Source: Branchiostoma floridae
Taxonomy: Eukaryota; Chordata; Leptocardii; Amphioxiformes; Branchiostomatidae
Direction: 5' to 3'
DNA length: 64,000 nt
Assembly: GCF_000003815.2 (NCBI RefSeq)
Contig: NC_049994.1
Location: forward strand, 17,084,789 to 17,148,788
A program made the translations under genes and the position numbers. This document shows positions 1-64,000 of the stretch, piece after piece. How positions within the stretch are numbered: position 1 is the stretch's first letter; every line of letters starts with the position of its first letter. A model generated the notes under the pieces. The model ran no database searches, was not told where the DNA came from, and worked only from the letters and a program-made list of their open reading frames with translations.

Positions 1-199
1 ATCTGAAGTACTTGTTGTACTGGGTGGGGTTGTAGCTGACAATGCGTTCTTTCTTTCAACGATTCATAAAAGCTGATATGTTACAAGATTCTTGACTATA
101 AAACTTGAGGTTGTGTAAAATTACGCTCCCATTCCTTTTGCGTGGAACTATATGTTAGTCGAGAACATCTAGTTAATGATGGAACATTGGCCGGTTGGA

Positions 200-1160
200 T
201 GCGATTATGATTATAGCGTTGTCGAAACAATGGTATATAGGTTTGCAAATTTATTTGTGGTCCTACAGAAAATCAGATACATCTACTTGATGCTAACAAT
301 TTGCACCATTGATTCGTTCATGAGGGGATAACAACATGTAAATGCCCTAAGAATTGTACATAGGAATGTGTTTCTACTGGGTATTGGTAAGACCAAATAT
401 CCTATAAATTGGCATCTTGTAACTTTGCAAATTATCTTAAAGTTATCGTTTTATCTAAGTGACTGAATCTATCTTTGAAGAGAAGAACAGATATTGTGCT
501 ATTTTGTACTTACGGTGAGGTTTCTTGAATCGGTTCGCACTCAGCAGTACAACTGATCATGAGACTCACTCAGAGCCGAGACGTGATACGTGTAGGCGTC
601 CAAAAATGTTGAATAAACAAATTGGGATTTGAACACTGTGCTCTCAAAAAGGGCACATTCTAATGGTCACAAGACTTGACAATAACTTTAATATAGTAGT
701 TAGATGAAACATTTAACGTTACAAACTTAAGAAAGACAGTTTCATGTAGACAAATACAAAATGTCTCTATGAATTTAGACCTCACATTGCATTGATCTTC
801 CCTCCCCTGGGACTGATTAAAGTAGACCCGCCCAACTTCTTCGTCTGTAGACGTGGGATTAGGTTTTGGAGTTGGTAGAATTTATACATATTCATATGTA
901 TGGTTCAACTTTATGTAGACACCCACGTACTTTCCATAGACTACATGATGTAGATCTAAATTGCGTGGGTAGCTTGTTGCTACGGTAAGGGCACCCAGTT
1001 CCCTCACTGTTTTAGTAGTAGCAAGACTATGAGAGTATACTGGAAGAAGTAGCTATCTCATTAGATTCTCATCAGAATTGCCAACAAGAGCAGGAGTCAT
1101 ATCGGTCTTAATTAGTTATGATCTTCCCAAATTTTATGGTGTAGAGGGTTGTGCCTTTTC
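200..1160. repeat. Duplicated 5' flank of the NHL receptor family (copy 1)
   Basis: This stretch matches 21200-22060 closely and 40540-40690 in part. Shared landmarks are the tract around ctacagaaaatcagatacat (near 270 and 21230), the segment ending in gaataaacaaattggg (near 615 and 21590) and the one around acacccacgtactttccat (near 920 and 21880). In P2 this flank lies directly 5' of the large cytoplasmic exon on the minus strand. By analogy the corresponding exon here would lie just left of base 1. No other gene is seen in 1-1200. Confidence 0.7.
514..560 (-). CDS. Short first coding exon of an NHL-receptor paralogue lying mostly outside the window
   Basis: On the minus strand an ATG at 560 opens MISCTAECEPIQETS and ends in phase 2 at a GTAAGT donor. 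The P2 copy at 21493-21539 has the same length (47 nt), the same first 11 residues and the same donor. An in-frame stop lies just upstream of this ATG, so the start is MISC rather than anything further 5'. The exon would join an acidic cytoplasmic exon beyond the left edge. The call rests on conservation of frame, length and splice donor between two diverged copies. Confidence 0.5.
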
Positions 1161-1204
1161 CCACCCCTATAACCACTGAGTAGTGCAGAGACAACAGCAA
1201 GCTA

Positions 1205-1500
1205 TTTTGTATAAGTGGCAACGTCTACATAAGGACCACCTGACCATTGATATACATTAATACAGTCAAACCTACCGTGGCCGACTGGGACAAAATGATT
1301 CAAACACTTCCGAGCCCAATTCCAAACGTCCCGCGGCACTTCCAACACTTCCGAGCCTAATTCTAAACATGCCGCGGCAGATTCCAACACTTCCGAGCCC
1401 AGTTCCCAACGTCCCGCGGCAGGGTTTTCCAAACGTGCCTCGGCAGATTCCAACACTTCCGAGCCCAGTTCCCACCAACGGGCCGAGGCAGGGTGTCCAA
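1205..1500. repeat. 57-bp-array vestige followed by a GC-rich minisatellite
   Basis: Bases 1205-1275 hold a vestige of the 57-bp satellite found at 7.2, 9.5, 32.3 and 37.6 kb (ggaccacctgaccattgata then cagtcaaacct). Bases 1290-1500 are a degenerate tandem repeat with units of about 40-50 bp built on attccaacacttccgagccc and cccgcggcag. Reading frames stay open on both strands only because the repeat lacks stops. No gene is inferred. Confidence 0.75.
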
Positions 1501-1599
1501 CCGTCGACCCAAGGCTCACTGTATGGTCCCTTATCTTATGGGTCAAGGGTTACTTTAGCTCGGCAAGGAAGCGAAATGATACGAAGTCTTTCCACCTAA

Positions 1600-2268
1600 C
1601 GAACACCACGTTTTTTAAACGTATCATGAATGTGATATGTTGATGTTTACCTTACCAATCATGGTGTCACTGTATCATTCCACGTACGGTCACATGTAAT
1701 TAATTTTGTCGTCAGTACTATTACAGAAGTTGCAATTTGTATCAGTAGTGGCGGGGGACGATTTCTTTTTGTACTCACTAGACTAGATTTTTGTGTTCTG
1801 TTGTGTTAATTCAAGGTGTTTTTATCAATCCTGTCGATAAAATCTCATTTGTTATTTGAGATTATGAACAGACCTGCCTTGCATTATCTTCGGAAACTTG
1901 CGATGGTAGGAATTCAAGTTGGCCATTTTTTTTTAAGACGAGGGGAATCTATAGTGTTTACTTGACTATTATGTTTACTATCATTTTTTTTCCTTGGACG
2001 CTAGTGACTGACTTAACTAGCATCGATCAAATTTCACAATCCAGATTGACCTATGAATTATACAAAACAAAACAAACAACGTAATAAGTTCCCCAAAGAG
2101 TGAGTCAGATGCTTCAATCATCATTGACAAAGAGAAAAAAAACAATTTTCAATGAGTCTGAACTCTAAAAACAAGTGGAACTAGTTCTCGTCTCACTGGT
2201 AGAACTAGTAATAATGTTAATGTGTTATGTGAGAATAAGAAAGGAGTTGCTCGTGTCCTTGGAGAGCA
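1600..2268 (-). other. Downstream (3' UTR-like) flank of P1
   Basis: The part from about 2018 to 2245 is conserved with the sequence just 3' of the P2 NHL exon (10540-10750) and more weakly with that 3' of P3 (33340-33450). Shared landmarks include gcatcgatcaaatttc and the tract reading ctcactggtagaac. Because it follows the stop codon in each paralogue it is probably 3' UTR or co-duplicated flank. Nothing coding is seen here. Confidence 0.5.
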
Positions 2269-3116
2269 TTAAGGAAACAACACGTGGCGTGGAAAGATAG
2301 TTACAGTAGAGTCAATGGTGTTAGATACCACCAAGTGTCCACCCGGGCCTATAGCGATGCACGATGGATTCTTTATGTTCGCGACAGTACGGACAAGCTC
2401 CCCGCGGCTTGTGAACATGTCTACCCTGTTGTCCCGAGTATTCGCCACGATGATGCGACCCAATGGGTCCACGACCAAGGAAATTATTCGGTTGTCTCTA
2501 TACCTCCCGTAGGTTCCTACAGATTCTAATATCTTGTCTCCGAAGTGATTGTACACCTTAACACCGTCAGAGTCCGCAAGCAAGACATTTCCCTTGCAGT
2601 CCGAGGCGACTCCGCGAACTGGAAAGCTATAGGTTGGCCTGCCCGTTAGCACTTGAAAACTTCGAACGAGAGAGCCATTTGGCTGGAAAATTCTAATTGT
2701 GTCTCCCTCTCCAAGGATAACTTTGTTGTTGCGCACGTCTATCGCAATTTTAGGACAAGGCCTATAATGCACGTTGAAGCGGAATTCGAAGGTCTTTATG
2801 GGCAGACCTCCCTTATGGTACTGTACGACACGTACGACACGGGCTTCAACCCCCGCTACCCACAGGTAGTCAGGCTCCACGTCAAAAGCAACAGTTTTGG
2901 GCCACATCATCTTATCTCGACCCGGCACTACCGTTGGGAAGTTGCGCAGATAGGTACCATTTATGCTGAAAACCTGGAAGCGATTGTTGAACCTATCAGC
3001 GACAAATATCTCATTGTCAGCAGACACAGTCACCCCTAAGTTATCATAAAATTGTCCACGTTCATCTGTTCCAAACCCACCGAAGGTGATTGGCTCCAAC
3101 ACTCTGTCATGATTTG
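2269..3116 (-). CDS. P1 exon 5: extracellular NHL beta-propeller, C-terminal exon
   Basis: The terminal exon of P1 encodes about 281 residues of NHL repeats. Visible units include ITFGGFG near the start, VSADNEIFVADRFNNRFQVF, VAFDVEPDYLWVAG, IAIDVRNNKVILGEG, GNVLLADSDGVKVYNHFGDK and GRIIVANTRDNRVDMFTSRG, and the chain ends in FPRHVLFP and a stop. The spacing suggests about six blades. NHL propellers bind protein or RNA in other families. Here the exon follows a TM and stalk, so I infer an extracellular ligand-binding role. The acceptor (TTGCAG at 3117-3122) enters with two leftover bases, matching the phase-1 donor of the stalk exon. The sibling propellers at 10.7, 33.5 and 43.9 kb share layout and ending. 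There is no RING, B-box or coiled coil, so this is not a TRIM protein. Confidence 0.85.
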
Positions 3117-3534
3117 CTGCAAGAAGTAATAAGACGCGTAGAAGCAGTATGCTTAATACATTTACAATAATCTATTACTCTACTCTTACTTCATTTATAA
3201 TCTTTTATATTCTTCTGTCATTTTGTTTATCCAGGGTCATCCAGATGAGCTTCGGAACCCGGTATTATAAAATGCTTAGATTGTAGCTTTTAGCTGTACA
3301 TATCATCAATAGAATAGCCTCTTATTTCTACATGTCAACATTGTTACCTATACCAAAGTCTTTTATTACTTTGTATGTGTACCATTTATTTCGTAATATG
3401 TTACATGTAGCAATTAGCCAACGGGCAAGAACTTGCAATTAAAAATCAAATACTACTATTAAGTCTCACGTCACAAATGTCCAAGTTGAACCATTCATAC
3501 CAACACTCCGGACGAGATTTCGAGCTAGTCTCAC

Positions 3535-3648
3535 CTTTAATCTGTGAACTGTTGGACACTGCCGGCAGTATGGGGAAATACCTGCTGCAGCCAGCCAGGC
3601 TAGAGGTTAAGGTAGAAGCCACAGTCGTTGTCAGCTGTGGAGAGCTTT
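3535..3648 (-). CDS. P1 exon 4: Ser/Thr-rich stalk exon b
   Basis: A 114-nt exon encoding SSPQLTTTVASTLTSSLAG and then CSRYFPILPAVSNSSQIK. Entered at AG 3650-3649 it is symmetric (phase 1 to phase 1), so it fits between stalk exon a and the NHL exon. A second acceptor 14 bases downstream (exon start 3634) makes a 100-nt version that begins in phase 0, as the stalk of P3 does, and would replace exon a instead. Homologues lie at 17986-18090 (P2) and 35073-35178 (P3). NSS is a potential N-glycosylation site. Confidence 0.6.
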
Positions 3649-4020
3649 CTGTAATAGATGATAGAATAGTGCCAGGAATGAGGATGATGTCTGTATCGCA
3701 TGCGACGATCAGTGGGAAGGTATATTAGAATAACCAAGAATATTCACATTTTAAGTTTAAGAACCTCCTCAGGGCAATTTCATCATGTTTCAGTGCATTG
3801 ACCAGTAACCAGCCTTTTCTCAAACAGTTACGCCTTTACAGCCTTTTCTCAAACAGTTACGCCACAGACGACGCCAATATTGTCTTATTTAAAACACCTA
3901 TTGTTAACACTTTACTTTAAACATTATCAACCTCATCTTAGGTCAAAAAAAGTTTGCACATTTGCGACAAAGACCTCTTCAGGACAGCGCTACGGACAAG
4001 TGACAGTGATTATATCTCAC

Positions 4021-4102
4021 CTCCACATTGAGAGCTGTTAGGGACAGAACTGCAGCATCCAGGGGTACCAGGGGTAACGGTGGAACCCACCGTCACTGTC
4101 GA
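4021..4102 (-). CDS. P1 exon 3: stalk exon a
   Basis: An 82-nt exon, phase 0 to phase 1, encoding STVTVGSTVTPGTPGCCSSV then PNSSQCG. It is homologous to P2 exon 18224-18323 but lacks the five codons equivalent to TPPGV. The paired cysteines (GCCSSV) recur in P2 and P3 and may mediate disulfide-linked dimers (inference). Acceptor CTACAG and donor GTGAGA are intact. Confidence 0.6.
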
Positions 4103-4479
4103 CTGTAGATTAATTGGGGAGAGGCCATATATGAGAGAATATACAATCCCACCCTCAACGAAAAAGGGGGGCTACGTATGGAACTTTCCGGCACTTGGGA
4201 CATAGCACTCCCCCCCCCCCCCGCCAACAAAACTTTTAGCTCCTGTAACTAAAACAACAGGAGCTAATTGACTCATTTGCATTAACTGTGTCTTAGCCTT
4301 GATATCCTTTGAAATCCAAATTGTCTTCAGCTTGACTTTGGCTTAGCTTTGTTTTCTTTGGAATCCAAATTGTCTTCAGTCTGAATTGTCTTACAACCTT
4401 TCCTATTGGACATCTGAAATTGTCTTCATTAATAGTTAGAGTATAAAAGACCTGTTTCTTGCAGATCACTTCAGTGTCA

Positions 4480-4570
4480 CTGACGAAGGAAAGTGGATTC
4501 TTTCCGAAACGTCTGACCGTTTCAAAACCATATCCAGTTGCTTGAGTAACTATTTTTGGCGTATCTAAAG
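4480..4570. repeat. Solo copy of a foldback repeat arm
   Basis: The sequence from tccgaaacgtctgaccgttt through ccatatccagttgcttgagt to aactattttt matches the arms of the foldback element at 24342-24528. It lies in the intron between P1 exon 3 and the TM exon. The intron upstream of it (4200-4440) also has a poly-C tract and two copies of a motif containing atccaaattgtcttcag. Confidence 0.6.
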
Positions 4571-4761
4571 ATATGATCTAATCAAATTTGCTTCTGACAT
4601 CTAATATCGTGAAATCTATTGTGTTTCAGCATGAACGTGTAAGGTAAGTCATCATATCTCATATCAAAAGCATCCCATTAACGTTAAACGTTTCAGATTT
4701 GAATGAAAGAAAAACTAATCAAAGTAATGATAAACAAAGCCATATCGAGACAGAAGGATAC

Positions 4762-4862
4762 CTCTGGTGGGTCGATATTGTAAAATAGCCAGAGAAAGAC
4801 TCCGCCAACGATGCACGACACAAGGACCGTCACAGCTGAGCACACCATCAGGCGCGAACATT
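4762..4862 (-). CDS. P1 exon 2: transmembrane exon
   Basis: A 101-nt exon entered in phase 1 and left in phase 0, encoding CSRLMVCSAVTVLVSCIVGG then VFLWLFYNIDPPE. This is a single hydrophobic helix of about 22 residues with a basic residue (Arg) on its N-terminal side. With no signal peptide, that arrangement predicts a type II membrane protein (N-terminus inside). P2 differs at only four of 33 residues (18846-18946). Acceptor TTTCAG, donor GTATCC. Confidence 0.75.
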
Positions 4863-5420
4863 CTGAAAATATGCACATTGCAGCGGTTGAATTGAAAGCA
4901 AATCAATTGGGTATGGTATTGAGAATCACATTGAAAGACAAATGATGGAGAAGAAGTACTATAATAAAGGGAACTGACTAACATTTCTTTACAGAAGTTG
5001 GATATCTAGACATTACTTTACTTGACATTACCTAGAACTAAATTTGACATAGCTTCACAAACAGCCTGATTACTAGTACCCGAAATATGCTGACACGGCC
5101 ATGTTAACTGTTTCACAAAGAAGGGATGCCGTGAATAATTTGTTTCCATTTGTGTGGAATACTGCAAACTGGATAATTCAATTCTAATCATAGTGTACAA
5201 TGTGATTTTTCAGCTTAATTATGTTTAATCCAAACATGTTCAACTTCAGACACAAAATAATCTATCCTAATCTTGTCAAAAACTTCGAAATCAGTAATGA
5301 TTAAAAAAACTTCAACATTGTCCTTTTCATTGATTATCTTAGTGTGAGCCATGTTTAGCTTTTTAAAATTAAGTGGCGCGGAAAGTAACCAAATTCTAAA
5401 AAAACTTAGACGCATCTTAC

Positions 5421-5983
5421 CGCAAGCTGTAGGATGCTGAACGTTTGGCACGTACATCGGATTTTGATTAAGCGCATTCGGGACATGTTGACTTTCCTCA
5501 CTGACAATATCAGTAGGATTTTCGGCACTGCCCGATGGGGTGGTCAAGACATCATTGTTGATGCTATCTGAGGCCGCTTGCCCAGAGTCGGGTGCCATGA
5601 TAGGAGGTTCGTCGTCTTTCTGGTATCCAACAGCACATGGTTGGATATAGGGGTCGCTATCATATGGCTGGGCGACATCACAGCTAGCAGACTGGACGGC
5701 AGATTTTTTAAAAGGACACTTAACAGCATATGACCGGAGGCAGGGACTGTTCTCAATGTTTTCTAGTTCAACGGCACTCCCCTCATCATCATCTTGCTGT
5801 TGTGAAGTAGCATACGGCTGAAGGCGCTGATTGCCATCATTGTTAGCTGACATAAAAGTGACTTCATCTTCTTGCTGACGTGTATCAGCTGATGGCTGAC
5901 TGCAGGGGTTGCCATCACTGTTGTTTGAGTTGGAGGCGGGTCCAGGGCTGGCGTTTGGCTTGATGAAAAGATTAGGGGTCAAC
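5421..5983 (-). CDS. P1 exon 1: acidic cytoplasmic tail with tyrosine motifs
   Basis: About 187 codons, rich in Asp, Glu, Asn, Gln and Ser, ending in phase 1 at GTAAGA after PTACG. Motifs visible are QPYAT, RSYAVKC, QPCAVGY and NQNPMYVPNV; NPxY motifs recruit PTB-domain adaptors or clathrin machinery in known receptors. It aligns with the C-terminal half of the P2 cytoplasmic exon but lacks its NPMY repeats and N-terminus. A stop lies five codons above 5982 and the first codon there is TTG, not ATG. Either an acceptor at 5984-5985 (CACCAG) is entered in phase 2 from an unseen first exon, as in P2, or this copy is 5'-truncated and initiates internally. Confidence 0.6.
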
Positions 5984-5999
5984 CTGGTGTTATATTAAT

Positions 6000-7194
6000 T
6001 ACATTTTAAGGTGCAGAAGGTCGTGCCGATCTCCTTTCTATAGCCCTTTGGCCACACAATTGTGTTGGGACTACATCAGGAGATTATAATTAGTCGACAG
6101 ACGTGTAATCAAGGAGGTTAAATGAATTTAACGTCCTTGGTGTAATCTATATTTTGATAGCTTTAGACAGATTATATGTGGTCTAAGGGTTACGACTTTT
6201 GTCGACGTACATCGTGTTAACCTTTGTCTAGATATCTCTGTAGACGGAAGACTCTGTAGACCACCGCAGTCCATGGTGCTACGATCAACCTTTGAGATTG
6301 ACGTATCCCTATAATATATTATATCTCTTATTCAATACCAGTTTCCTTTGTGTAGATAGACAAGTGAAATAAGTCTATTCTTTCTCAATCTTTATTCACA
6401 TTACCAATAGCAATCATTAGGCACAATCAATACCATTTTAAAAGCTTGACACTAGGACAATTGTTCATCATCTTTGCTATCCAGGAAATCGAAAATCGAT
6501 ATTGCTATGTTAATCGTATAAACATCCCACATCTTGGGGGCAAATTTCATGCTAATTTTCCCTCGATCGAATTGTCTCTTTATGGAATAAGCCTCCTCTT
6601 TATTTCTTCCCTATTTTTTAAACATTTCAAGACCATCTGCCTTCAAACTATAGTTAGTATGACCCAAACATTTACTTAGCTTTAGCGACGTATTGTGTCG
6701 TGAGTAAATAAAAATGTAAATAACCTTTCATGTCACACATAAAAATGACAAATAAAGATATACCTTAACCCACAAAAAGCCGATACTGCAAAGTACATTA
6801 CATATTACAAACACATTACATTGTATATTACATAAGTGCACATCAGCGTTAACACCATCGATTACCATGGTGATAAGCAGAAATAAATAAATAACCTTAA
6901 GCCTGTTGATGTACAAAGCAATCGCCACTTCATCAAATTATCAACTCCAAACTTCGTTAAACTTTACTCTAGAATTCTGAAATCTTCATTTCAATGTGGA
7001 GAAGACAAATTGCAGACCAACTTTGTTCGCCAGTCAATAAGTAAATCAAATCCTGTCCTTTAACTCATACAGCTCAAGACTGTAACGAGTCCCGAATATA
7101 AAAAAAAAAGATACAACCCCAAACTGGTTTCTCCTTACACCCGTCTAATGTACTGTAATGATAGTGAATTATGTGTGTGCTAGCAATCATCTCT
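6000..7194. other. Intergenic, no gene seen
   Basis: AT-rich sequence between P1 and the first 57-bp array. I found no splice-bounded exon, no copy of the MISC-type first exon and no domain on either strand. Open frames here are short and unsupported. Confidence 0.5.
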
Positions 7195-8815
7195 ATTTCA
7201 GGACCACCTGACCATCGATATACACAGTTAAAACACCTCTATATAAGGATCACCTGACAATCGATATCAGTTAAATCTCATGAGACCATCTCTAATAAAA
7301 GACCACCAGGCCGTTAGTATACAGTTAACCCAGTTACATGTGGCCCGGGTGACCTCTACATAAGAACCACCTGGCCAGTCAAACCTGTACTAGTGATCGC
7401 CTCTACATAAAGACCACGCATGGCCAAAGATTTAAAGCCAGACCTGTACAAGTGAACACCTCTACATAAGGATCACCTGGCTATTGATGAACAGACAAAC
7501 CTGTACAAGTGACCACTTCTACATATAAAGCTCTTCTGGCTATTGGTATAAAGTCAAACCTGTACCACTGATGACCACCTCTACATAAGGACAACTTGAA
7601 CACTGAAATACTGTCAAACCTGCACAAGTGACCACCCGGCCGTTGATATACATTCAAACCTGTACAAGTGACCACGTCTACATGAGAAACCCTGGCTATT
7701 GTTGTACAATCAAACCTGCAAAGTGATCTCCTCTACATAAGGACTACCTGGATAAACTAGTAACCACTTCTACATAAAGACCACGCACATGGCCAATGAT
7801 ATAATGCCAAGCCTGTACTAATAACCACTTTTACATATAGGACCACTTGGCTATTGATGAACAGTCAACCCTGCACTAGTGACCACTTCTTCATACAGTA
7901 TAAGGATCACCTGCTGGCTATTGATATACAGCCAAACTTGAACTAGTGGCCATCTTTACATTATGACCACCTTGTCTTTGATGTACAGTTTAAGTTGTAC
8001 AAATGCCTGCCCCTACATAAGGACCACCTGGCAATTGAAATACAACTAAACCTGCACTAGTTAGTGCCTCTACATAAATGATATAAAGCCACACCTGTAC
8101 TAGTGACCACTTTTACACATAGGACCACCTGGCCATTTATATACAGTCAAATTTGAACTAGTGACCGTCGACGTCTCAACAGACCACATGACCATCAATA
8201 TACAGTCAAACCTGTACAAGTGATCACTTCTACATAAGGACCACCTGGCTATTGATATACAATCAAACCTGTACAAGTGATCACTTCTACATAAGGACCG
8301 CCTGGCCATTGATATACAGTCAAACCTGTTCTAGTGACCACTTCTACATAAGGACCACCTGGCTATTGATATACAATCAAACCTGTACAAGTGATCACTT
8401 CTACATAAGGACCGCCTGGCCATTGATATACAATCAAACCTGTACAAGTGATCACTTCTACATAAGGACCGCCTGGCCATTGATATACAGTCAAACCTGT
8501 TCTAGTGACCACTTCTACATAAGGACCACCTGGCTATTGATATACAATCAAACCTGTACTAGTGACCATCTCTACATAAGGACCACCTGGCCATTGATAT
8601 ACAGTCAAACTAGTCACCACATCTACATGTAAGCATCACCTGGCTATTGATATCAGTTAAACCTGTACTAGTGAGCACTTCTACATAATGACCACCTGGC
8701 TATTGATATACAGTCAAACCTCTATTAGTGACCAACTCCACATAAGGACCATCTGGCCATTAATACACAGTCAAACCTATTACATAAGAACCACTGGTAG
8801 TTAGTTAAACTCCTC
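7195..8815. repeat. 57-bp tandem satellite, array 1
   Basis: Degenerate head-to-tail repeat with a clear 57-bp period in its best part (about 8200-8620). The unit joins gtgatcacttctacataagg, accacctggctattgatata and caatcaaacctgtacaa. Since 57 is 19 codons, frames stay open on both strands and yield repetitive mock peptides (for example YIRTTWPLIYNQTCTSDHF). This is not evidence of coding. Copies drift and carry small indels at the left end, as expected of an ageing satellite. Confidence 0.9.
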
Positions 8816-9492
8816 GGCTTGTTCATCCAGGCTGACCTTGGTTGGAACGCACATGTAGACCACATTGTCAAACAAGGCAACCGAAAGCTATTATGCTTAA
8901 ACAACTCAACCAGTTCGATCTGTCTAGGGATGACCTACTTACCTGCTACAAAACATTCGTCCGTCCCAGCTGTGAGTACGCAGCGCCCGCCTGGCATCCT
9001 AGAATAACTACTAGACAGCGACGAAGGATCGAATTCATCCAGAAACGCGCGTGCATAATACTCCGCTCTGCCTACACGTCATACCCAGAGGCGTGTCAGA
9101 TACTGAACTTGTCTACCCTAGATCAGAGAAGAGACCATCTCTGCCTACAGTTCGCTGAGGAACTCCTCCAGTCACCGGACTTCCGTCACTGGCTACCACA
9201 AACCCGGGGGGCTATCACTGGGAGAGCCACAAGGGCCAGCAACCAACTAGACACTGTCAAACCCAGAACTGAACGCAACCAAAAAAAGTGCAATTCCGGG
9301 CCCATGTATGACATGCCTGCTGAACAAAAAGAATAGAAATTAATGTTAACAATGTGACTGTATATTATCTATTGTATATATTTAACGTTTTTTGATGATT
9401 TTATTGTAGTTGTAGCACAGAGGTGCTGTACAGCAAGGCCGCAATTCAACCTCAGGTTGCCAGTGTCGTATTTTTATTCTTAATAAACTATC

Positions 9493-9530
<38 letters not shown>
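8815..9530 (+). mobile_element. 5'-truncated non-LTR retrotransposon: C-terminal end of the reverse transcriptase ORF
   Basis: The frames 8819-8940 and 8842-9336 together give GWNAHVDHIVKQ in one frame, and DLLTCYKTFVRPSCEYAAP, RQRRRIEFIQKRACI and LDQRRDHLCLQFAEEL in the other. This is the conserved C-terminal region after the RT domain in jockey/CR1-type LINEs. A frameshift near 8900 and the missing endonuclease and RT core mark it as dead. It ends in a simple 3' tail of TGAT units (about 9497-9525), as in CR1-like elements. It sits inside the 57-bp satellite, whose units resume directly after the tail. Confidence 0.85.
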
Positions 9531-10515
9531 GTCATTGATATACATTCAAACCTATACTAGTGAGTAAATCTGCATTAGGACCATCTGACCACTGATATAC
9601 ATTCAAATCTGTACTTGTGACCACCTCTACAGAAAGACCGCACATGGCCAATGACTTAAAGCCAGACCTGTACAAGTGAACACCTCTACATAAGGATCAC
9701 CTGGCTATTGATGAACAGACAAACCTATACCAGTGACCACCTCTACATATAAAGCTCGTCTATTGGTATAAAATTAATACACAAGGACCACCTGGCTACT
9801 CATATACAGTCAAACCTGTACTAGTTAACATCTCTACATAAGATCACATATGGACCACCTGGCTATTGATATACAATCAAACCTGTAAAGGTGACCACCT
9901 CTACATGAGGACCGCCTGGCTATTGATATACAAGCCAAACCTCTACTAGTGACCACCTCTACATAAGATCACACACATGGTCAATGATATAAAGCCAGAT
10001 CTGTACAAGAGACCATATATATATATATATAAGACCACCTGGCCATTAATATGCAGTTCAGCCTGAAAAGCGAGCATCTTTTCAAAAGAACAACCCGCAT
10101 GGCCAATAAAATATAGACAAAACTTTACAATTGACCACTTCTACATAAGGACCACCTGGTCATTAATAAACAGTCAAACATGTAGTAGTGACCACCACTT
10201 GAAAAGGACCACACACATGGCCAAGGATATACAACCAAACCTGTACAAGTGACCACCTCTACATAAGGACCACCTGGGCATTGATTTACAGTCAAACCTG
10301 TGCTACTTCTAGTAACCATCTCTTGAAAAGGACCACGCACATGGCCAATGATATACAGCCGAATCTGTAGAAGATTCAATAATAGTAGTCAATAATACAC
10401 AATCAAACCGGTACACGTTACCTGTTCTACATATAGAAGCACATGGCCATTGATATACAGTTAAACCTGTACAATTACCACCGCTACACAAGGATCACCT
10501 GACTATTTTGACGTA
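9531..10515. repeat. 57-bp tandem satellite, array 2
   Basis: The array continues after the LINE fragment with the same unit (cattgatatacattcaaacc, accacctctacataaggacc), more degenerate than array 1. A short TA run interrupts it near 10017-10030. It ends about 240 bp 3' of the P2 NHL exon. Confidence 0.85.
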
Positions 10516-10757
10516 ATTTGGCAAATATACACATGTCATTGGCATCGATCAAATTTCGAGATCCAGATTAACCAATGAATTATAGAAAACAAATCAAACA
10601 ACGTAATATTCGGTATTCCCGGTATACCAAAGAGTCAGATTCTTCATTAACAATCAATGAGTCTGACCTCTAAAGACAAGTGGAACTAAATCTCGTGTCA
10701 CTGGTAGATTTAGTATGTTAATGTCTTATGTGAGCATCAGAAAAAAAGTGTCAGAAG

Positions 10758-11627
10758 TCACCTTTGTCCGTTGAGAGGAAACAGCAAGTGGCTTGGAAAG
10801 ATAGTTACAGTCTTGCCATTTGCGTTAGATACCACCAATTGTCCATTCGGGCCTATGGCAATATATGATGGTTTTTTCGTGTTAACGACAGTACGGACAA
10901 ACTTCCCGCGGCTTGTGAACATGTCCACCCTGTTGTTCCAAGTATTCGCCACGATGATGCGACCCAATGGGTCCACGGAGATGCCTCCCATGCCTCCATT
11001 CCTAGCGGAGGCTACTACAAATTCCAGTATCTTGTGTCCGTAATGATTGTACACCTTAACGCGTCCGTGCCTGTCCGCAAGCACGACATTTCCCTCGCAG
11101 TCCGATGAGACTGCGCGAATTGGAAAGATTGGCATGATTGACACTTGAAAACTCCGAACGAGAGAGCCATTTGGTTGGAACATCATTATCTTATCTCCCT
11201 CTCCCAGGATAACTTTGTTGTTGCGCACATTTATCGCAATTTCGGCATGAGAGAAAAAATAATTCTTGTTACTACGGAAGTCGAACTTCTTTAGGGGTAG
11301 ATCTTTCTTATGATACTGTACGACATGTACATACCGATGTGCAAACAATGTTTGTATCATCCCCGCTACCCACAGGTAGTCAGGCTCCACGTCAACAGCA
11401 ACAGTGTAGGGTTTCATCTTGAAGTATTTACCTGTACCCGGCACTACCGTTGGGAAGTGGCGCAGATAGGTCCCAGTAATGCTGAAGACTTGGACTCGTT
11501 TGGCGCTTGCGTCAGCAACAAATATCTCATTGTCAGCAGACACAGCCACCCCGAAATTAGAATTAAATTTTCCAGGTTCTCTTCCCCGCCTACCAAAGTT
11601 GATCGTCTCTCGTTTTGTCATTATTCT
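10758..11627 (-). CDS. P2 last exon: NHL beta-propeller
   Basis: Encodes NHL repeats very like P1: FNSNFGVAVSADNEIFVADA, VQVFSITGTYLRHFPTVVPG, VAVDVEPDYLWVAG, IAINVRNNKVILGEG, GNVVLADRHGRVKVYNHYGH and GRIIVANTWNNRVDMFTSRG, ending in a stop after FPLNGQR. The acceptor equivalent to the siblings (GTTGCAG, 11628 onward) would have to be entered in phase 0 to read this frame. Every upstream ectodomain exon ends in phase 1, which would give a stop after NNDKTRDDQLW. Either an unseen exon restores the frame, a weaker acceptor is used, translation starts at the ATG at 11621 (MTKRETINFG), or this copy is inactivated at its junction. Confidence 0.7.
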   Translation of the reverse strand, partial: RIMTKRETINFGRRGREPGKFNSNFGVAVSADNEIFVADASAKRVQVFSITGTYLRHFPTVVPGTGKYFKMKPYTVAVDVEPDYLWVAGMIQTLFAHRYVHVVQYHKKDLPLKKFDFRSNKNYFFSHAEIAINVRNNKVILGEGDKIMMFQPNGSLVRSFQVSIMPIFPIRAVSSDCEGNVVLADRHGRVKVYNHYGHKILEFVVASARNGGMGGISVDPLGRIIVANTWNNRVDMFTSRGKFVRTVVNTKKPSYIAIGPNGQLVVSNANGKTVTIFPSHLLFPLNGQR

Positions 11628-11639
11628 CTGCAACAAGTA

Positions 11640-12439
11640 ATAAAACCAGTAAAAGTTTGATACATTTACAATCAATTACTCTACACTTCTTTTCCGCCGC
11701 ATCAGATGCAACCATATACATGTAATATATATTATGCCGATGACATGAACAGTCCCAGACAGGCAAATAACGACGAACGGGAAAGAAAATAAAGCCCAAA
11801 CATTAAGGATAGCTTACCAGGACAAAGTATGTACTTGTTTTATTATAGAACTGGCACTGACCACTGCAATGTGCTGGTAAGCTAGAGACTAATCTATTTA
11901 GGGATTCCTCTGCCGTGACAGATGAGACTAGAGAATGAATTGCTCTACCCTTATTTCATTTATCTTTTATTTTCTGTCATTTTCTTTGTTATCCAGGGTT
12001 GTCAAGAGGAGCTTTGTAACCTATGACATGAGTGTTATATGGCAATATATTCGTTTCAAAAATACGGGAGCTATATATGTGACGTTTTATCTAAATTAAC
12101 GTCACATGGGACGTAAAATACGTGACGTCCAACGTATTACAGAAACATCACACTTGCGTGCAGCATAAGTGACGTCCGTTTATCAATAACCTAGTAAATG
12201 ATTTATTAGGACGTGACCAGTGCCTTTGTAGAACGTACGTGACGTGTTTTAACAGATCTGTGTTTGAAATCACGTCACGTGTGAAACAAGGTACGTGACG
12301 TGTTTTAAAGGGTTTGCGACCTACTTAACGGTCGCACTACTTAATTCAAATCAATGTTACCCTTTAGCAACCACTTATTTTGAACCTTCCTTGTATCCAT
12401 GTTCCTATAGCTTATAAAACAAGACGATTTTTCCTTTAC
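11640..12439. other. Intron of P2 with a GTGACGT/ACGTCAC-rich repeat
   Basis: From about 12030 to 12330 the sequence is dominated by gtgacgt and acgtcac words and begins with the element end gcaatatattcgtttcaaaa. It is an inverted copy of the units at 13.2-14.7 kb and has the same orientation as the one at 23.8 kb. No coding exon is seen in the interval. Confidence 0.65.
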
Positions 12440-12877
12440 CTCCGTAGAAGTCCAGCTCTGTGAGCCATGGCTGCCAGCCTGAGTGGGTCTCGGTAATTAG
12501 GAACCTCCAATACTGAGCTGTTCCCTGGAACCCGCCGAACTCCTGCCGCTCGTCCGTCCCTCCCTGCACGTTAGTAACGGTCACGACGTCCTCCCAGCTG
12601 TACGGACTCCCAACCTGCGACTTTTGCAGCGTGAAGGCTGCAGTGTTATGTTCGGTGTCTCCATAGTTGTTAACAGCGACGCGGGTGATAGTATGTGGCG
12701 CTGTGAGGTCCAGTACAATGTACCAGTTGTTGTAGCTCCTGTCCATGCCCCCGGGGTTCCAGTAGGTCCCAGTGTCCCCATCCAAGGCCTTTGCGGCATC
12801 ATACGTCACTCCGTTGTGTACCCACGGTGTGCCGGCGGAGTCCACAACCCATGACGGATCCCGTTCCAGCCACACAC
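12440..12877 (-). CDS. P2 exon: F5/8 type C (discoidin) domain
   Basis: A symmetric phase-1 exon of 438 nt (acceptor CTCCAG, donor GTAAAG) encoding one whole F5/8C domain. Key residues: DPSWVVDSAGTPWV at the start, AKALDGDTGTYWNPGG, NNWYIVLDLTAPHTITRVAV, FTLQKSQVGSPYSWEDVVTV, GFQGTAQYWRFLITETHSG and PWLTELDFYG. The WYIVLDL and WRF/ITETHSG pattern is characteristic of the fold, which binds carbohydrate or phospholipid in other proteins. Its phase makes it insertable between any two ectodomain exons here. I assign it to P2 by order and phase, not by transcript evidence. Confidence 0.85.
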
Positions 12878-13159
12878 CTGGAGAAGTATAACGTATGTCA
12901 TCATTTCTCTGTCAATATTTCGCATTAAAAAAGGTACCTTTATCTAAACGTAAATATGTCTTATATTAGACATGGAGCGATCGATATCGATGACGCACAT
13001 TACTCAGCACCACAACGGCACACATACACTTGTAGTATGTACAGTATATCTGGTCGGGCCACGAGACATAAAAAATTGATATGTCCTGTTTTAAACGAAA
13101 ACGGAGTCTGGCAGGGGTCGCTTATGAAAACGTGGGACTTATGGAGGAGCCCCATGTTT

Positions 13160-14720
13160 TGGACGTCCTTAGAAATAGGACTTCTGTGCAAGAAGGGAGT
13201 CCGCAAGGCGTCGCTGCTTGACGGTTGTCACATGTAAAGAAAGGGGGGCATAGATTGCTGTGTGACCGTTTGAAGTATAACAGACGTCTTTAAAGTCGCA
13301 TATAAAAGACGTCACGTACCCTATGTCACATACAACGTGAATTAAACACAGGAACATGTGACGTGTTTTTGGTTTGTCGGACGTGACGTGTGACATCTGT
13401 AAAAGATGTCACGTACTTGTGTCACACGGGACGTGAATTAAACACGGATCTGTTGTACAGGGTGGGACGTCGACAAGTCACGTCCTACTCAATCGTTAAC
13501 GAAGTTATTGATAAAAGGACGTCACATATGCCGCACTTAAGTGTGACGTGTTTGCAATAGGTCGGACGCCACGTATTTTACGTCACACGTGACGTGAATT
13601 TAGGTCAAACGTCACGTATATTGCTCCCGTATTTTGGAAACAGATATATTGCCATAAACCTTCCTTGTGTCCATGTTTGGGACGTCTTTAGAAATAGGGC
13701 TTCTGTGCAAGAACGGAGTCCGCAAGGCGTCGCTGCTTGACGGTTGTCACATGTTAAGAAAGGGGGTGACATAGATTGCTGTGTGACCGTTTGAAGTATA
13801 ACAGACGTCGTTAAAGTCGCATATAAAAGACGTCACGTACCTTATGTCACATATACAACGTGAATTAAACACAGGAACATGTGACGTGTTTTGGTTTGTC
13901 GGACGTGACGTGTGACATCTGTAAAAGATGTCACGTACTTGCGTCACACGGGACGTGAATTAAACACGGATCTGTTGTACAGGGTGGGACGGACGTCGAC
14001 AAGTCACGTCCTACTCAATCGTTAACTAAGTTATTGATAAAAGGACGTCACATATGCCGCACTTAAAGGCAACCTAAGCAATATCACATTGTTAAAAGTA
14101 GAAACATTCTGAATAAGGCAGTCTGTATAACATTGACGTCTAATGCACTATGTTAGCACGTTAACATCATTATTTCATCAATTGAGCCGTTAAAAACAGC
14201 ACGGGAATGAGTTGCACAAGGATTCCAGATCAAGTCCTTATTTTGGGGGGGTACAATAATAAGAAATATTCTCGTGCAACTTGTCTCTGGGCTGTTTTTA
14301 ACCGCTCAAAGTATCAAATTATGATGTAAATGTGAGAATACAGTGCAGTAGATGTCAATATTATGCAGATTGCCTTATTCAGAATATTTTCACTTTCATG
14401 CTGTAATATTGCTTAGGTTGCGTGTTTGCAATAGGTCGGACGCCACGTATTTTACGTCACACGACGTGAATTTAGGTCAAACGTCACGTATATTGCTCCC
14501 GTATTTTGGAAACAAATATATTGCCATAAACCTTCCTTGTATCCATGTTTGGGACGTCTTTAGAAATAGGGCTTCTGTGCAAGAACGGAGTCCGCAAGGC
14601 GTCGCTGCTTGACGGTAGTCACATATAAAGAAAGGGGGGCAGATTGCTGTGTGACCGTTTGAAGTATAACAGAAGTCTTTAAGGTCGCACGAAAAAGACG
14701 TCACGTACCTTATGTCACAA
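13160..14720. repeat. Tandem copies of an ACGTCAC-rich repeat
   Basis: Unit A (about 13160-13680) and unit B (13680-14068, resuming 14422-14560) are nearly identical, and a third partial copy follows (14550-14720). Each contains accgtttgaagtataacaga, aagacgtcacgtac, a stretch alternating GACGTG and CACGTC, and the end gctcccgtattttggaaaca then tatattgccataaac. Related inverted copies lie at 12030-12330, 17600-17900 and 23810-24060. No coding signal is seen; the open frames are short. Confidence 0.85.
14069..14421. mobile_element. Foldback MITE inserted in a repeat unit
   Basis: The ends are perfect inverted repeats (gcaacctaagcaatat and atattgcttaggttgc). Homology continues inward for roughly 130-150 bases per arm (attctgaataaggcagtctg against the reverse of its partner; gttaaaaacagc pairing with gctgtttttaac). 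Unit A at about 13545 is an empty counterpart: there the repeat runs on without the 353-bp insert, though a few bases at the junction differ. No ORF; non-autonomous. Confidence 0.85.
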
Positions 14721-14929
14721 TCGACGCTGATAGCAGGTCGCATAAGTTAAAAACGATGCACTTACACATTCATGCGTGACGACTAGAAATGTTTGCGCTT
14801 GACGTGCTTTAAGTGCTTTAGATATATTGCCAGACATAGTATGGCATCATTTCCGTGTCATAATATCGTATCTTAAAACGTACCTTAAACTAGAAAGGCC
14901 GACATTTGCTTGAGAGCAAATACAGCATA

Positions 14930-15670
14930 TTTCAGCCATCTCCCTCCCCATGCAACAATAGCCTATTTCAAATTTACCCATTTGAAAAATCAAATTTACT
15001 AATGACGGTTTAACCCAAAAATGAATCTTACAAAATTCCCCCGTTCAAGAATGGACTCCAGTGCACCCTATGTGAATTTGCAGAATAGACCAGTCCAGAA
15101 ATACTCCCACTGAAACCTTGGCCTTTTGAATAAGAAACCAAATCCAAAATTGAATTTAGCAAAAAAGGTCCCAGTGCATGAAAAGATTTAATAGACCAGT
15201 CTAAAAACACTTCCACTAAAAATTGAATTTTGAATCATCACCCGTCCAAAACTGAATTTGAAAAAAATCCCCCTCCCGTGTGCAAAAATGGACTCTTCCA
15301 TGTAAAGTAGAGCAGACCAAAAATACATCCGCTAAAATAGGACTTTGACATAATCACTGAAGTCCAAAAAATGGATTTTTAAAAAAGCCCCCTCCATGCA
15401 AGAATGGACTCTTCCAGCACACCCATGTAAAATTGCATATCAGACCAGTCCAAAAATAACCCCACTGAAAGACTTTGACAAACTAGAAGTCACCAAAGTC
15501 CAAAATATGAATTTTAAAAAATCCCCCTCCGTGCGAGAATAGACCCTTCCAGCACACCTTCTGTAAAATAGCAAAATAGACCTGTCCAAAAATACACCCA
15601 CTGAAAGACTTCACCAGTCCAATGATGAATTTAAAAATGTGAACCCCTCCGTGTAAGGATGGACTCTTCC
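14930..15670. repeat. Degenerate tandem repeat, period roughly 120-170 bp
   Basis: Four to five diverged copies of a unit containing aaaatccccctccgtgc, gaatggactcttccagcaca, atagaccagtccaaaaatac and ccactgaaagactttgaca. It lies in the P2 intron between the F5/8C and WSC exons. No coding potential is seen. Confidence 0.75.
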
Positions 15671-15689
15671 AGATAACACCGGGCTCGCT

Positions 15690-16500
15690 GATTGGCTGTC
15701 ACCCCCCTCTTTAGGATATAGATTCAGGCTAAGTGATTGGTTACCTATCTTATTAGATTAAAAAGACATATATGCCAGTAGGTGCAATCTGCAGCTGGGG
15801 GTCAACGACCTTAAGGTCATTGACCCCTTCTGGCTATTGGAAAATGACAAAAAAATCCCCAAAAATATCATTTTGACGTAGTCTATGACAAAAATTATAC
15901 ATGTGGCATTTGAATAAATATCTAGTGCACCCTTTTACCAAAATTTAGAAGAGCCAAAAGTGTACTTTTTGGTCATAAAATGGCCAAATAATCGCGAAAT
16001 TAAGCATTTTCTTGTACTGTATGCCTCAAGTGTTAATGAACCCATAGCGCATATGTCTAGGGCACTTCTATACTAAATTTTAGGTCATTCGGTTCTAAAA
16101 CCAAGGTACAGGAGCCCAAAGTGTCCTTTTTTGGTAAAAAAAATCACCAAAAAAGCGCAAAAATAAGCATTTCGTTATACTGTACACCAAAAGTGATATT
16201 GAATTTATATGGGGGAATTATCAAGGCACATCTGTGCCAAATTTCAGCTCATTCGGTTATAATACCAGGGTACAGGGGGGCCAAGTATACAGTTTTGGTC
16301 TTAAGATGACCAAAAAACCTTAATAAAATCATTTTAAAGGCAGGGGGTATTGGCCCACTCTACCCTTGTGCCAAATTTCAGGTGATTCGGTTCAGGAACA
16401 ACGGAGATACCGTGTTTTGAAGATTTGACAGGAGAAAGAAAGAAGAAACAAGAAACATTACGAATACAATATATTTCACCATACCTATGGTATGGCTTAA
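15690..16500. repeat. Dispersed element with internal repeats and a 3' hairpin
   Basis: It contains three related blocks of about 190 bp (taagcattttcttgtactgt; taagcatttcgttatactgt; ccaaatttcagctcattcgg). A terminal segment reads agaaacattacgaatacaat, followed by the hairpin ccatacctatggtatgg at about 16481-16497. The hairpin near the end would suit a Helitron-like or other non-autonomous element, but I see no second terminus. No gene. Confidence 0.5.
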
Positions 16501-16704
16501 ATATAATTAGCGAAAATACGTCAACAATATACGTATTTTCCGGTTAAAACGACATCGTTCTACGTATATGATATCGTCTTGGAACAAAAATATCGGTATG
16601 CTCCATTATACCCAACAAACTTCACTTTGCTAAGCTATCGTTATAAGACGTACCTTAAATGATCGTCATCGGGTATACCCGCACACCATTTACTAGAGTC
16701 TGAC

Positions 16705-17016
16705 CTGTAATCTTGTACACTTCGTTTCCGTAAGGCCCGCCTTCGCCGTCCGATGCGCAGGTTGTGGAAGGGCCGTACTTGTTGTAGGTGTTGAGCCCAT
16801 CAGCAGACCCAAAGCACTGCCCGCCATGTTGTACAGCAAACATGGGAAAGCCACGAGAGAGTGCTACTTGGTAACACTTCTCTATGGGGTTTTCTCGAAA
16901 CAGGTAGTAGTGTCCGTCCAGGCGTGGATCTGTCCCCTCGAGTGTTGGAATAGCGCGGTCACATGTATCATTCCAGCAACCCAGGCTGATGTACTCACGA
17001 CTTTCGCGTCGAATTC
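16705..17016 (-). CDS. P2 exon: WSC domain, copy 2
   Basis: A symmetric phase-1 exon of 312 nt encoding a Cys-rich WSC domain: YISLGCWNDTCDRAIPTLEG, YYLFRENPIEKCYQVALSRG, FPMFAVQHGGQCFGSADGLN and YGPSTTCASDGEGGPYGNEV. WSC domains are putative carbohydrate-binding modules, named from yeast Wsc stress sensors and also found in polycystin-1. The donor chosen is ACAG|GTCAGA after VYKIT because it keeps phase 1. A further donor (GCGG|GTATAC) exists, and reading beyond it meets a stop. The exon is a near-identical tandem copy of 17271-17582 and would follow it in the P2 ectodomain. Confidence 0.8.
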
Positions 17017-17270
17017 CTGTGTGCAAGAGGAAGGGGGTATATGGCATCGTTTCCGTGTCAAAATATCGTATCTAAAAAGTACCTTAGAATAGCAAAATAA
17101 GTCTACGAAATACGTATTTTCCGGTTTAAATGATATCGTTTTGGGTATACGATATCGTCACGGAACAAAAATATCGCTATACTCAATTATACCCAACAAA
17201 CTTCACGTTGCTAAGCTATCGTTATAAGACGTCATCGAGTATACCCGCACACCATTTACTAGAGTCTGAC

Positions 17271-17582
17271 CTGTAATCTTGTACACTTCGTTTCCGTAAG
17301 GCCCACCTTCGCCGTCCGATGCGCAGGTTGTGGAAGGGCCGTACTTGTTGTAGGTGTTGAGCCCATCAGCCGACCCAAAACACTGCCCGCCGTGTTGTAC
17401 AGCAAACATGGGAAAGCCACGAGAGAGTGCTACTTGGTAACACTTCTCTATGGGGTTTTCTCGAAACAGGTAGTTCCGTCCGTCCAGGCGTGCATCTGTC
17501 CACTCGAGTGTCGGAATAGCGCGGTCACATGTATCATTCCAGCAACCCAGGCTGATGAACTCACGGCTTTCGCGTCGAATTC
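17271..17582 (-). CDS. P2 exon: WSC domain, copy 1
   Basis: Same 312-nt, phase 1 to 1 exon as the neighbouring copy, differing at only a few codons (FISLGC for YISLGC, EWTDARLDGRN for EGTDPRLDGHY). The flanking intron is also duplicated (the tattttccggtt and cccaacaaacttcac tracts at 16530-16620 and 17110-17200), so the duplication is recent and spans about 560 bp. It follows the stalk exons in transcription order, and its phase fits stalk exon b. Confidence 0.8.
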
Positions 17583-17599
17583 CTGTGTGCAAGAGGAAG

Positions 17600-17900
17600 G
17601 GGGTATGGCAATATATTTGTGTCAAAACTTTTGCTCAATTCATGTCACGTGTAACATGGATGACGTGACGTTCACTGTTCGTTACGCCTATGTGACTATT
17701 TTTGCATATGGATGACTTTTTTATCGTTAACCTAGTTAATGATTTGTGACTACAAATTCAGTAAGGGCCTCGGAGGTGACCTGTCCACAATGGCTATTAA
17801 CGAGCGACACCTGTCGAAATTGATACGGTCTAGTCACGTCACATGTGAATCATACAGGGGACGTCTTTTAATAGATCAGAGGTGACCTGTTCAATATCTT
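17600..17900. repeat. Diverged copy of the ACGTCAC-rich repeat
   Basis: Begins with tatggcaatatatttgtgtc, the same end as the copies at 12030 and 23510. It continues through tcatgtcacgtgtaac, gatgacgtgacg and ttatcgttaacctagttaat, matching the internal part of the 13-14 kb units in inverted orientation. No coding content. Confidence 0.6.
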
Positions 17901-17985
17901 GACAATATAATGATACAGAGAGAAATTGTCAAAGTTGAACCCATCATAACAACTCACCCAGAAGGGAAATTTGCGCTAGGCTCAC

Positions 17986-18090
17986 CTGATCTTTTGGACA
18001 CTGCCGCTGGTGTGGGGACAGAACTATAGTAGCCAGTCGGACCAGAGGTAAAGGCAGTAGCTACAGTCGCATTCCAATGCAGATGGTTAT
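17986..18090 (-). CDS. P2 exon: stalk exon b
   Basis: A symmetric phase-1 exon of 105 nt encoding NHLHWNATVATAFTSGPTGY then YSSVPTPAAVSKRS. The internal acceptor used by the P3 homologue (CTACAG before the Leu codon) is mutated here, so only the upstream acceptor TTTCAG (18093-18091) gives an open frame. That makes the exon addable after stalk exon a. NAT is a potential N-glycosylation site. The paired cysteines of the siblings are replaced by YYSS. Confidence 0.55.
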
Positions 18091-18223
18091 CTGAAATAGA
18101 TTATAAAATCCCACAAGAAATAGTTACTATTTTTTATTTACAGACGAGGACAATGTGGTAATGCATTCAAATTAATAACTTTTGTCACAGTGCTACGGAC
18201 AGGTGGCAGTGATTATATCTCAC

Positions 18224-18323
18224 CTGTACGTTGTGAGCTGTTGGAGACACCTGGCGGTGTGGGGACAGAACTGCAACATCCAGGAGTACCAGGGGTAACG
18301 GTGGAACCCACCGTCGCTGTCGG
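18224..18323 (-). CDS. P2 exon: stalk exon a
   Basis: A 100-nt exon, phase 0 to 1, encoding PTATVGSTVTPGTPGCCSSV then PTPPGVSNSSQRT. It joins the TM exon (phase 0 end). Compared with P3 it keeps the CCSSVPTPP core and the SNSSQR end. The acceptor is CTAGAG, weaker than the CTACAG of P1. Confidence 0.6.
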
Positions 18324-18845
18324 CTCTAGGTGTTGGATGATCTGACATGGGATCATAAGAATGCACTATCTAAACTCTGGCAAAATAGTTGTTTGTCCTT
18401 GTCGACGAAGTTTTTTGACACGACAATAAGCAGCATGTCGCCAATGGTGACACACTCTGGGGGCACGTCGCCTATTGTTGTGAAAAACGTCTTTGAACAA
18501 TCAATAACTGACTATTTTAGTACAGTCACTTTAAAATACGAAATGTATATACAAAAATATAAACACAGTGTAATTAAACATTCGTTCTAATAGCAAAGGG
18601 ATGTCATCTGTATGGACCTATTTTTTGCATAATGCGAGTTGTCACAGCGAAAGATATATTGTCATCAAATCTACTTTGTGACATCTAATATTGTGAAATC
18701 TATTGTGTTTTAGAAACACAATTAAATAGGTTGTTTGGTAAGACGACATCAAGAGCATATCATCAAAGTTAAACGTTTCAGATTTAAATGAGAGAAAAAG
18801 TAAAAAAAAACACAGAACGAGACAAGGAATAAGACAGAAGGATAC

Positions 18846-18946
18846 CTCTGGTGAGTTGATATTGTAAAGTAACCAGAGAAAGACTCCAGTAACGATGCAC
18901 GACACAAGTACCGTCACAATTGAGCACACCATCAGGCGAGAACATT
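18846..18946 (-). CDS. P2 exon: transmembrane exon
   Basis: 101 nt, phase 1 to 0, encoding CSRLMVCSIVTVLVSCIVTG then VFLWLLYNINSPE. A single hydrophobic helix, nearly identical to P1. The flanking intron (18640-19360) is also strongly similar to the P1 intron (4600-5340), so whole gene blocks were duplicated. Confidence 0.75.
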
Positions 18947-19454
18947 CTGAAAAGTGCACATTGTAGCAATTTACTTGAAAGCAAATCAATTTGGTATGGT
19001 GTTGAGAAGGGAGAATCATATTGAAATACATATGATGAAGAAGTGCTATGATGAAGGGAACTGACTCATATTTCTCAACAGAAGTTGCATATCTAGACCT
19101 TGCCTGGAAGTAAATCTGACATAGCTTCACAAACAGCCTGGTTACTAGTACCTGAAATATGCTGGCACAGCCATATTAACTATTCACACGGAAGGGATAC
19201 TGTGAATAATTCTATTGTAATAATAGTATACATTTACCGAAATATTTTCAAAACCAAACATGCTTAACTACAGACACAAAGTAACTCATATCCTAATCTT
19301 GTCAAAACCACTGAGATCCGTAATGATTATAACAACTTCAACTTTTTCTTTTTATAGATTATCTACCTAACTGCGAGCCAAGTTTCACTTTTTCAAAACC
19401 AGTTGGCACGGGAAGTACCCAAATGAAAAAAAAAACAGCGTCAAAGCATCTTAC

Positions 19455-20755
19455 CGCAATCTGCAGGATGCTGAACGTTGGGCACGTACATCGGGTTTCG
19501 ATTAAGCGCATTCGGTAGATGTTGCCTTTCCTCATTGACAACATAAGAAGGATTTGGATGAAGCGCATTCGGTACATGTTGCCTTTCCTCACTGACAACA
19601 TCATTAGGATTTCCTTCACTGCTCGATGGGTTGGCCAAGACATCATTGTTGATGCTAGCTGAGGCCGCTGGTCCACAGTCAGGTGACTGGATAGGAGGTA
19701 TGTCGTCTTTCTGGTATCCAACAGCATATGGTTGGATGTAGGGATCGCTATCATTGTTAGCTGACTCGACGATTTCTTCTTGGTATTTAACAGCATAGGG
19801 CTGGCCGACATCACAGCTGGCTGACTCGTCAGCAGGTTTTCTAAAAGGTTTAAGACACTTCACAGCATATGGCCGGAGGCAGGGATTGTTTGCTCTGTGT
19901 GCAATGTTTGCTGTTTCAACGACACTTTCCTCATCACCATCCTTCAGTTTAGTAACTGCATATGGCTGAAGACGCTGACTGCAATCATTGTTTATAGCTG
20001 GCATAAAAGTGACTTCATCACCTTGCTGACGTGTATCAGCTAATGACTGGGGGCAGGGGTTGCCATCACTGTTGTCTGACTTGGAGGCGCGTCCAGAGTT
20101 GACGTTTGGCTCCGTGGTGCTTTGCAGGTACATCGGATTAGGGATAACGTCGTTTGGGGGAGGGTCCATAGTGCTCTGTGTGTACGTTGGGTTAGGATTA
20201 TCTTCGTTTGAAGAAGGGTCCATAGTCCTTTGTGTGTACATGGGGTTAGGATTATCTTCGTTTGACGAAGGGTCCATGGTCCTTTGTGTGTACATCAGAT
20301 TAGGGTTAACTTCGTCTGGAGGAGGGTTCATGGTGCTTTGTGTGTACATCGGGGTTGAATCTCTGGCCTTCGTGTGAATACTACTGTCATTTTCATCACA
20401 CCCTACCAAGTTCATGTCGTTAACATTACTGACGATGGGCTCCGTTACTTGAAAGGGTTCCTTTTTTGTCTCAGCTGGCGTTTTCTTCACGCCACATATA
20501 CTATCACCCTTACATATGTATGCGATAGCATAAGTATCTGAAGGACTGATGTTGATCGCTTGTCTGTTCTCGTCTTTGTGTTCATTTTCTTCACTCCTAC
20601 CGGGAGGGATGTGGAAACTGAGATCTTCACCATCTTTTCTGACGAGAGTCCCTGCAGCTTCTGTGTCTGGTTTCGCCATGCTTTCACTCAAGACGTTGAC
20701 GTTGGAAGATACGTATTCAGCCATGACTTCGAGATATTTTGATGATAACTTACGT
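19455..20755 (-). CDS. P2 exon: large acidic cytoplasmic domain with NPxY and PYAVxY motifs
   Basis: The longest member (1301 nt, about 433 codons). It enters in phase 2 (acceptor CACAG) and leaves in phase 1 (GTAAGA after ADCG). The phase-2 entry fits the first exon at 21493-21539, giving a join of EALP to RKLSSKYLEVMAEYV. An ATG at 20724 (MAEYVSSNV) is an alternative start. The middle has a tandem repeat of roughly 18-24 residues containing NPMYTQRTMDPSSNED. In total I count five NPxY motifs (three NPMY, NPTY, NPSY) and four PYAV motifs (QPYAVTK, RPYAVKC, QPYAVKY, QPYAVGY). These suggest phosphotyrosine or adaptor docking (inference). No signal peptide or helix is present, consistent with a cytoplasmic N-terminus. 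Confidence 0.75.
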
Positions 20756-20999
20756 CTGTGATTCAAGGATATGTCTTTTTGCCAATCACATCGGGAAGAA
20801 TCACCTTTTGCTCCTATTCAGTGGTCATTTCCACAGTTTGAAACCTTCCCGTTACACGTGTATATAGCTATGTGTCTCCAACGCCCACTGAAAAAAAAAG
20901 TTGTTACGCAATAGACAGACAAAATCATTCACTTTCTATGTAGATGAAGCAGCCCACGTGTCATCTTCTGATACCAGACTCATCATGTCAATGCTAAGA

Positions 21000-22060
21000 T
21001 TTAAAGTACTTCTTTGTCCCAGTAGGGGTTGTTTTTACCTGACGTAGTTTTAGTCATATGCTACATGTTTCGTGACCAATTTGAGGATTTTAGTCATAAA
21101 TTAAAAATTCGTTCTTTATGAGCAAAATATAGGTTAGTGGGAAGGAATTACTTAATGGAGCATCACGTTATTCAGTAAGATCATGATGAGAGTTTTGTTG
21201 AAACTGCGGGATATGTTCATCTGGGGACCTACAGAAAATCAGATACATCTACTTAACCTAAAAAAAATACACCATAAACCTGTTCATGGGGGGGGGGGGG
21301 GGCAGCATTTCAATTACTCAATAGTAGTACATATAAATATGTTTATACTGCAGATTGATATATGAAGAAAAAAATGAAAGGGCATCCTATAAATTTGCAT
21401 GAGGTTCTTAAAGTTGTCTTTTGTTATAACGTGACAGAATCTCCCTCCTATGGCAGGCGAAAAGAACAAGAATTGTGACAATTTGTACTTACGGTAAAGC
21501 CTCTGGAATCGGCTCGCACTCAGCAGTACAACTGATCATGAGATTCGGTCGAGACAGAGACATGAGATGTGTAGGCGTGCAGAAATATTGAATAAACAAA
21601 TTGGGCATTGAACATTGTGCTTTCAAAAAAGGGCAAATTCTAATGGTCACAAGACTTGACGACTTTAGAATAGTAGTTAGATGAAACATTCAAAACTTAA
21701 GAAAGGCGGTTTCGTGTAGACAAATACATGTATGTCTCTATAAATTGAGATGTCCTATGGCGCTGAGCTTCCCTCCCCTGGGAATGAGTAAAGTAGACCT
21801 GTCCAACTTCTTCGTCTGAAGACGTGGGCTGATGTTTTGAAAAGTTCGTAGAATATATACATATTCAACTTTATTTAGACACCCACGTACTTTCCATCGA
21901 CTACATGATGTAGAAATACGTTAAGGTGGTAGCCTGTTGCTACGGTAAGGGCATCTAGTTGGCTCTCACTGTTTTAGAAGTAGCAAGACTCTGAGAGTAT
22001 ATTGAAGTTGCTAGCTCGTTAGAGTCTCTCCAGAATCGTTGATAACAACAGGAGTCATCC
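21000..22060. repeat. 5' flank of P2 (duplicated at 200-1160 and in part at 40370-40740)
   Basis: Upstream sequence conserved among family members, including the first exon at 21493-21539. It contains a poly-G run at about 21289-21302. Conservation beyond the short exon suggests co-duplicated promoter or 5' UTR, but no core promoter motif can be assigned. Confidence 0.6.
21493..21539 (-). CDS. P2 exon 1: MISCTAECEPI first coding exon
   Basis: An ATG at 21539 opens MISCTAECEPIPEAL and ends in phase 2 at GTAAGT. The next exon (20755 downward) has a phase-2 acceptor and an open frame, so the join is in frame. A second copy at 514-560 keeps length, frame and donor. The frame remains open upstream to an ATG at 21689 here, but is closed in the other copy, so MISC is the more likely start. 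The two early cysteines near the cytoplasmic N-terminus could be acylated (inference). Confidence 0.55.
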
Positions 22061-22069
22061 CGGTATTAG

Positions 22070-23595
22070 TAATGATCTTCGTGCGGCCAACTGTTAACCT
22101 TGTTGGGGTCAGACTCCCCAGGTAAAAGACCAGTGAACACCAATGGAAATCTGTATTGGCAATAATGTAAAAATAGGCAAGTTCAGGTTGTCATAATCTC
22201 ATCCGTGAATATTCCAGGTCATAAGAACTCACCCCACACAGCGTCCTAAAGTCTGATGTTTATAAATTCAGACCAGCGAAAGTTCCCGGAGCCCTCAAAT
22301 ATGCCGCCATCTTGGCATCTCATGACGTCAATTTAGGGACTGACCACCTCAACTTAGGGGTCAGCACAGGCCTAAAAATCAACCCAAACCTTGTTTTTAT
22401 TCCTAATCTGAACGTATGCACCCTACACTGTCTCACCAATAAGAAATGTTCCTTACATTTTCCTGCTACAAGTCGAAAGTGGGCTAAAATACTGTATGGA
22501 CTCAAATTGGGCCTTCTGCGGCTGCATCAGTTAGGGTCATTGCCCTAAACTATTATAGACTGCGTACTTAGGTTGGTAGAGATTTATAACTGATATGCTT
22601 TAGCATAAGAAAGCAAGAGAATAGTTGTTGTGTCTTTAAAAAGATCACAATTATAAGACAATTATTATTGTGATATACATGGTTCTGCATGTACAAAATG
22701 GTACAACAGTACATTTTCTTCGTCTTTAACTTGCAAACAATGTCATAGTTACAACATAAAGAACAAGATACTAATTCAGACGGTCATAACATTGACAGTT
22801 ATTTCAATGGTTAATGGTGGATCTATGAATATTTGTATACTATTATGTGACGATATGATTTAGGGCATGTGCCTGTTTCAAAAAATACCAGAATGCAGTC
22901 ATCTCTATACACCAATAACTACTAGTATACTGAAACAGTATCTTATACCGGTATGTGACATTGAACTTTTTCTCTCTCCTTTGTGTCAAATCCTAGCGAA
23001 GCCAAAGAGACTGTATCCGCATACATAATGGTGATATCCACCCTATCACATCAAGCAGGGAAAGCAAACGTCCCTTTGGACATTATCACTTAAAACAAAG
23101 TATTCCGAATATTAGTTCAAGCACACAAATTCATATATGGGGAAGGCTTTTGCGAATTATATGCAAAACATACATTGTGATAAGAGAAAATCGAATATTA
23201 TGAAAACCAACAAGCCATCACGTAAACTTGTTTGTTATCTTAACTTTGAGTCCATAAACAAGGGAAAAAGAAACGCCGGTGAACATAAAGCTCTTGTCAA
23301 AACATGACACACACATTCACACCAACAGTTGTGTTTCTCCGTTGAATTCCATTGATGAAAGCTCGGTCATTGGTTCAACTTTAAGCTGTGGAGCGCAGTT
23401 GCGGTCCTCCGCCCGACTACCCTGAGAAAGGAGTAAAGAATTGATCATTATCCACGCTAAGAACGTTATGTTTCTTGGTGCGTGTGCCTGTCCATCTATA
23501 GCATAATATGGCAATATATTTATAACAATAATAATCACCAGGTGTATTTTGCCAGCCAGTAGGTACCCAAATTATGAGTAATGAGGCTGTTTAAC
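22070..23595. other. Intergenic; no supported gene
   Basis: A segment near 22295-22325 has gccgccatcttgg (a YY1-like word) and tgacgtca (a CRE-like palindrome). Both could be chance, and no exon starts beside them. A minus-strand frame at 23328-23432 (GSRAEDRNCAPQLKVEPMTE and onward to a stop) follows a CTCAG acceptor, but phase-1 entry meets a stop at once. I therefore do not attach it to the lectin exons upstream. Confidence 0.4.
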
Positions 23596-23790
23596 GTGGT
23601 CGAGGCACCTCCTCGAGCACAGGACCCCCGTTTTACGTCACTCCCGGAAGACGATTTCGTGGAAAGCTTCGTGAGGCTACAGCAATCCGGTCGTCGTTGG
23701 GGTCTCCCATCCAAGAACTGCCCGGACCGCGCGTTGCTTAACTTCCGAGATCGAGGGATCGGGTGTACCAACGCGCCACGCTGTTTCAAA
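23596..23790. repeat. 5S-rRNA-like dispersed repeat (SINE-type)
   Basis: The stretch ggtctcccatccaagaactg, then ttgcttaacttccgagatcg and gatcgggtgtaccaac, resembles the reverse complement of the 3' half of 5S rRNA (cttccgagatc, ggtctcccatccaag). The upstream part (cacctcctcgagcacaggac) is not 5S. A 5S-derived SINE head is the likely explanation. The 78-codon open frame across it is incidental. Confidence 0.55.
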
Positions 23791-23809
23791 ACTATGGGAG
23801 CGTTACGTT

Positions 23810-24060
23810 TGACCTAAATTCACGTCACATGGGAGGAAAAAAACGTGTCGTCCGAACTATTACAAACACGTCAGACTAAAATGGGGTATAACCGACGTCC
23901 TTTTATCAATAACTTAGTTAACGATTGAGTAAGACGTGAATTGTCCACGACCCACTTTGTAGAACGTACGTGACGTGCTGAGATCCGTGTTTAACTCACA
24001 TGGCAGATAACAGATAACAGATGGCACACGTCCGACATACCAAAACACGTCGCACATGGC
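23810..24060. repeat. Copy of the ACGTCAC-rich repeat
   Basis: Contains cctaaattcacgtcacatgg, ttatcaataacttagttaac, aacgtacgtgacgtgctgag and ccaaaacacgtcgcaca. It matches the 12.1-kb copy in the same orientation. Confidence 0.65.
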
Positions 24061-24130
24061 TTATGTTGCTGGAAATGACGCCGCAGCGTGTTCACCACCA
24101 TCACAGTTGCTAACCATGCTGACCACACAT

Positions 24131-24310
24131 CTGTAATCTCCAAGCAGATCCTACGGTAGCACAAGATAGTATGAAAAGCTGGCAGAGGAGTGAAGCCGGC
24201 TTAGGAGTGTGTTTCGCTACATGGCAAATGGACACCTTTTGGCTGACCACACTCCTTGGCCAGTTTGGTACTATCTTATGCCATCGTAGGATCTGCTTGG
24301 AGATTAGCAT
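24131..24310. mobile_element. Foldback MITE
   Basis: Inverted arms of about 40 bases: aatctccaagcagatcctac on the left and gtaggatctgcttggagatt on the right, continuing inward through tagcacaagatagta and tactatcttatgcca. A related, more diverged element lies at about 28965-29255. No ORF. Confidence 0.75.
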
Positions 24311-24341
24311 CTGTACATTTCCAGTACCAACTTGACAGTGT

Positions 24342-24528
24342 GCCAAAAAAGTAGTTACTCAAGCAAATGGATATGGTTTTGGAAACGGTCAGACGTTTCA
24401 ACTGCTATTCAGCATTTTTCGTCAGTGACACCGAAGAGATCTAGTTTCTAGAAAACTGTTGGATAGCAGTTGGAACGTCTGAACGTTTCCAAACCATATC
24501 CAGTTGCCTGAATAACTACTTTTTGCCG
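24342..24528. mobile_element. Second foldback MITE
   Basis: Inverted arms: aaaaagtagttactcaagca then ggatatggttttggaaacg on the left, and gaacgtttccaaaccatatc then cagttgcctgaataactact on the right. One arm recurs alone at 4480-4570. It lies just 3' of the Cys-rich exon. Confidence 0.75.
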
Positions 24529-24566
24529 TATTTTATTATCTGGATGTCTAACCTACATCGACGTAC

Positions 24567-24767
24567 CTGACAGTGTGTTTCTGTAGTCGATACAACCATG
24601 GCAGTTACAGTGGTGTACGGTGTTTCCACACCAGGCGGCGGTTGAGCAGCACGGGATCACACCGTAAGGGTCGCACTCGGCAGGTTGGCCGTTTTCTGCA
24701 GGGTAGTGCTGTCCGCAGCGGCCATCATCGCGCCACATCTTGGGACCTTCTGGCGATATCCCGTCAG
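24567..24767 (-). CDS. Lectin-cassette exon: Cys-rich hevein-like domain
   Basis: A symmetric phase-1 exon of 201 nt (67 codons; acceptor GCAGCAG, donor GTACGT). It encodes MWRDDGRCGQHYPAENGQPA, ECDPYGVIPCCSTAAWCGNT and HHCNCHGCIDYRNTLSG. The order RCG..G.PA.CDP...PCCS...WCG.T..HC.C.GC.DY resembles a hevein-like (chitin-binding type 1) Cys pattern seen in multidomain extracellular proteins of marine invertebrates. I do not assign a ligand. It follows the fucolectin exons in transcription order with compatible phase. No downstream terminal exon was found. Confidence 0.75.
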
Positions 24768-24783
24768 CTGCTGCAACGGGTCG

Positions 24784-24832
24784 TAACAAGTGCCATATAT
24801 ATATATTATATATATATTATATTATATATATA

Positions 24833-24872
<40 letters not shown>
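24784..24872. repeat. TA microsatellite
   Basis: Interrupted (TA)n run ending with more than 30 alternating bases. It borders the LINE 3' fragment on its right. Confidence 0.95.
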
Positions 24873-24874
<2 letters not shown>

Positions 24875-25270
24875 CCGCACGCCTCTAGAACAACGAATAT
24901 GTAGATACTGCAATTTAGATAAGTTAGTAGTAGAATGTACATTTTGTAGTAGAATGCAGTTTGTACAAGAAAGAGAGAGCTGAACTCTATAGACTGATAG
25001 AACTCATGTTCCCCCACTTCATGCAACTAAGTAATATAGACAAATTTATATTTCTTATGAATTTAGACACATCTTTACTTATAAAGCATATCTGTTCCTA
25101 TATTTTCAATATCACAAAGAAACGAGAAGTCGAATTCACGTAGTAGAATTACAATTCTTGTGTATTGTAGATTCATTGTATATATTTCATGTATCTCTTG
25201 TTTCGACCTGTACTGAACCCAGTGGGTATGTATGTACAATGAAGGTCTTCATTCATTCATTCATTCATAT
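24873..25270 (+). mobile_element. LINE 3' fragment with ATTC tail
   Basis: Plus-strand frames give RTPLEQRICRYCNLDKLV, a C-terminal Cys motif as in ERxCxxC of LINE ORF2. Another frame gives ELYRLIELMFPHFMQLSNID then KFIFLMNLDTSLLIKHICSY, the helical C-terminus of the same ORF. The frames are shifted relative to each other, so the copy is dead. It ends in a TTCATTCATTCATTC tail at about 25249-25268. Confidence 0.7.
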
Positions 25271-25322
25271 AATCTGTGTCGCCCCCCGCCTATGTTCAAT
25301 GAATCGAATGTACACGGATGTG

Positions 25323-25443
25323 CTATCCCAAATGTGCTCCATCCCAAAATCGCTTTTGGTATAGAAGCACGTTTGGGATGCAGGCCTATCCCAAATTAGC
25401 TCCATCCCAAAAGCGCTTTTGGGATAGAAGTAATTTTGGGATG
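25323..25443. repeat. Tandem palindromic repeat built on ATCCCAAA
   Basis: Two copies, each a near-dyad containing tatcccaaat, ctccatcccaaaa, cttttgg and tttgggatg. The second holds a perfect 22-bp palindrome at 25404-25425 (atcccaaaagc with its reverse complement). It may be a short MITE or a foldback relic; no gene. Confidence 0.8.
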
Positions 25444-25708
25444 TAACAACGGATTTCTTCCTCTTTCAGAATCTAGAGCTCGGGTAAGTCGTCATTCTTC
25501 TAAGTGTTGGTTACAGCCAGTCCGCTAGGTGTCACTCTGCTTTAGCTGGCAGTCACATGATAATAGTATTATTCCCTCGGACGTCATGACAAAGTGGTGC
25601 AGATCTGAGCCCTCTAACGTTTAATTTTGGAACTGCAGAGGCGTTTTTGTCAAGACATTCATATCATCCTCAGTTGTCAGGATCGTCAAAAGTCACGATG
25701 TACCTTAC

Positions 25709-25766
25709 CTGTTTCGGCGAAAACCTCGACCTCGCAAATCTGCAGATTTTCGGACCGTCCCATCAC
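25709..25766 (-). CDS. Lectin-cassette exon: fucolectin domain, part 3
   Basis: A 58-nt exon, phase 0 to 1, encoding VMGRSENLQICEVEVFAET. L.ICEVEVFA is the conserved last strand of fucolectin (FTP) domains. It joins exon 26303-26460, which ends GRYVSIQ in phase 0. Acceptor ATTCAG, donor GTAAGG. Confidence 0.8.
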
Positions 25767-26302
25767 CTGAATGAGATGGCAACAACACATTTTAGTAATA
25801 ACAACCTTAACTCTCTACACTCATACAGAGATCAAGAATGTATTAGCTAGGTACTTTTTCTTTACTTAATGGTCACCAGGCAACAAGACCTGAAGGTCAT
25901 TTCAAGGTGTTACCTGAAGGCCACTACAAGGTTACGTGTTACATTGTAACTGTAACAGCATCTCTTTGCCCTTAGTCAGAAACATCAAGGTTGAGATCAG
26001 CTCAACTGCTCACTAAAAGTCTCGGCACTACCTGACTCAATAGGCGAAGTAGTGGTTACGAATGCCGAGGCTGAGACTTCCCAGGGTGGTACTGAAGTGG
26101 TTCCCAGCAGGAAAAAAGATGGGGGGGGGGGAGGCAAACCATAACGTGGAGGAGAACTGTGGAGCGAGACCATGATGAGATGTGATGCACCTGGGAGGGG
26201 GTGCAACGGACAGCTGTGAATAGAAATGTATGCAACAATGACGGCCCGCCTCAGTGAACAATGATACTAGTATGTGGCAACGATGATGATGATGATGATT
26301 AC

Positions 26303-26460
26303 CTGAATGGACACATAACGGCCGGACATCGGCTGGTCGCAGTACACCACAATGGTCGCACCATTGGCTGGACGTGCCGTGTAAGTCTCCCCACACTGGT
26401 CATTCTGGGCGAAGTTCTCATTCGGGCCTACTCGAACCTGGAAGTTTCGCAGTCGATCTC
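26303..26460 (-). CDS. Lectin-cassette exon: fucolectin domain, part 2
   Basis: 158 nt, phase 1 to 0, encoding DRLRNFQVRVGPNENFAQND, QCGETYTARPANGATIVVYC and DQPMSGRYVSIQ. The CGDRLxNFxVRVG start and the GRYVSIQ end are typical of the fucolectin/tachylectin-4/pentraxin-1 domain, which binds fucose via a His and two Arg in eel agglutinin. Joined with the flanking exons it gives one complete domain. The SGRY Arg is visible; I cannot confirm a full fucose site. Confidence 0.85.
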
Positions 26461-26514
26461 CTACAAATACAATCAACTGAGAGTTTATAAAGATATCATT
26501 TAAGTTATCTTGAA

Positions 26515-26600
26515 ATCAATAATAATAATAATAATGATAATAGGTTTATTGCAAATTCTTGCCCGAGGGCTAATTGCAAGTGACAAAAATGACAGGCAAA
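26515..26600 (-). repeat. 3' tail of a retroelement (minus strand), shared with 49465-49545
   Basis: The sequence gtttattgcaaattcttgcc then cgagggctaattgcaagtga follows an (AAT)n run. Nearly the same string occurs at about 49468-49508. In minus orientation it reads as a LINE or SINE 3' end finishing in a simple repeat. Confidence 0.6.
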
Positions 26601-26869
26601 TAATGGTAAACAGCATAGTAAGCGACTTAGAGACACGAGACACTGAATCATCACTCCTGAAGAAGGTCGACGGAAGTGCGAAAATTCGAGGTAAGCAATA
26701 TTTGGTGTTGTATCTTCAATATAGATTACATCAACACAGATGAGCTTTCATGCTGATTACATAGATGTTTGGAAAAGACAGGATTTTTAATTCTCTAAAA
26801 GATGTGTCAATTTTAATAACACTTTAAACAAACCAAATGTGGGGTAGTGTATACGTAGCATAACATAAG

Positions 26870-27110
26870 GGTGTTTGGCCCAGGAGCAAAAGAAGGGTCC
26901 TGGGTTTAAATCCTGTCATGCCACTGATCTTGTGCTCTAAGCAACTTTAAAATACGACTGTACTCACTCCACCTAGAAGTAAAAAGGTACGGATTTCGGA
27001 AATTATGTTAAATTAAGGCCCCGTGTTTGAGGACGTAAAAGGACCTATACCTCCAACACATAAAAGACCCAACCACACTTGTGAGAAGTAAGAAAGATGA
27101 AGCCCCTGTA
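26870..27110 (+). repeat. tRNA-derived SINE, degenerate
   Basis: Contains a B-box-like GGGTTTAAATCC, followed by cactgatcttgtgctctaag and a body with cactccacct and ggtacggatttcgg. The same layout is clearer at 30905-31150. It lies in an intron of the fucolectin domain. Confidence 0.6.
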
Positions 27111-27292
27111 AAGTAGGGGTCTTTCCCGGTGGGAGTAGATCACTTAAATTTTTCGCTTGTAACGAACCTGCCCCCCAAACAAATAACGACAATGCCCGCA
27201 AAAAGGCCGAAAAGGAGGCTAACAAAACTGATGCGTTATGCCATAAGAAAACAACAACAACAAAACAAACAAACAAACAATAATGAACTAAC

Positions 27293-27514
27293 CGCAGCAG
27301 TCCCCCCTGTTGAGAACGCTGACCCGGTTAACGGTGTAGGGATCCCCAGCCCCCAGGTCCACCTTCCACCACGGCTGATACACTTGGTTGGTGTGAAGGC
27401 ACTGGTTGTACCAGGAAACGGCCGTCCCTCTGAAGCCGTCCACAGCCTTTTCGGGTCCCCAATGTGAAGGATGAGAGCTTGCTGTTGCTGGCTTGCCAAA
27501 GGCAACGTTACTTT
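27293..27514 (-). CDS. Lectin-cassette exon: fucolectin domain, part 1
   Basis: 222 nt, phase 1 to 1, encoding SNVAFGKPATASSHPSHWGP, EKAVDGFRGTAVSWYNQCLH, YQPWWKVDLGAGDPYTVNRV and SVLNRGDCC. NVAFGKPATASS, KAVDGF, CLHT and PWWKVDLG are hallmark strings of fucolectin (F-type lectin) domains. Acceptor TTTCAG, donor GTTAGT (non-consensus after GT but in register with the next exon). Confidence 0.85.
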
Positions 27515-28139
27515 CTGAAAGAAAAAACAACAACGATGGAGAATACACGCAAAGGTTGCGAAGGTACGATGTGAGCGGATCAAACCATTCTGGCCAAAAA
27601 GGGGATAGGGAATTTCCCGAGCAGCCTCGTAACCCCTGCTTCACCTTTAAGTCAGTGATGAGCTTGATGTTTCTGACTTAGGGAGAAGAGATGCTGCTAC
27701 AGTTATCGTTATGGACCGTTCTTCATCTTCATGATGGTAACATTAGGCCCAACGACTAAAAAAAAAATAGTTCACCTATATGCGCGGGGTAAGCTATATC
27801 CGTCTTTGTATACACTAGTGGGCATTTAGGATACCCAGTCGACCTACAGTGCACGTGTTTTCAAGTTGCAATATTAAAAAAAAAACACGGTCGGACAACT
27901 TGACCATGGTTTTGAAAACAACGGATATTGCTTACACCGCGGATATGTATGAACTAGCGTTAAGGATGCCTGGATCTTTTCGTGTTGATTTTGTTTTAAT
28001 TTATGCATGATGAGATTTGAGTTGGCGTCCACAAAAAGTCCTACTTTGAAAACACAGAAAACAGAAATTAGACATCATGATCACCTTTTACAGCTTGGCA
28101 AATGGTAACTACACACTGGTAACTACACTCAGATGACCC

Positions 28140-28621
28140 CCCCCCCCCATTACACACTGCCACTGTTTTCTTCAGCACGGAAACAGGAACAACATGTAAA
28201 TCAATTGACATGCAAACCCACGAGGCAAGTGTTAAGATAGCAGAACACTAGTATTTATCCGCGACCCAATGACGTAGGGGGAAAATGTAGTGCGGCCGAA
28301 ATCTGGAAGCGTCTGTAAACACTGTAACGTGAAAGACAGCGGGGCATGAACTTTGCTATATGGTAGTATAACATGTCGGCGTTCAGCTCGTATGTATAAT
28401 ATCATGATGTCCATTTGGTGTATTACAGCTGACTGCCCCGGTGAGCTGGGTGCAGATCCGCAGGGCTCCGCATGACCTCATTTAAAAACGGGCGTAAAAA
28501 CATTTTTTAAACTATAACTTTTGTTTTTGTTTTTCAGTTGTTTTGTGTTTTGCAGGTTATACCCTGGACTTAACGTGCCTGTTATGCGTAATACATCGTG
28601 TTGTATTCTCTATATACCCAC
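28140..28621. other. Intron between lectin exons
   Basis: Holds a poly-C tract at 28137-28148 and otherwise unique sequence. No exon with matching phase was found between the SUEL exon and the fucolectin exons. Confidence 0.4.
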
Positions 28622-28900
28622 CTGTGATACAGTGGTATGACGCCTCCAAGTACTTCTGCACACCCCAGCAGGGGTCTTCACCGAAAATGGAGTATGCGGC
28701 CCGCACGGCGCACTGCCGTTTGCCCTGGCAGGCGCTCCGCACCACTGACAAGCTGTTGACTGCCCGGCAGTCGGCGCGACAGGTGGAGCAAGGGCAGGCG
28801 TGGTCGGTCGACGTGCGGCCGTAGTTGGCGTCCAAGATCAGGAGCGTCTTTCCCTCCACGCACGACAGCTGCAAGGTGCCACTCTCACCACAAGCATAGG
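28622..28900 (-). CDS. Lectin-cassette exon: SUEL-type galactose/rhamnose-binding lectin domain
   Basis: A symmetric phase-1 exon of 279 nt encoding one SUEL (Gal_Lectin) domain: YACGESGTLQLSCVEGKTLL, ILDANYGRTSTDHAC, DCRAVNSLSVVRSACQGKRQ, CAVRAAYSIFGEDPCWGVQK and YLEASYHCITG. The ANYGR motif and the DPC..KYL...Y.C ending are diagnostic of this family, which binds galactose or rhamnose. The middle Cys-rich loop (HACPCSTCRADC) is longer than usual. Transcription order places it before the fucolectin domain. Confidence 0.9.
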
Positions 28901-28964
28901 CTGTTGCTGTATCAATGTTTGAGAATCAATGTTGTCAGTATCTCAACAGAAACTGTAGTTGGGG

Positions 28965-29255
28965 TAGAGATTGTATAATCTCGAAGCGGATCTTGCGGTG
29001 GCATAAGGTAGTACCACCGAGGTGACCAATGAAACTCCTCTGCCAGCTTAACTCCTTCCCAAGCTACCTCCTATTTAATGATATATCTGAGTGCTTTGAC
29101 CCCACAAAATGTGACCCTGCAGTCCAAATTAGTCATCTAGCTGCCAACAGAAGGTATTGGAAGAAACGTACAGTCGCCTCCGCCGCAGCCGACCAATGAT
29201 GATGATGACGATTATACTAGCTTATACCACAGCATATTTGTTTGGAGATTACAGA
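28965..29255. repeat. Diverged foldback element, related to 24131-24310
   Basis: The left part (taatctcgaagcggatcttg, gtggcataaggtagtac) and the right end (ggagattacagattg) match the arms of the 24.1-kb MITE. The middle carries the satellite-like word agctgccaacagaaggtatt. Confidence 0.5.
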
Positions 29256-29634
29256 TTGTATACGTTTTCCGGTTACATCATCGCCGTTTCTACGAATCGA
29301 TAGAGATCTGAATTGGAATATGTTTGCCGAGAGAGACGCCAACATCCCCATTCCTGACACTAGTGTGTTAAATCCATGGACAGCTGTGTTTTAATGAGTT
29401 CATGTTTGCTGTCACCTGTATTCAGACACCACAGGAAGAATGCTACTCTAGAAGAATGCTTGCTTTATGCAAAAAGCAGACCTACAATAAATCGACACAA
29501 AATGTCTTTAAAGTAGAAAGTTTACATACAAACAAAATACATACAAAAGTCGTGTACTGTTTACCTTCATGGTCTAACTTAGCCAAACTACTCCTCTGTT
29601 TATCCTTACTCCAACACATTTACATATATACATA

Positions 29635-29995
29635 TACATGTATATGGTGACCAGTCCGTCTTGTTCTGTCCTAACAAACTTGCCACATAATGTGATTAAA
29701 CCACAGGGTGTCTTCTTCATTACCAGTAACCATGGTGACCGCCGTCTGGTCTGGAGTAAAAACAATATGTTTCCCCCCATGAAGGTAAACCTAAAACTTC
29801 ATATACGTGTACATGTATATGGTGACCAGTGCCTCTTGTTTTGTCCTAATAGACTTGCCACATAATGTGATTAATTGCCACATAATGTGATTACTTGCCA
29901 CATAATGTGATTACTTGCCACATAATGTGATTGAACACCACATGGTGCCTGCTTCATTACCAGTGAACATTGTGACCGCCGTCTGGCCCAGACCA
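29635..29995. repeat. Tandem duplication of about 175 bp with an internal 21-bp expansion
   Basis: Copy 1 (about 29637-29810) and copy 2 (29813-29990) share catgtatatggtgaccagt, tcttgtt.tgtcctaa, acttgccacataatgtgatt and gtgaccgccgtctgg. In copy 2 the 21-bp unit ttgccacataatgtgattac occurs four times in a row. No coding role is seen. Confidence 0.8.
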
Positions 29996-30093
29996 TTGAC
30001 CTTAATTGTATAGAGAGGAAACGGAGCAAAACAATATGCATCTCTTCAAAGGAAGGTACACATAAAAAGGAACATGGCACTGAGAAATCTTAC

Positions 30094-30186
30094 CATGTGG
30101 CGGGGTGAAGACGAATCTCTGTGACAATGAGTGGTCCCGGGTACGCGCAACCTGCACTTTCGTCTGGTCAATCTTAGCCTTCACCT
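30094..30186 (-). CDS. Possible lectin-cassette linker exon
   Basis: A 93-nt stretch bounded by AG (30188-30187) and GTAAGA, phase 1 to 1 like its neighbours, encoding VKAKIDQTKVQVARTRDHSL then SQRFVFTPPH. It matches no domain I know. The call rests only on splice signals, symmetric phase and position upstream of the SUEL exon. Confidence 0.35.
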
Positions 30187-30433
30187 CTAACATCAGGCCT
30201 AGTGAATGTCGTTTAGACTTGGGTTAGAATCCTCTTAAATATCAGACATTTTTCAACGGATTTGTTAAATGCAAGGCCATTTAACCGCTCCTATAAATAC
30301 ATGTATATGCAATGGCTTAAGTTCATGAAGGAAAGTATTTTGCTAGGAGATATAAAACAACAACGCGCTTTATTGACACGACAGAAAGTACAGTGACTTT
30401 TGTATGTTCAAATATAAGCTACAACAAAATAGT

Positions 30434-30434
30434 G

Positions 30435-30511
<77 letters not shown>

Positions 30512-30533
30512 CACACACATATACATATATATA

Positions 30534-30564
<31 letters not shown>

Positions 30565-30565
30565 G
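30434..30565. repeat. TA/CA/GA compound microsatellite
   Basis: (TA)n to about 30530, with an embedded CA run, then (GA)n to 30563. Open frames across it (IYIYIYI) are artefacts. Confidence 0.95.
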
Positions 30566-30904
30566 TGAACAGCGTTTTTGCAGGCATAAATATTCTATAT
30601 GTACAGGAGGAGAACAGTTGTCTTCGATAGAGTTCCATAGTTCGACGGTCCGAGGAAAGAAGCTGTTGCTGTAGAAGTATCTTAATTGTGTATAAAGAAC
30701 TGTGTTAACAGCTAAGGTGGACCTACTGACTTTGCAACTGGGCCGCTTCCTGCTTAGTTAATCCGTACACATTCGGGCTTGGCCACATCACAGCAAAGTA
30801 CAGGAGAACAAAGGCCTTGCTGTAGGTCCAGTTTGCCATGTTGATCGTTCTTGGGCTAAGAATAAAGAAATGCAACGTTAACAGCCGGCTTTGTTAACTA
30901 TGAT

Positions 30905-31150
30905 AACTTGCAAAAGTAAGCGGTCGTGTGAGTAAGAGTGTTCCGCCCAGTTCCAAACGGTCCCTGGTTCGAGCCCTGTCGTGTCACCGACCTTGTGTCC
31001 GTAGGAAAGGGACTTAACACAACTTGTCTCACTCCACCCTGCTGTAAATGAAATGGGTACATGACTTCGGATGTTAAAAGACGATGGGAGGAGAGGGTTG
31101 GGATTCGCCTCCCAATACCGTGCGCTAGGCACATGTGCCTTAAAAAGGCA
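30905..31150 (+). repeat. tRNA-derived SINE
   Basis: A tRNA-like head with the B box GGTTCGAGCCC at about 30966, then tgtcaccgaccttgtgtccg, gggacttaacac and a body with ctcactccacc, aaatgggtacatgacttcgg and gtgcgctaggc. Related heads occur at 26870, 31920, 38830 (minus strand) and 56945. A further body fragment occupies about 31290-31440. Confidence 0.7.
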
Positions 31151-31619
31151 TTGGGACTACCCGTACATGTATGTACCTTTACCGTTTTTACTTGCCAAAG
31201 GTACCCTCTGGTCTAGTTTTACCTGTATCACACGATGGAATCAACGCAATCTACTGGCTAACACTACAAAGTTAACGGAATGTAAAGTACAGGTCCTTTT
31301 CCTTACATTCCTGGCTAGACTTTGTGTCCTTAGGTAAGGCATGAAACATTTCCCGACTCCGCCCAGGTACCTGGCTTGGTTGAAATGTTTGGGGAGGTAA
31401 AATTTAAAAGGCGATGGAATTAGAAGGATGGGTCTATGACATCATAGTCGACTGGCCTCAAAAAGGCTTTTGGAACTTTAACTTTTACATAGTCATACCC
31501 ATTTAAAAGATGGCTTCCCATGACTTACCTTGTCTATGAGGATGTCTCTACATGGACGGAGTGTTGACAAACCCCTACGCGACCACCTGGCTTCTGGTCT
31601 TCGTGCAACGTACACTATG

Positions 31620-31624
31620 TATGT

Positions 31625-31675
<51 letters not shown>
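31620..31675. repeat. TA microsatellite
   Basis: An almost pure (AT)n run of about 46 bases; no gene nearby. Confidence 0.95.
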
Positions 31676-31679
<4 letters not shown>

Positions 31680-31919
31680 TGCATGTAACAACGTTTAAAA
31701 TGTCATTACTTATCTGTTGTTATTGCATTACATGAGCACAATGGCTTTATTTTCGGCAGCTCTTGCAACTTGAAGCAACAATATATGTTCATTAGTAGTC
31801 AATTAAATGGTAATTAGTTGTCTGGGAGGAGAGAAACATATTTCTGTTAATCAAGTCCAATGCCAAGCAACCATTTGTTAAGACATGCCAAACACATCCT
31901 AAATTCAATTTGCGGGGAA

Positions 31920-32075
31920 AATGGAAGGGTTTTAGCCTATAGTCAAAACCCGTCCTGGGTTCAAATTCGGATGTTATACTGCTCTTGATAAATACCTTAA
32001 CACCAAAAAGCCCACTTTGAAAAGGGATAAGGAATGTTTACTGACGCCCATAGACCAACTTGCTCCAAAGTTACA
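31920..32075 (+). repeat. Degenerate tRNA-derived SINE
   Basis: Contains cctgggttcaaattcggatg (B-box-like) followed by actgctcttgataaatacct and aaaaagcccactttg, the layout of the SINEs above. Confidence 0.5.
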
Positions 32076-32294
32076 ACAGATTACATGACCAACTGAACGT
32101 CTTGTCTTTGTGTTACGCATGTAACAACGTTTAAAGTCTATTAAGTCTAACGTCTGCAGTGACTAATCTGTTCTAATAACTGCATTACGTGAACACAAGG
32201 GCTTTCAGGTTAAGGTTGACTGCAAAGAAATAAAAGAATGGTGTCTCCGCATGGGGTACCAGTTCCCCACTTGGCCTTTTTTTGTGCATTAATT

Positions 32295-33335
32295 ACTCTT
32301 TACAGTCAAATCTGTACTAGTGACAACTTCTAAAAAGGGGAAATCTGTACTCTCCAAGCAGAGGTTAGGCTCCCGCTGTTTTTTAACGTTTTTTTAGTCG
32401 TTTTTATCGGGCTTTCTATTCTTTTTTATATCTTGCTGTGTCAAAACCTAACCTCTGCCTGCAGTCGCAGTTTGGCTGGCGTACTTCAAGAAAAATGACA
32501 AAATAGAAAGCCCGATAAAAACGACTAAAAAAACGTTTAAAAAAACAGCCGAAGCCTAACCTCTGCTTGGAGAGTAGGAAATCTGGCCATTGATTTACAG
32601 TCAAACCTGTGCAAATACAGACAAAAAGTAAACACCTCTACAACAGGAAAACTTGGCCATTGACACAAAGTAAAACCTGTACTAGTGACTACTTCTACAT
32701 AAGCATCATCTGGCCATAAATATACAGTCAAACCTGTACTAGTGATCACTTCCACATAAGGATCATCTGGCCATAAATATACAGTCAAACTTGTACTAGT
32801 GATCACTTCTACATAAGGATCATCTGGCCATAAATATACAGTCAAACTTGTACTAGTGATCATTTGTACATAAGGATCATCTGGCTATAAATATACAGTC
32901 AAACTTGTACTAGTGATCACTTCTACATAAGGATCATCTGGCCATAAATATACAGTCAAACCTGTACTAGTGATCACTTCTACATTAGGATCATCTGGCC
33001 ATAAATATACAGTCAAACCTGTACTAGTGATCACTTCTACATTAGGATAATCTGGCCATAAATATACAGTCAAACCTGTACTAGTGATCACTTCTACATA
33101 AGCATCATCTGGCCATAAATATACAGTCAAACTTGTACTTGTGATCATTTCTACATAAGGATCATCTGGCCATAAATATACAGTCAAACTTGTACTAGAG
33201 ATCACTTCTACATAAGGATCATCTGGCCATAAATATACAGTCAAACCTGTACTAGAGATCACATCCACAAGAACCACCTGACTATTGATACACACTCAAA
33301 TCTGTGCAAGTGACCCCTTCACTTTTCGCAATATA
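32295..33335. repeat. 57-bp tandem satellite, array 3
   Basis: The best-preserved array: about ten units from 32680 to 33260 with a strict 57-bp period (gatcacttctacataaggat, catctggccataaatataca, gtcaaacttgtactagt). The variant word catctggccataaatat separates it from array 1, so this array was homogenised locally. It starts directly 3' of the P3 NHL exon, as arrays 1-2 do for P2. Confidence 0.9.
32350..32576. mobile_element. Foldback MITE inside array 3
   Basis: Inverted arms of about 70 bases: ctctccaagcagaggttagg on the left pairs with cctaacctctgcttggagag on the right, and gtttttatcgggctttctat pairs with atagaaagcccgataaaaac. TA dinucleotides flank both ends, suggesting a TA target-site duplication as in Tc1/mariner-type MITEs. 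Short loop, no ORF. Confidence 0.85.
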
Positions 33336-33468
33336 TTAAAGTAAGGGTTGGATGCTTCAGACAGTATTTATCAGTGAGATAGAGATGACAACGCTCTCAC
33401 TGGTAGAACGGGTACGTAAATGTCTTATGGGTAGTAGAAAGCAGTGTCTGACAAATTACTGGAGTAGA

Positions 33469-34322
33469 TCAAGGAAACACCATGTGGCGTGGAAAGATGG
33501 TTACAGTGCCGTCTTGTGGGTTAGTCGCCACCAACTGTCCATCCAGTCCCATGGTCAGACCCCACGGGTTTGTAATGTTCGCGACAGTACGGACAAACTC
33601 CCCGTGGCTTGTGAACATGTCTACCCTGTTGTTGCCACTGTTTGCCACGATGATGTGACCCATGGGTGTAATACAGATGTCTTTGGGGAATATCAGTCGG
33701 CCCTCCTGGTGTCCAAATGATCCAAATGTGAATATTTTGTTTCCAGAGTGACTATACACCTGAACACTAACGTAGTCCGTCAGCAGGATATTTCCGTCGT
33801 TGTCAGACATGACTCCATGGATTCCCACACTTCGCTCTTTACCTAACGCTTTAAAACTCCGAACTAGAAAGCCATTGGGTTGGAACATCATCATAGTTTG
33901 TCCCTCTCCCACAATAACTTTGTTGTTGCGCGCGTCTATCGCAATGCGGGGCTGAGGAATCTGATTCAAGAAGCGTACATCGAACTTCTTTATAGGCAGT
34001 CCATCCCTACGGTACTGTACGACATGTGCGTCAGGACTAAATATAACCTTTCCCCCCACTACCCACAGGTAGCCAGGTTTCACATCAATAGCAACACTGA
34101 AGGGATGTATTCTCCTATTTTCACCCGGTAATATCGTTGGGAAGAGACGCAGATATGTCCCATTAATGCTGAAGACTTGAACGCGATTGTTACTCAAGTC
34201 AGTCACAAATATCTCGTTGTCAGCAGATACAGCCACTCCGTTGTTTTCTCTAAATTTTCCAGGTTCCTTTCCTCTCCCACCAAAGGTGATCTTCGGCATC
34301 TTTCTGCATCTGTCATGGTTTT
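33469..34322 (-). CDS. P3 exon 4: NHL beta-propeller, C-terminal exon
   Basis: 854 nt (283 codons plus stop), entered in phase 1 through CTTGCAG. Units include ITFGGRGKEPGKF, VAVSADNEIFVTDLSNNRVQ, VAIDVKPGYLWVVGG, IAIDARNNKVIVGEG, GNILLTDYVSVQVYSHSGNK and GHIIVANSGNNRVDMFTSHG, ending FPRHMVFP. With its three upstream exons P3 is an uninterrupted 515-codon reading frame including the stop, about 514 residues. The P3 chain is cytoplasm (about 158), TM (36), stalk (35), NHL (283). Confidence 0.88.
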
Positions 34323-34369
34323 CTGCAAGAGGTGATAAACAATTTGTAGGCGCAATAGTTATTTACTGT

Positions 34370-34373
<4 letters not shown>

Positions 34374-34444
<71 letters not shown>
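34374..34444. repeat. TA microsatellite
   Basis: A pure (TA)n run of about 70 bases in the P3 intron just 5' of the NHL exon. Confidence 0.97.
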
Positions 34445-34446
<2 letters not shown>

Positions 34447-35072
34447 CACTTTTTTAATTTACTCTTGGAACTGACATTTTTAAAATGAGGTTTTAGATGG
34501 TTAAAATATGTTGCAGTTGCTTGCAAACGTTGCGTGTTTAGTGGTATATAAATTTCCAACTTCCCGACGACAGCCAGTTCAGAATCTACAAAGAAAATTT
34601 GCAATGCATGTTCGTAAACTAAGAAACCAGTGTAGACTGGGGCTCTATAGAACTGTAAAGTTATGTAACTGCCAACCCACTTCACACTAAATGGCGAGTC
34701 AGTGCACGTGCAGTCATTTCTTTTATATTCTGTCCCTGGTGTCCACAATCTTACTTCTTTGTGCAACTTTACTTCAACTTCTCATCTTTTGTCTATGTAT
34801 TTTACACATGGCATGAAGAGTATATTGTACTTAGTAAATTGTCACAGTCAGGCCAGTGGCAAACTATTGAAGTCCATGTTGAAAATTATCCGATTATAGA
34901 TTCTGAAGTACATGTACGACTTGATAATTCATATAGTATTCCTGGGGTCTTTAAGGGAAGGTTGATAAGTACATTATTTTGAGGAATCCTAGGAAATACT
35001 CTTGAGCAGTGTCCAATATCTTGACATAGTGACCCCCCGCCCCCAACACCACCACGCTAAGATAAACCTTAC

Positions 35073-35178
35073 CTTCACGTTGTGAGCTGTTGGAGACTGC
35101 CGGCGGTGTGGGAACAGAACTGCAGCATTCGGCTCCGGTCGGACCAGAGGTAAAGGTAGTAGCCACAGTTGGTGTCAG
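35073..35178 (-). CDS. P3 exon 3: stalk exon
   Basis: 106 nt, phase 0 to 1, encoding LTPTVATTFTSGPTGAECCS then SVPTPPAVSNSSQRE. The upstream acceptor used in P1 and P2 stalk b is destroyed here, so only the phase-0 entry from CTACAG works; that fits the TM exon end. CC and NSS are conserved with P2. Confidence 0.75.
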
Positions 35179-35515
35179 CTGTAGATAGAGAGCCATTGTT
35201 ACATCGTCATAGCTTATCTAAACTCATTATGAATTGATGTATTTGTCTGACCATGTCTAATGGTGCATGGTGATCCAATATTTTGCACCAGTCTGTAATT
35301 TTGACTAGCATTTTTACTGATTTTGACTAACATGTATTTCCTTATTTAACCTCCTTGATTGATGGAACAATACAGTAAGATCTATTTATAAATTTTCCTC
35401 ACCTCATCGGCAAAGTGGCAATACCACAAGATATAGACAATCATAAGGCCAAAACCTGGAAAAAATTGTCTACAAAGCAATACACAACCTGCAAGGTCTT
35501 AAGACAAAAGCTTAC

Positions 35516-35625
35516 CGCTGGAGGGTTGATGCTACCGAATACCCAGAGAAAGACTCCGCCGACGATGCACAACACGAGGACTGTAGCCGCTGTTACAGCT
35601 GAGAACACCCGGTGACGGGTACATT
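35516..35625 (-). CDS. P3 exon 2: transmembrane exon
   Basis: 110 nt, phase 1 to 0, encoding CTRHRVFSAVTAATVLVLCI then VGGVFLWVFGSINPPA. One helix with basic residues (RHR) on its N-terminal side, supporting an N-in/C-out topology by the positive-inside rule. Acceptor TTCCAG, donor GTAAGC. Confidence 0.8.
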
Positions 35626-35974
35626 CTGGAAAATAAGTGCGGAAATGAAAATGTATTGCCATGGTGACGGTGTTATGGTTCACATGTATTAAATTGTACA
35701 TTTGCTGATGTTGCTGTGTTTTAGTATTCGCTTTTTATCCTGGGCCTGGTTGCATTTATAACGGTTGTTTAACACGATGAATGTTTGTAGAGCACTGCTG
35801 TCATGGAAAAACGGTCTCCTGTGTGTGGCGAGTGTCCTTGATATCACATGCATTCAACAACAAACACAACTTGCTGACTTATTGAATTTTTCAACATACC
35901 GGATAGTGAGTGTTTGTGTGAAAGTATCTAAGTATTTATGTGGGGCCGAACCTGGCATGATGCAACTACGTATA

Positions 35975-36130
35975 CGCACGCGTGGACTTTATGACATGCC
36001 TGTACAATTCTTGGAATTTTTTGATAAACTGACGCACACTGTAATGTTAGGCTCGCCCATGAGGCGTCGCCAAAAATCCCAAATTACAGCAGTTGAAGTA
36101 AAAGCAACTGCATTTAATCCTAAATTTCTG
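35975..36130. repeat. Dispersed repeat, inverted partner at 45118-45245
   Basis: The string acatgcctgtacaattcttg and the flanking tacgcacgcgtg and gaggcgtcgcc match the reverse complement of 45120-45240 (gcctcaggggagtcgtc, aggaattgcacaggcatttc). Both copies lie in introns of family members (P3 and P5). Confidence 0.55.
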
Positions 36131-36375
36131 CCAGGAACAGAAACATTGTGATAGATAATCAAAGTGACAAAGATTTCCATTCAGAAGTTGGATCTACAGC
36201 TCGTATACAATTAGCAAACACAAATGGCGTAGCGTCACAAAGGAAGTTCAGCTTGATAGAAAGGATTTCATGATCTATTATAATTTTTTAAGTATAAGAC
36301 AAGGTGTACCTGCCGGCCAATTGGCACGCGAATACGAGCGAATATCCAAATGCTCGAAATAAGGACACAGCTTAC

Positions 36376-36850
36376 CAAAAGGTGAGGGATGCTGATTTGG
36401 TTGAAGCGCATTCGGGACACGTTGCCTTTCCTCACTAACAACGTCAGAAGGATTTGAATCATCGCTCGATGGGTTGGCCAAGACATAATTGTTGTGGCTT
36501 GAAGCCGCTGTTGGTTTCTGCATTCTTGTTTCGGTGTGAGTACCCCCTGCCGCCATGTCATCCTGATCCATGTAGGCGACAGCATATGGTTCAATGTCCA
36601 CATCATCAGAGGCGACATTTGCTGTTTGTCCGTTTTGATCTGCAACACCAGTCCTTGGGAGTGGGTGATCATTCCCACTGTCGCCATGTTCCTGGTATTT
36701 AACAGCGTACGGCTGGATGACATCAGAGTCGACTGGTCCAAGGGCAGATTCGTGATCTTCCTGGTATCTAACAGCATATGGCTGAATGCAGGAATTACCA
36801 ATATTGTTAGCTGACTCGATGACAAGATTAGAAGGGCTTGCCTGTGCCAT
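36376..36850 (-). CDS. P3 exon 1: acidic cytoplasmic domain
   Basis: ATG at 36850 starts MAQASPSNLVIESANNIGNS; the exon ends in phase 1 (GTAAGC after SPFG). It carries three evenly built tyrosine motifs, IQPYAVRYQE, IQPYAVKYQE and EPYAVAYMDQ, separated by acidic linkers, and no NPxY. No signal peptide. The P4 exon at 39199-39697 is a close relative, including the MAQA start. Upstream DNA to about 37210 is conserved with P4, which supports this ATG as a genuine first coding exon. Confidence 0.8.
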
Positions 36851-37210
36851 ACTTTTTCTCAGTTCTCAGGCTCTCGGTACGGTTGTCAGACAATGCTTGG
36901 TGTGATGTATACTGAAATACTGTGTTGGATAGTTGGATGGATGAAGTGATGTTAGATGTGGCTGTAATCCACGCCAATCTGAGGTTTCTGCCTGTAATAT
37001 CAGACGGATTGAGTCTGTTCCTCTGCTTGTTCCGAGTTTTTGCCGCCCTGTAACTTGTCTTCGCTACCTCCAGTATACAGAGCACAGATGCGAGCACACG
37101 AACATTCAGTTCCAGACAATTGATATTTCCCACGAAAACAGGACAGTTTTTAATCAGTCGCGTAGGAAGGCAACGTCTTCGTCGCCTAGCAACAACAGCT
37201 CTTCTGCCGC
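36851..37210 (-). promoter_or_regulatory. P3 5' UTR or promoter region conserved with P4
   Basis: Landmarks shared with 39720-40080: ctctcggtacggtt, gacaatgcttgg.gtgatgt, ggtttctgcctgtaatatca, ttccgagtttttgc and cgtcttcgtcgc.tagcaaca. Similarity outside the coding exon suggests 5' UTR plus promoter. The block ctagcaacaacag resembles an RFX half-site. No TATA box is evident. Confidence 0.5.
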
Positions 37211-37599
37211 GAGTGTTGCCTTCGTGTGAATCACGTCTGCATTAATATGCATTTCAGAATTCATTTCAGAACTCTTCATTTGTTGTCTTTTTCAAGAAAA
37301 ACAAGATAGAACAGCAAAATAAAATGAATTTCCAGTATGCTTGTTTAAAGATACCTTTTTGGTCGAATATCAAAGAGCAGGAAAATAGGTTTTTTTGGTG
37401 AAATATCAGTTTTCAATCATAGTCTGACACACGTAATCTCATGAGCAGGCAAAAAAACAATCATCGTACCCGCGAAAACAAAAACCAATCTTTTACTGTC
37501 TGCGGTGTAGCTGAGATGTTGCTCTTCTAGTCCTATTAACGATTCCATACTGACATGCTACAAGTTTCTTGACTAACTGGAAATCATATATAGCCCTAA

Positions 37600-38100
37600 A
37601 CAATGACCATCCGGCCATTGACATAAAGTCAAACCTGTACATTAGTGATCTTTTCTACACAAAGACCGCACCCGGCCATTGATATAAAGTCAAACCTGTA
37701 CAAGTGATCTCTTCTACATGAAGACCACACCCGGCCATTGATATACAGTCAAACCTGTCCAAGTGATCACGTCTACATACAGACCAGCTGGCCATTGATA
37801 TACAATCAAACTTGTCTTAGTGATAACTTCTACATAAGGACCACCTGGTCATTGATATACAGTCAGACCTGTACTAGTGGTCACCTCTATATACAGAGGC
37901 CACATAACAAGAGATATACAGTAAAACCTGTACAAGTGATCTCTTCTACATAAAGACCACACCCGGCCATTGATATTCAGTCAAACCTGTTCTGGTGACC
38001 ACCTCTACACAAGGATCACCTGGACATTAATATACAGTCAAACCTGTTCTAGTGACCACCTCTACATAAGGATCACCTGGAAATTAATATACATTATCAT
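37600..38100. repeat. 57-bp tandem satellite, array 4
   Basis: About eight degenerate units (attgatatacagtcaaacct, ttctacataaggaccacctg) between the P4 TM exon and the P3 first exon. Confidence 0.85.
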
Positions 38101-38214
38101 ATAGCCAGGCGCCGCGGACCAATCAGAAGGCCCCGTTCCACGTTGGTTATGGCGCCGTAACACGTAGATTCAGGCCAGGCAGGTGGGTATCGCCCCCCTG
38201 ATTGGTCAGAATGA

Positions 38215-38268
38215 ATCGACACCGGCACCGGTGTCGATTTGCATCGACACCGGCACCAGTGTTGATGC
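38215..38268. repeat. Two consecutive GC-rich hairpins
   Basis: The first is atcgacaccgg, a 2-base loop, then ccggtgtcgat (perfect 11-bp arms, 38215-38238). The second (38241-38268) is the same arm design with a mismatch (gcatcgacaccgg, then ccagtgttgatgc). Nearby are two CCAAT boxes in opposite orientation (ccaatcag near 38119, ctgattgg near 38198). Confidence 0.75.
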
Positions 38269-38409
38269 AAATGTTAATGTTAACCAAGCGACAATACCTC
38301 AAGACCAAGTCTTGTGTCTAAAGTATATTAGGAACTCTTAAAGACAAAAACTATCTCAACAAATGGTCGACAAAGCAACAACGTGTAAGGCTATAAGACA
38401 GAAGCTTAC

Positions 38410-38519
38410 CGCTGGTTGGCTGGTGCTTAAGAATGACCAGAGAAAGAATCCGGCGACGATACACAGCATCAGGATTGTGGCCGTTGTTACCGCCAAGCAC
38501 ACCCGCTGACGTGTACATT
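38410..38519 (-). CDS. P4 exon 2: transmembrane exon without its own ectodomain
   Basis: 110 nt, phase 1 to 0, encoding CTRQRVCLAVTTATILMLCI then VAGFFLWSFLSTSQPA. Intact acceptor (TTTCAG) and donor (GTAAGC). No stalk or NHL exon lies between here and P3. The next compatible acceptor downstream is the P3 stalk (35178, phase 0). Confidence 0.75.
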
Positions 38520-38829
38520 CTGAAAAATAACAGCAATGGAATTAGAAATACAGGAATTGGATTCTAGAGCGTTCTGTTAGCAACAAAAATATGTTGAAAG
38601 ATAAATCATAAAGAGAAGAGAGAACACCAACACTCTCTTAAGACCCTGACTACAATTAGCATATGCAAATGGTGTAGCTACACACAAAGGACATTCTACA
38701 TAATATGAAACTTGTTTGTTTGTATTATACACCCGGTAAACCGCCTTATGGCGTTTCAAACCAGGTTTGTTCTGAATATACAAGCTGCATTATGAGACGA
38801 ATCTAATTGATCTAAGCACACCGGAAAGG

Positions 38830-39085
38830 ACCCCGAATATTTTCGATAAGTGTGCTGGGTACTTTAACGTGCTCTCCGCAAACACGGGACCTCCGTCATA
38901 TCAAGGGACGGCCCAAACCGAAGCTAGGTACTCATTTTCAGTTGAGTGAAGTGAAAGCAAAATCGTGTTATTTGACTTTCCTATTGGCACAAGATCGGTG
39001 GCACATCAACAGAGTCGAACCCAAAACCTTTGGGCTATGAATCGAACACTCAGTGCCGATTGCGCCAAACGACCCCACAGTCGTC
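38830..39085 (-). repeat. tRNA-derived SINE (minus strand)
   Basis: On the minus strand the head has an A-box-like TGGCGCAATCGG and a B box GGTTCGACTC. Then come ccgatcttgtgccaatagga and a body with ttcacttcactcaactgaaa and gagtacctagcttcgg. A typical metazoan tRNA-SINE layout. It lies in the P4 intron. Confidence 0.75.
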
Positions 39086-39198
39086 CACTGATCTAATATC
39101 AACTATAATGTGACGCAAGATCTGCGTTCAAAACAGTTCGCGCACAAAAAAAGACTACCTACACGTATATATTTCAAATATATATGAGCAAATCTTAC

Positions 39199-39697
39199 CG
39201 CAAGGTGCAGGATGGTGGACGTTTGGCGCGTACATCGGATTTGGAGGAAGCGCATTCGGGAGACTGTCGGAAGAATTTGCACCATGGCTCGATGGGTTTC
39301 CCAACACATCACTGACGCTGTTTGAAGCAGCCATTGGTTTCTGCAAGGGCATTCTTGTTCCGGTGTGAGTACTAGTGTTTCCTGCCGCCATTTCGTCCTG
39401 GTCCATGTATGCGGCAGCATATGGTTCAATGTCTACATCATCAGAGGCGACACTGGCTGTTTGTCCGTTTTCACCTCCATCAGTCCTTGGGAGTGGGTGA
39501 GCATTCCCACTGTCACGTTCCTGGTATTTAACGGCGTATGGTTGGATTGCTTCACAGTCAGCTGGCCTAATGGCAGATTCATTGTTTTCCTGGTATCTAA
39601 ATGCGTTTAACTGGATACAGACATTACTAATATTGTTAGCTGACCCGGCGACATCTGCTCCATTGACTAGAAGATTAGAAGGGCCTGCCTGTGCCAT
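39199..39697 (-). CDS. P4 exon 1: acidic cytoplasmic domain
   Basis: ATG at 39697 starts MAQAGPSNLLVNGADVAGSA; the exon ends in phase 1 (GTAAGA after APCG). Motifs: IQPYAVKYQE, EPYAAAYMDQ and PPNPMYAPNV. The equivalent of the first P3 motif is degraded to IQLNAFRYQE. The frame is open upstream to a GTG at 39841, but conservation with P3 starts at MAQA. With its TM exon it forms an N-terminal half-gene. Confidence 0.75.
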
Positions 39698-39719
39698 AGT
39701 TCTTATTGGTTGTCTGCTT

Positions 39720-40740
39720 TGGCGGCTCTCGGTACGGTTTTTAGACACCTTTGAGACAATGCTTGGCGTGATGTGCACTGCAAGATTTCGTCTGATAAAT
39801 GGATGGCTGGTGGCTGGACGGGTGTGATTGTCCCGGGCCACACCGAGGTTTCTGCCTGTAATATCAGACGATGTGAGGCTATTTCCCTCCTTGGTTTTCC
39901 CTTCTTGGTATGGTCGTTCCGAGTTTTTGCTGCTCTTCCACTAGAATTTGCTATCTGTAGTATAAATGACACTCAGTGGGAGCAGACGACCGCTTTGTCA
40001 TATGAAGGTAGGACGGCTTTGATTAGTCGTGTAGAAATGGTGACGTCTTCGTCGCTTAGCAACAACAGATATTCTTTGAAACTGCCTGGAGCAATGTCTT
40101 TCTTTGAATCACGTCTACATAAATGCAAGCATGATGTTGGCGTCTACATCGCTCGTATACGTGTAGCTTTCTTAATCATTGGGCTCTTTACTTGCTGTCT
40201 ACTAATCATATATATTTAAAACAGAAAATTAACTTTCCACCATGCTTGCTTAAAAAACGGAAATGATTTTTCGTTCAAATGTCCTTTTCCATTCACAGTC
40301 TGACACTTGTAATCTCACGAGCAGACAAAAAGTAATCTTCCTACCGACTGAGCCCCACAAAAACAAAAACCAATCTATCCGTAGATCAGTCAGCCCACGA
40401 GTCATCTTCTGATACCAGACAATTCATATCCGTGAAAACCTTTTCGGCTGCGCTGGTTGTTCACCTGTTGTTTTCTTGTACTGGTTGTTATTGTGATTCT
40501 GTACAATTTCATGACGTGTTCTTGTGATTTATCTGGCGCTGTGTGTTCCATTATCCACTTTTCAGTGAGGTCACATAGAATATCATAGATTAAATGATTG
40601 GAGTTGTCATACATAGGATGTGTAGGCGTCCAAAAATATTGAATAAACAAATTGAGCATTAAACACTGTGCCATCAAAAAGGAACACATTCTAATGGCCG
40701 TGACATGTGAAGATAACTATGATAAAGTACAATGAAATGA
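39720..40740 (-). promoter_or_regulatory. P4 upstream region
   Basis: 39720-40080 is conserved with the P3 5' flank, and 40370-40740 with the P2 flank (agcccacgagtcatcttctg, gaataaacaaattgagcatt). So the P4 promoter joins parts seen separately at P2 and P3. A minus-strand frame at 40402-40689 shares NLFIQYF.TPTH with the P2 flank, but the third copy (0.6 kb) is interrupted by a stop there, so I do not call it coding. The MISC first exon is absent here. Confidence 0.4.
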
Positions 40741-43680
40741 AACACCTACAGCGAAATCACGGTGGTCACGTTGCTAGGGTATTATCCGCGTTGCTAGGCC
40801 AGAGTGCTCCGCCCCCAAGCCGGCCCGCGCGAGCCGTGGCGGTGTGAAAAAAACGACACAAATTTCATCCAACATAACGCACGATATGATTATCACATCA
40901 GGAAAAAAATATATGCACACGAAAATTACATTAGTTCGCCTTAAAAATATCTCAATTATTTGGGATGACCATGTGCAAAACGCTTCAAATCGCCCGCTGT
41001 TCCATGTGCGTTTTGGAGGTCGTTTTGGGTCACTGAACTTTGAACTTTGAATTTAATGCTCTATTTTACGCACCAGGCAAAGCTTTGACCTATGCTTTAG
41101 ACTTTAGGACCTCTAAGAATATTTCACCTTATGCAGTTTTAAGTGTCTACGACATTTTAGCTAATTTTGTCACATTTTCACTACGTTTTGTCCCATAGTT
41201 CCACAGCGATGGAAGAGAATCGATTGATTTTTCTCCAAGATGGCGGCGATAGTTTTTTCTTCACGATGGAGTTTTTTTGGTCAGCTTAAGTGTTAACTAC
41301 CGGGAGATATGGCTCAAAATACGAATTGTACGTTTTGTTCAGATTTTCACGTGGAAGAATAGCTATGCTCTTGACTTATAATTAGGTTGTCGGCGAACAT
41401 CAGAGCGGTTTGTTCTTGCCTCCGTACTTTCTTACAACAACAACTTACCTTGGACGGCAGTGATATGGAAATGAGCTGGCGTGGCCCCATTGTTGTCGTC
41501 CCGGGCGCGAAATTTGAGAGAGAATTGGCTGTAGCAAATTATTTGTACAGTTTGTTGTGTCTGCAAGAAGCTACCATTAATTCTACAAGATCTTTAGTGC
41601 ACTTTCGCAGCTGCACTTTCTCCCATACTGATAGTTAAGATTATTTTAGAAATTTTGAACGTCAGGTCCCAAATAGTAAAATGGCGTCTTTTCGACTTTT
41701 GTAAACAAAAGAGAAAACCGGTTTCATCCGGTTCCGCTGTCAGGTAACAACACTACATATCTGACCCCCTACTTCACAAAAGTTAGATCTACTACTGTGC
41801 TTCTTTGATAGTTAAGTCTGAATCTTTTTCTTTGTAGTAATGAACCGTTTTCATTTTTCTACCAAGGGCGCCAAAAGTTGAGTTTTTCGTCTAGTGTATG
41901 TAAGCCGATAGCACATCAAACGCTTGGGTGTGTAATGTTACAAAGCTTAGTGAATTGCGAACTGCAGATTCTGTTACAAAATTCACGGGAATATAAAATT
42001 GTTTCTACAAATAGCGGAGAACGAAGTTTTTTCTTCATTTTTTTAGTTATTTTTTAGGACAGGACTAGACACGCCGGTTCGTGAATCTTGATTTGAAGAC
42101 GCACTTTGTCGTGAGGTCAGTGTGCATAGCATTCTCCGTGTGCGGTAAGCTTCCGTGCAAATGTTCAAAATATGAATTTCACTTCACCAAGAAACTAAAC
42201 TGGTGTTCTGTCGTTCAATTGTGTGTCTGTATGTCTATGTGTGCGTGTGGAGTGAGAGAGAGAGGGGGAGAATATTAGACTTCCGTAGGAAAGGCCGGCC
42301 GGTTGTGTTTATATTACGGGCGGGCGGGCTCTACGCCGCCCCCGCTGAATCTTGCAGCTGCGCCCGGCAGTCACGGTCACGGTAAGTTGGGTGAATTTTC
42401 ATGGTGTTGCGGTTGCTATGCTTTCGTCCGTGTTACCATGCGTTTTATTACTACTTCCAATCCATTCTATAGTATAAGGTATAATTTAAACAAAGAAAAT
42501 TGCGGGGCAAAGGACGCCAGTTTGAAGTTTACCATGTGATGTAATGCCCAGCGTATTACCGATATCGATACATTCGCCACGTCAAGCGCTGGTATGGACC
42601 TAGTTCATTTACAGAATGACGAGAATATAAGGAGTTTGTTATTTGAGAGAACACGTTTATCAAAAAAACGTAGGTTGCAATTATTGTCTTATATTTAAAT
42701 TGAGTCGTTGTGTATACAGGACAGGAACAGACACGCCGGGATCCGGACTTTGGTCAAAGACTCAATATATCAAGGGGTTCGTTACGTTTGGGTCTAAGTA
42801 TACTAGTATGGTGAGCTTTCATGTTCTAGATATATAGATACTCATCTTCGCCGAAAAACTACTGAATTTCTATCACTCAACTTTTTGTATGTGTGTGTGT
42901 AAAAAAAGGCACGGATAATTTTCCGGGTTGTGTCTGTAAACGATGCCCGCTGGCTGCTCCGTCCCAAGCGGTGACCCGGGAGTGACGGTAACTCCTTCGA
43001 TCTTTGCTCACCTAAGGTTTAGTTTTAGCATGTTGGGTAATATATAGACAAATATATAGCTCAGAAAGAATTGAAACGGTGGTTTCAATCCGAGCTCCAG
43101 CGTGAGAATGACCGACAAAAAAGCTCAGGTATTGTTAACTTGGTAAGTGGAGAACAATGGGGGCGGAGAAAAGACGCGCATATCAAAGGAGCAAGTTCGC
43201 GTCAAAAAATAGCTCCACTTGGAGCGACCAAAACAAATGTAATCCCCGCCTACAACGGCGTAAACCAATCAGCTATTGTTGCCAGTAGTGAAATGGATGA
43301 TTGACATTGATTTCCTCATCCATATGCATGATTTGCGAGTGAGGATTTTTGAGGGCCTTTTTGACCACCATGAAAAGCGGTTTGGTGAAGACAAATTTAA
43401 GATAAAAGATAATAAAAGATAAATTTAGAATTGCCCATGCTTTAAGTCTTCCGTAAACCTGTATTATTAAAGTAGATTTGCCCGACATGTTTGTCTTTGA
43501 ACGTGGACCGAATATACACAGAATATGTGTGTGTGTGTGTGCTTGTGTGTGTGTGTGTGTGTGTGATGAATGAGATGTGTAATGTTTGTATTTTTTGGCA
43601 CACAATATCAGCTATGCCGACTGGGTTTACCATGTATTACATTGTCTGCAAATTTTAATAAATCTAAATCTTAAATCCTT
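40741..43680. other. Intergenic region, CpG-rich in part, no supported gene
   Basis: Two RFX-like half-sites (gttgctagg) lie near 40771 and 40791, and a YY1-like word (aagatggcggc) near 41237. GC-rich patches ending in plausible plus-strand donors occur at about 42300-42383 (cacg|gtaagt) and 42940-42988 (gacg|gtaact). Each is preceded by a related tract (ggacaggactagacacgccg; ggacaggaacagacacgccg). They could be alternative untranslated first exons of a plus-strand gene, but no coding exon follows nearby. A (TG)n run lies at 43528-43564. Confidence 0.3.
43600..43675 (+). repeat. Retroelement 3' tail, second copy at 46765-46856
   Basis: The string catgtattacattgtctgca then ttttaataaatctaaatc recurs at 46800-46852 as catgtattgtattgtccgca then ttccaataaatctaaatc. 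Both are preceded by aatatcagctatgcc/actatcagctaagc. It looks like the 3' end of one non-LTR or SINE family. Confidence 0.65.
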
Positions 43681-43852
43681 CCTACACCGCAGGGTGTAAA
43701 GGGTGGTGCCCCCTTCCGTTCTTTAGCCCGGGGCCACACAGGGAAGTACTGATCAGAGGGATCGGCTAGTCACGGGAGTACAGATTTTTCGGTATTTTTT
43801 TCAAATGGTAACTTTATGGCCTGCTAACTCCTTGGGCAATCCAGATAGACTA

Positions 43853-44694
43853 TTACGGATATACCATGCGTCTTGGAAAGATGGTTAGAGATTTGTGGGC
43901 TTGGTTGCATACCACCAAATGTCCGTTCCGCCCCATTGCAATACCACTTGGGTATGTGATATTCACCACAGTGCGGACAAACTTCCCTCGGCTTGTGAAC
44001 ATGTCTACCCGGTTTTTGTCTTGGTTCGCCACGAGGATGTGACCCGAGTTGTCCACTAGAATACCCTGGGGGTGGCAGAATGCGCAACTGCTAAAAGCAA
44101 ACAGCGACTTTCCGGACAAAGTGTAGGCTCTGACGTGGTGAGACTTGTCTGTGACAAGGATGCGCCCTTCGTCGTCTGATGCGACGAACGAAAGTATCCA
44201 TTCTAATCCTTGAGCATGATTTTGGAACGTGTGGTACAAAGAACCGTTGGGATGGAAAACCAAAATGTTTAGCATCTCAGTGACGATGACTTTATTGCTG
44301 TGCACGTTAAAGGCGATGCTGGGAGCCCACCGGGTCAAATTGGCACCAAATGTTATCCCTGGTTGGCCATCGGGGCTGTACTTTACTACATGTACAGAAT
44401 GTAAGCGTATCGCACTCTTGTAAATCGTCCCCACTACCCACAGCTGACCCTCTCTGTCAATGGCAACATCGGAGGCCACCATCGTTTTTTCACCTTTTCC
44501 CGGTACTACAGTCGGGAACAGTCTGAGATAGTCTCCCTTCATGTTAAAGACTTGGATTCGATTATTGTAGCCATCGGCCACAAATATTTCATGGTCAGAA
44601 GAGACGGCCACTCCACGATTGTCGTTAAATGTTCCAGGGTCTTTGCCGTACTTACCAATGGTTATCTCAGATGTCATGTTGTTATCACTGCTTC
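43853..44694 (-). CDS. P5 exon 4: NHL beta-propeller, C-terminal exon
   Basis: 842 nt, entered in phase 1 via CTTGCAG. It encodes SSDNNMTSEITIGKYGKDPG, VAVSSDHEIFVADGYNNRIQ, DVAIDREGQLWVVGTIYKSA, GRILVTDKSHHVRAYTLSGK and GHILVANQDKNRVDMFTSRG, ending FPRRMVYP. It is more diverged than P1-P3 but has the same blade spacing and ending. Joining the stalk exon gives NQIG then SSDNN with the split Gly codon restored, an independent check of the boundary. The full P5 frame is 765 codons with no internal stop. Confidence 0.9.
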
Positions 44695-44879
44695 CTGCAA
44701 GGAAAGATAAACACTGATGATGACAAGGGATTTTTTTAATTTGCTTTGGAACAGACGAAGGCAATTTGGCACTGCTAACAGTGCCACACGCAAAGTACAG
44801 ACACAAGGTAAAGGTAGTATTTTACCCCCCCCCCCCCCCGACTGAAATCAGGGACATATTTTTACCCATTTTTACCCAA

Positions 44880-44992
44880 GTGAGTGAGGAAGGTTGGGGC
44901 ACAACGTCGGGGGCACGGTAAGTACGGATCTCGGGACCTCTTGGTTCGAAGCCCAACGCTCTACCAGTTACGCCACACGTGACAAAGGATTG
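44880..44992 (-). repeat. tRNA-derived SINE head
   Basis: On the minus strand, tggcgtaactggtagagcgt (A-box-like) is followed by ttgggcttcgaacc and aggtcccgagatccg (B-box-like). A poly-C tract follows at 44826-44840. Not a functional tRNA: the stems do not pair well. Confidence 0.5.
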
Positions 44993-45741
44993 AAATCTTG
45001 GGAAAGGCACATTTTAACACAACTTTCCACGAATCAAAGAACCATAGACCATATTGAAAATCACAAATCAGCGCTGCCGCCATAAAATAAAAGTCAGTGC
45101 TACGAGAAGTCTGCAAAGGAGGCTACAGTTAAACCTACGTGCGTATGTTTATTGACGACGCCTCAGGGGAGTCGTCAAGTGGTATATTTTGCATTCAGTC
45201 TGCAAAAATTCTAGGAATTGCACAGGCATTTCCACAGGAATGCAGTATGCTGGGTATGCAAGCCCTCCCCCCCCAAATCTGTTCCAGATGTATCTCTGGT
45301 ATGCAATGGTGGAATGTAGGTCACACTTGCTCCCTGGAGAAATTTGTCCTTTGAAACTAGACAGGGAACTCTGCACAATGGATCACGTTATCTTGGTTGT
45401 TATGTTATGTTATGAAGGATACATTTTCTTTTCTAGAGCTTGTTCAAGCCATACGCCACAGGCAGACAGGAAATACTTCTGTAGTGCTCAGTTGTAGGTT
45501 TAGGTCACTGGCAGACCATTGTGCTGTACCGGGGATAGTACATTTCTGCTGGCTGTAGGTTTATGTTACAGGTGGGCTAGTATATTGTGCCAGGGATAGT
45601 GCGACAGGGAAGTTCCAGTCTATTTCTGATTTGAGCTGTATTGTTGTACCCTCAATCGTCGTCATGGCAATAATACATTTTTATTGCCAGTCTTATTTTG
45701 CATTTACATTGGCAAAAATAAAGTACTGAACAAAGAATTAC

Positions 45742-46183
45742 CGATTTGGTTCTTGGAGTTTGACGGTTGTGTGGCGATTGACGGTTGTGTGTCGGTTGAC
45801 GGCTGGTAGGCGGTTGACGGTTGTGTGTCGGTTGACGGTTGTGTGTCGGCTGACGGTTGGTAGGCGGTTGACGGTTGTGTGTCGGTTGACGGTCGCGTGG
45901 CGGTTGACGGTCGTGTGGCGGTTGACGGTTGTGTGGCGGTTGACGGTTCTGTGGCAGTTGACGGTCGTGTGGCGGTTGACGGTTGTGTGGCGGTTGACGG
46001 TTGTGTGGCGCTTGACGGTTGTGTGGCGGTTGACGGTTGTGTGTTACCCTGTGAATCTCTAGAGGTTGCTGCCAATGTGGTATCGTGTGGGCTAGTGGGA
46101 GTCATTTTGGCACCTTGTGAACTTTTGAAAATCGGTTGCTCTGTTGGTGCCCCTATCTCCAAAGACATGTTCGCAGTCCCTAC
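45742..46183 (-). CDS. P5 exon 3: mucin-like stalk of TATQPS repeats
   Basis: 442 nt, phase 0 to 1. After VGTANMSLEIGAPTEQPIFK come about 15 copies of a six-residue unit of the type TATQPS (variants TATRPS, TDTQPS, TAYQPS), an 18-bp DNA repeat. The Thr/Ser/Pro content predicts dense O-glycosylation and a stiff spacer between membrane and propeller. Siblings have only 27-38 residues per stalk exon, so this stalk grew by minisatellite expansion. Its length is probably polymorphic (inference). Confidence 0.85.
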
Positions 46184-46372
46184 CTGTGAAATAATATAGA
46201 TAGAGATAACATCCAGCCCTTACCACTTAAATGAAATTCTATACCTTTAGCAAAATGTCAAAATCATAAAAATGATGGAACAATGTTCCATTTATATAAT
46301 ATGTGTAAAAGTGAAAAAAAGCGATGCGTCCACGATTCCTGTTTCTTAAATTAGCAAACGAATGATTCTTAC

Positions 46373-46491
46373 GTTTAGATCACCCTCCGCGCCAGAACTG
46401 GTGTATACACCGGCAATCGTTCCGAGGATGACCAAAGACAGCAGGACACCGACAATTATCACAGCAGTACACACTTGGCGATGTCCATAGC
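46373..46491 (-). CDS. P5 exon 2: transmembrane exon
   Basis: 119 nt, phase 1 to 0, encoding YGHRQVCTAVIIVGVLLSLV then ILGTIAGVYTSSGAEGDLN. One helix; the N-terminal flank HRQ is basic and the C-terminal flank acidic, which fits N-in/C-out. Acceptor TTTCAG, donor GTAAGA. Confidence 0.82.
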
Positions 46492-47142
46492 CTGAAACAT
46501 GAAGTATGAACAAACAAATATTTGCTGTCCTTTAAACCCAGTTAAACCACTCAGAGCAACACTGTACATAGCTCCCAATCGGTTGCTAAATAGTTATCTG
46601 TACATGGACAAGACCTCTGACCCCCAAGTTCAGAGCCTATATTTCAACCTAGATATCAAGTTTAACTTATGTTCTAATCAAGAAGGTTTGTCTTAATGCT
46701 TCATCATGTTGTTCTACTTGACGTAAACGTTAAACATTTGAGTTAATCTTGTATATCATATGAGACGTGTAAATGCGCGTATGTGTTGGCACCCACTATC
46801 AGCTAAGCTGCCATGTATTGTATTGTCCGCAATTCCAATAAATCTAAATCTAAAATGAAGTACAATATTCTAATCCCAACCACAGATAAATGAACAACAT
46901 GAATTCACAGAAGCCGTATCTAACATACATGACGAAACAAATACTGGTCTGATCTTGGCACTCTCTATGAAATGCAGCTAGATTTTATATATAGACTTGG
47001 CAACTTCTAACAGACGAAATGTAGTTATTGAATAAGATCTAGTTATGTTGTCCTCATTCTGGGTCGTTGATAGTATCTAAGCCCATTAGACAGTACATTA
47101 ACGCTGAACAAAAAGAAATCAGTCAAAGTGTAACTGTCTTAC

Positions 47143-48034
47143 CACAAGGTCCTTGTTGTGGGGGGTTCGGTATTGGATTCGGGGCATTTCCGCCGTACAA
47201 TGGATTCGGACGGAGCACACTCGAACATTTGTTAAACAAAAAACCTGAGGCTGGATTGTTAGATTCATTCTCGGATGTGTCACATTTCGCTTGGTCTGAG
47301 TTGGTAGAGACGTTGTTGCTGCTGCTTGGAGCCATTTCTGCTGTCTGCACTTTGTGCTGTGTTCGTTCCTTTTCAGGAACGCCTATGGGAACCTTTGGCG
47401 CCGTGTCGTCCGGGCACGCGGTCGGACTGCATTGGGCTGAGTAGACAGGGTTGGGGAAGTTGTACGCAACAGCGTATGGCCTCATTTCGTCGTCGATATC
47501 ACTTGTCTGCCCGTCTTCTGCTATAGCAGCATGTCCTGTGGTTGGGGCGCTGCCATTGTAATCACCATCATCATCACCGTCACCACCATCTCTCTGGTAC
47601 GTAACAGCACATGGTTGGCTGTCGACATGCAGGATGCAGGGTTCGTTATCAGCTGGTCTAGAGGAGGTTCTAGTGACAGCGTTTGGCTCACTGTTGGGAC
47701 AAGTATCCACTTCGTCTTGCTGACATGACGAGTCAGGATTCTCCTGGTACATCGGACTTGGGTCAACGACATTTTGGTTGCTAAGTGGATTAGAGATTAA
47801 AGTGTTTTCCTGGTAAGTCGGATTTGGGTCCTGGTTGTGTTGCGGGCATATTTCACATGGAGCCGGGGTGTTTTGCTGATACATCGGATTAGGGTTCACG
47901 GTGTTTTGGCCCTCCATTGTATCATAGTTCTGAAGGTAGATCGGGTTCAGGTTTCTGGCCTTTGTCTCGCACTTTAAATTTGGCTGAAGTCTGTTTGGAG
48001 TGGTTTGGGTATCCACGACAGAATCTGACGCCAT
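47143..48034 (-). CDS. P5 exon 1: acidic cytoplasmic domain rich in NPxY
   Basis: ATG at 48034 starts MASDSVVDTQTTPNRLQPNL; the exon ends in phase 1 (GTAAGA after GPCG). Five NPxY motifs are visible: NLNPIYLQ, NPNPMYQQ, DPNPTYQE, FPNPVYSA and RPNPLYGG, plus SPMYQE, RPYAVAY and QPCAVTY. An Asp-rich run (GGDGDDDGDY) lies mid-domain. No signal peptide. Such spacing is compatible with PTB-adaptor or endocytic docking on a cytoplasmic tail (inference). Confidence 0.85.
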
Positions 48035-48139
48035 TGGTTCCTAGTTCGTACGTTTGTTCGTTTGCAGAAATGGCTCTTAAGTGCAACTGTTCCACGAACT
48101 TGGCTTCTTGAATCTATGGTTGGATCTGCTACAAGACCG

Positions 48140-48530
48140 TTGTTTCAATTCTTGTTGGACCGGTCCAGAAAAAGAGGACCTGAAAAAAATCAGTAGACCG
48201 GGTTGTGGCCGATTAGAAAATGAACATACTATACTGGCAATTAAAGTGTAGGGAAGAGGTAACGTTGATAGTCATTTTTCTACGTTTCTTCGGTCAAGCC
48301 TAGCAATAGGTTAACAGAGAATAGTGTTCTTTATGACGATATGATTTTAAAACGCCAGATACTCCATGAAACAGATTCCTTTGAAGAGAAATGTAAAATT
48401 GTTTCAAGTATTCCGTATTCTCAAGTTTTTACAGGCAGGTTCAGGTCTGGACTTGGACCTGGTCCTCTGGACCTGGACCGTACCTGGACCTGAATTTCCT
48501 GGACCGGTACCCAACCCTAGTGCAGCTTAT
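48140..48530. repeat. MITE-like element with GGACCGGTCC words
   Basis: Begins near ttggaccggtccagaaaaag and ends with ctggacctggaccgtacctg, then ggaccggtacccaaccctag. The right end resembles a hAT-type terminus (ctagggttgggtaccgg on the other strand). Left boundary unclear. Confidence 0.45.
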
Positions 48531-50400
48531 TAAGAGAGGTTACATATGCTGCCTTGCTTGGTTTGTGTTTTACGCCACCTTCTTATCCGCCTTTTAGAAA
48601 GTTGGACGACCATACGTTACATATGCAACATCATATACAGAAAAACAAAATCCAATTTTAGCTACATCAAGAAAACGTAAGTGTCTGAGACTTCACAATT
48701 TACAATCAGCGTGGCGTTTTAAGTTGTTATTTAATTATCGTCTCAGCAGGCTTTCGTGCTGACGTGTACGTTTCTATGATTATTTGCATAAATCATAGTT
48801 CTCAGAAGATTTTATTCTACATATAAATTATATAAAAGTATGAAATATAGAATAATATGGATAATATAAAGATGAGAAAATAAAACATCTATATAAAAAT
48901 CAAATCATTGATCATATGAATCTGTTCTAATTTCTCTGTCCAGTATCATAGACAGAAATATTTCTCAGTATAGAATCCCGTTAGAAACAAGTGCAAACAG
49001 TTCAGGCATATGATAATGAACATGAATCGCACAGTAATGTACAACTGCAGTTTAAACAGCTCAGATTCTATGATCGAGAGAGTGCTGTACTGTTGAACCT
49101 AACTTAGAAATATCAAGCAGTCTCATTTTTGTAAACTGTGGTGTTGCATTATAATATCTCCTGCTGAAATACCAACAGGAAAACGTTCACAGAGTAAAGA
49201 AGCAGACGGTTGTGTACTTGCCGCACGACTTCCGTGAAGACGCTTCGAAGCTGTGGCCCCGATTGCCTTCAGAATCTGTCTTACCTGGACCGACAGGAAA
49301 ATACAGGAAAGAGACAACTGTAGGCCCGGGTTTCCAGGAGGGGAACCCAAAATCCGTTATACCGCAGACTAAGGGATGACGGGTAGAGACCAATTCAAAT
49401 CAATAGGCTGGTTCACTGTTCGAACTACGCTTGCGCAGTGCGATTGTGGGTAATTATACATGTAGAAGTTTATTTGCAAGTTCCTGCCCGAGGGCTAATT
49501 GCAAGTGCATGGTATAAACATAGGAGATATACAAGTGACAATGAACAATTATTAACAATGTGACTAGGCTGGCCCAATGGCTAGCAATCGCTCCTGATGC
49601 TACGGATCCATTGAGAGAAAAGGGGCCCTTCTGGGTGGTTTAAAGGCTGTGTTTGTGCACTTTCGGGCGTGAACCGCTTCGTGGCCCAGTGGGACACCAT
49701 GCGTCTACCGGGCTATTTTTGGGGCGCGGCAGGGTCCTCGATTTTTCAAACATTTTATCCCTCCTAGTCCCGGGACAAATTTGTGGCTTTTGAACTCGCC
49801 CGGGGCTACACCCCTGACGGACACCGGTGCAACCGTAGCATGACGAGGGTTTGAAATGAAAAACATGATACTGATCAATTGGTTTTTCTGACCACCCATT
49901 TTCTGACAATCACCACCCGAATAGCTGGTATTAAAGAAGGTTATTCTACGCCGACTAACCTGATTAAATTTCGCTTATAGCAGCGCGCCCAACATCAGGT
50001 AGGCCTCCTAGAAGGGGAGGGGCCAGTTACAGCCCCGGACAGCGGAGATTGTGTTACACAGACTAGGTGTTAGGAGTTATCAGTTATACCACAAGCTACA
50101 TTCGGGCAAAAATCATTTCTAAGTAACGTTAACAAAATGATATGCTTGTAAATGGTATTCATAGGTGCATGTAATAAACAAAATGATATGAAGGCATTTG
50201 TTATGCGTTCAGAACCGCGATGTTGCCAAGAAGTGGAACGCGCGTGCTGCTAACCATAAAATCCTTTAATACCATGCGCTAGGTTAAAGGTCAACAGGAC
50301 AAAGTACAATCACTGATTGCTCACTGTGACGTATAGACAAGAGCGCCAACTACTCTATTTGTCGTTCAGTGTTCGTTTTCAAAAGCCTTCGGAGATTCTT
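48530..50400. other. Intergenic between P5 (minus) and the membrane-protein gene (plus)
   Basis: Divergent promoter interval. It contains the retroelement tail at 49465-49545 (see 26515-26600) and a moderately GC-rich block at 49600-49860 with no splice-bounded exon. No promoter motif could be assigned. Confidence 0.4.
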
Positions 50401-50407
50401 ATGCAGC

Positions 50408-50542
50408 ATGAAGGGTGGTAAGACCAGACAGCGGCGCCAGGGAGCCAAAGTCTCGGACAAACACGGCATTCAGAACGGTTTGGGCGAGACGGGTGGTGCC
50501 CCGGAAAGGGGTACAGGTGGGAACGGCGATGCCCTTAGCAAG
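50408..50542 (+). CDS. Multi-pass membrane protein, exon 1 (N-terminus)
   Basis: ATG at 50408 opens MKGGKTRQRRQGAKVSDKHG; the exon ends in phase 0 at GTGAGA after DALSK. The N-terminus is basic and Gly-rich with no signal peptide, hence cytosolic. Nine exons (50408-57613) join in one 507-codon frame including the stop, and every phase agrees (0,2,1,0,0,1,2,0). I do not recognise the family. The protein has about 8-10 hydrophobic helices and many conserved-looking His, Trp and Tyr residues in or near them. Confidence 0.7.
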
Positions 50543-51258
50543 GTGAGACTCGGATTTGTTTGAATAATCCATGTGTGCGTGCGTGTAGCACACCACGAGT
50601 AATGATACAACGTTTGCGAGCATTGATACCTGGTTCTTTGGATTGAAACCATTCGTGTTGCAGCTTAGTGCATTTCCTGATCTGACCGTTTAATTGAGCA
50701 TTGCCATCGAAAACTGCAAACTGACGGTGAAGTACGTTAAACTTATCCCCTGGTGACCTGGACGATGTTCCCGGCAATTTAAGCGCTTTGTTTGAACAAC
50801 CTATGTGTGCGTACGTGTAACACACCCCGTGCAATATGATAGACACTGTAGGTCGTTCCGGCAAAAAAAAAAAGACGGGAGGGGATTGACGACATACGAC
50901 TGGACTCGACTCAGCGGTCCATGGCATCAGACAGACTTGGTTACATAAAATACCACATTGGCTCAATTGAATGAATGTCACTAACTATTTTATTATCGGG
51001 AAAAGGGATACTGTGTTCACGATGGTTTTATATCCGTGTTGTTGGCAGTGACCGCTTCACCTTGAACTCAAAACCAACGCGAATTTTTTTGTTGCCTTTC
51101 TCCACCTTTTATAAGCGATCCTTGTACGTACTAGACTACAATTTTACAGTGTTGTGATAACATTGATGTGTTGGAGGCGCCTGTAACTGTGAAGATACAT
51201 GAATACTTGCAAAGAACTACTTGAACACAGACTTCATCTTTGAACATTGACGTTTCAG

Positions 51259-51365
51259 AGTCCCGACGTTACCTGGCACCGGCGGCAGGACGTGTTAGTG
51301 TGGGCGGGCGGGATGGTCTTCATCGCTGCGCTCATGGTCCTCGTCAACGCGCTGGGGAAGTACAG
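51259..51365 (+). CDS. Multi-pass membrane protein, exon 2 (TM1)
   Basis: 107 nt, phase 0 to 2, encoding SPDVTWHRRQDVLVWAGGMV then FIAALMVLVNALGKY. The first transmembrane helix follows the basic HRRQ. Acceptor TTTCAG, donor GTGATA. Confidence 0.7.
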
Positions 51366-51849
51366 GTGATATTAACTATAATAATATTATAGTTAGTATA
51401 ATAATATCATATTCTTATTTTAGTATCGGGCTAGATTTGGGAACGGGCAGACGTTTCAGAAGTTTCAAGGGACTCGATGTCACAGACAGATTTGTATTTC
51501 TTTAGATGCCACAACTAGATCTATAAAATACTGCTTTGTCATTAGAAAGAATACCTTAATTAGCCTTACTTTATTGTAACACTATACCAAAGACTTATGT
51601 TAGCCTATAAGTTGATAATTAGTATGTTAAGTTTTATTCGATACATTTTGTACTTTGTGCAATTGTTGTTTTCATACACTGTACCACGTACATGTACAAT
51701 CGTCCTGCAATAAAGTTCTTCATAACCTAAACCCGATCCTAACCTAGCCTCACGCACGCACTAACCCACCGATAAAAAATTCTGGCAAAGTGGAAATCTG
51801 CCTCAACACATGAGCCATACTGTATTCTAGTTGTTTGTTTTTTTTCCAG

Positions 51850-51968
51850 GGGCTGGAACGCGCCGAATGGATTCTTCTATGACGAGGCCAACACGACCCG
51901 AGAGAGGTTCCTTCCCGAACCGTTTGTTCAGGAGCCGGGGGTGAAGGGGAGGTACGGGGTGGAACCTG
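51850..51968 (+). CDS. Multi-pass membrane protein, exon 3 (loop)
   Basis: 119 nt, phase 2 to 1, encoding GWNAPNGFFYDEANTTRERF then LPEPFVQEPGVKGRYGVEP. A hydrophilic loop with an NTT glycosylation sequon. The donor CCTG|GTGCGT was chosen because only it gives the phase-1 end that exon 4 needs; an earlier GGAG|GTACGG would break the frame. Confidence 0.6.
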
Positions 51969-52935
51969 GTGCGTACGCTAGCTCCGGGACTTTAGTAGGC
52001 ATCCTTCCATCTTCACAGATGATGGTAGCGCTCTGTATGAAGTTATGGCGGTTGGCAGTGTTTCTTTGTAGGCTGACTCTGGGGCTACTTCTCAGAATAT
52101 TGCTTTGTATGTCATACCTGGGCAGGGATAACCTTCGGTACGGTGATAATTTGGTTTATCACACTTGATTGTACACGGACTTCCTAAGAACAATTCAAAC
52201 GCACTCCGAGTGACGTTTAAAACTGGTAACTGCTGCTTAGTTGCCAAAGTCAGAAGAACATGTTTCAGTTTAGCCTGGATACCATACCCCAACCTCAAAA
52301 TATATCTTTCGTGTTGGGGTCTGGCAGGATGCCTGTAGAAAGGTTCTCGAAGGCCCTTGATCAGGGGGAGGTGAACCTAGGATTGATGACCACTCACACC
52401 ACAGGTAGTCAGCTACAACACACCACAGTTGGTCAGCAGGCTATCATATCACAGTAGCGAATCAGGTACTTGGTGGCCACTGAGTGTTATGGATTCAAAA
52501 AGTACAGTTGGGGTGTTTAACCAATCATGGCAGGGGTGTAATTACCTCCTGCTGATCCTGTGCTGTTCTATTGGAGGAGTTTTTTGCCCACTAAAAGGGG
52601 CAAAATTGAGAAGAGTTCCTATCCCATCCGGCCAGACCCTTGCACGATAGATACATATGAGATCGGGCTGGGGTTTGGTAACCAGGCTAGTTTCAGTTTA
52701 AAACATATTTTCGTCTATATTTCAGCATCATTTCCCGCAAACTACATTTTGCTGACACGTCAAAGCATTTTGACTTTTTTTTCCTAGACAATGAATATAT
52801 TCCTTCGCGTGTCTTACTTCGAACTATGATCTTTAAAGTACACGTAGTTCACGCTCAAGAGTGTGCAACAAAGTGCCTAATGTCATATCTTATTGTTATT
52901 TCTTTAGTAATATCTTAATATTGTTATTTCTTTAG

Positions 52936-53069
52936 TGATACGCTGGTACTTTTGGAAGCTCCGCCCAGAACTGGTGACTCCATGGACGCGTCTGTTTGTG
53001 TGGGCCTGTTACACCGTCCATCAGCTGCTGGCCTGGTGGCTCCTGTACCTGGCACAGGTGAACAAACAG
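52936..53069 (+). CDS. Multi-pass membrane protein, exon 4 (TM2)
   Basis: 134 nt, phase 1 to 0, encoding IRWYFWKLRPELVTPWTRLF, VWACYTVHQLLAWWLLYLAQ and VNKQ. Its last 49 bases and the adjoining intron are repeated in tandem (53021-53440), so several copies of the donor AAACAG|GTGAGC exist. I use the first. Confidence 0.7.
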
Positions 53070-53440
53070 GTGAGCTAACACTTACAGGTGAGCTAACCCT
53101 ACACCTTCTATCAGCTGCTGGCCTGGTGGCTCCTGTACCTGGCACAGGTGAACAAACAGGTGAGCTAACACTTACAGGTGAGCTAACCCTACACCTTCTA
53201 TCAGCTGCTGGCCTGGTGGCTCCTGTACCTGGCACAGGTGAACAAACAGGTGAGCTAACACTTACAGGTGAGTTAACCCTACACCTTCTATCAGCTGCTG
53301 GCCTGGTGGCTTCTGTACCTGGCACAGGTGAACAAACAGGTGAGCTAACACTTACAGGTGAGCTAACCCTACACCATGGCCTCAGGTGGCTCCAGTACCT
53401 GGCAAAGGTGAACAACCAGGTGAGGTACATGTAGTTATAA
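53021..53440 (+). repeat. 90-bp minisatellite spanning an exon-intron boundary
   Basis: Four near-identical 90-bp units start at 53021, 53111, 53201 and 53291, and a degenerate fifth follows. Each unit holds the 3' end of exon 4 (tcagctgctggcctggtggc, then ctgtacctggcacaggtgaa) plus 41 bases of intron (gtgagctaacacttacaggt). Each copy carries donor-like sites and an acceptor-like ttacag. The long open frames here on both strands are repeat artefacts. Confidence 0.95.
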
Positions 53441-53541
53441 CCTAACACATTGGGTAACAGTCTACTTCAATAGTTAGTAGAGGCACCATTTAGTTCCTTT
53501 AAATAAACAAATACCTGAAAACATATGAATTTCTATTACAG

Positions 53542-53667
53542 TCACAGAAGGGAAAGAAGTACTCCACACAGCTGAGTAAGTACAACTGGGCAGCTGTGGC
53601 CGTGCACACCTTCTTCCACATGCTGCACCTGGCGCAAACTCACCTGACGTACGACGCTACCGCACAG
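53542..53667 (+). CDS. Multi-pass membrane protein, exon 5 (TM3)
   Basis: 126 nt, phase 0 to 0, encoding SQKGKKYSTQLSKYNWAAVA, VHTFFHMLHLAQTHLTYDAT and AQ. The helix carries four histidines (HTFFHMLHLAQTH), an arrangement that could bind a metal or heme inside the membrane (inference only). Confidence 0.75.
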
Positions 53668-54162
53668 GTGAGAGAAGTGCACGTGCAACACATGACTTGT
53701 ACCTGTCTTTTTTGAATGGCCCAAGAAATAAAAAATGTCTGGTGTGTCAAAGTTTCAGAAAGTTTTTTTTTCAAAGCCCCCCAAAACATTTCAAAGTGGC
53801 AAAAGATGTATAAAAGCCTGAAAGTTCAGGTTTGCTTTAGAAATAAACAGCACGTAGTTTAAAAAAAAAGGTAGTTGTCTTTTTGACCAACTGAAACACT
53901 TGTTAATCAAATTGTTAGTCAAAAATTAGCCTCCATAGAGAGCCTGCTATGGAGGCTAGTCAAAAATAGTCTACAAAGTAAAGTCTTCTCTTTTTAAGTC
54001 AACCTTACAGTAAATGTGGAATTCATACCACTTTCTTCTCACCAAAGAATAAAATCACTGAAGTAAATGAATTCAGTGCCACCATGGACAATATCATTGT
54101 ATCTTGCAGAACAGAACTATTTCAGTAAAAAGATCATGTTGCAGCTTTCTTCATCCTTCCAG

Positions 54163-54277
54163 GACGTGTCCATATTCAGCTCACAGGGCTCTGTTATTGT
54201 GGCCCTCCTGTTGATGATGGTGGTCGAGTTTCAGGACAGAGGAGTGCTCTTTGGCTGGCCCTCCGGCAGCAGTACAG
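54163..54277 (+). CDS. Multi-pass membrane protein, exon 6 (TM4)
   Basis: 115 nt, phase 0 to 1, encoding DVSIFSSQGSVIVALLLMMV then VEFQDRGVLFGWPSGSST. One helix followed by a short loop. Acceptor TTCCAG, donor GTACAT. Confidence 0.72.
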
Positions 54278-54311
54278 GTACATGCTATATCTTCTTCTTC
54301 TTATGTGCTTA

Positions 54312-55400
54312 ACATACATGTAACTAGAGTTCGGCGACCTCATACCTCCATGAAAATTTAGAGCTTTCGTAAATTTCATGTAATTGACTAACACATTAAC
54401 ATAATTCATGCATGATGTTGTTAATCATTGAGTAACGTACACATGTCACAATTATAAAATTCCCATTATCAATCATTAAGTGGCTTTGCAATTTTTACAT
54501 AAATTATGCAAATAAGTTCCTCATTACCATATTTGGTATCTGCTTATATTCCACCTATCATAATTAACATGTATTACATGTATTAAGGTCTAGTTATTGA
54601 AAACAATGAAACAATACAATTTCCTCATTAATTATGCAAATTAAGTCCTCATTTGCATAACATGCATATCATTATGAACATCTTTGCCCAAGCTACCTGC
54701 ATGCCTAAAATGCAAGCAACCCGTCGTTCCTTTCTGCAGTTATCCTCTTTGGAGTGTCTTGACAAAAACGCCTCTGCAGTTCCACAATTAAATGTTAGGG
54801 GACTGAGACTTACCCCACTTTTTCATGACGCTAAAAGCTATCTACCACCCAAATGTCACGACCATAGCACGTCCGCGACAAGAGATACATTGAAAAAACT
54901 CCTATGATAGAATATTCTCATTAATTATGCAAATGTACGCCTATTTTGCATAATTAGTATTTATCTTGTACAACATTGTCTAAGGTACCTACATACCAAA
55001 AATCATGAAAATCCGTTGTTCCCTTCTTGAGTTATCCTCGTCAGAAGTTTTTGACAAAAATGCCCCTGCTTTCCCAAAACTAGCCGCTAGGGGGCCCAAA
55101 CTTATGTCGCTTCTTCCTGAGCACAAGAGCTATCTTACACCTTAAAATCGTGACCATAGCATGTTCAGAACACCGAGATAGCACAACCGGAAGTTGCGCT
55201 GCAGTACCAAGGGAAGTCGCTAGGTGGTCCAAAATCTAATCATTTCCAGCTTATATCACACACTACCAACACACCAAGTATGAAACCTATTCACCCAGCC
55301 GTTCTTGAGTTATCTTGTTTACACACACACAGACACACACACAGACAAACGTGGGGTGAAATATAACCTCCATGACATTTAATGGAGGTAACTAGGTTGA
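54312..55400. mobile_element. Non-autonomous element in intron 6
   Basis: Starts at about agttcggcgacctcatacct and ends with tataacctccatgacattta then atggaggtaac. Inside are two diverged copies of a block with ttgacaaaaacgcctctgc/ttgacaaaaatgcccctgc and cacgaccatagcacgt/cgtgaccatagcatgt, several cttgagttatcctc words and an (AC)n run at 55320-55350. The end can form a hairpin (cctccatgacatttaatggagg). No ORF. Class uncertain. Confidence 0.6.
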
Positions 55401-55574
55401 GGGATCTAAGCACGGTATGTAAGATGTGCACAAGACAGTATGTTTTGGTACACTTGCACTGTTTTTTATAAGTGCAGCTTGTTCTTTAACGTGCTCAAGA
55501 TGTGGCTCCCCCATTTAACGTCCTAAAAAACACTCCCTCTTTTCAAATGCATTAAAGTTCTGTTTTCTCATCAG

Positions 55575-55782
55575 ACTACATGGGAAGAACCTTGAGGTCA
55601 TCGACCCGCAGGTCGGTGACCCTGATCAGGAAGTACCACGGTTACGTCATTATGTGGGCGGCGGTGTACACCCTCTGGTATCATCCGATGGAAAACACGC
55701 TGGGTCACGTGATGGGGTTTATGAACACCTGGATCTTCATGTTGCAGGGTGGCCTGGTCTACACAGACATGCACCTCAATAA
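55575..55782 (+). CDS. Multi-pass membrane protein, exon 7 (TM5-TM6)
   Basis: 208 nt, phase 1 to 2, encoding YMGRTLRSSTRRSVTLIRKY, HGYVIMWAAVYTLWYHPMEN, TLGHVMGFMNTWIFMLQGGL and VYTDMHLN. Two helices with His at HGY, WYHPMENTLGH and DMH. The basic LRSSTRR loop suggests a cytosolic side. Confidence 0.78.
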
Positions 55783-56468
55783 GTGAGCTCTCCTATCCAT
55801 ACACATCCAATTATTCAACCTTGTATTTGCATTCTTCCAGCTACAGTTTGCTCCAACAACTAGAAAGTGGAATACTAGTAGTTGTCCCCATTGAAAAGTT
55901 CAGTCCTTAAGGCCTGCATTATTTTGAATATTTCTCAGCTGGAACATCCAAATATCTGTCTGCACCCTGTTATAATTACCATACAGAGGATCGTGCAACT
56001 GAGAGCTTACATGTATCAGGGCTCTCGCGAATATCATTTGAATATTCACCTTAGATATTTAATCTCATCTGGTCCCTATGAATGGGGGCAGACTATTCTT
56101 CGAGGAAGCGAATTAGGGAGCAATACAGAGAATAAGATGAATGCCAGGCTGGCAGGGCTTGTCTAGAAAAATAAGACATGGAAGCATAACAACTGGCATA
56201 GCAGCTGTGTTAGCTTTTGTTATACAACATCAGTTGCCAGTGCAACCTTTTCAAGGGGAAAGTGGTGGGATCAGAATGCCTTGGAAAAAAGTTTTAGAAT
56301 TTGACAGCTTGAACAGCAGTTTCTATTTTGTGTCATTTGATTTCTAGATTCTATGCTCAGCTTAATCTGAGATGTTCAGAACCTGGGTACAATTTTTTGT
56401 GTCTTATCTGATGGTTAGCTGGTAAATTGGATAATTTAGAAGTGGTAAATGACTTTTTGTGATTCCAG

Positions 56469-56598
56469 ATATTGGCGCTTTGTGCTGGAGACCTGGGTGG
56501 CGGTGCACGGGGCCATCGTGGCCTACCAGACAGGAGGGCCTACAGGGTACTGGCCCATGTTCACTTTCGGTTTCAGCGCCCTCGTGGTCTTCACCCAG
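56469..56598 (+). CDS. Multi-pass membrane protein, exon 8 (TM7)
   Basis: 130 nt, phase 2 to 0, encoding YWRFVLETWVAVHGAIVAYQ, TGGPTGYWPMFTFGFSALVV and FTQ. Acceptor TTCCAG, donor GTACTG. Confidence 0.76.
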
Positions 56599-56644
56599 GT
56601 ACTGCAACCATATTTGTGCCATACTTGAAAACGTATGTTTTGCT

Positions 56645-56896
56645 TTAAGGTGGTATCTCGCTGCACTTGGTGCACCGGTGTGGCACTGCGGTGTTCGTTC
56701 ACTGTGACACTGTTGAGTTATTTTTGCTAATTTATAATAATATAGATATTGCGCAATACGTAAAAGTATGACTTACAAGACAACAAAATATACAAATGTA
56801 AGAAAATGAATTCTTTATCTCTGAAATTCGTTGAATAATATTTTGAAGCCCGCAGTGCCACACTGGTGCCCCAAGTGTAGTGACATACCACCTTAA
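56645..56896. mobile_element. TTAA-flanked MITE (piggyBac-like)
   Basis: TTAA at 56645-56648 and 56893-56896 flank a 244-bp insert with inverted ends ggtggtat and ataccacc. Imperfect arms continue inward (cgctgcacttggtgcaccgg, tgtggcactgcgg against ccgcagtgccacactggtgc). TTAA target duplication is the signature of piggyBac transposition. It lies in intron 8. No ORF. Confidence 0.85.
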
Positions 56897-56944
56897 TACT
56901 GTAATAGTACGGTTCAAGTGCCGCCAAACGGATCAAAACAGGTC

Positions 56945-57065
56945 TGACCCTTTTGGCATACGGTTTGGCTTATTGGGTTTGTTATCTGGCGACCAGGGTT
57001 TGAATCCTAGGAGCTAGGAGACTGTTTCTACTTGACTCTTACATTGGTTCCCATGCCGACGCTGT
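56945..57065 (+). repeat. Degenerate SINE head
   Basis: A B-box-like gggtttgaatcctagg follows ttgttatctggcgaccag. The layout matches other tRNA-derived SINEs in the window. Confidence 0.45.
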
Positions 57066-57166
57066 AACAGACTAGATGTGTACCTCTTTTATATTTCTAA
57101 ATTTTTGGTCTCTTTTTTTTTCATTAAAGATTTTTCTAACCATATTTATCCTGTTCTATTGTCCAG

Positions 57167-57613
57167 TTGTTCACACTGCCATTCTGGAAGCAACTCCCCA
57201 CATGGACACGTTACGTCCCTGCCTTGGTCTACCTCGCCATCACCCTCCACACCTACAGCAGTCTGCCTGATGAGAACGGCCGGCTATGGACCAGGCTATG
57301 GGAACCCATCGTTATTCCACTCAACCAGTACTTCTTTGCACTGGCCATATGTGGTCTTGTGACCCTATGTCTTAACATTGAGAGCAAATTTAACGCTTCT
57401 TTCATACACAAGAGCTTGGTTCAAGTAGAGTATGTTGGTTGCATCATTGGATTTCTTCTGTTGTACCTAGCTAAGGTTGTTTTTTCATGGGCCTACCAGT
57501 ACTATGATGCACAGCTACCGGGGAACCCAATGGTCTATTTTGTAGGTGTTTTCACCCCCAGTGCTATTGTTGCCAGCTTTTTTATTAAGCGTTTGGTTGA
57601 AGGCAAGGTTTGA
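57167..57613 (+). CDS. Multi-pass membrane protein, exon 9 (last TMs and C-terminus)
   Basis: 447 nt including the stop. It encodes LFTLPFWKQLPTWTRYVPAL, VYLAITLHTYSSLPDENGRL, PLNQYFFALAICGLVTLCLN, YVGCIIGFLLLYLAKVVFSW and FFIKRLVEGKV. Three to four helices, ending in a short cytosolic tail with a dilysine-type distribution (KRLVEGKV is not a strict KKXX). Acceptor GTCCAG. Confidence 0.8.
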   Translation: MFTLPFWKQLPTWTRYVPALVYLAITLHTYSSLPDENGRLWTRLWEPIVIPLNQYFFALAICGLVTLCLNIESKFNASFIHKSLVQVEYVGCIIGFLLLYLAKVVFSWAYQYYDAQLPGNPMVYFVGVFTPSAIVASFFIKRLVEGKV

Positions 57614-57698
57614 GCCATTGAATTATTAAATGGAATATTCTAGGTGTTCAATATATCCAAGTTCCCAAACAGAATAGCAGAGACTGTATAAAGTGTAT

Positions 57699-57704
57699 AA
57701 TAAA
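57699..57704 (+). terminator. Polyadenylation signal of the membrane-protein gene
   Basis: AATAAA 86 bases after the stop codon, the first consensus signal downstream. No other gene would use it on this strand. Confidence 0.55.
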
Positions 57705-57800
57705 AATCGGAGCGAACTACTATCCAGATGGTACCCAAGCTACTGTCCATTTTGATCAACTTCAAGTCCTTTGAGTGACCACTATACAAAGGTCTGACTG

Positions 57801-58076
57801 CAGGGCTCGAAATACCACCTGCATATGCAGGATAGTGCAGGTAAAATTGGAGCTGTGCAGGTATTTCTGGTGTCTACCTGCATTTGTTATTAGGGTGCAT
57901 TTACTGTTACAACCTATAAATTATAAAAGAAAAAATAGCAATAGTTCCTGAACAAATTTTGTATGATCCATACTTCCTAAATTCAGAGTGGTGCAGGTAA
58001 AATTTGTCTGGTGCAGGTAATTTTCAATGTTACCTGCACCAGTGCGGTATGCAGAACAAAAGTATTTTGAGCCCTG
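57801..58076. mobile_element. MITE with CAGGGCTCGAAAT ends
   Basis: Inverted ends cagggctcgaaata and tattttgagccctg, about 276 bp. Possible 5-bp target duplication gactg/aactg with one mismatch. The interior has palindromic tgcaggtaaa and ttacctgca words. It is related to the larger element at 60071-60805; hAT-type ends are suggested by CAGGG. Confidence 0.75.
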
Positions 58077-58079
58077 AAC

Positions 58080-59899
58080 TGTAAGCGCAACTATGTTGTA
58101 CACCCACTATGCCTAATGATATGAAAGTTTAAAATGAAACATAAGTCAAAACAGCTACAGCTGGAAGAATATAATATTTAACTGTTTTATTACAGAAGGC
58201 TGAATAGGCTATATTTTTAATGTATCCATGTAACAACGATGTAAGGCCTAGAGAAAAAAATGTTCTGTTTCCAATTACTTTACCAACCCTAGAAAACAGC
58301 TGTCCAATCTATCCTTTCTAGGAGAAGGTTGACTGCTGGCAAGGGATTTAAAATTTCAATCTGACATCTAAGTAATGAAAATGTGGTAGTACCATTTTCT
58401 TACATATTTTCCTCATATTTTTTTGCAATAGAAATTGTGTTGTACAATGTATATCTGTATAATTAGAATAAATGTTGAAAATACCAATGTTCTGATGCAA
58501 TTTTCTCTGACGTTGTAAAACAGTATTCAATGGATCCCCTTCACCCAAAATTTGAAAAAAAGATACCTATTTTTTTCAGAACAGTGATCAGAAACACAAT
58601 ATTAATTTTCTTAGGCCTTACACAAATATTTCTGCAATAACAAACACATCAAAATCTTGTTTCATACAATCTCCCTGCCATTCACACATTTAACTTGGAT
58701 GCATCTTTAAAAAACAAACACTACTACACTTTTACTTTTGCAATATAGGAGAGGCAAATATCAAGAAAAGTCATCAAAAGGCAAAGAAATTCTGAATCAA
58801 CAATTAGTGTAAAACAGCAATGTCCAAATCTTTATGTAACATACTCCTTTCATCGTTCTGAGTCAAAAATGTTAAAATATATAAGTCACTACACCAAAAA
58901 GCAAAACAAGCTTGATACAAATTTACAGGTGTATTAAGAGATCACATCTAACTGGTGGAGATTCCATTATCAAATTAGATTTTACTTGTTTTTTATAAAA
59001 CACTTTTTACAAATTTTACAAGTTTAGAAAGAAAGCATATTGGTTAAAAATATCATCTTCACAGTGTCAAAAGTTGATCCTACTGACCTTACATTTAAAA
59101 TACTTTAAATGCATTTGGGAAAATATCAAAATAAGGTTTGAATAGTCTTTCATATAGCGAAGAGTTCTACCCAAACTGGAACCCTAAAACAAACAACCAA
59201 CAGCAACAAAATGGTCACAAGGTATGAAATTCTGCCAATTTACAGTAGCTAAAATCCAGAGATGACAGGGTGGAATGTAGAGGAACATTTTGCAGCTATA
59301 ACTTCTGAGAAGGGGTCCTCATTAATGTGACACTATCAAAGATGACTTCATCCAATACTGCAAGCTGGCAATAAGAGTTTTGCTATGGCCAGATAACAAG
59401 GAAAGAAGTAACACTAACAGATGATGTTTGTATTTTTTCTATTATATTTTGATAGTATAATAAAAAAAAATCGGTATGTTGTTACTCTGCGTCTTGTCTG
59501 GTCAAAATTGTTGGCCTCATGTTTATAAGGGGCTGTTTCCCTTCCTTTTTGACTATTGCATGTTATCTGTAGTCATCCTAAACATCACATTTGTGTAGAC
59601 CTTAGGGTAGGCAACACCTCAGTATTTCTGTGTTCTCGAATGTAAAAGGATAACCTTGGACTGTAATCAAAATAAAAACAATAGTTTAACAGGAAAGTCT
59701 GATCCTTGGTACACACATTATAAAAAGTGTATCGTTCACATTTTCCTCCCGAACTGTTTTATCTTGGTCTCTTGTAGAACTTTTTCCAATAAAAAAATTG
59801 ACTGAGAAACAAGAACAATCAGTGTGGCCATCAGCGAAGATCCTACTCACAACAGCGACCGCTGGTTCCCCCTGTCCACCAGTGTTTGTCAGTCCCTCT
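58080..59899 (-). other. 3' UTR and downstream region of cdk2
   Basis: AT-rich, with no exon on either strand. Several minus-strand AATAAA words exist (plus-strand TTTATT, for example about 58187-58192), so the polyadenylation site cannot be fixed. Confidence 0.5.
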
Positions 59900-60007
59900 T
59901 CACCCCTTCAGGTTGGGAACCTCTATTTTTCTCACGTCGTGGAAGTACACGTGGTTGATCGCTGCCTTGGCAGAGATGCGCTTGTTGGGCTCATATAGCA
60001 ACATTTG
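59900..60007 (-). CDS. cdk2: cdk2 last exon: C-terminal lobe end of cyclin-dependent kinase 2
   Basis: 108 nt, phase 0, encoding [20 protein letters not shown] then [15 protein letters not shown] and stop. It corresponds to the conserved CDK2 tail after LLS ([21 protein letters not shown]). [10 protein letters not shown] is the CDK2/CDK3 form; CDK1 has PAKRISGKMA. CDK2 phosphorylates cell-cycle substrates with cyclins E and A in the nucleus; this exon forms the end of the C-lobe. Acceptor CTGCAG at 60008-60013. The last residues (EVPNLKG) differ from vertebrate PHLRL, as expected for a variable tail. Confidence 0.9.
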
Positions 60008-60070
60008 CTGCAGTTGGGAAAATATTTGTTATGAGTGTTTCAAAACATTATCATAAACCTACATACTAGC

Positions 60071-60805
60071 CAGGGCTCGAAATACACTTTTCAGTCAACT
60101 TGCACCAGTGCAAGTTAAGCCAAAGGTAACTTGCACCAAAAGAAACTTACTTGCACAACCCAAAATAGTGAACTGTTAACCCTTTATTCTTCTTCTGAAA
60201 ATTTGCAAATATATGGGGATACATAAAGACCACATGTTTGGATATTTGTTTTCCAAAGCGTATTTTATTTTGGATTTCAAATTGTACAACAAATGTGAAT
60301 TTAGGCTTAATTTAAGACAATTCAATGTCTACAACTTGATAAGATCAATAGATTTCTTCTGGACTCTTCGAGTGACTTCCATCACTATTCTTAACCATCG
60401 CTAGAACAACTCAATACAAACACATATAACTGGAAAATCCAGTACTGTTGATCATATCAAAGTCACTAAATTGTATACAAAATGTATTTACTCATATGCA
60501 AATCAAGGTAAGACAACATCATAGGAATTATTGGCATTATAGAGATGGAATTGTCTTCAAATTTTGTTTACCTGGATGTCTAACCAAGTTTAGAAATAAC
60601 AAATTTAGGCTATTTTTTTATTCAGTGTTGTTTTCTTTTACCTTTCAATGGCAGACAATATTCTTGGTGTGTGTAAGCTTTTTCTAAAGTCAGGTATTAG
60701 TGGATAAAAGTAACTTGCACTGGTGCAAGTTTGGTCCAAACTTACTTGCACCACACCAATTTTACATGCACAAACTTGCATATGCATGTGGTATTTCGAG
60801 CCCTG
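60071..60805. mobile_element. 735-bp MITE with CAGGGCTCGAAAT ends and CTAGC target duplication
   Basis: Ends cagggctcgaaatac and gtatttcgagccctg are perfect inverted repeats. CTAGC precedes (60066-60070) and follows (60806-60810). The tandem intron copy at about 60905-60930 reads ctacatactagcataaaagt without the insert, an internal empty site confirming a 5-bp duplication. CAGGG ends suggest a hAT-like source. The subterminal cttgcaccagtgcaagtt is a near-palindrome. No ORF. Confidence 0.9.
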
Positions 60806-60995
60806 CTAGCATAAAATACATTTTACAATTTGAGTATGTTGGGCTTTTACAACAACATTTGCTGCGGTGGGGAAAATATTTGAGTGTTTGAAAACATCAT
60901 CATTAAACTACATACTAGCATAAAAGTACATTTTACAATTTGAGTATGTTGGGCTCATACAACAACATTTGCTGCAGTGGGGAAAATGAATATGA
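60806..60995. repeat. Tandem copies of the cdk2 last-exon acceptor region
   Basis: The minus-strand acceptor and exon start at 59985-60068 (ttgggctcatatagcaacat, ttgctgcagttgggaaaata) recur near 60838-60905 (ttgggcttttacaacaacat, ttgctgcggtggggaaaata) and near 60950-60990 (ttgggctcatacaacaacat, ttgctgcagtggggaaaatg). These are 5' fragments of the last exon with its splice site, two extra copies in the intron. One keeps the CTGCAG acceptor, the other has CCGCAG. Neither continues into a full exon. Confidence 0.85.
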
Positions 60996-60999
60996 ATGT

Positions 61000-62569
61000 T
61001 ACACCATTGACATAAATACTGCACCCAAAGGGTGTGAAAAATTGTTTCAGCTTGTCAGCATGTGTCTCTGTGTGTCTTTGTGTGTGTCTGTGTCTGTCTG
61101 TCTGTGTGCTTTTCTGTCTGCACAGGGTTCTAGCTAGCGCAAAGTTGCGTAGCGGCCCGCTACGTTAAAATTTTGGACCGCTACGCTCATTTTGGGGCCG
61201 CAACGCTTATTTTCAATACAAAGTAGCGGCATTTTGACTGTATTTATTTGTGCAATAATGCCAGATCAAATGTAAAAAAACGTTGGTTTCAGTTGTTTCA
61301 GAGGGAATCGCAATGAGCAAAACACAAATACATGTGCGGGCGCTGCCTGGCGTGACTTATCAGGTCCCATGTGCACAGAGCGCACCGCCGAGGCGGGTCT
61401 TCATGTTGCCCTCCCATATGTGGCAAGCCCAGAGCCATATTTGGGCTAGACTGGCTTATTACGACTTGCCGAGGGAGTGTCCTTGTATGACAATCTTTTT
61501 CGTGGAACTTGAAAAACTACAACTACAAATACGTTTCCTCCTCGTCCTCAACACTTTTTCCTCGTAACTTGCGCGCCTACCCTCACTAAACTGCATTAAT
61601 AATTTTTAAGAATAGAAAAAATAATAATCAGACACTTGTCCCTCATACACTTGGCACGTCCCGATCAGGCCGTGGGAGGCTGTTGAAAAAGTTCGTCACA
61701 GTAGCAGATACTTTTGGTCATTTTATCAAAGTAAAAACTAAACTAACAATATATAATGTGAAATATTTTTTAAAAGTTGGAGCACTGTTACCATCAGATA
61801 TGCTTTATGAGCATTTGTTTTTGTCATTTAATCATCAGATATTGTCAGTTCAGTCTTTGTTTTGGAAATTCCAAACGCCGTTTGTCCTCCCCAAAAGTAA
61901 ACCTGACTAGACAACACCCCCAAAAGGGCGGAGTCTGCACTGCCAGCAGGCTGGTGCCAGAGACTGTCTACTGTGTCTAGTGCAGTGGGCGGAGTCAAGT
62001 CTCTTTAGCCTCTAAAAAGTTTTGCCGCCAGCACGGCCCCAGTGCAGTGGGAGGAGCATTGTGCATACAAGCCATGGGAATGAATTTCCCTGGATGGACC
62101 CGCCTCATAGATGAATACATTAAACCATATTTGGTGTGTCTCAAAGGAACGTGTTTTCTTTCTATCTTCTGGTAGTGCCTAATGTTGACATCTACATATA
62201 CAGACATACTACTACATAAAGTTTGTTGCATTCTATTTGAATAGACATTGCCCAGTTGTCAACAGTTCATTAGGTTTGTGTCAACACTGATGAGCAAATG
62301 ATACCCTGTCAAACTGTTCAAGTGAAAGCACACACCTCTAGAGTTGACAGACTGTTACGTGCTACTGATCTTGTGCCCTTGGAAAAAGCACTTTACAAGA
62401 CTTTCCTCACCTTGAGCATGTTACGAAATCAAAAAGCGCCTCTTCGTGTAAGTGGACCAAACCTTACAGTCTATTCTCCAGGTTGACATCTTGAAAAAGT
62501 GATAGTCACCTGTTATGTCAATACTTCCCACCAATGTGGTAAACCTCAATAAATGGCAAGTCAACTTAC
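61000..62569. other. cdk2 penultimate intron, remaining part
   Basis: Contains a GT-rich run (61060-61110), a block with palindromic gtagcggcccgctac at about 61149-61163 that starts cagggttctagctagcgc (possible MITE end), and a SINE body fragment at about 62330-62410 (ctactgatcttgtgcccttg, aaaaagcactttac). No further exon is seen. Confidence 0.45.
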
Positions 62570-62703
62570 AGCGAAGAGTTCTGTTCCCTCGGGTTCCAGA
62601 CTGGCGAACAGTTTGGTGACGTCCTGTCGGGGCCAGCGCGGGAAGGTGGGTTTGTAGTCTGGTAGCTGGGACACACCGGGCCATGTCGTCTCATCGGGGG
62701 TGC
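62570..62703 (-). CDS. cdk2: cdk2 penultimate exon
   Basis: 134 nt, phase 1 to 0, encoding TPDETTWPGVSQLPDYKPTF, PRWPRQDVTKLFASLEPEGT and ELFA. GTPDE..WPGV..(L/M)PDYKP(T/S)FP.W.RQD is the CDK2 signature of the CMGC-insert region, the surface that contacts CKS proteins and phosphatase KAP in human CDK2. The split Gly codon is restored with the upstream exon. Acceptor TGGCAG, donor GTAAGT. Confidence 0.93.
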
Positions 62704-63869
62704 CTGCCACAAACAGATGAAAGGACACAACAAACAGAGTTTTTGATGATTTTAAGTTGAAATAGTGCATTCTAAGGTATCCAAAGAGGTCAAAATACTG
62801 TTACAGGGGTCATAGTAGAAGACTGTGACCACAGATGACCTGGTAGCATCCCTGGTCAATCAGAATTTCATGCCTGTCAGAGGATTTTTTACCCAGTGTA
62901 AGGGCGGCCAGAGCGTCAAATTTCTTGTTATTCTAAGAAAAGTGCGTCCAGATGACGCATTGACGCATGCCTGGCTAAAAGCCTGTCAACTACCTAACCT
63001 TAACATTTAGGTGCAAAGTAAAATTTTTGATGCCCAACATAAATATGCTGTGTACTAGTGTATACAGGAGAAACCAGACTGATGCGCATGGCACAAGAAA
63101 AGCGGATCCTGCGAAAAGAACTCTGCAACAGACCTGAGTCAGCTTACAGATGTGCCCTATGTGGCAGAGACTGTCATTCTCATATAGCCTACTATAGGAC
63201 TGTTTAGCCACAGTCGACGTTGTAGGGCTGATATCAATTAGGATTTTACCATGGTCAATATTGACTAAAGGAGGCCATATATATTGTATAAAGGAGTATT
63301 CTAGGTACAGCATGGCACCTACAGAACAAAACAATTGCTGTACAGTTCCAATTCAGGGTGCACAAAGGTCCAAACAATGCTTCTTGACATGACTTGACCT
63401 ACAGAACTGGTGTGTTTCACAATGAGATTTACTGCTTATGTTTCTATATAATATAGTTACAGAATCTAGAGGAGAAGGCTGCTGCAATGGTTTCTGAAAA
63501 TGCTGCTGCAAAAAAGGCAAGCTTCACACACATAACTTCTAGTACATGTTAATGTATGTACTTACCCTTCAGCCATCTAATGTCCTGAAGTTTGTCAGAA
63601 TGTAAGATATGACAAATTAGGAAAAAATTAAGCATATTTCAAAGAGAAAGTATATTTTCATATCACAGTCTGCATTTCTCCCCAAACATCTATGGATATC
63701 AAGACATTTGTTTAAAAACTTTCAGAACAACCAATGTTTGATGTACAAGAAAAATGACACAAATTAAAGTGTGTCTTTTTTAGATCACAAACGTTAACTG
63801 TCTGGACTGAAAAAGACTTCCAATCACTACAATCTAGAAGACATTAGGTCAGAAGAGAGGATGACTTAC
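62704..63869. other. cdk2 intron
   Basis: No exon, domain or recognisable repeat with clear boundaries was seen on either strand. Confidence 0.5.
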
Positions 63870-63939
63870 CCAACGTTCTGAAGACTCTGAACAGCTGATC
63901 GATCTCTGAGTCTCCTGGAAAGAGTGCTCTTCTTGTGAT
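63870..63939 (-). CDS. cdk2: cdk2 exon: kinase subdomain IX-X segment
   Basis: 70 nt, phase 0 to 1, encoding [20 protein letters not shown] then RTL. Human CDK2 has the same string with a few changes ([17 protein letters not shown] is invariant). CDK1 differs at TKKPLFHGDS, so this is CDK2 or CDK3-like rather than CDK1. The catalytic loop, activation segment and cyclin-binding helix lie on exons beyond the right edge. Acceptor AAACAG, donor GTAAGT. Confidence 0.92.
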
Positions 63940-64000
63940 CTGTTTTATGCGAAAAAGAAAGAGTATCAGTAAAATGCAGTTCCTTATCAAAAAAATCTTA

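Follow-up and report, generated by a model that had tools for sequence, protein, structure and literature searches.

A large family of putative type II membrane receptors with an NHL propeller in the lancelet Branchiostoma floridae

A run of genes in the window, the whole 64,000-nucleotide stretch of Branchiostoma floridae DNA analyzed here, is probably part of a large family of type II, single-pass membrane receptors that is still evolving and in which tail motifs, changing ligands, and birth and death of copies would act together. The gene anatomy recurs across the genome in many copies, and one face of the encoded propeller is under diversifying selection; an immune or allorecognition role, with microbial or non-self ligands, would be compatible with this picture. 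Between 48034 and 2269, the minus strand carries copies P1 to P5, with five tail, five transmembrane (TM), and four NHL exons; an earlier note on this DNA had placed five N-terminal/TM blocks and four NHL exons here. The features, from P5 to P1, are as follows.

47143..48034, minus: P5 N-terminal tail exon; ATG at 48034, GK|GTAAG donor, five NPxY in the ORF
46391..46491, minus: P5 TM exon; end and donor phase provisional
45742..46183, minus: P5 stalk exon; rich in T/S/P, contains an 18-bp minisatellite that encodes TQPSTA-like repeats
43853..44694, minus: P5 NHL terminal exon; stop after ..RRMVYP
39199..39940, minus: P4 tail exon; start is the ORF start, first Met inside
38410..38519, minus: P4 TM exon; neither stalk nor NHL found from here to P3
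36376..36865, minus: P3 tail exon; start is the ORF start
35516..35625, minus: P3 TM exon
35073..35178, minus: P3 stalk exon; phase 0-1
33469..34322, minus: P3 NHL terminal exon; stop after ..RHMVFP
19455..20817, minus: P2 tail exon; 458-aa ORF, start codon provisional
18846..18946, minus: P2 TM exon
18224..18323, minus: P2 stalk A exon
17986..18090, minus: P2 stalk B exon; phase 1-1
16703..17583, minus: pair of WSC-like exons, 17583-17269 and 17017-16703, within the last intron of P2; phase 1-1, 95% identical
12038..13656, no strand assigned: element with terminal inverted repeats (TIR), lying in the last intron of P2; its F5/8 type C exon is at about 12874-12438 on the minus strand, phase 1-1
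10758..11627, minus: P2 NHL exon; 2-bp frame shift versus the phase-1 acceptor, shared stop lost
5421..5994, minus: P1 tail exon; shorter than the P2 tail, start codon provisional
4762..4862, minus: P1 TM exon
4021..4102, minus: P1 stalk A exon
3535..3648, minus: P1 stalk C exon; phase 1-1
2269..3116, minus: P1 NHL terminal exon; stop after ..RHVLFP

The exon order in this region is tail-TM-stalk-NHL. The earlier note had claimed that order, lengths, and phases are shared; the order and most phases are, but the P5 TM/stalk junction and the P2 NHL frame depart from them, and lengths differ, with tail ORFs spanning 195 to 458 aa. Read from the sequence, the tail/TM junction is phase 1 in all five copies, the TM donor is phase 0 in P1 to P4, and the stalk acceptors of P1, P2, and P3 match it at phase 0, and the stalk/NHL junction is phase 1 in P1, P3, and P5; the nearest TM donor in P5 is phase 1, but the stalk requires phase 0. 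A single architecture does not hold for P4, which is without stalk and NHL, or for P2, which has two WSC-like exons and one F5/8 exon inside. TM exons, said to be nearly conserved, are alike in P1 and P2 (85% identity), P1 and P3 (71%), and P3 and P4 (65%), but P5 stands apart (26% to P1, 24% to P3). Tails are 70% (P1-P2), 68% (P3-P4), and 37% (P1-P3) identical, and the four NHL ORFs 44 to 63% in pairwise comparison (best E, 8e-102). All four exceed the Pfam NHL cutoff; NHL is the sole family over cutoff in P1 to P3, and P5 adds SGL, a related propeller.

P4 has neither stalk nor NHL before P3 because ∼1.85 kb is missing relative to its paralogue 0.6 Mb away. In the sister cluster, the P4 gene includes both a stalk and an NHL, and loss is therefore the simplest account of P4 in the window. 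The P2 NHL exon is out of frame by 2 bp, and the stop common to the family is gone; of the two WSC-like exons in the P2 intron, the first, which was the one scanned, scored 20.5 bits, below the Pfam cutoff of 27.8.

Beyond the window, the family continues into two further adjoining genes and an inverted sister cluster. Genome-wide, we found 74 tail loci (83 matches, with second pieces of one exon merged by hand) spread over 17 contigs, whereas the NHL exons occupy 22 contigs. A same-strand NHL lies ≤20 kb downstream of 58 of the 74 tail loci, compared with 2 of 74 in the opposite-strand control; pairing was by distance, so that P4 is paired with the NHL of P3, and three pairs span 9.5 to 13.3 kb. 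Among 139 NHL matches, 91 were used in the pairing and 48, nearly all from an array at C17:18.31-18.91 Mb or second pieces, were left out; 35 of the 91 have no tail match, a count that includes the tail-bearing P5. Downstream DNA read at ten dispersed tail loci contained NHL sequence in every case, as one open frame in six and split, frame-shifted, or truncated in four. The count of copies that the earlier note had proposed thus turned out large (74 tail loci, 91 NHL exons), and the spread over contigs weakens the assembly artefact it had named as a possible refutation.

The NHL exon product is predicted to be a six-bladed propeller: an AlphaFold model of the P3 domain has a pLDDT of 87.7, and its best PDB matches are the NHL domains of TRIM71, Thin, TRIM2/3, and Brat, with TM scores of about 0.8. 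Codon models were fitted to 17 NHL exons drawn from 24 NHL stretches of ≥230 aa in the fetched loci, leaving out L001, L002, L003, L007, and L008 (distant NHL) and L043 (stops) and moving L006 to the C17 set. M2a was favored over M1a with a likelihood ratio (LRT) of 89.5 and an omega2 of 2.24, in site tests that ignore recombination and can be inflated by gene conversion among copies. The signal was strong in the P1 group (4 exons; LRT, 88.6) and weak on its own in the P3 group (8 exons; LRT, 8.7; p, 0.013), and in gap-free columns the LRT was 47.2 (P1 group) and 32.9 (all). Null simulations gave at most 4.4 for all 17 exons (n = 10) and 2.0 for the P1 group (n = 20); branch lengths were fixed in proportion, some codon-model fits ended at the evaluation limit, and one null LRT was -5.1, so the optimizer is imperfect.

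Selected codons make up 33 of 86 in the BC and DA loops, 1 of 53 in the AB and CD loops, and 7 of 126 in the strands; thus, one propeller face is under diversifying selection, and it may be the ligand-binding surface. Pairwise omega in the BC and DA loops was 0.88 (bootstrap, 0.70 to 1.13), that is, not above 1, and omega in the nine TM pairs without P5 was 0.16 to 0.73, on few changes. The dN/dS check suggested in the earlier note came out in its favor, and its view of a recognition-type family, drawn from tandem expansion and divergence, is partly supported, by copy number and by the one-face selection.

NPxY occurs 0 to 5 times per tail, compared with 0.05 to 0.20 in shuffled sequences: six of seven tails have one to five, above chance, with a single motif in P1 and P4, five in P5, and none in P3. 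PYAV preceded by Q/E/R occurs 0 to 4 times per tail (shuffled, 0.00). YxxPhi uptake motifs (0 to 1) fell below shuffles (1.7 to 3.4), and ITIM motifs (0 to 1 per tail; shuffled, 0.25 to 0.57) were dropped. Pfam returned no family for the tail ORFs of P2 and P4 up to an E of 0.01 or for P1, P5, and the P2 TM ORF up to 0.1. TM segments peak at a hydropathy of 2.4 to 2.8, with basic residues, by eye, toward the tail side; sequons were dropped as proof that the NHL domain lies outside, since their mean per NHL exon, 2.1, is not enriched over the shuffled 2.0.

From these features, we infer that an intact gene would be spliced to encode a cytoplasmic N-terminal tail bearing NPxY and PYAV, followed by a single TM helix, a short stalk rich in Ser/Thr/Pro, and an extracellular C-terminal six-bladed NHL propeller. 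The BC/DA face would bind ever-changing ligands while the core is conserved, and we propose that this face diversifies because its ligands keep changing. Binding might lead the tyrosine motifs to recruit PTB- or SH2-type adaptors, to drive uptake, or both. Copies would be born by tandem and segmental duplication and lost by deletion and frameshift, as in P4 and P2.

High rates might instead reflect the decay of redundant, relaxed, and partly dead duplicates rather than selection. The loss of NHL in P4, the shifted frame and lost stop in P2, and the broken NHL at four of the ten dispersed loci fit such decay, as does the P4 tail, whose omega against its paralogue is 1.41 (29 versus 6 changes), with the tail ORFs of P1, P3, P4, and their partners running some codons into the intron. 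Yet M2a still beats M1a once doubtful copies are removed (LRT, 58.6 for the P1 group and 78.7 for 15 exons; M8-M7, 154 for the 15), selected sites lie on one face, and most stand-alone NHL matches among those listed are stop-free, and we consider general decay unlikely. About equally unlikely is that P4 supplies P3 with an alternative beginning, the P4 tail and TM being spliced onto the P3 stalk and NHL so that clustered tails share one propeller: the P4 tail is open, its TM splice sites are kept, its phase-0 donor fits the P3 stalk acceptor, and the next NHL, 4.8 kb away, is that of P3, but the complete sister gene makes loss simpler, and relaxation is equally compatible with the omega of the P4 tail.

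If the receptor reading is right, fast evolution of one face does not in itself give the identity of the ligand, and conflict between individuals or sexes could drive it in adhesion, fertilization, or self-recognition receptors that are not immune. An NHL ectodomain on a type II protein is reminiscent of the teneurins; on the other hand, tails on 17 contigs are less usual for single-locus allorecognition, and we regard this alternative as somewhat unlikely. That the copies are uncollapsed alleles is very improbable: lancelets are very polymorphic, and long blocks of the sister cluster match the window at 83 to 95%, but that cluster lies 0.6 Mb off in inverted orientation on the same contig and differs in gene content, and copies on many contigs are widely divergent.

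The receptor family has partial counterparts in known systems. TRIM-NHL proteins (TRIM2, TRIM3, TRIM71, Brat, Thin) share the six-bladed NHL propeller and are the best sequence and fold matches, whereas Pfam finds no RING or B-box in the P1, P2, P4, and P5 tail ORFs, and in the P1-P5 family the NHL comes after a TM exon and a stalk. Teneurins are also type II membrane proteins whose ectodomain includes an NHL domain; in the lancelet genes, a TM exon comes after the tail, and type II topology is predicted. The lancelet NHL exon differs in ending with a stop right after the NHL, and Pfam detects no EGF, YD-repeat, or toxin-like domain in the four NHL ORFs. The SRCR, NLR, and FREP families are expanded invertebrate recognition families, likewise with many tandem and dispersed copies, copy decay, and diversifying selection on a putative binding face; in the lancelet, the putative recognition fold is an NHL propeller, carried by what is probably a type II membrane protein. 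The LDL receptor family consists of NPxY-tailed endocytic receptors, and NPxY is repeated in most lancelet tails (predicted to be cytoplasmic), but the lancelet tail is N-terminal, and NHL stands in place of LDLR modules. Lancelets are not known to possess vertebrate-type antigen receptors.

If this interpretation holds, the diversified domain that serves surface recognition in lancelets is an NHL beta-propeller. Candidate ligand contacts can then be assigned to exact positions on one face, and tails with adaptor-type motifs come with a large natural paralogue set for measuring recognition. In the available portions of the amphioxus and NHL literature, including PMC3503706 and PMC3160408, the matches listed held neither a description of a lancelet tail-TM-NHL family nor a surface-recognition role for NHL propellers.

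The C17 NHL array was rejected as a neutral control, as selection there is even stronger (LRT, 163); the same face is selected, and the pattern is therefore not special to membrane receptors. The F5/8 element with terminal inverted repeats lies in two introns of family genes, which would make exon shuffling by a transposon-borne exon directly observable. Purifying selection on its F5/8 exon was dropped (omega, 0.64; identity, 0.908 in the exon and 0.931 in the rest). Tentatively, these parts may form a chromosome-wide receptor system, not described before, in a basal chordate: ∼60 to 90 type II NHL-propeller receptors diversifying one ligand-binding face would be paired with a C17 array, perhaps intracellular, in which the same face diversifies, and would occasionally gain extra ectodomains from a TIR transposon with a splice-ready F5/8 lectin-type exon.

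Reuse of the tail with other ectodomains, hinted at by the extra P2 exons and by the 16 tails without a listed NHL, was dropped, as both of the tails read among those 16 carry split or truncated NHL. A WSC query gave at least 150 matches, none of those listed being in the sister cluster; the tail at C18:3976513 has a WSC match 6.7 kb downstream.

The tandem expansion proposed in the earlier note extends far beyond the window, to a large family with at least 74 tail loci on 17 contigs. The assembly (513 Mb, 431 contigs), in which the window occupies C16:17084789-17148788, was searched with the N-terminal tail exon of P4, one of the window's five blocks of tail and transmembrane (TM) exons (P1 to P5), and with the NHL exon of P3. 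The tail query, cut at E 1e-3, gave 83 matches, merged by hand into the 74 loci. The NHL query, for which 137 of 746 candidates were scored, gave at least 139 with an E cut-off of 1e-15; both copy numbers are lower bounds. An NHL match lay within 20 kb downstream on the same strand for 58 of the 74 tails and on the opposite strand for 2 tails, and 35 of the 91 NHL rows in this comparison were left without one; this pairing is by distance alone and assigned P3's NHL to the P4 tail. Downstream DNA was read for ten dispersed tails, eight from the better tail matches, picked before the NHL search result, and two drawn from the sixteen unpaired ones. All ten had NHL sequence downstream, as a single open frame in six; it was frame-shifted in L043 and L045, split in L053, and truncated in L054. 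Two further genes, each comprising tail, TM, stalk, and NHL exons, lie directly past P1. An inverted sister cluster 0.6 Mb away holds two P3-like genes, whose NHLs are 91 to 92% identical to P3, and one P4-like gene that does have a stalk and an NHL.

All family genes in the window are on the minus strand. In an ORF self-comparison, the four NHL ORFs were 44 to 63% identical pairwise, and tail and TM ORFs were likewise related among blocks. The exon order and phases thought to be shared are largely so, with all junctions predicted from genomic sequence: the tail exon has a phase 1 donor (G/GTAAG) in all five blocks; the TM exon has a phase 1 acceptor and, in P1 to P4, a phase 0 donor; the first stalk exon of P1, P2, and P3 enters in phase 0 and leaves in phase 1; additional stalk exons are all phase 1-1; and the NHL exon is last, with a common (F/Y)P-stop terminus in P1, P3, and P5. 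The pattern breaks in P5, where TM/stalk phases are mismatched with the nearest TM donor, and in P2, whose NHL has lost the common stop and is off frame by 2 bp beside the acceptor. A weaker in-frame AG lies some codons further into this exon; thus, P2 may be dead or spliced via that alternative acceptor. An 18-bp minisatellite runs in frame within the P5 stalk exon (window 45760-46043), encoding TQPSTA-like repeats.

The tail precedes a single hydrophobic segment flanked on the tail side by basic residues, the stalk is rich in T/S/P, and the propeller is terminal, an arrangement that would fit type II receptors; the count of N-glycosylation sequons leaves the membrane side of the NHL undecided. 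The predicted model of the P3 NHL (mean pLDDT 87.7, pTM 0.88, four-sequence alignment) best matched the NHL domains of TRIM71, Thin, TRIM2/3, and Brat in the PDB, in agreement with the sequence search. Among seven tails, NPxY and PYAV each occur in six, both above shuffles, and YxxPhi is not above shuffles, suggesting that the tail tyrosines might recruit PTB/SH2-type adaptors or that NPxY could drive uptake.

BC and DA, two of the strand-linking loops, lie on one propeller face. In seven disjoint receptor NHL pairs, pooled omega was 0.88 for BC+DA (bootstrap 0.70-1.13), 0.53 for the AB+CD loops, and 0.36 for strands; the BC+DA to AB+CD dN ratio of 2.36 was reached by 0 of 2000 label permutations. 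We also fitted M1a/M2a/M7/M8 codon models with our own code, using relative branch lengths from IQ-TREE. For 17 NHL exons, the LRT was 89.5, with omega2 of 2.24 at 19% of sites; the 42 sites with posterior >0.8 comprised 33 of 86 BC+DA, 1 of 53 AB+CD, and 7 of 126 strand sites and 1 outside P3. The P1 group (P1, P2, and two neighbors) gave an LRT of 88.6 (27/74 BC+DA, 4/53 AB+CD, and 7/125 strand sites) and the P3 group (n=8) one of 8.7 (8/87, 0/53, and 1/126). When columns close to gaps were dropped, the LRT was 47.2 for the P1 group (198 columns left) and 32.9 for all exons (161 left). Without P2, the P1 group gave 58.6; without P2 and L045, the remaining 15 exons gave 78.7 (M8-M7, 154). Null simulations peaked at 2.0 (P1 group, n=20) and 4.4 (all, n=10).

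The earlier note had proposed comparing dN/dS of NHL surface residues with that of the TM exon. The site models show selection on the face, and TM pairs gave omega of 0.16-0.73 without P5 (0.78-0.90 with P5; few changes), but the pairwise face omega of the receptors does not exceed 1, which speaks against one-face selection. Tail pairs ranged from 0.46 to 0.72, with P4 versus its paralogue at 1.41. We conclude that diversifying selection acts on one NHL face, as seen with models that lack a gene conversion term, some fits of which ended at maximum evaluations, and with a weak signal in the P3 group. The large receptor-like family is real, and it resembles known expanded recognition receptor families in its many copies and one-face diversifying selection; its recognition function is putative. 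Variable microbial or non-self ligands appear most likely, followed by self/non-self or gamete recognition. None of the papers listed by the literature searches described this family.

A dense NHL gene array, mostly of long open frames, occupies C17:18.31-18.91 Mb (L006, L055-L062); one open frame read there has a coiled-coil-like stretch (by eye) and an NHL. Nine exons of the array show very strong one-face diversifying selection, with an LRT of 163 (null maximum 3.6, n=20) and 26/81 BC+DA, 0/52 AB+CD, and 7/126 strand sites. Sites picked from either family also pointed to rapidly changing positions in its counterpart: receptor-chosen sites had omega of 1.71 in three C17 pairs versus 0.52 elsewhere, and C17-chosen sites had 0.93 in seven receptor pairs versus 0.50 elsewhere, with a replacement rate reached by 0 of 1000 random site sets.

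The last intron of P2 carries two WSC-like exons and one F5/8 exon, all phase 1-1, located as follows.
Window 17583-16703, minus strand: two WSC-like exons, 95% identical to each other
Window 12038-13656, 1.62 kb: element with inverted ends carrying the F5/8 type C exon

The element's inverted ends span 180 nt at 84% or about 270 nt at 79% in two alignments. The same element, with the same ends and 88% identity, lies in another family gene on contig C8 (L063:1646-3287) between stalks A and B, at an intron uninterrupted in the window; the C8 gene carries 1.95 kb of added DNA at that point, a little more than the element's own length. Its first 400 bp are complete in at least five places including the window, each adjoined by an F5/8 exon, and among the matches listed the inverted end by itself is more widespread. 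At C17:17569636 the exon flank matches at 96%, with no inverted end beside it among the matches listed, making this locus a candidate parent. The F5/8 exon shows no visible excess of conservation over the remainder of the element, so its use in these family genes is putative. Between P3 and P2 sit a SUEL-lectin exon and a second F5/8 exon, belonging to another gene (window 28925-27288); the sister cluster's SUEL exon (L052:9281-9646) is 99% identical to the window's.

P4 DNA aligns with the sister cluster (C16:17.69-17.72 Mb) to ~38324 and resumes from ~38093, inside a 57-bp minisatellite. The interval is 0.23 kb in the window versus 2.08 kb, containing stalk and NHL exon, in the sister copy; therefore, ~1.85 kb is missing at P4. 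Arrays of this minisatellite, one of which holds the deletion end, are found close to NHL exons or to the TM exon of P4 (window 7377-10373, 32669-33269, and 37605-38093). A 157-aa open frame at window 57140-57613 (plus strand) has several hydrophobic stretches by eye and matches no Pfam family at an E limit of 0.1. The first WSC-like exon of P2 scores under the Pfam cut-off, and a WSC query had at least 150 matches genome-wide. One of these, 86% identical to the window's, lies 6.7 kb downstream of a tail match at C18:3976513-3976800 (minus strand) for which no NHL was listed.
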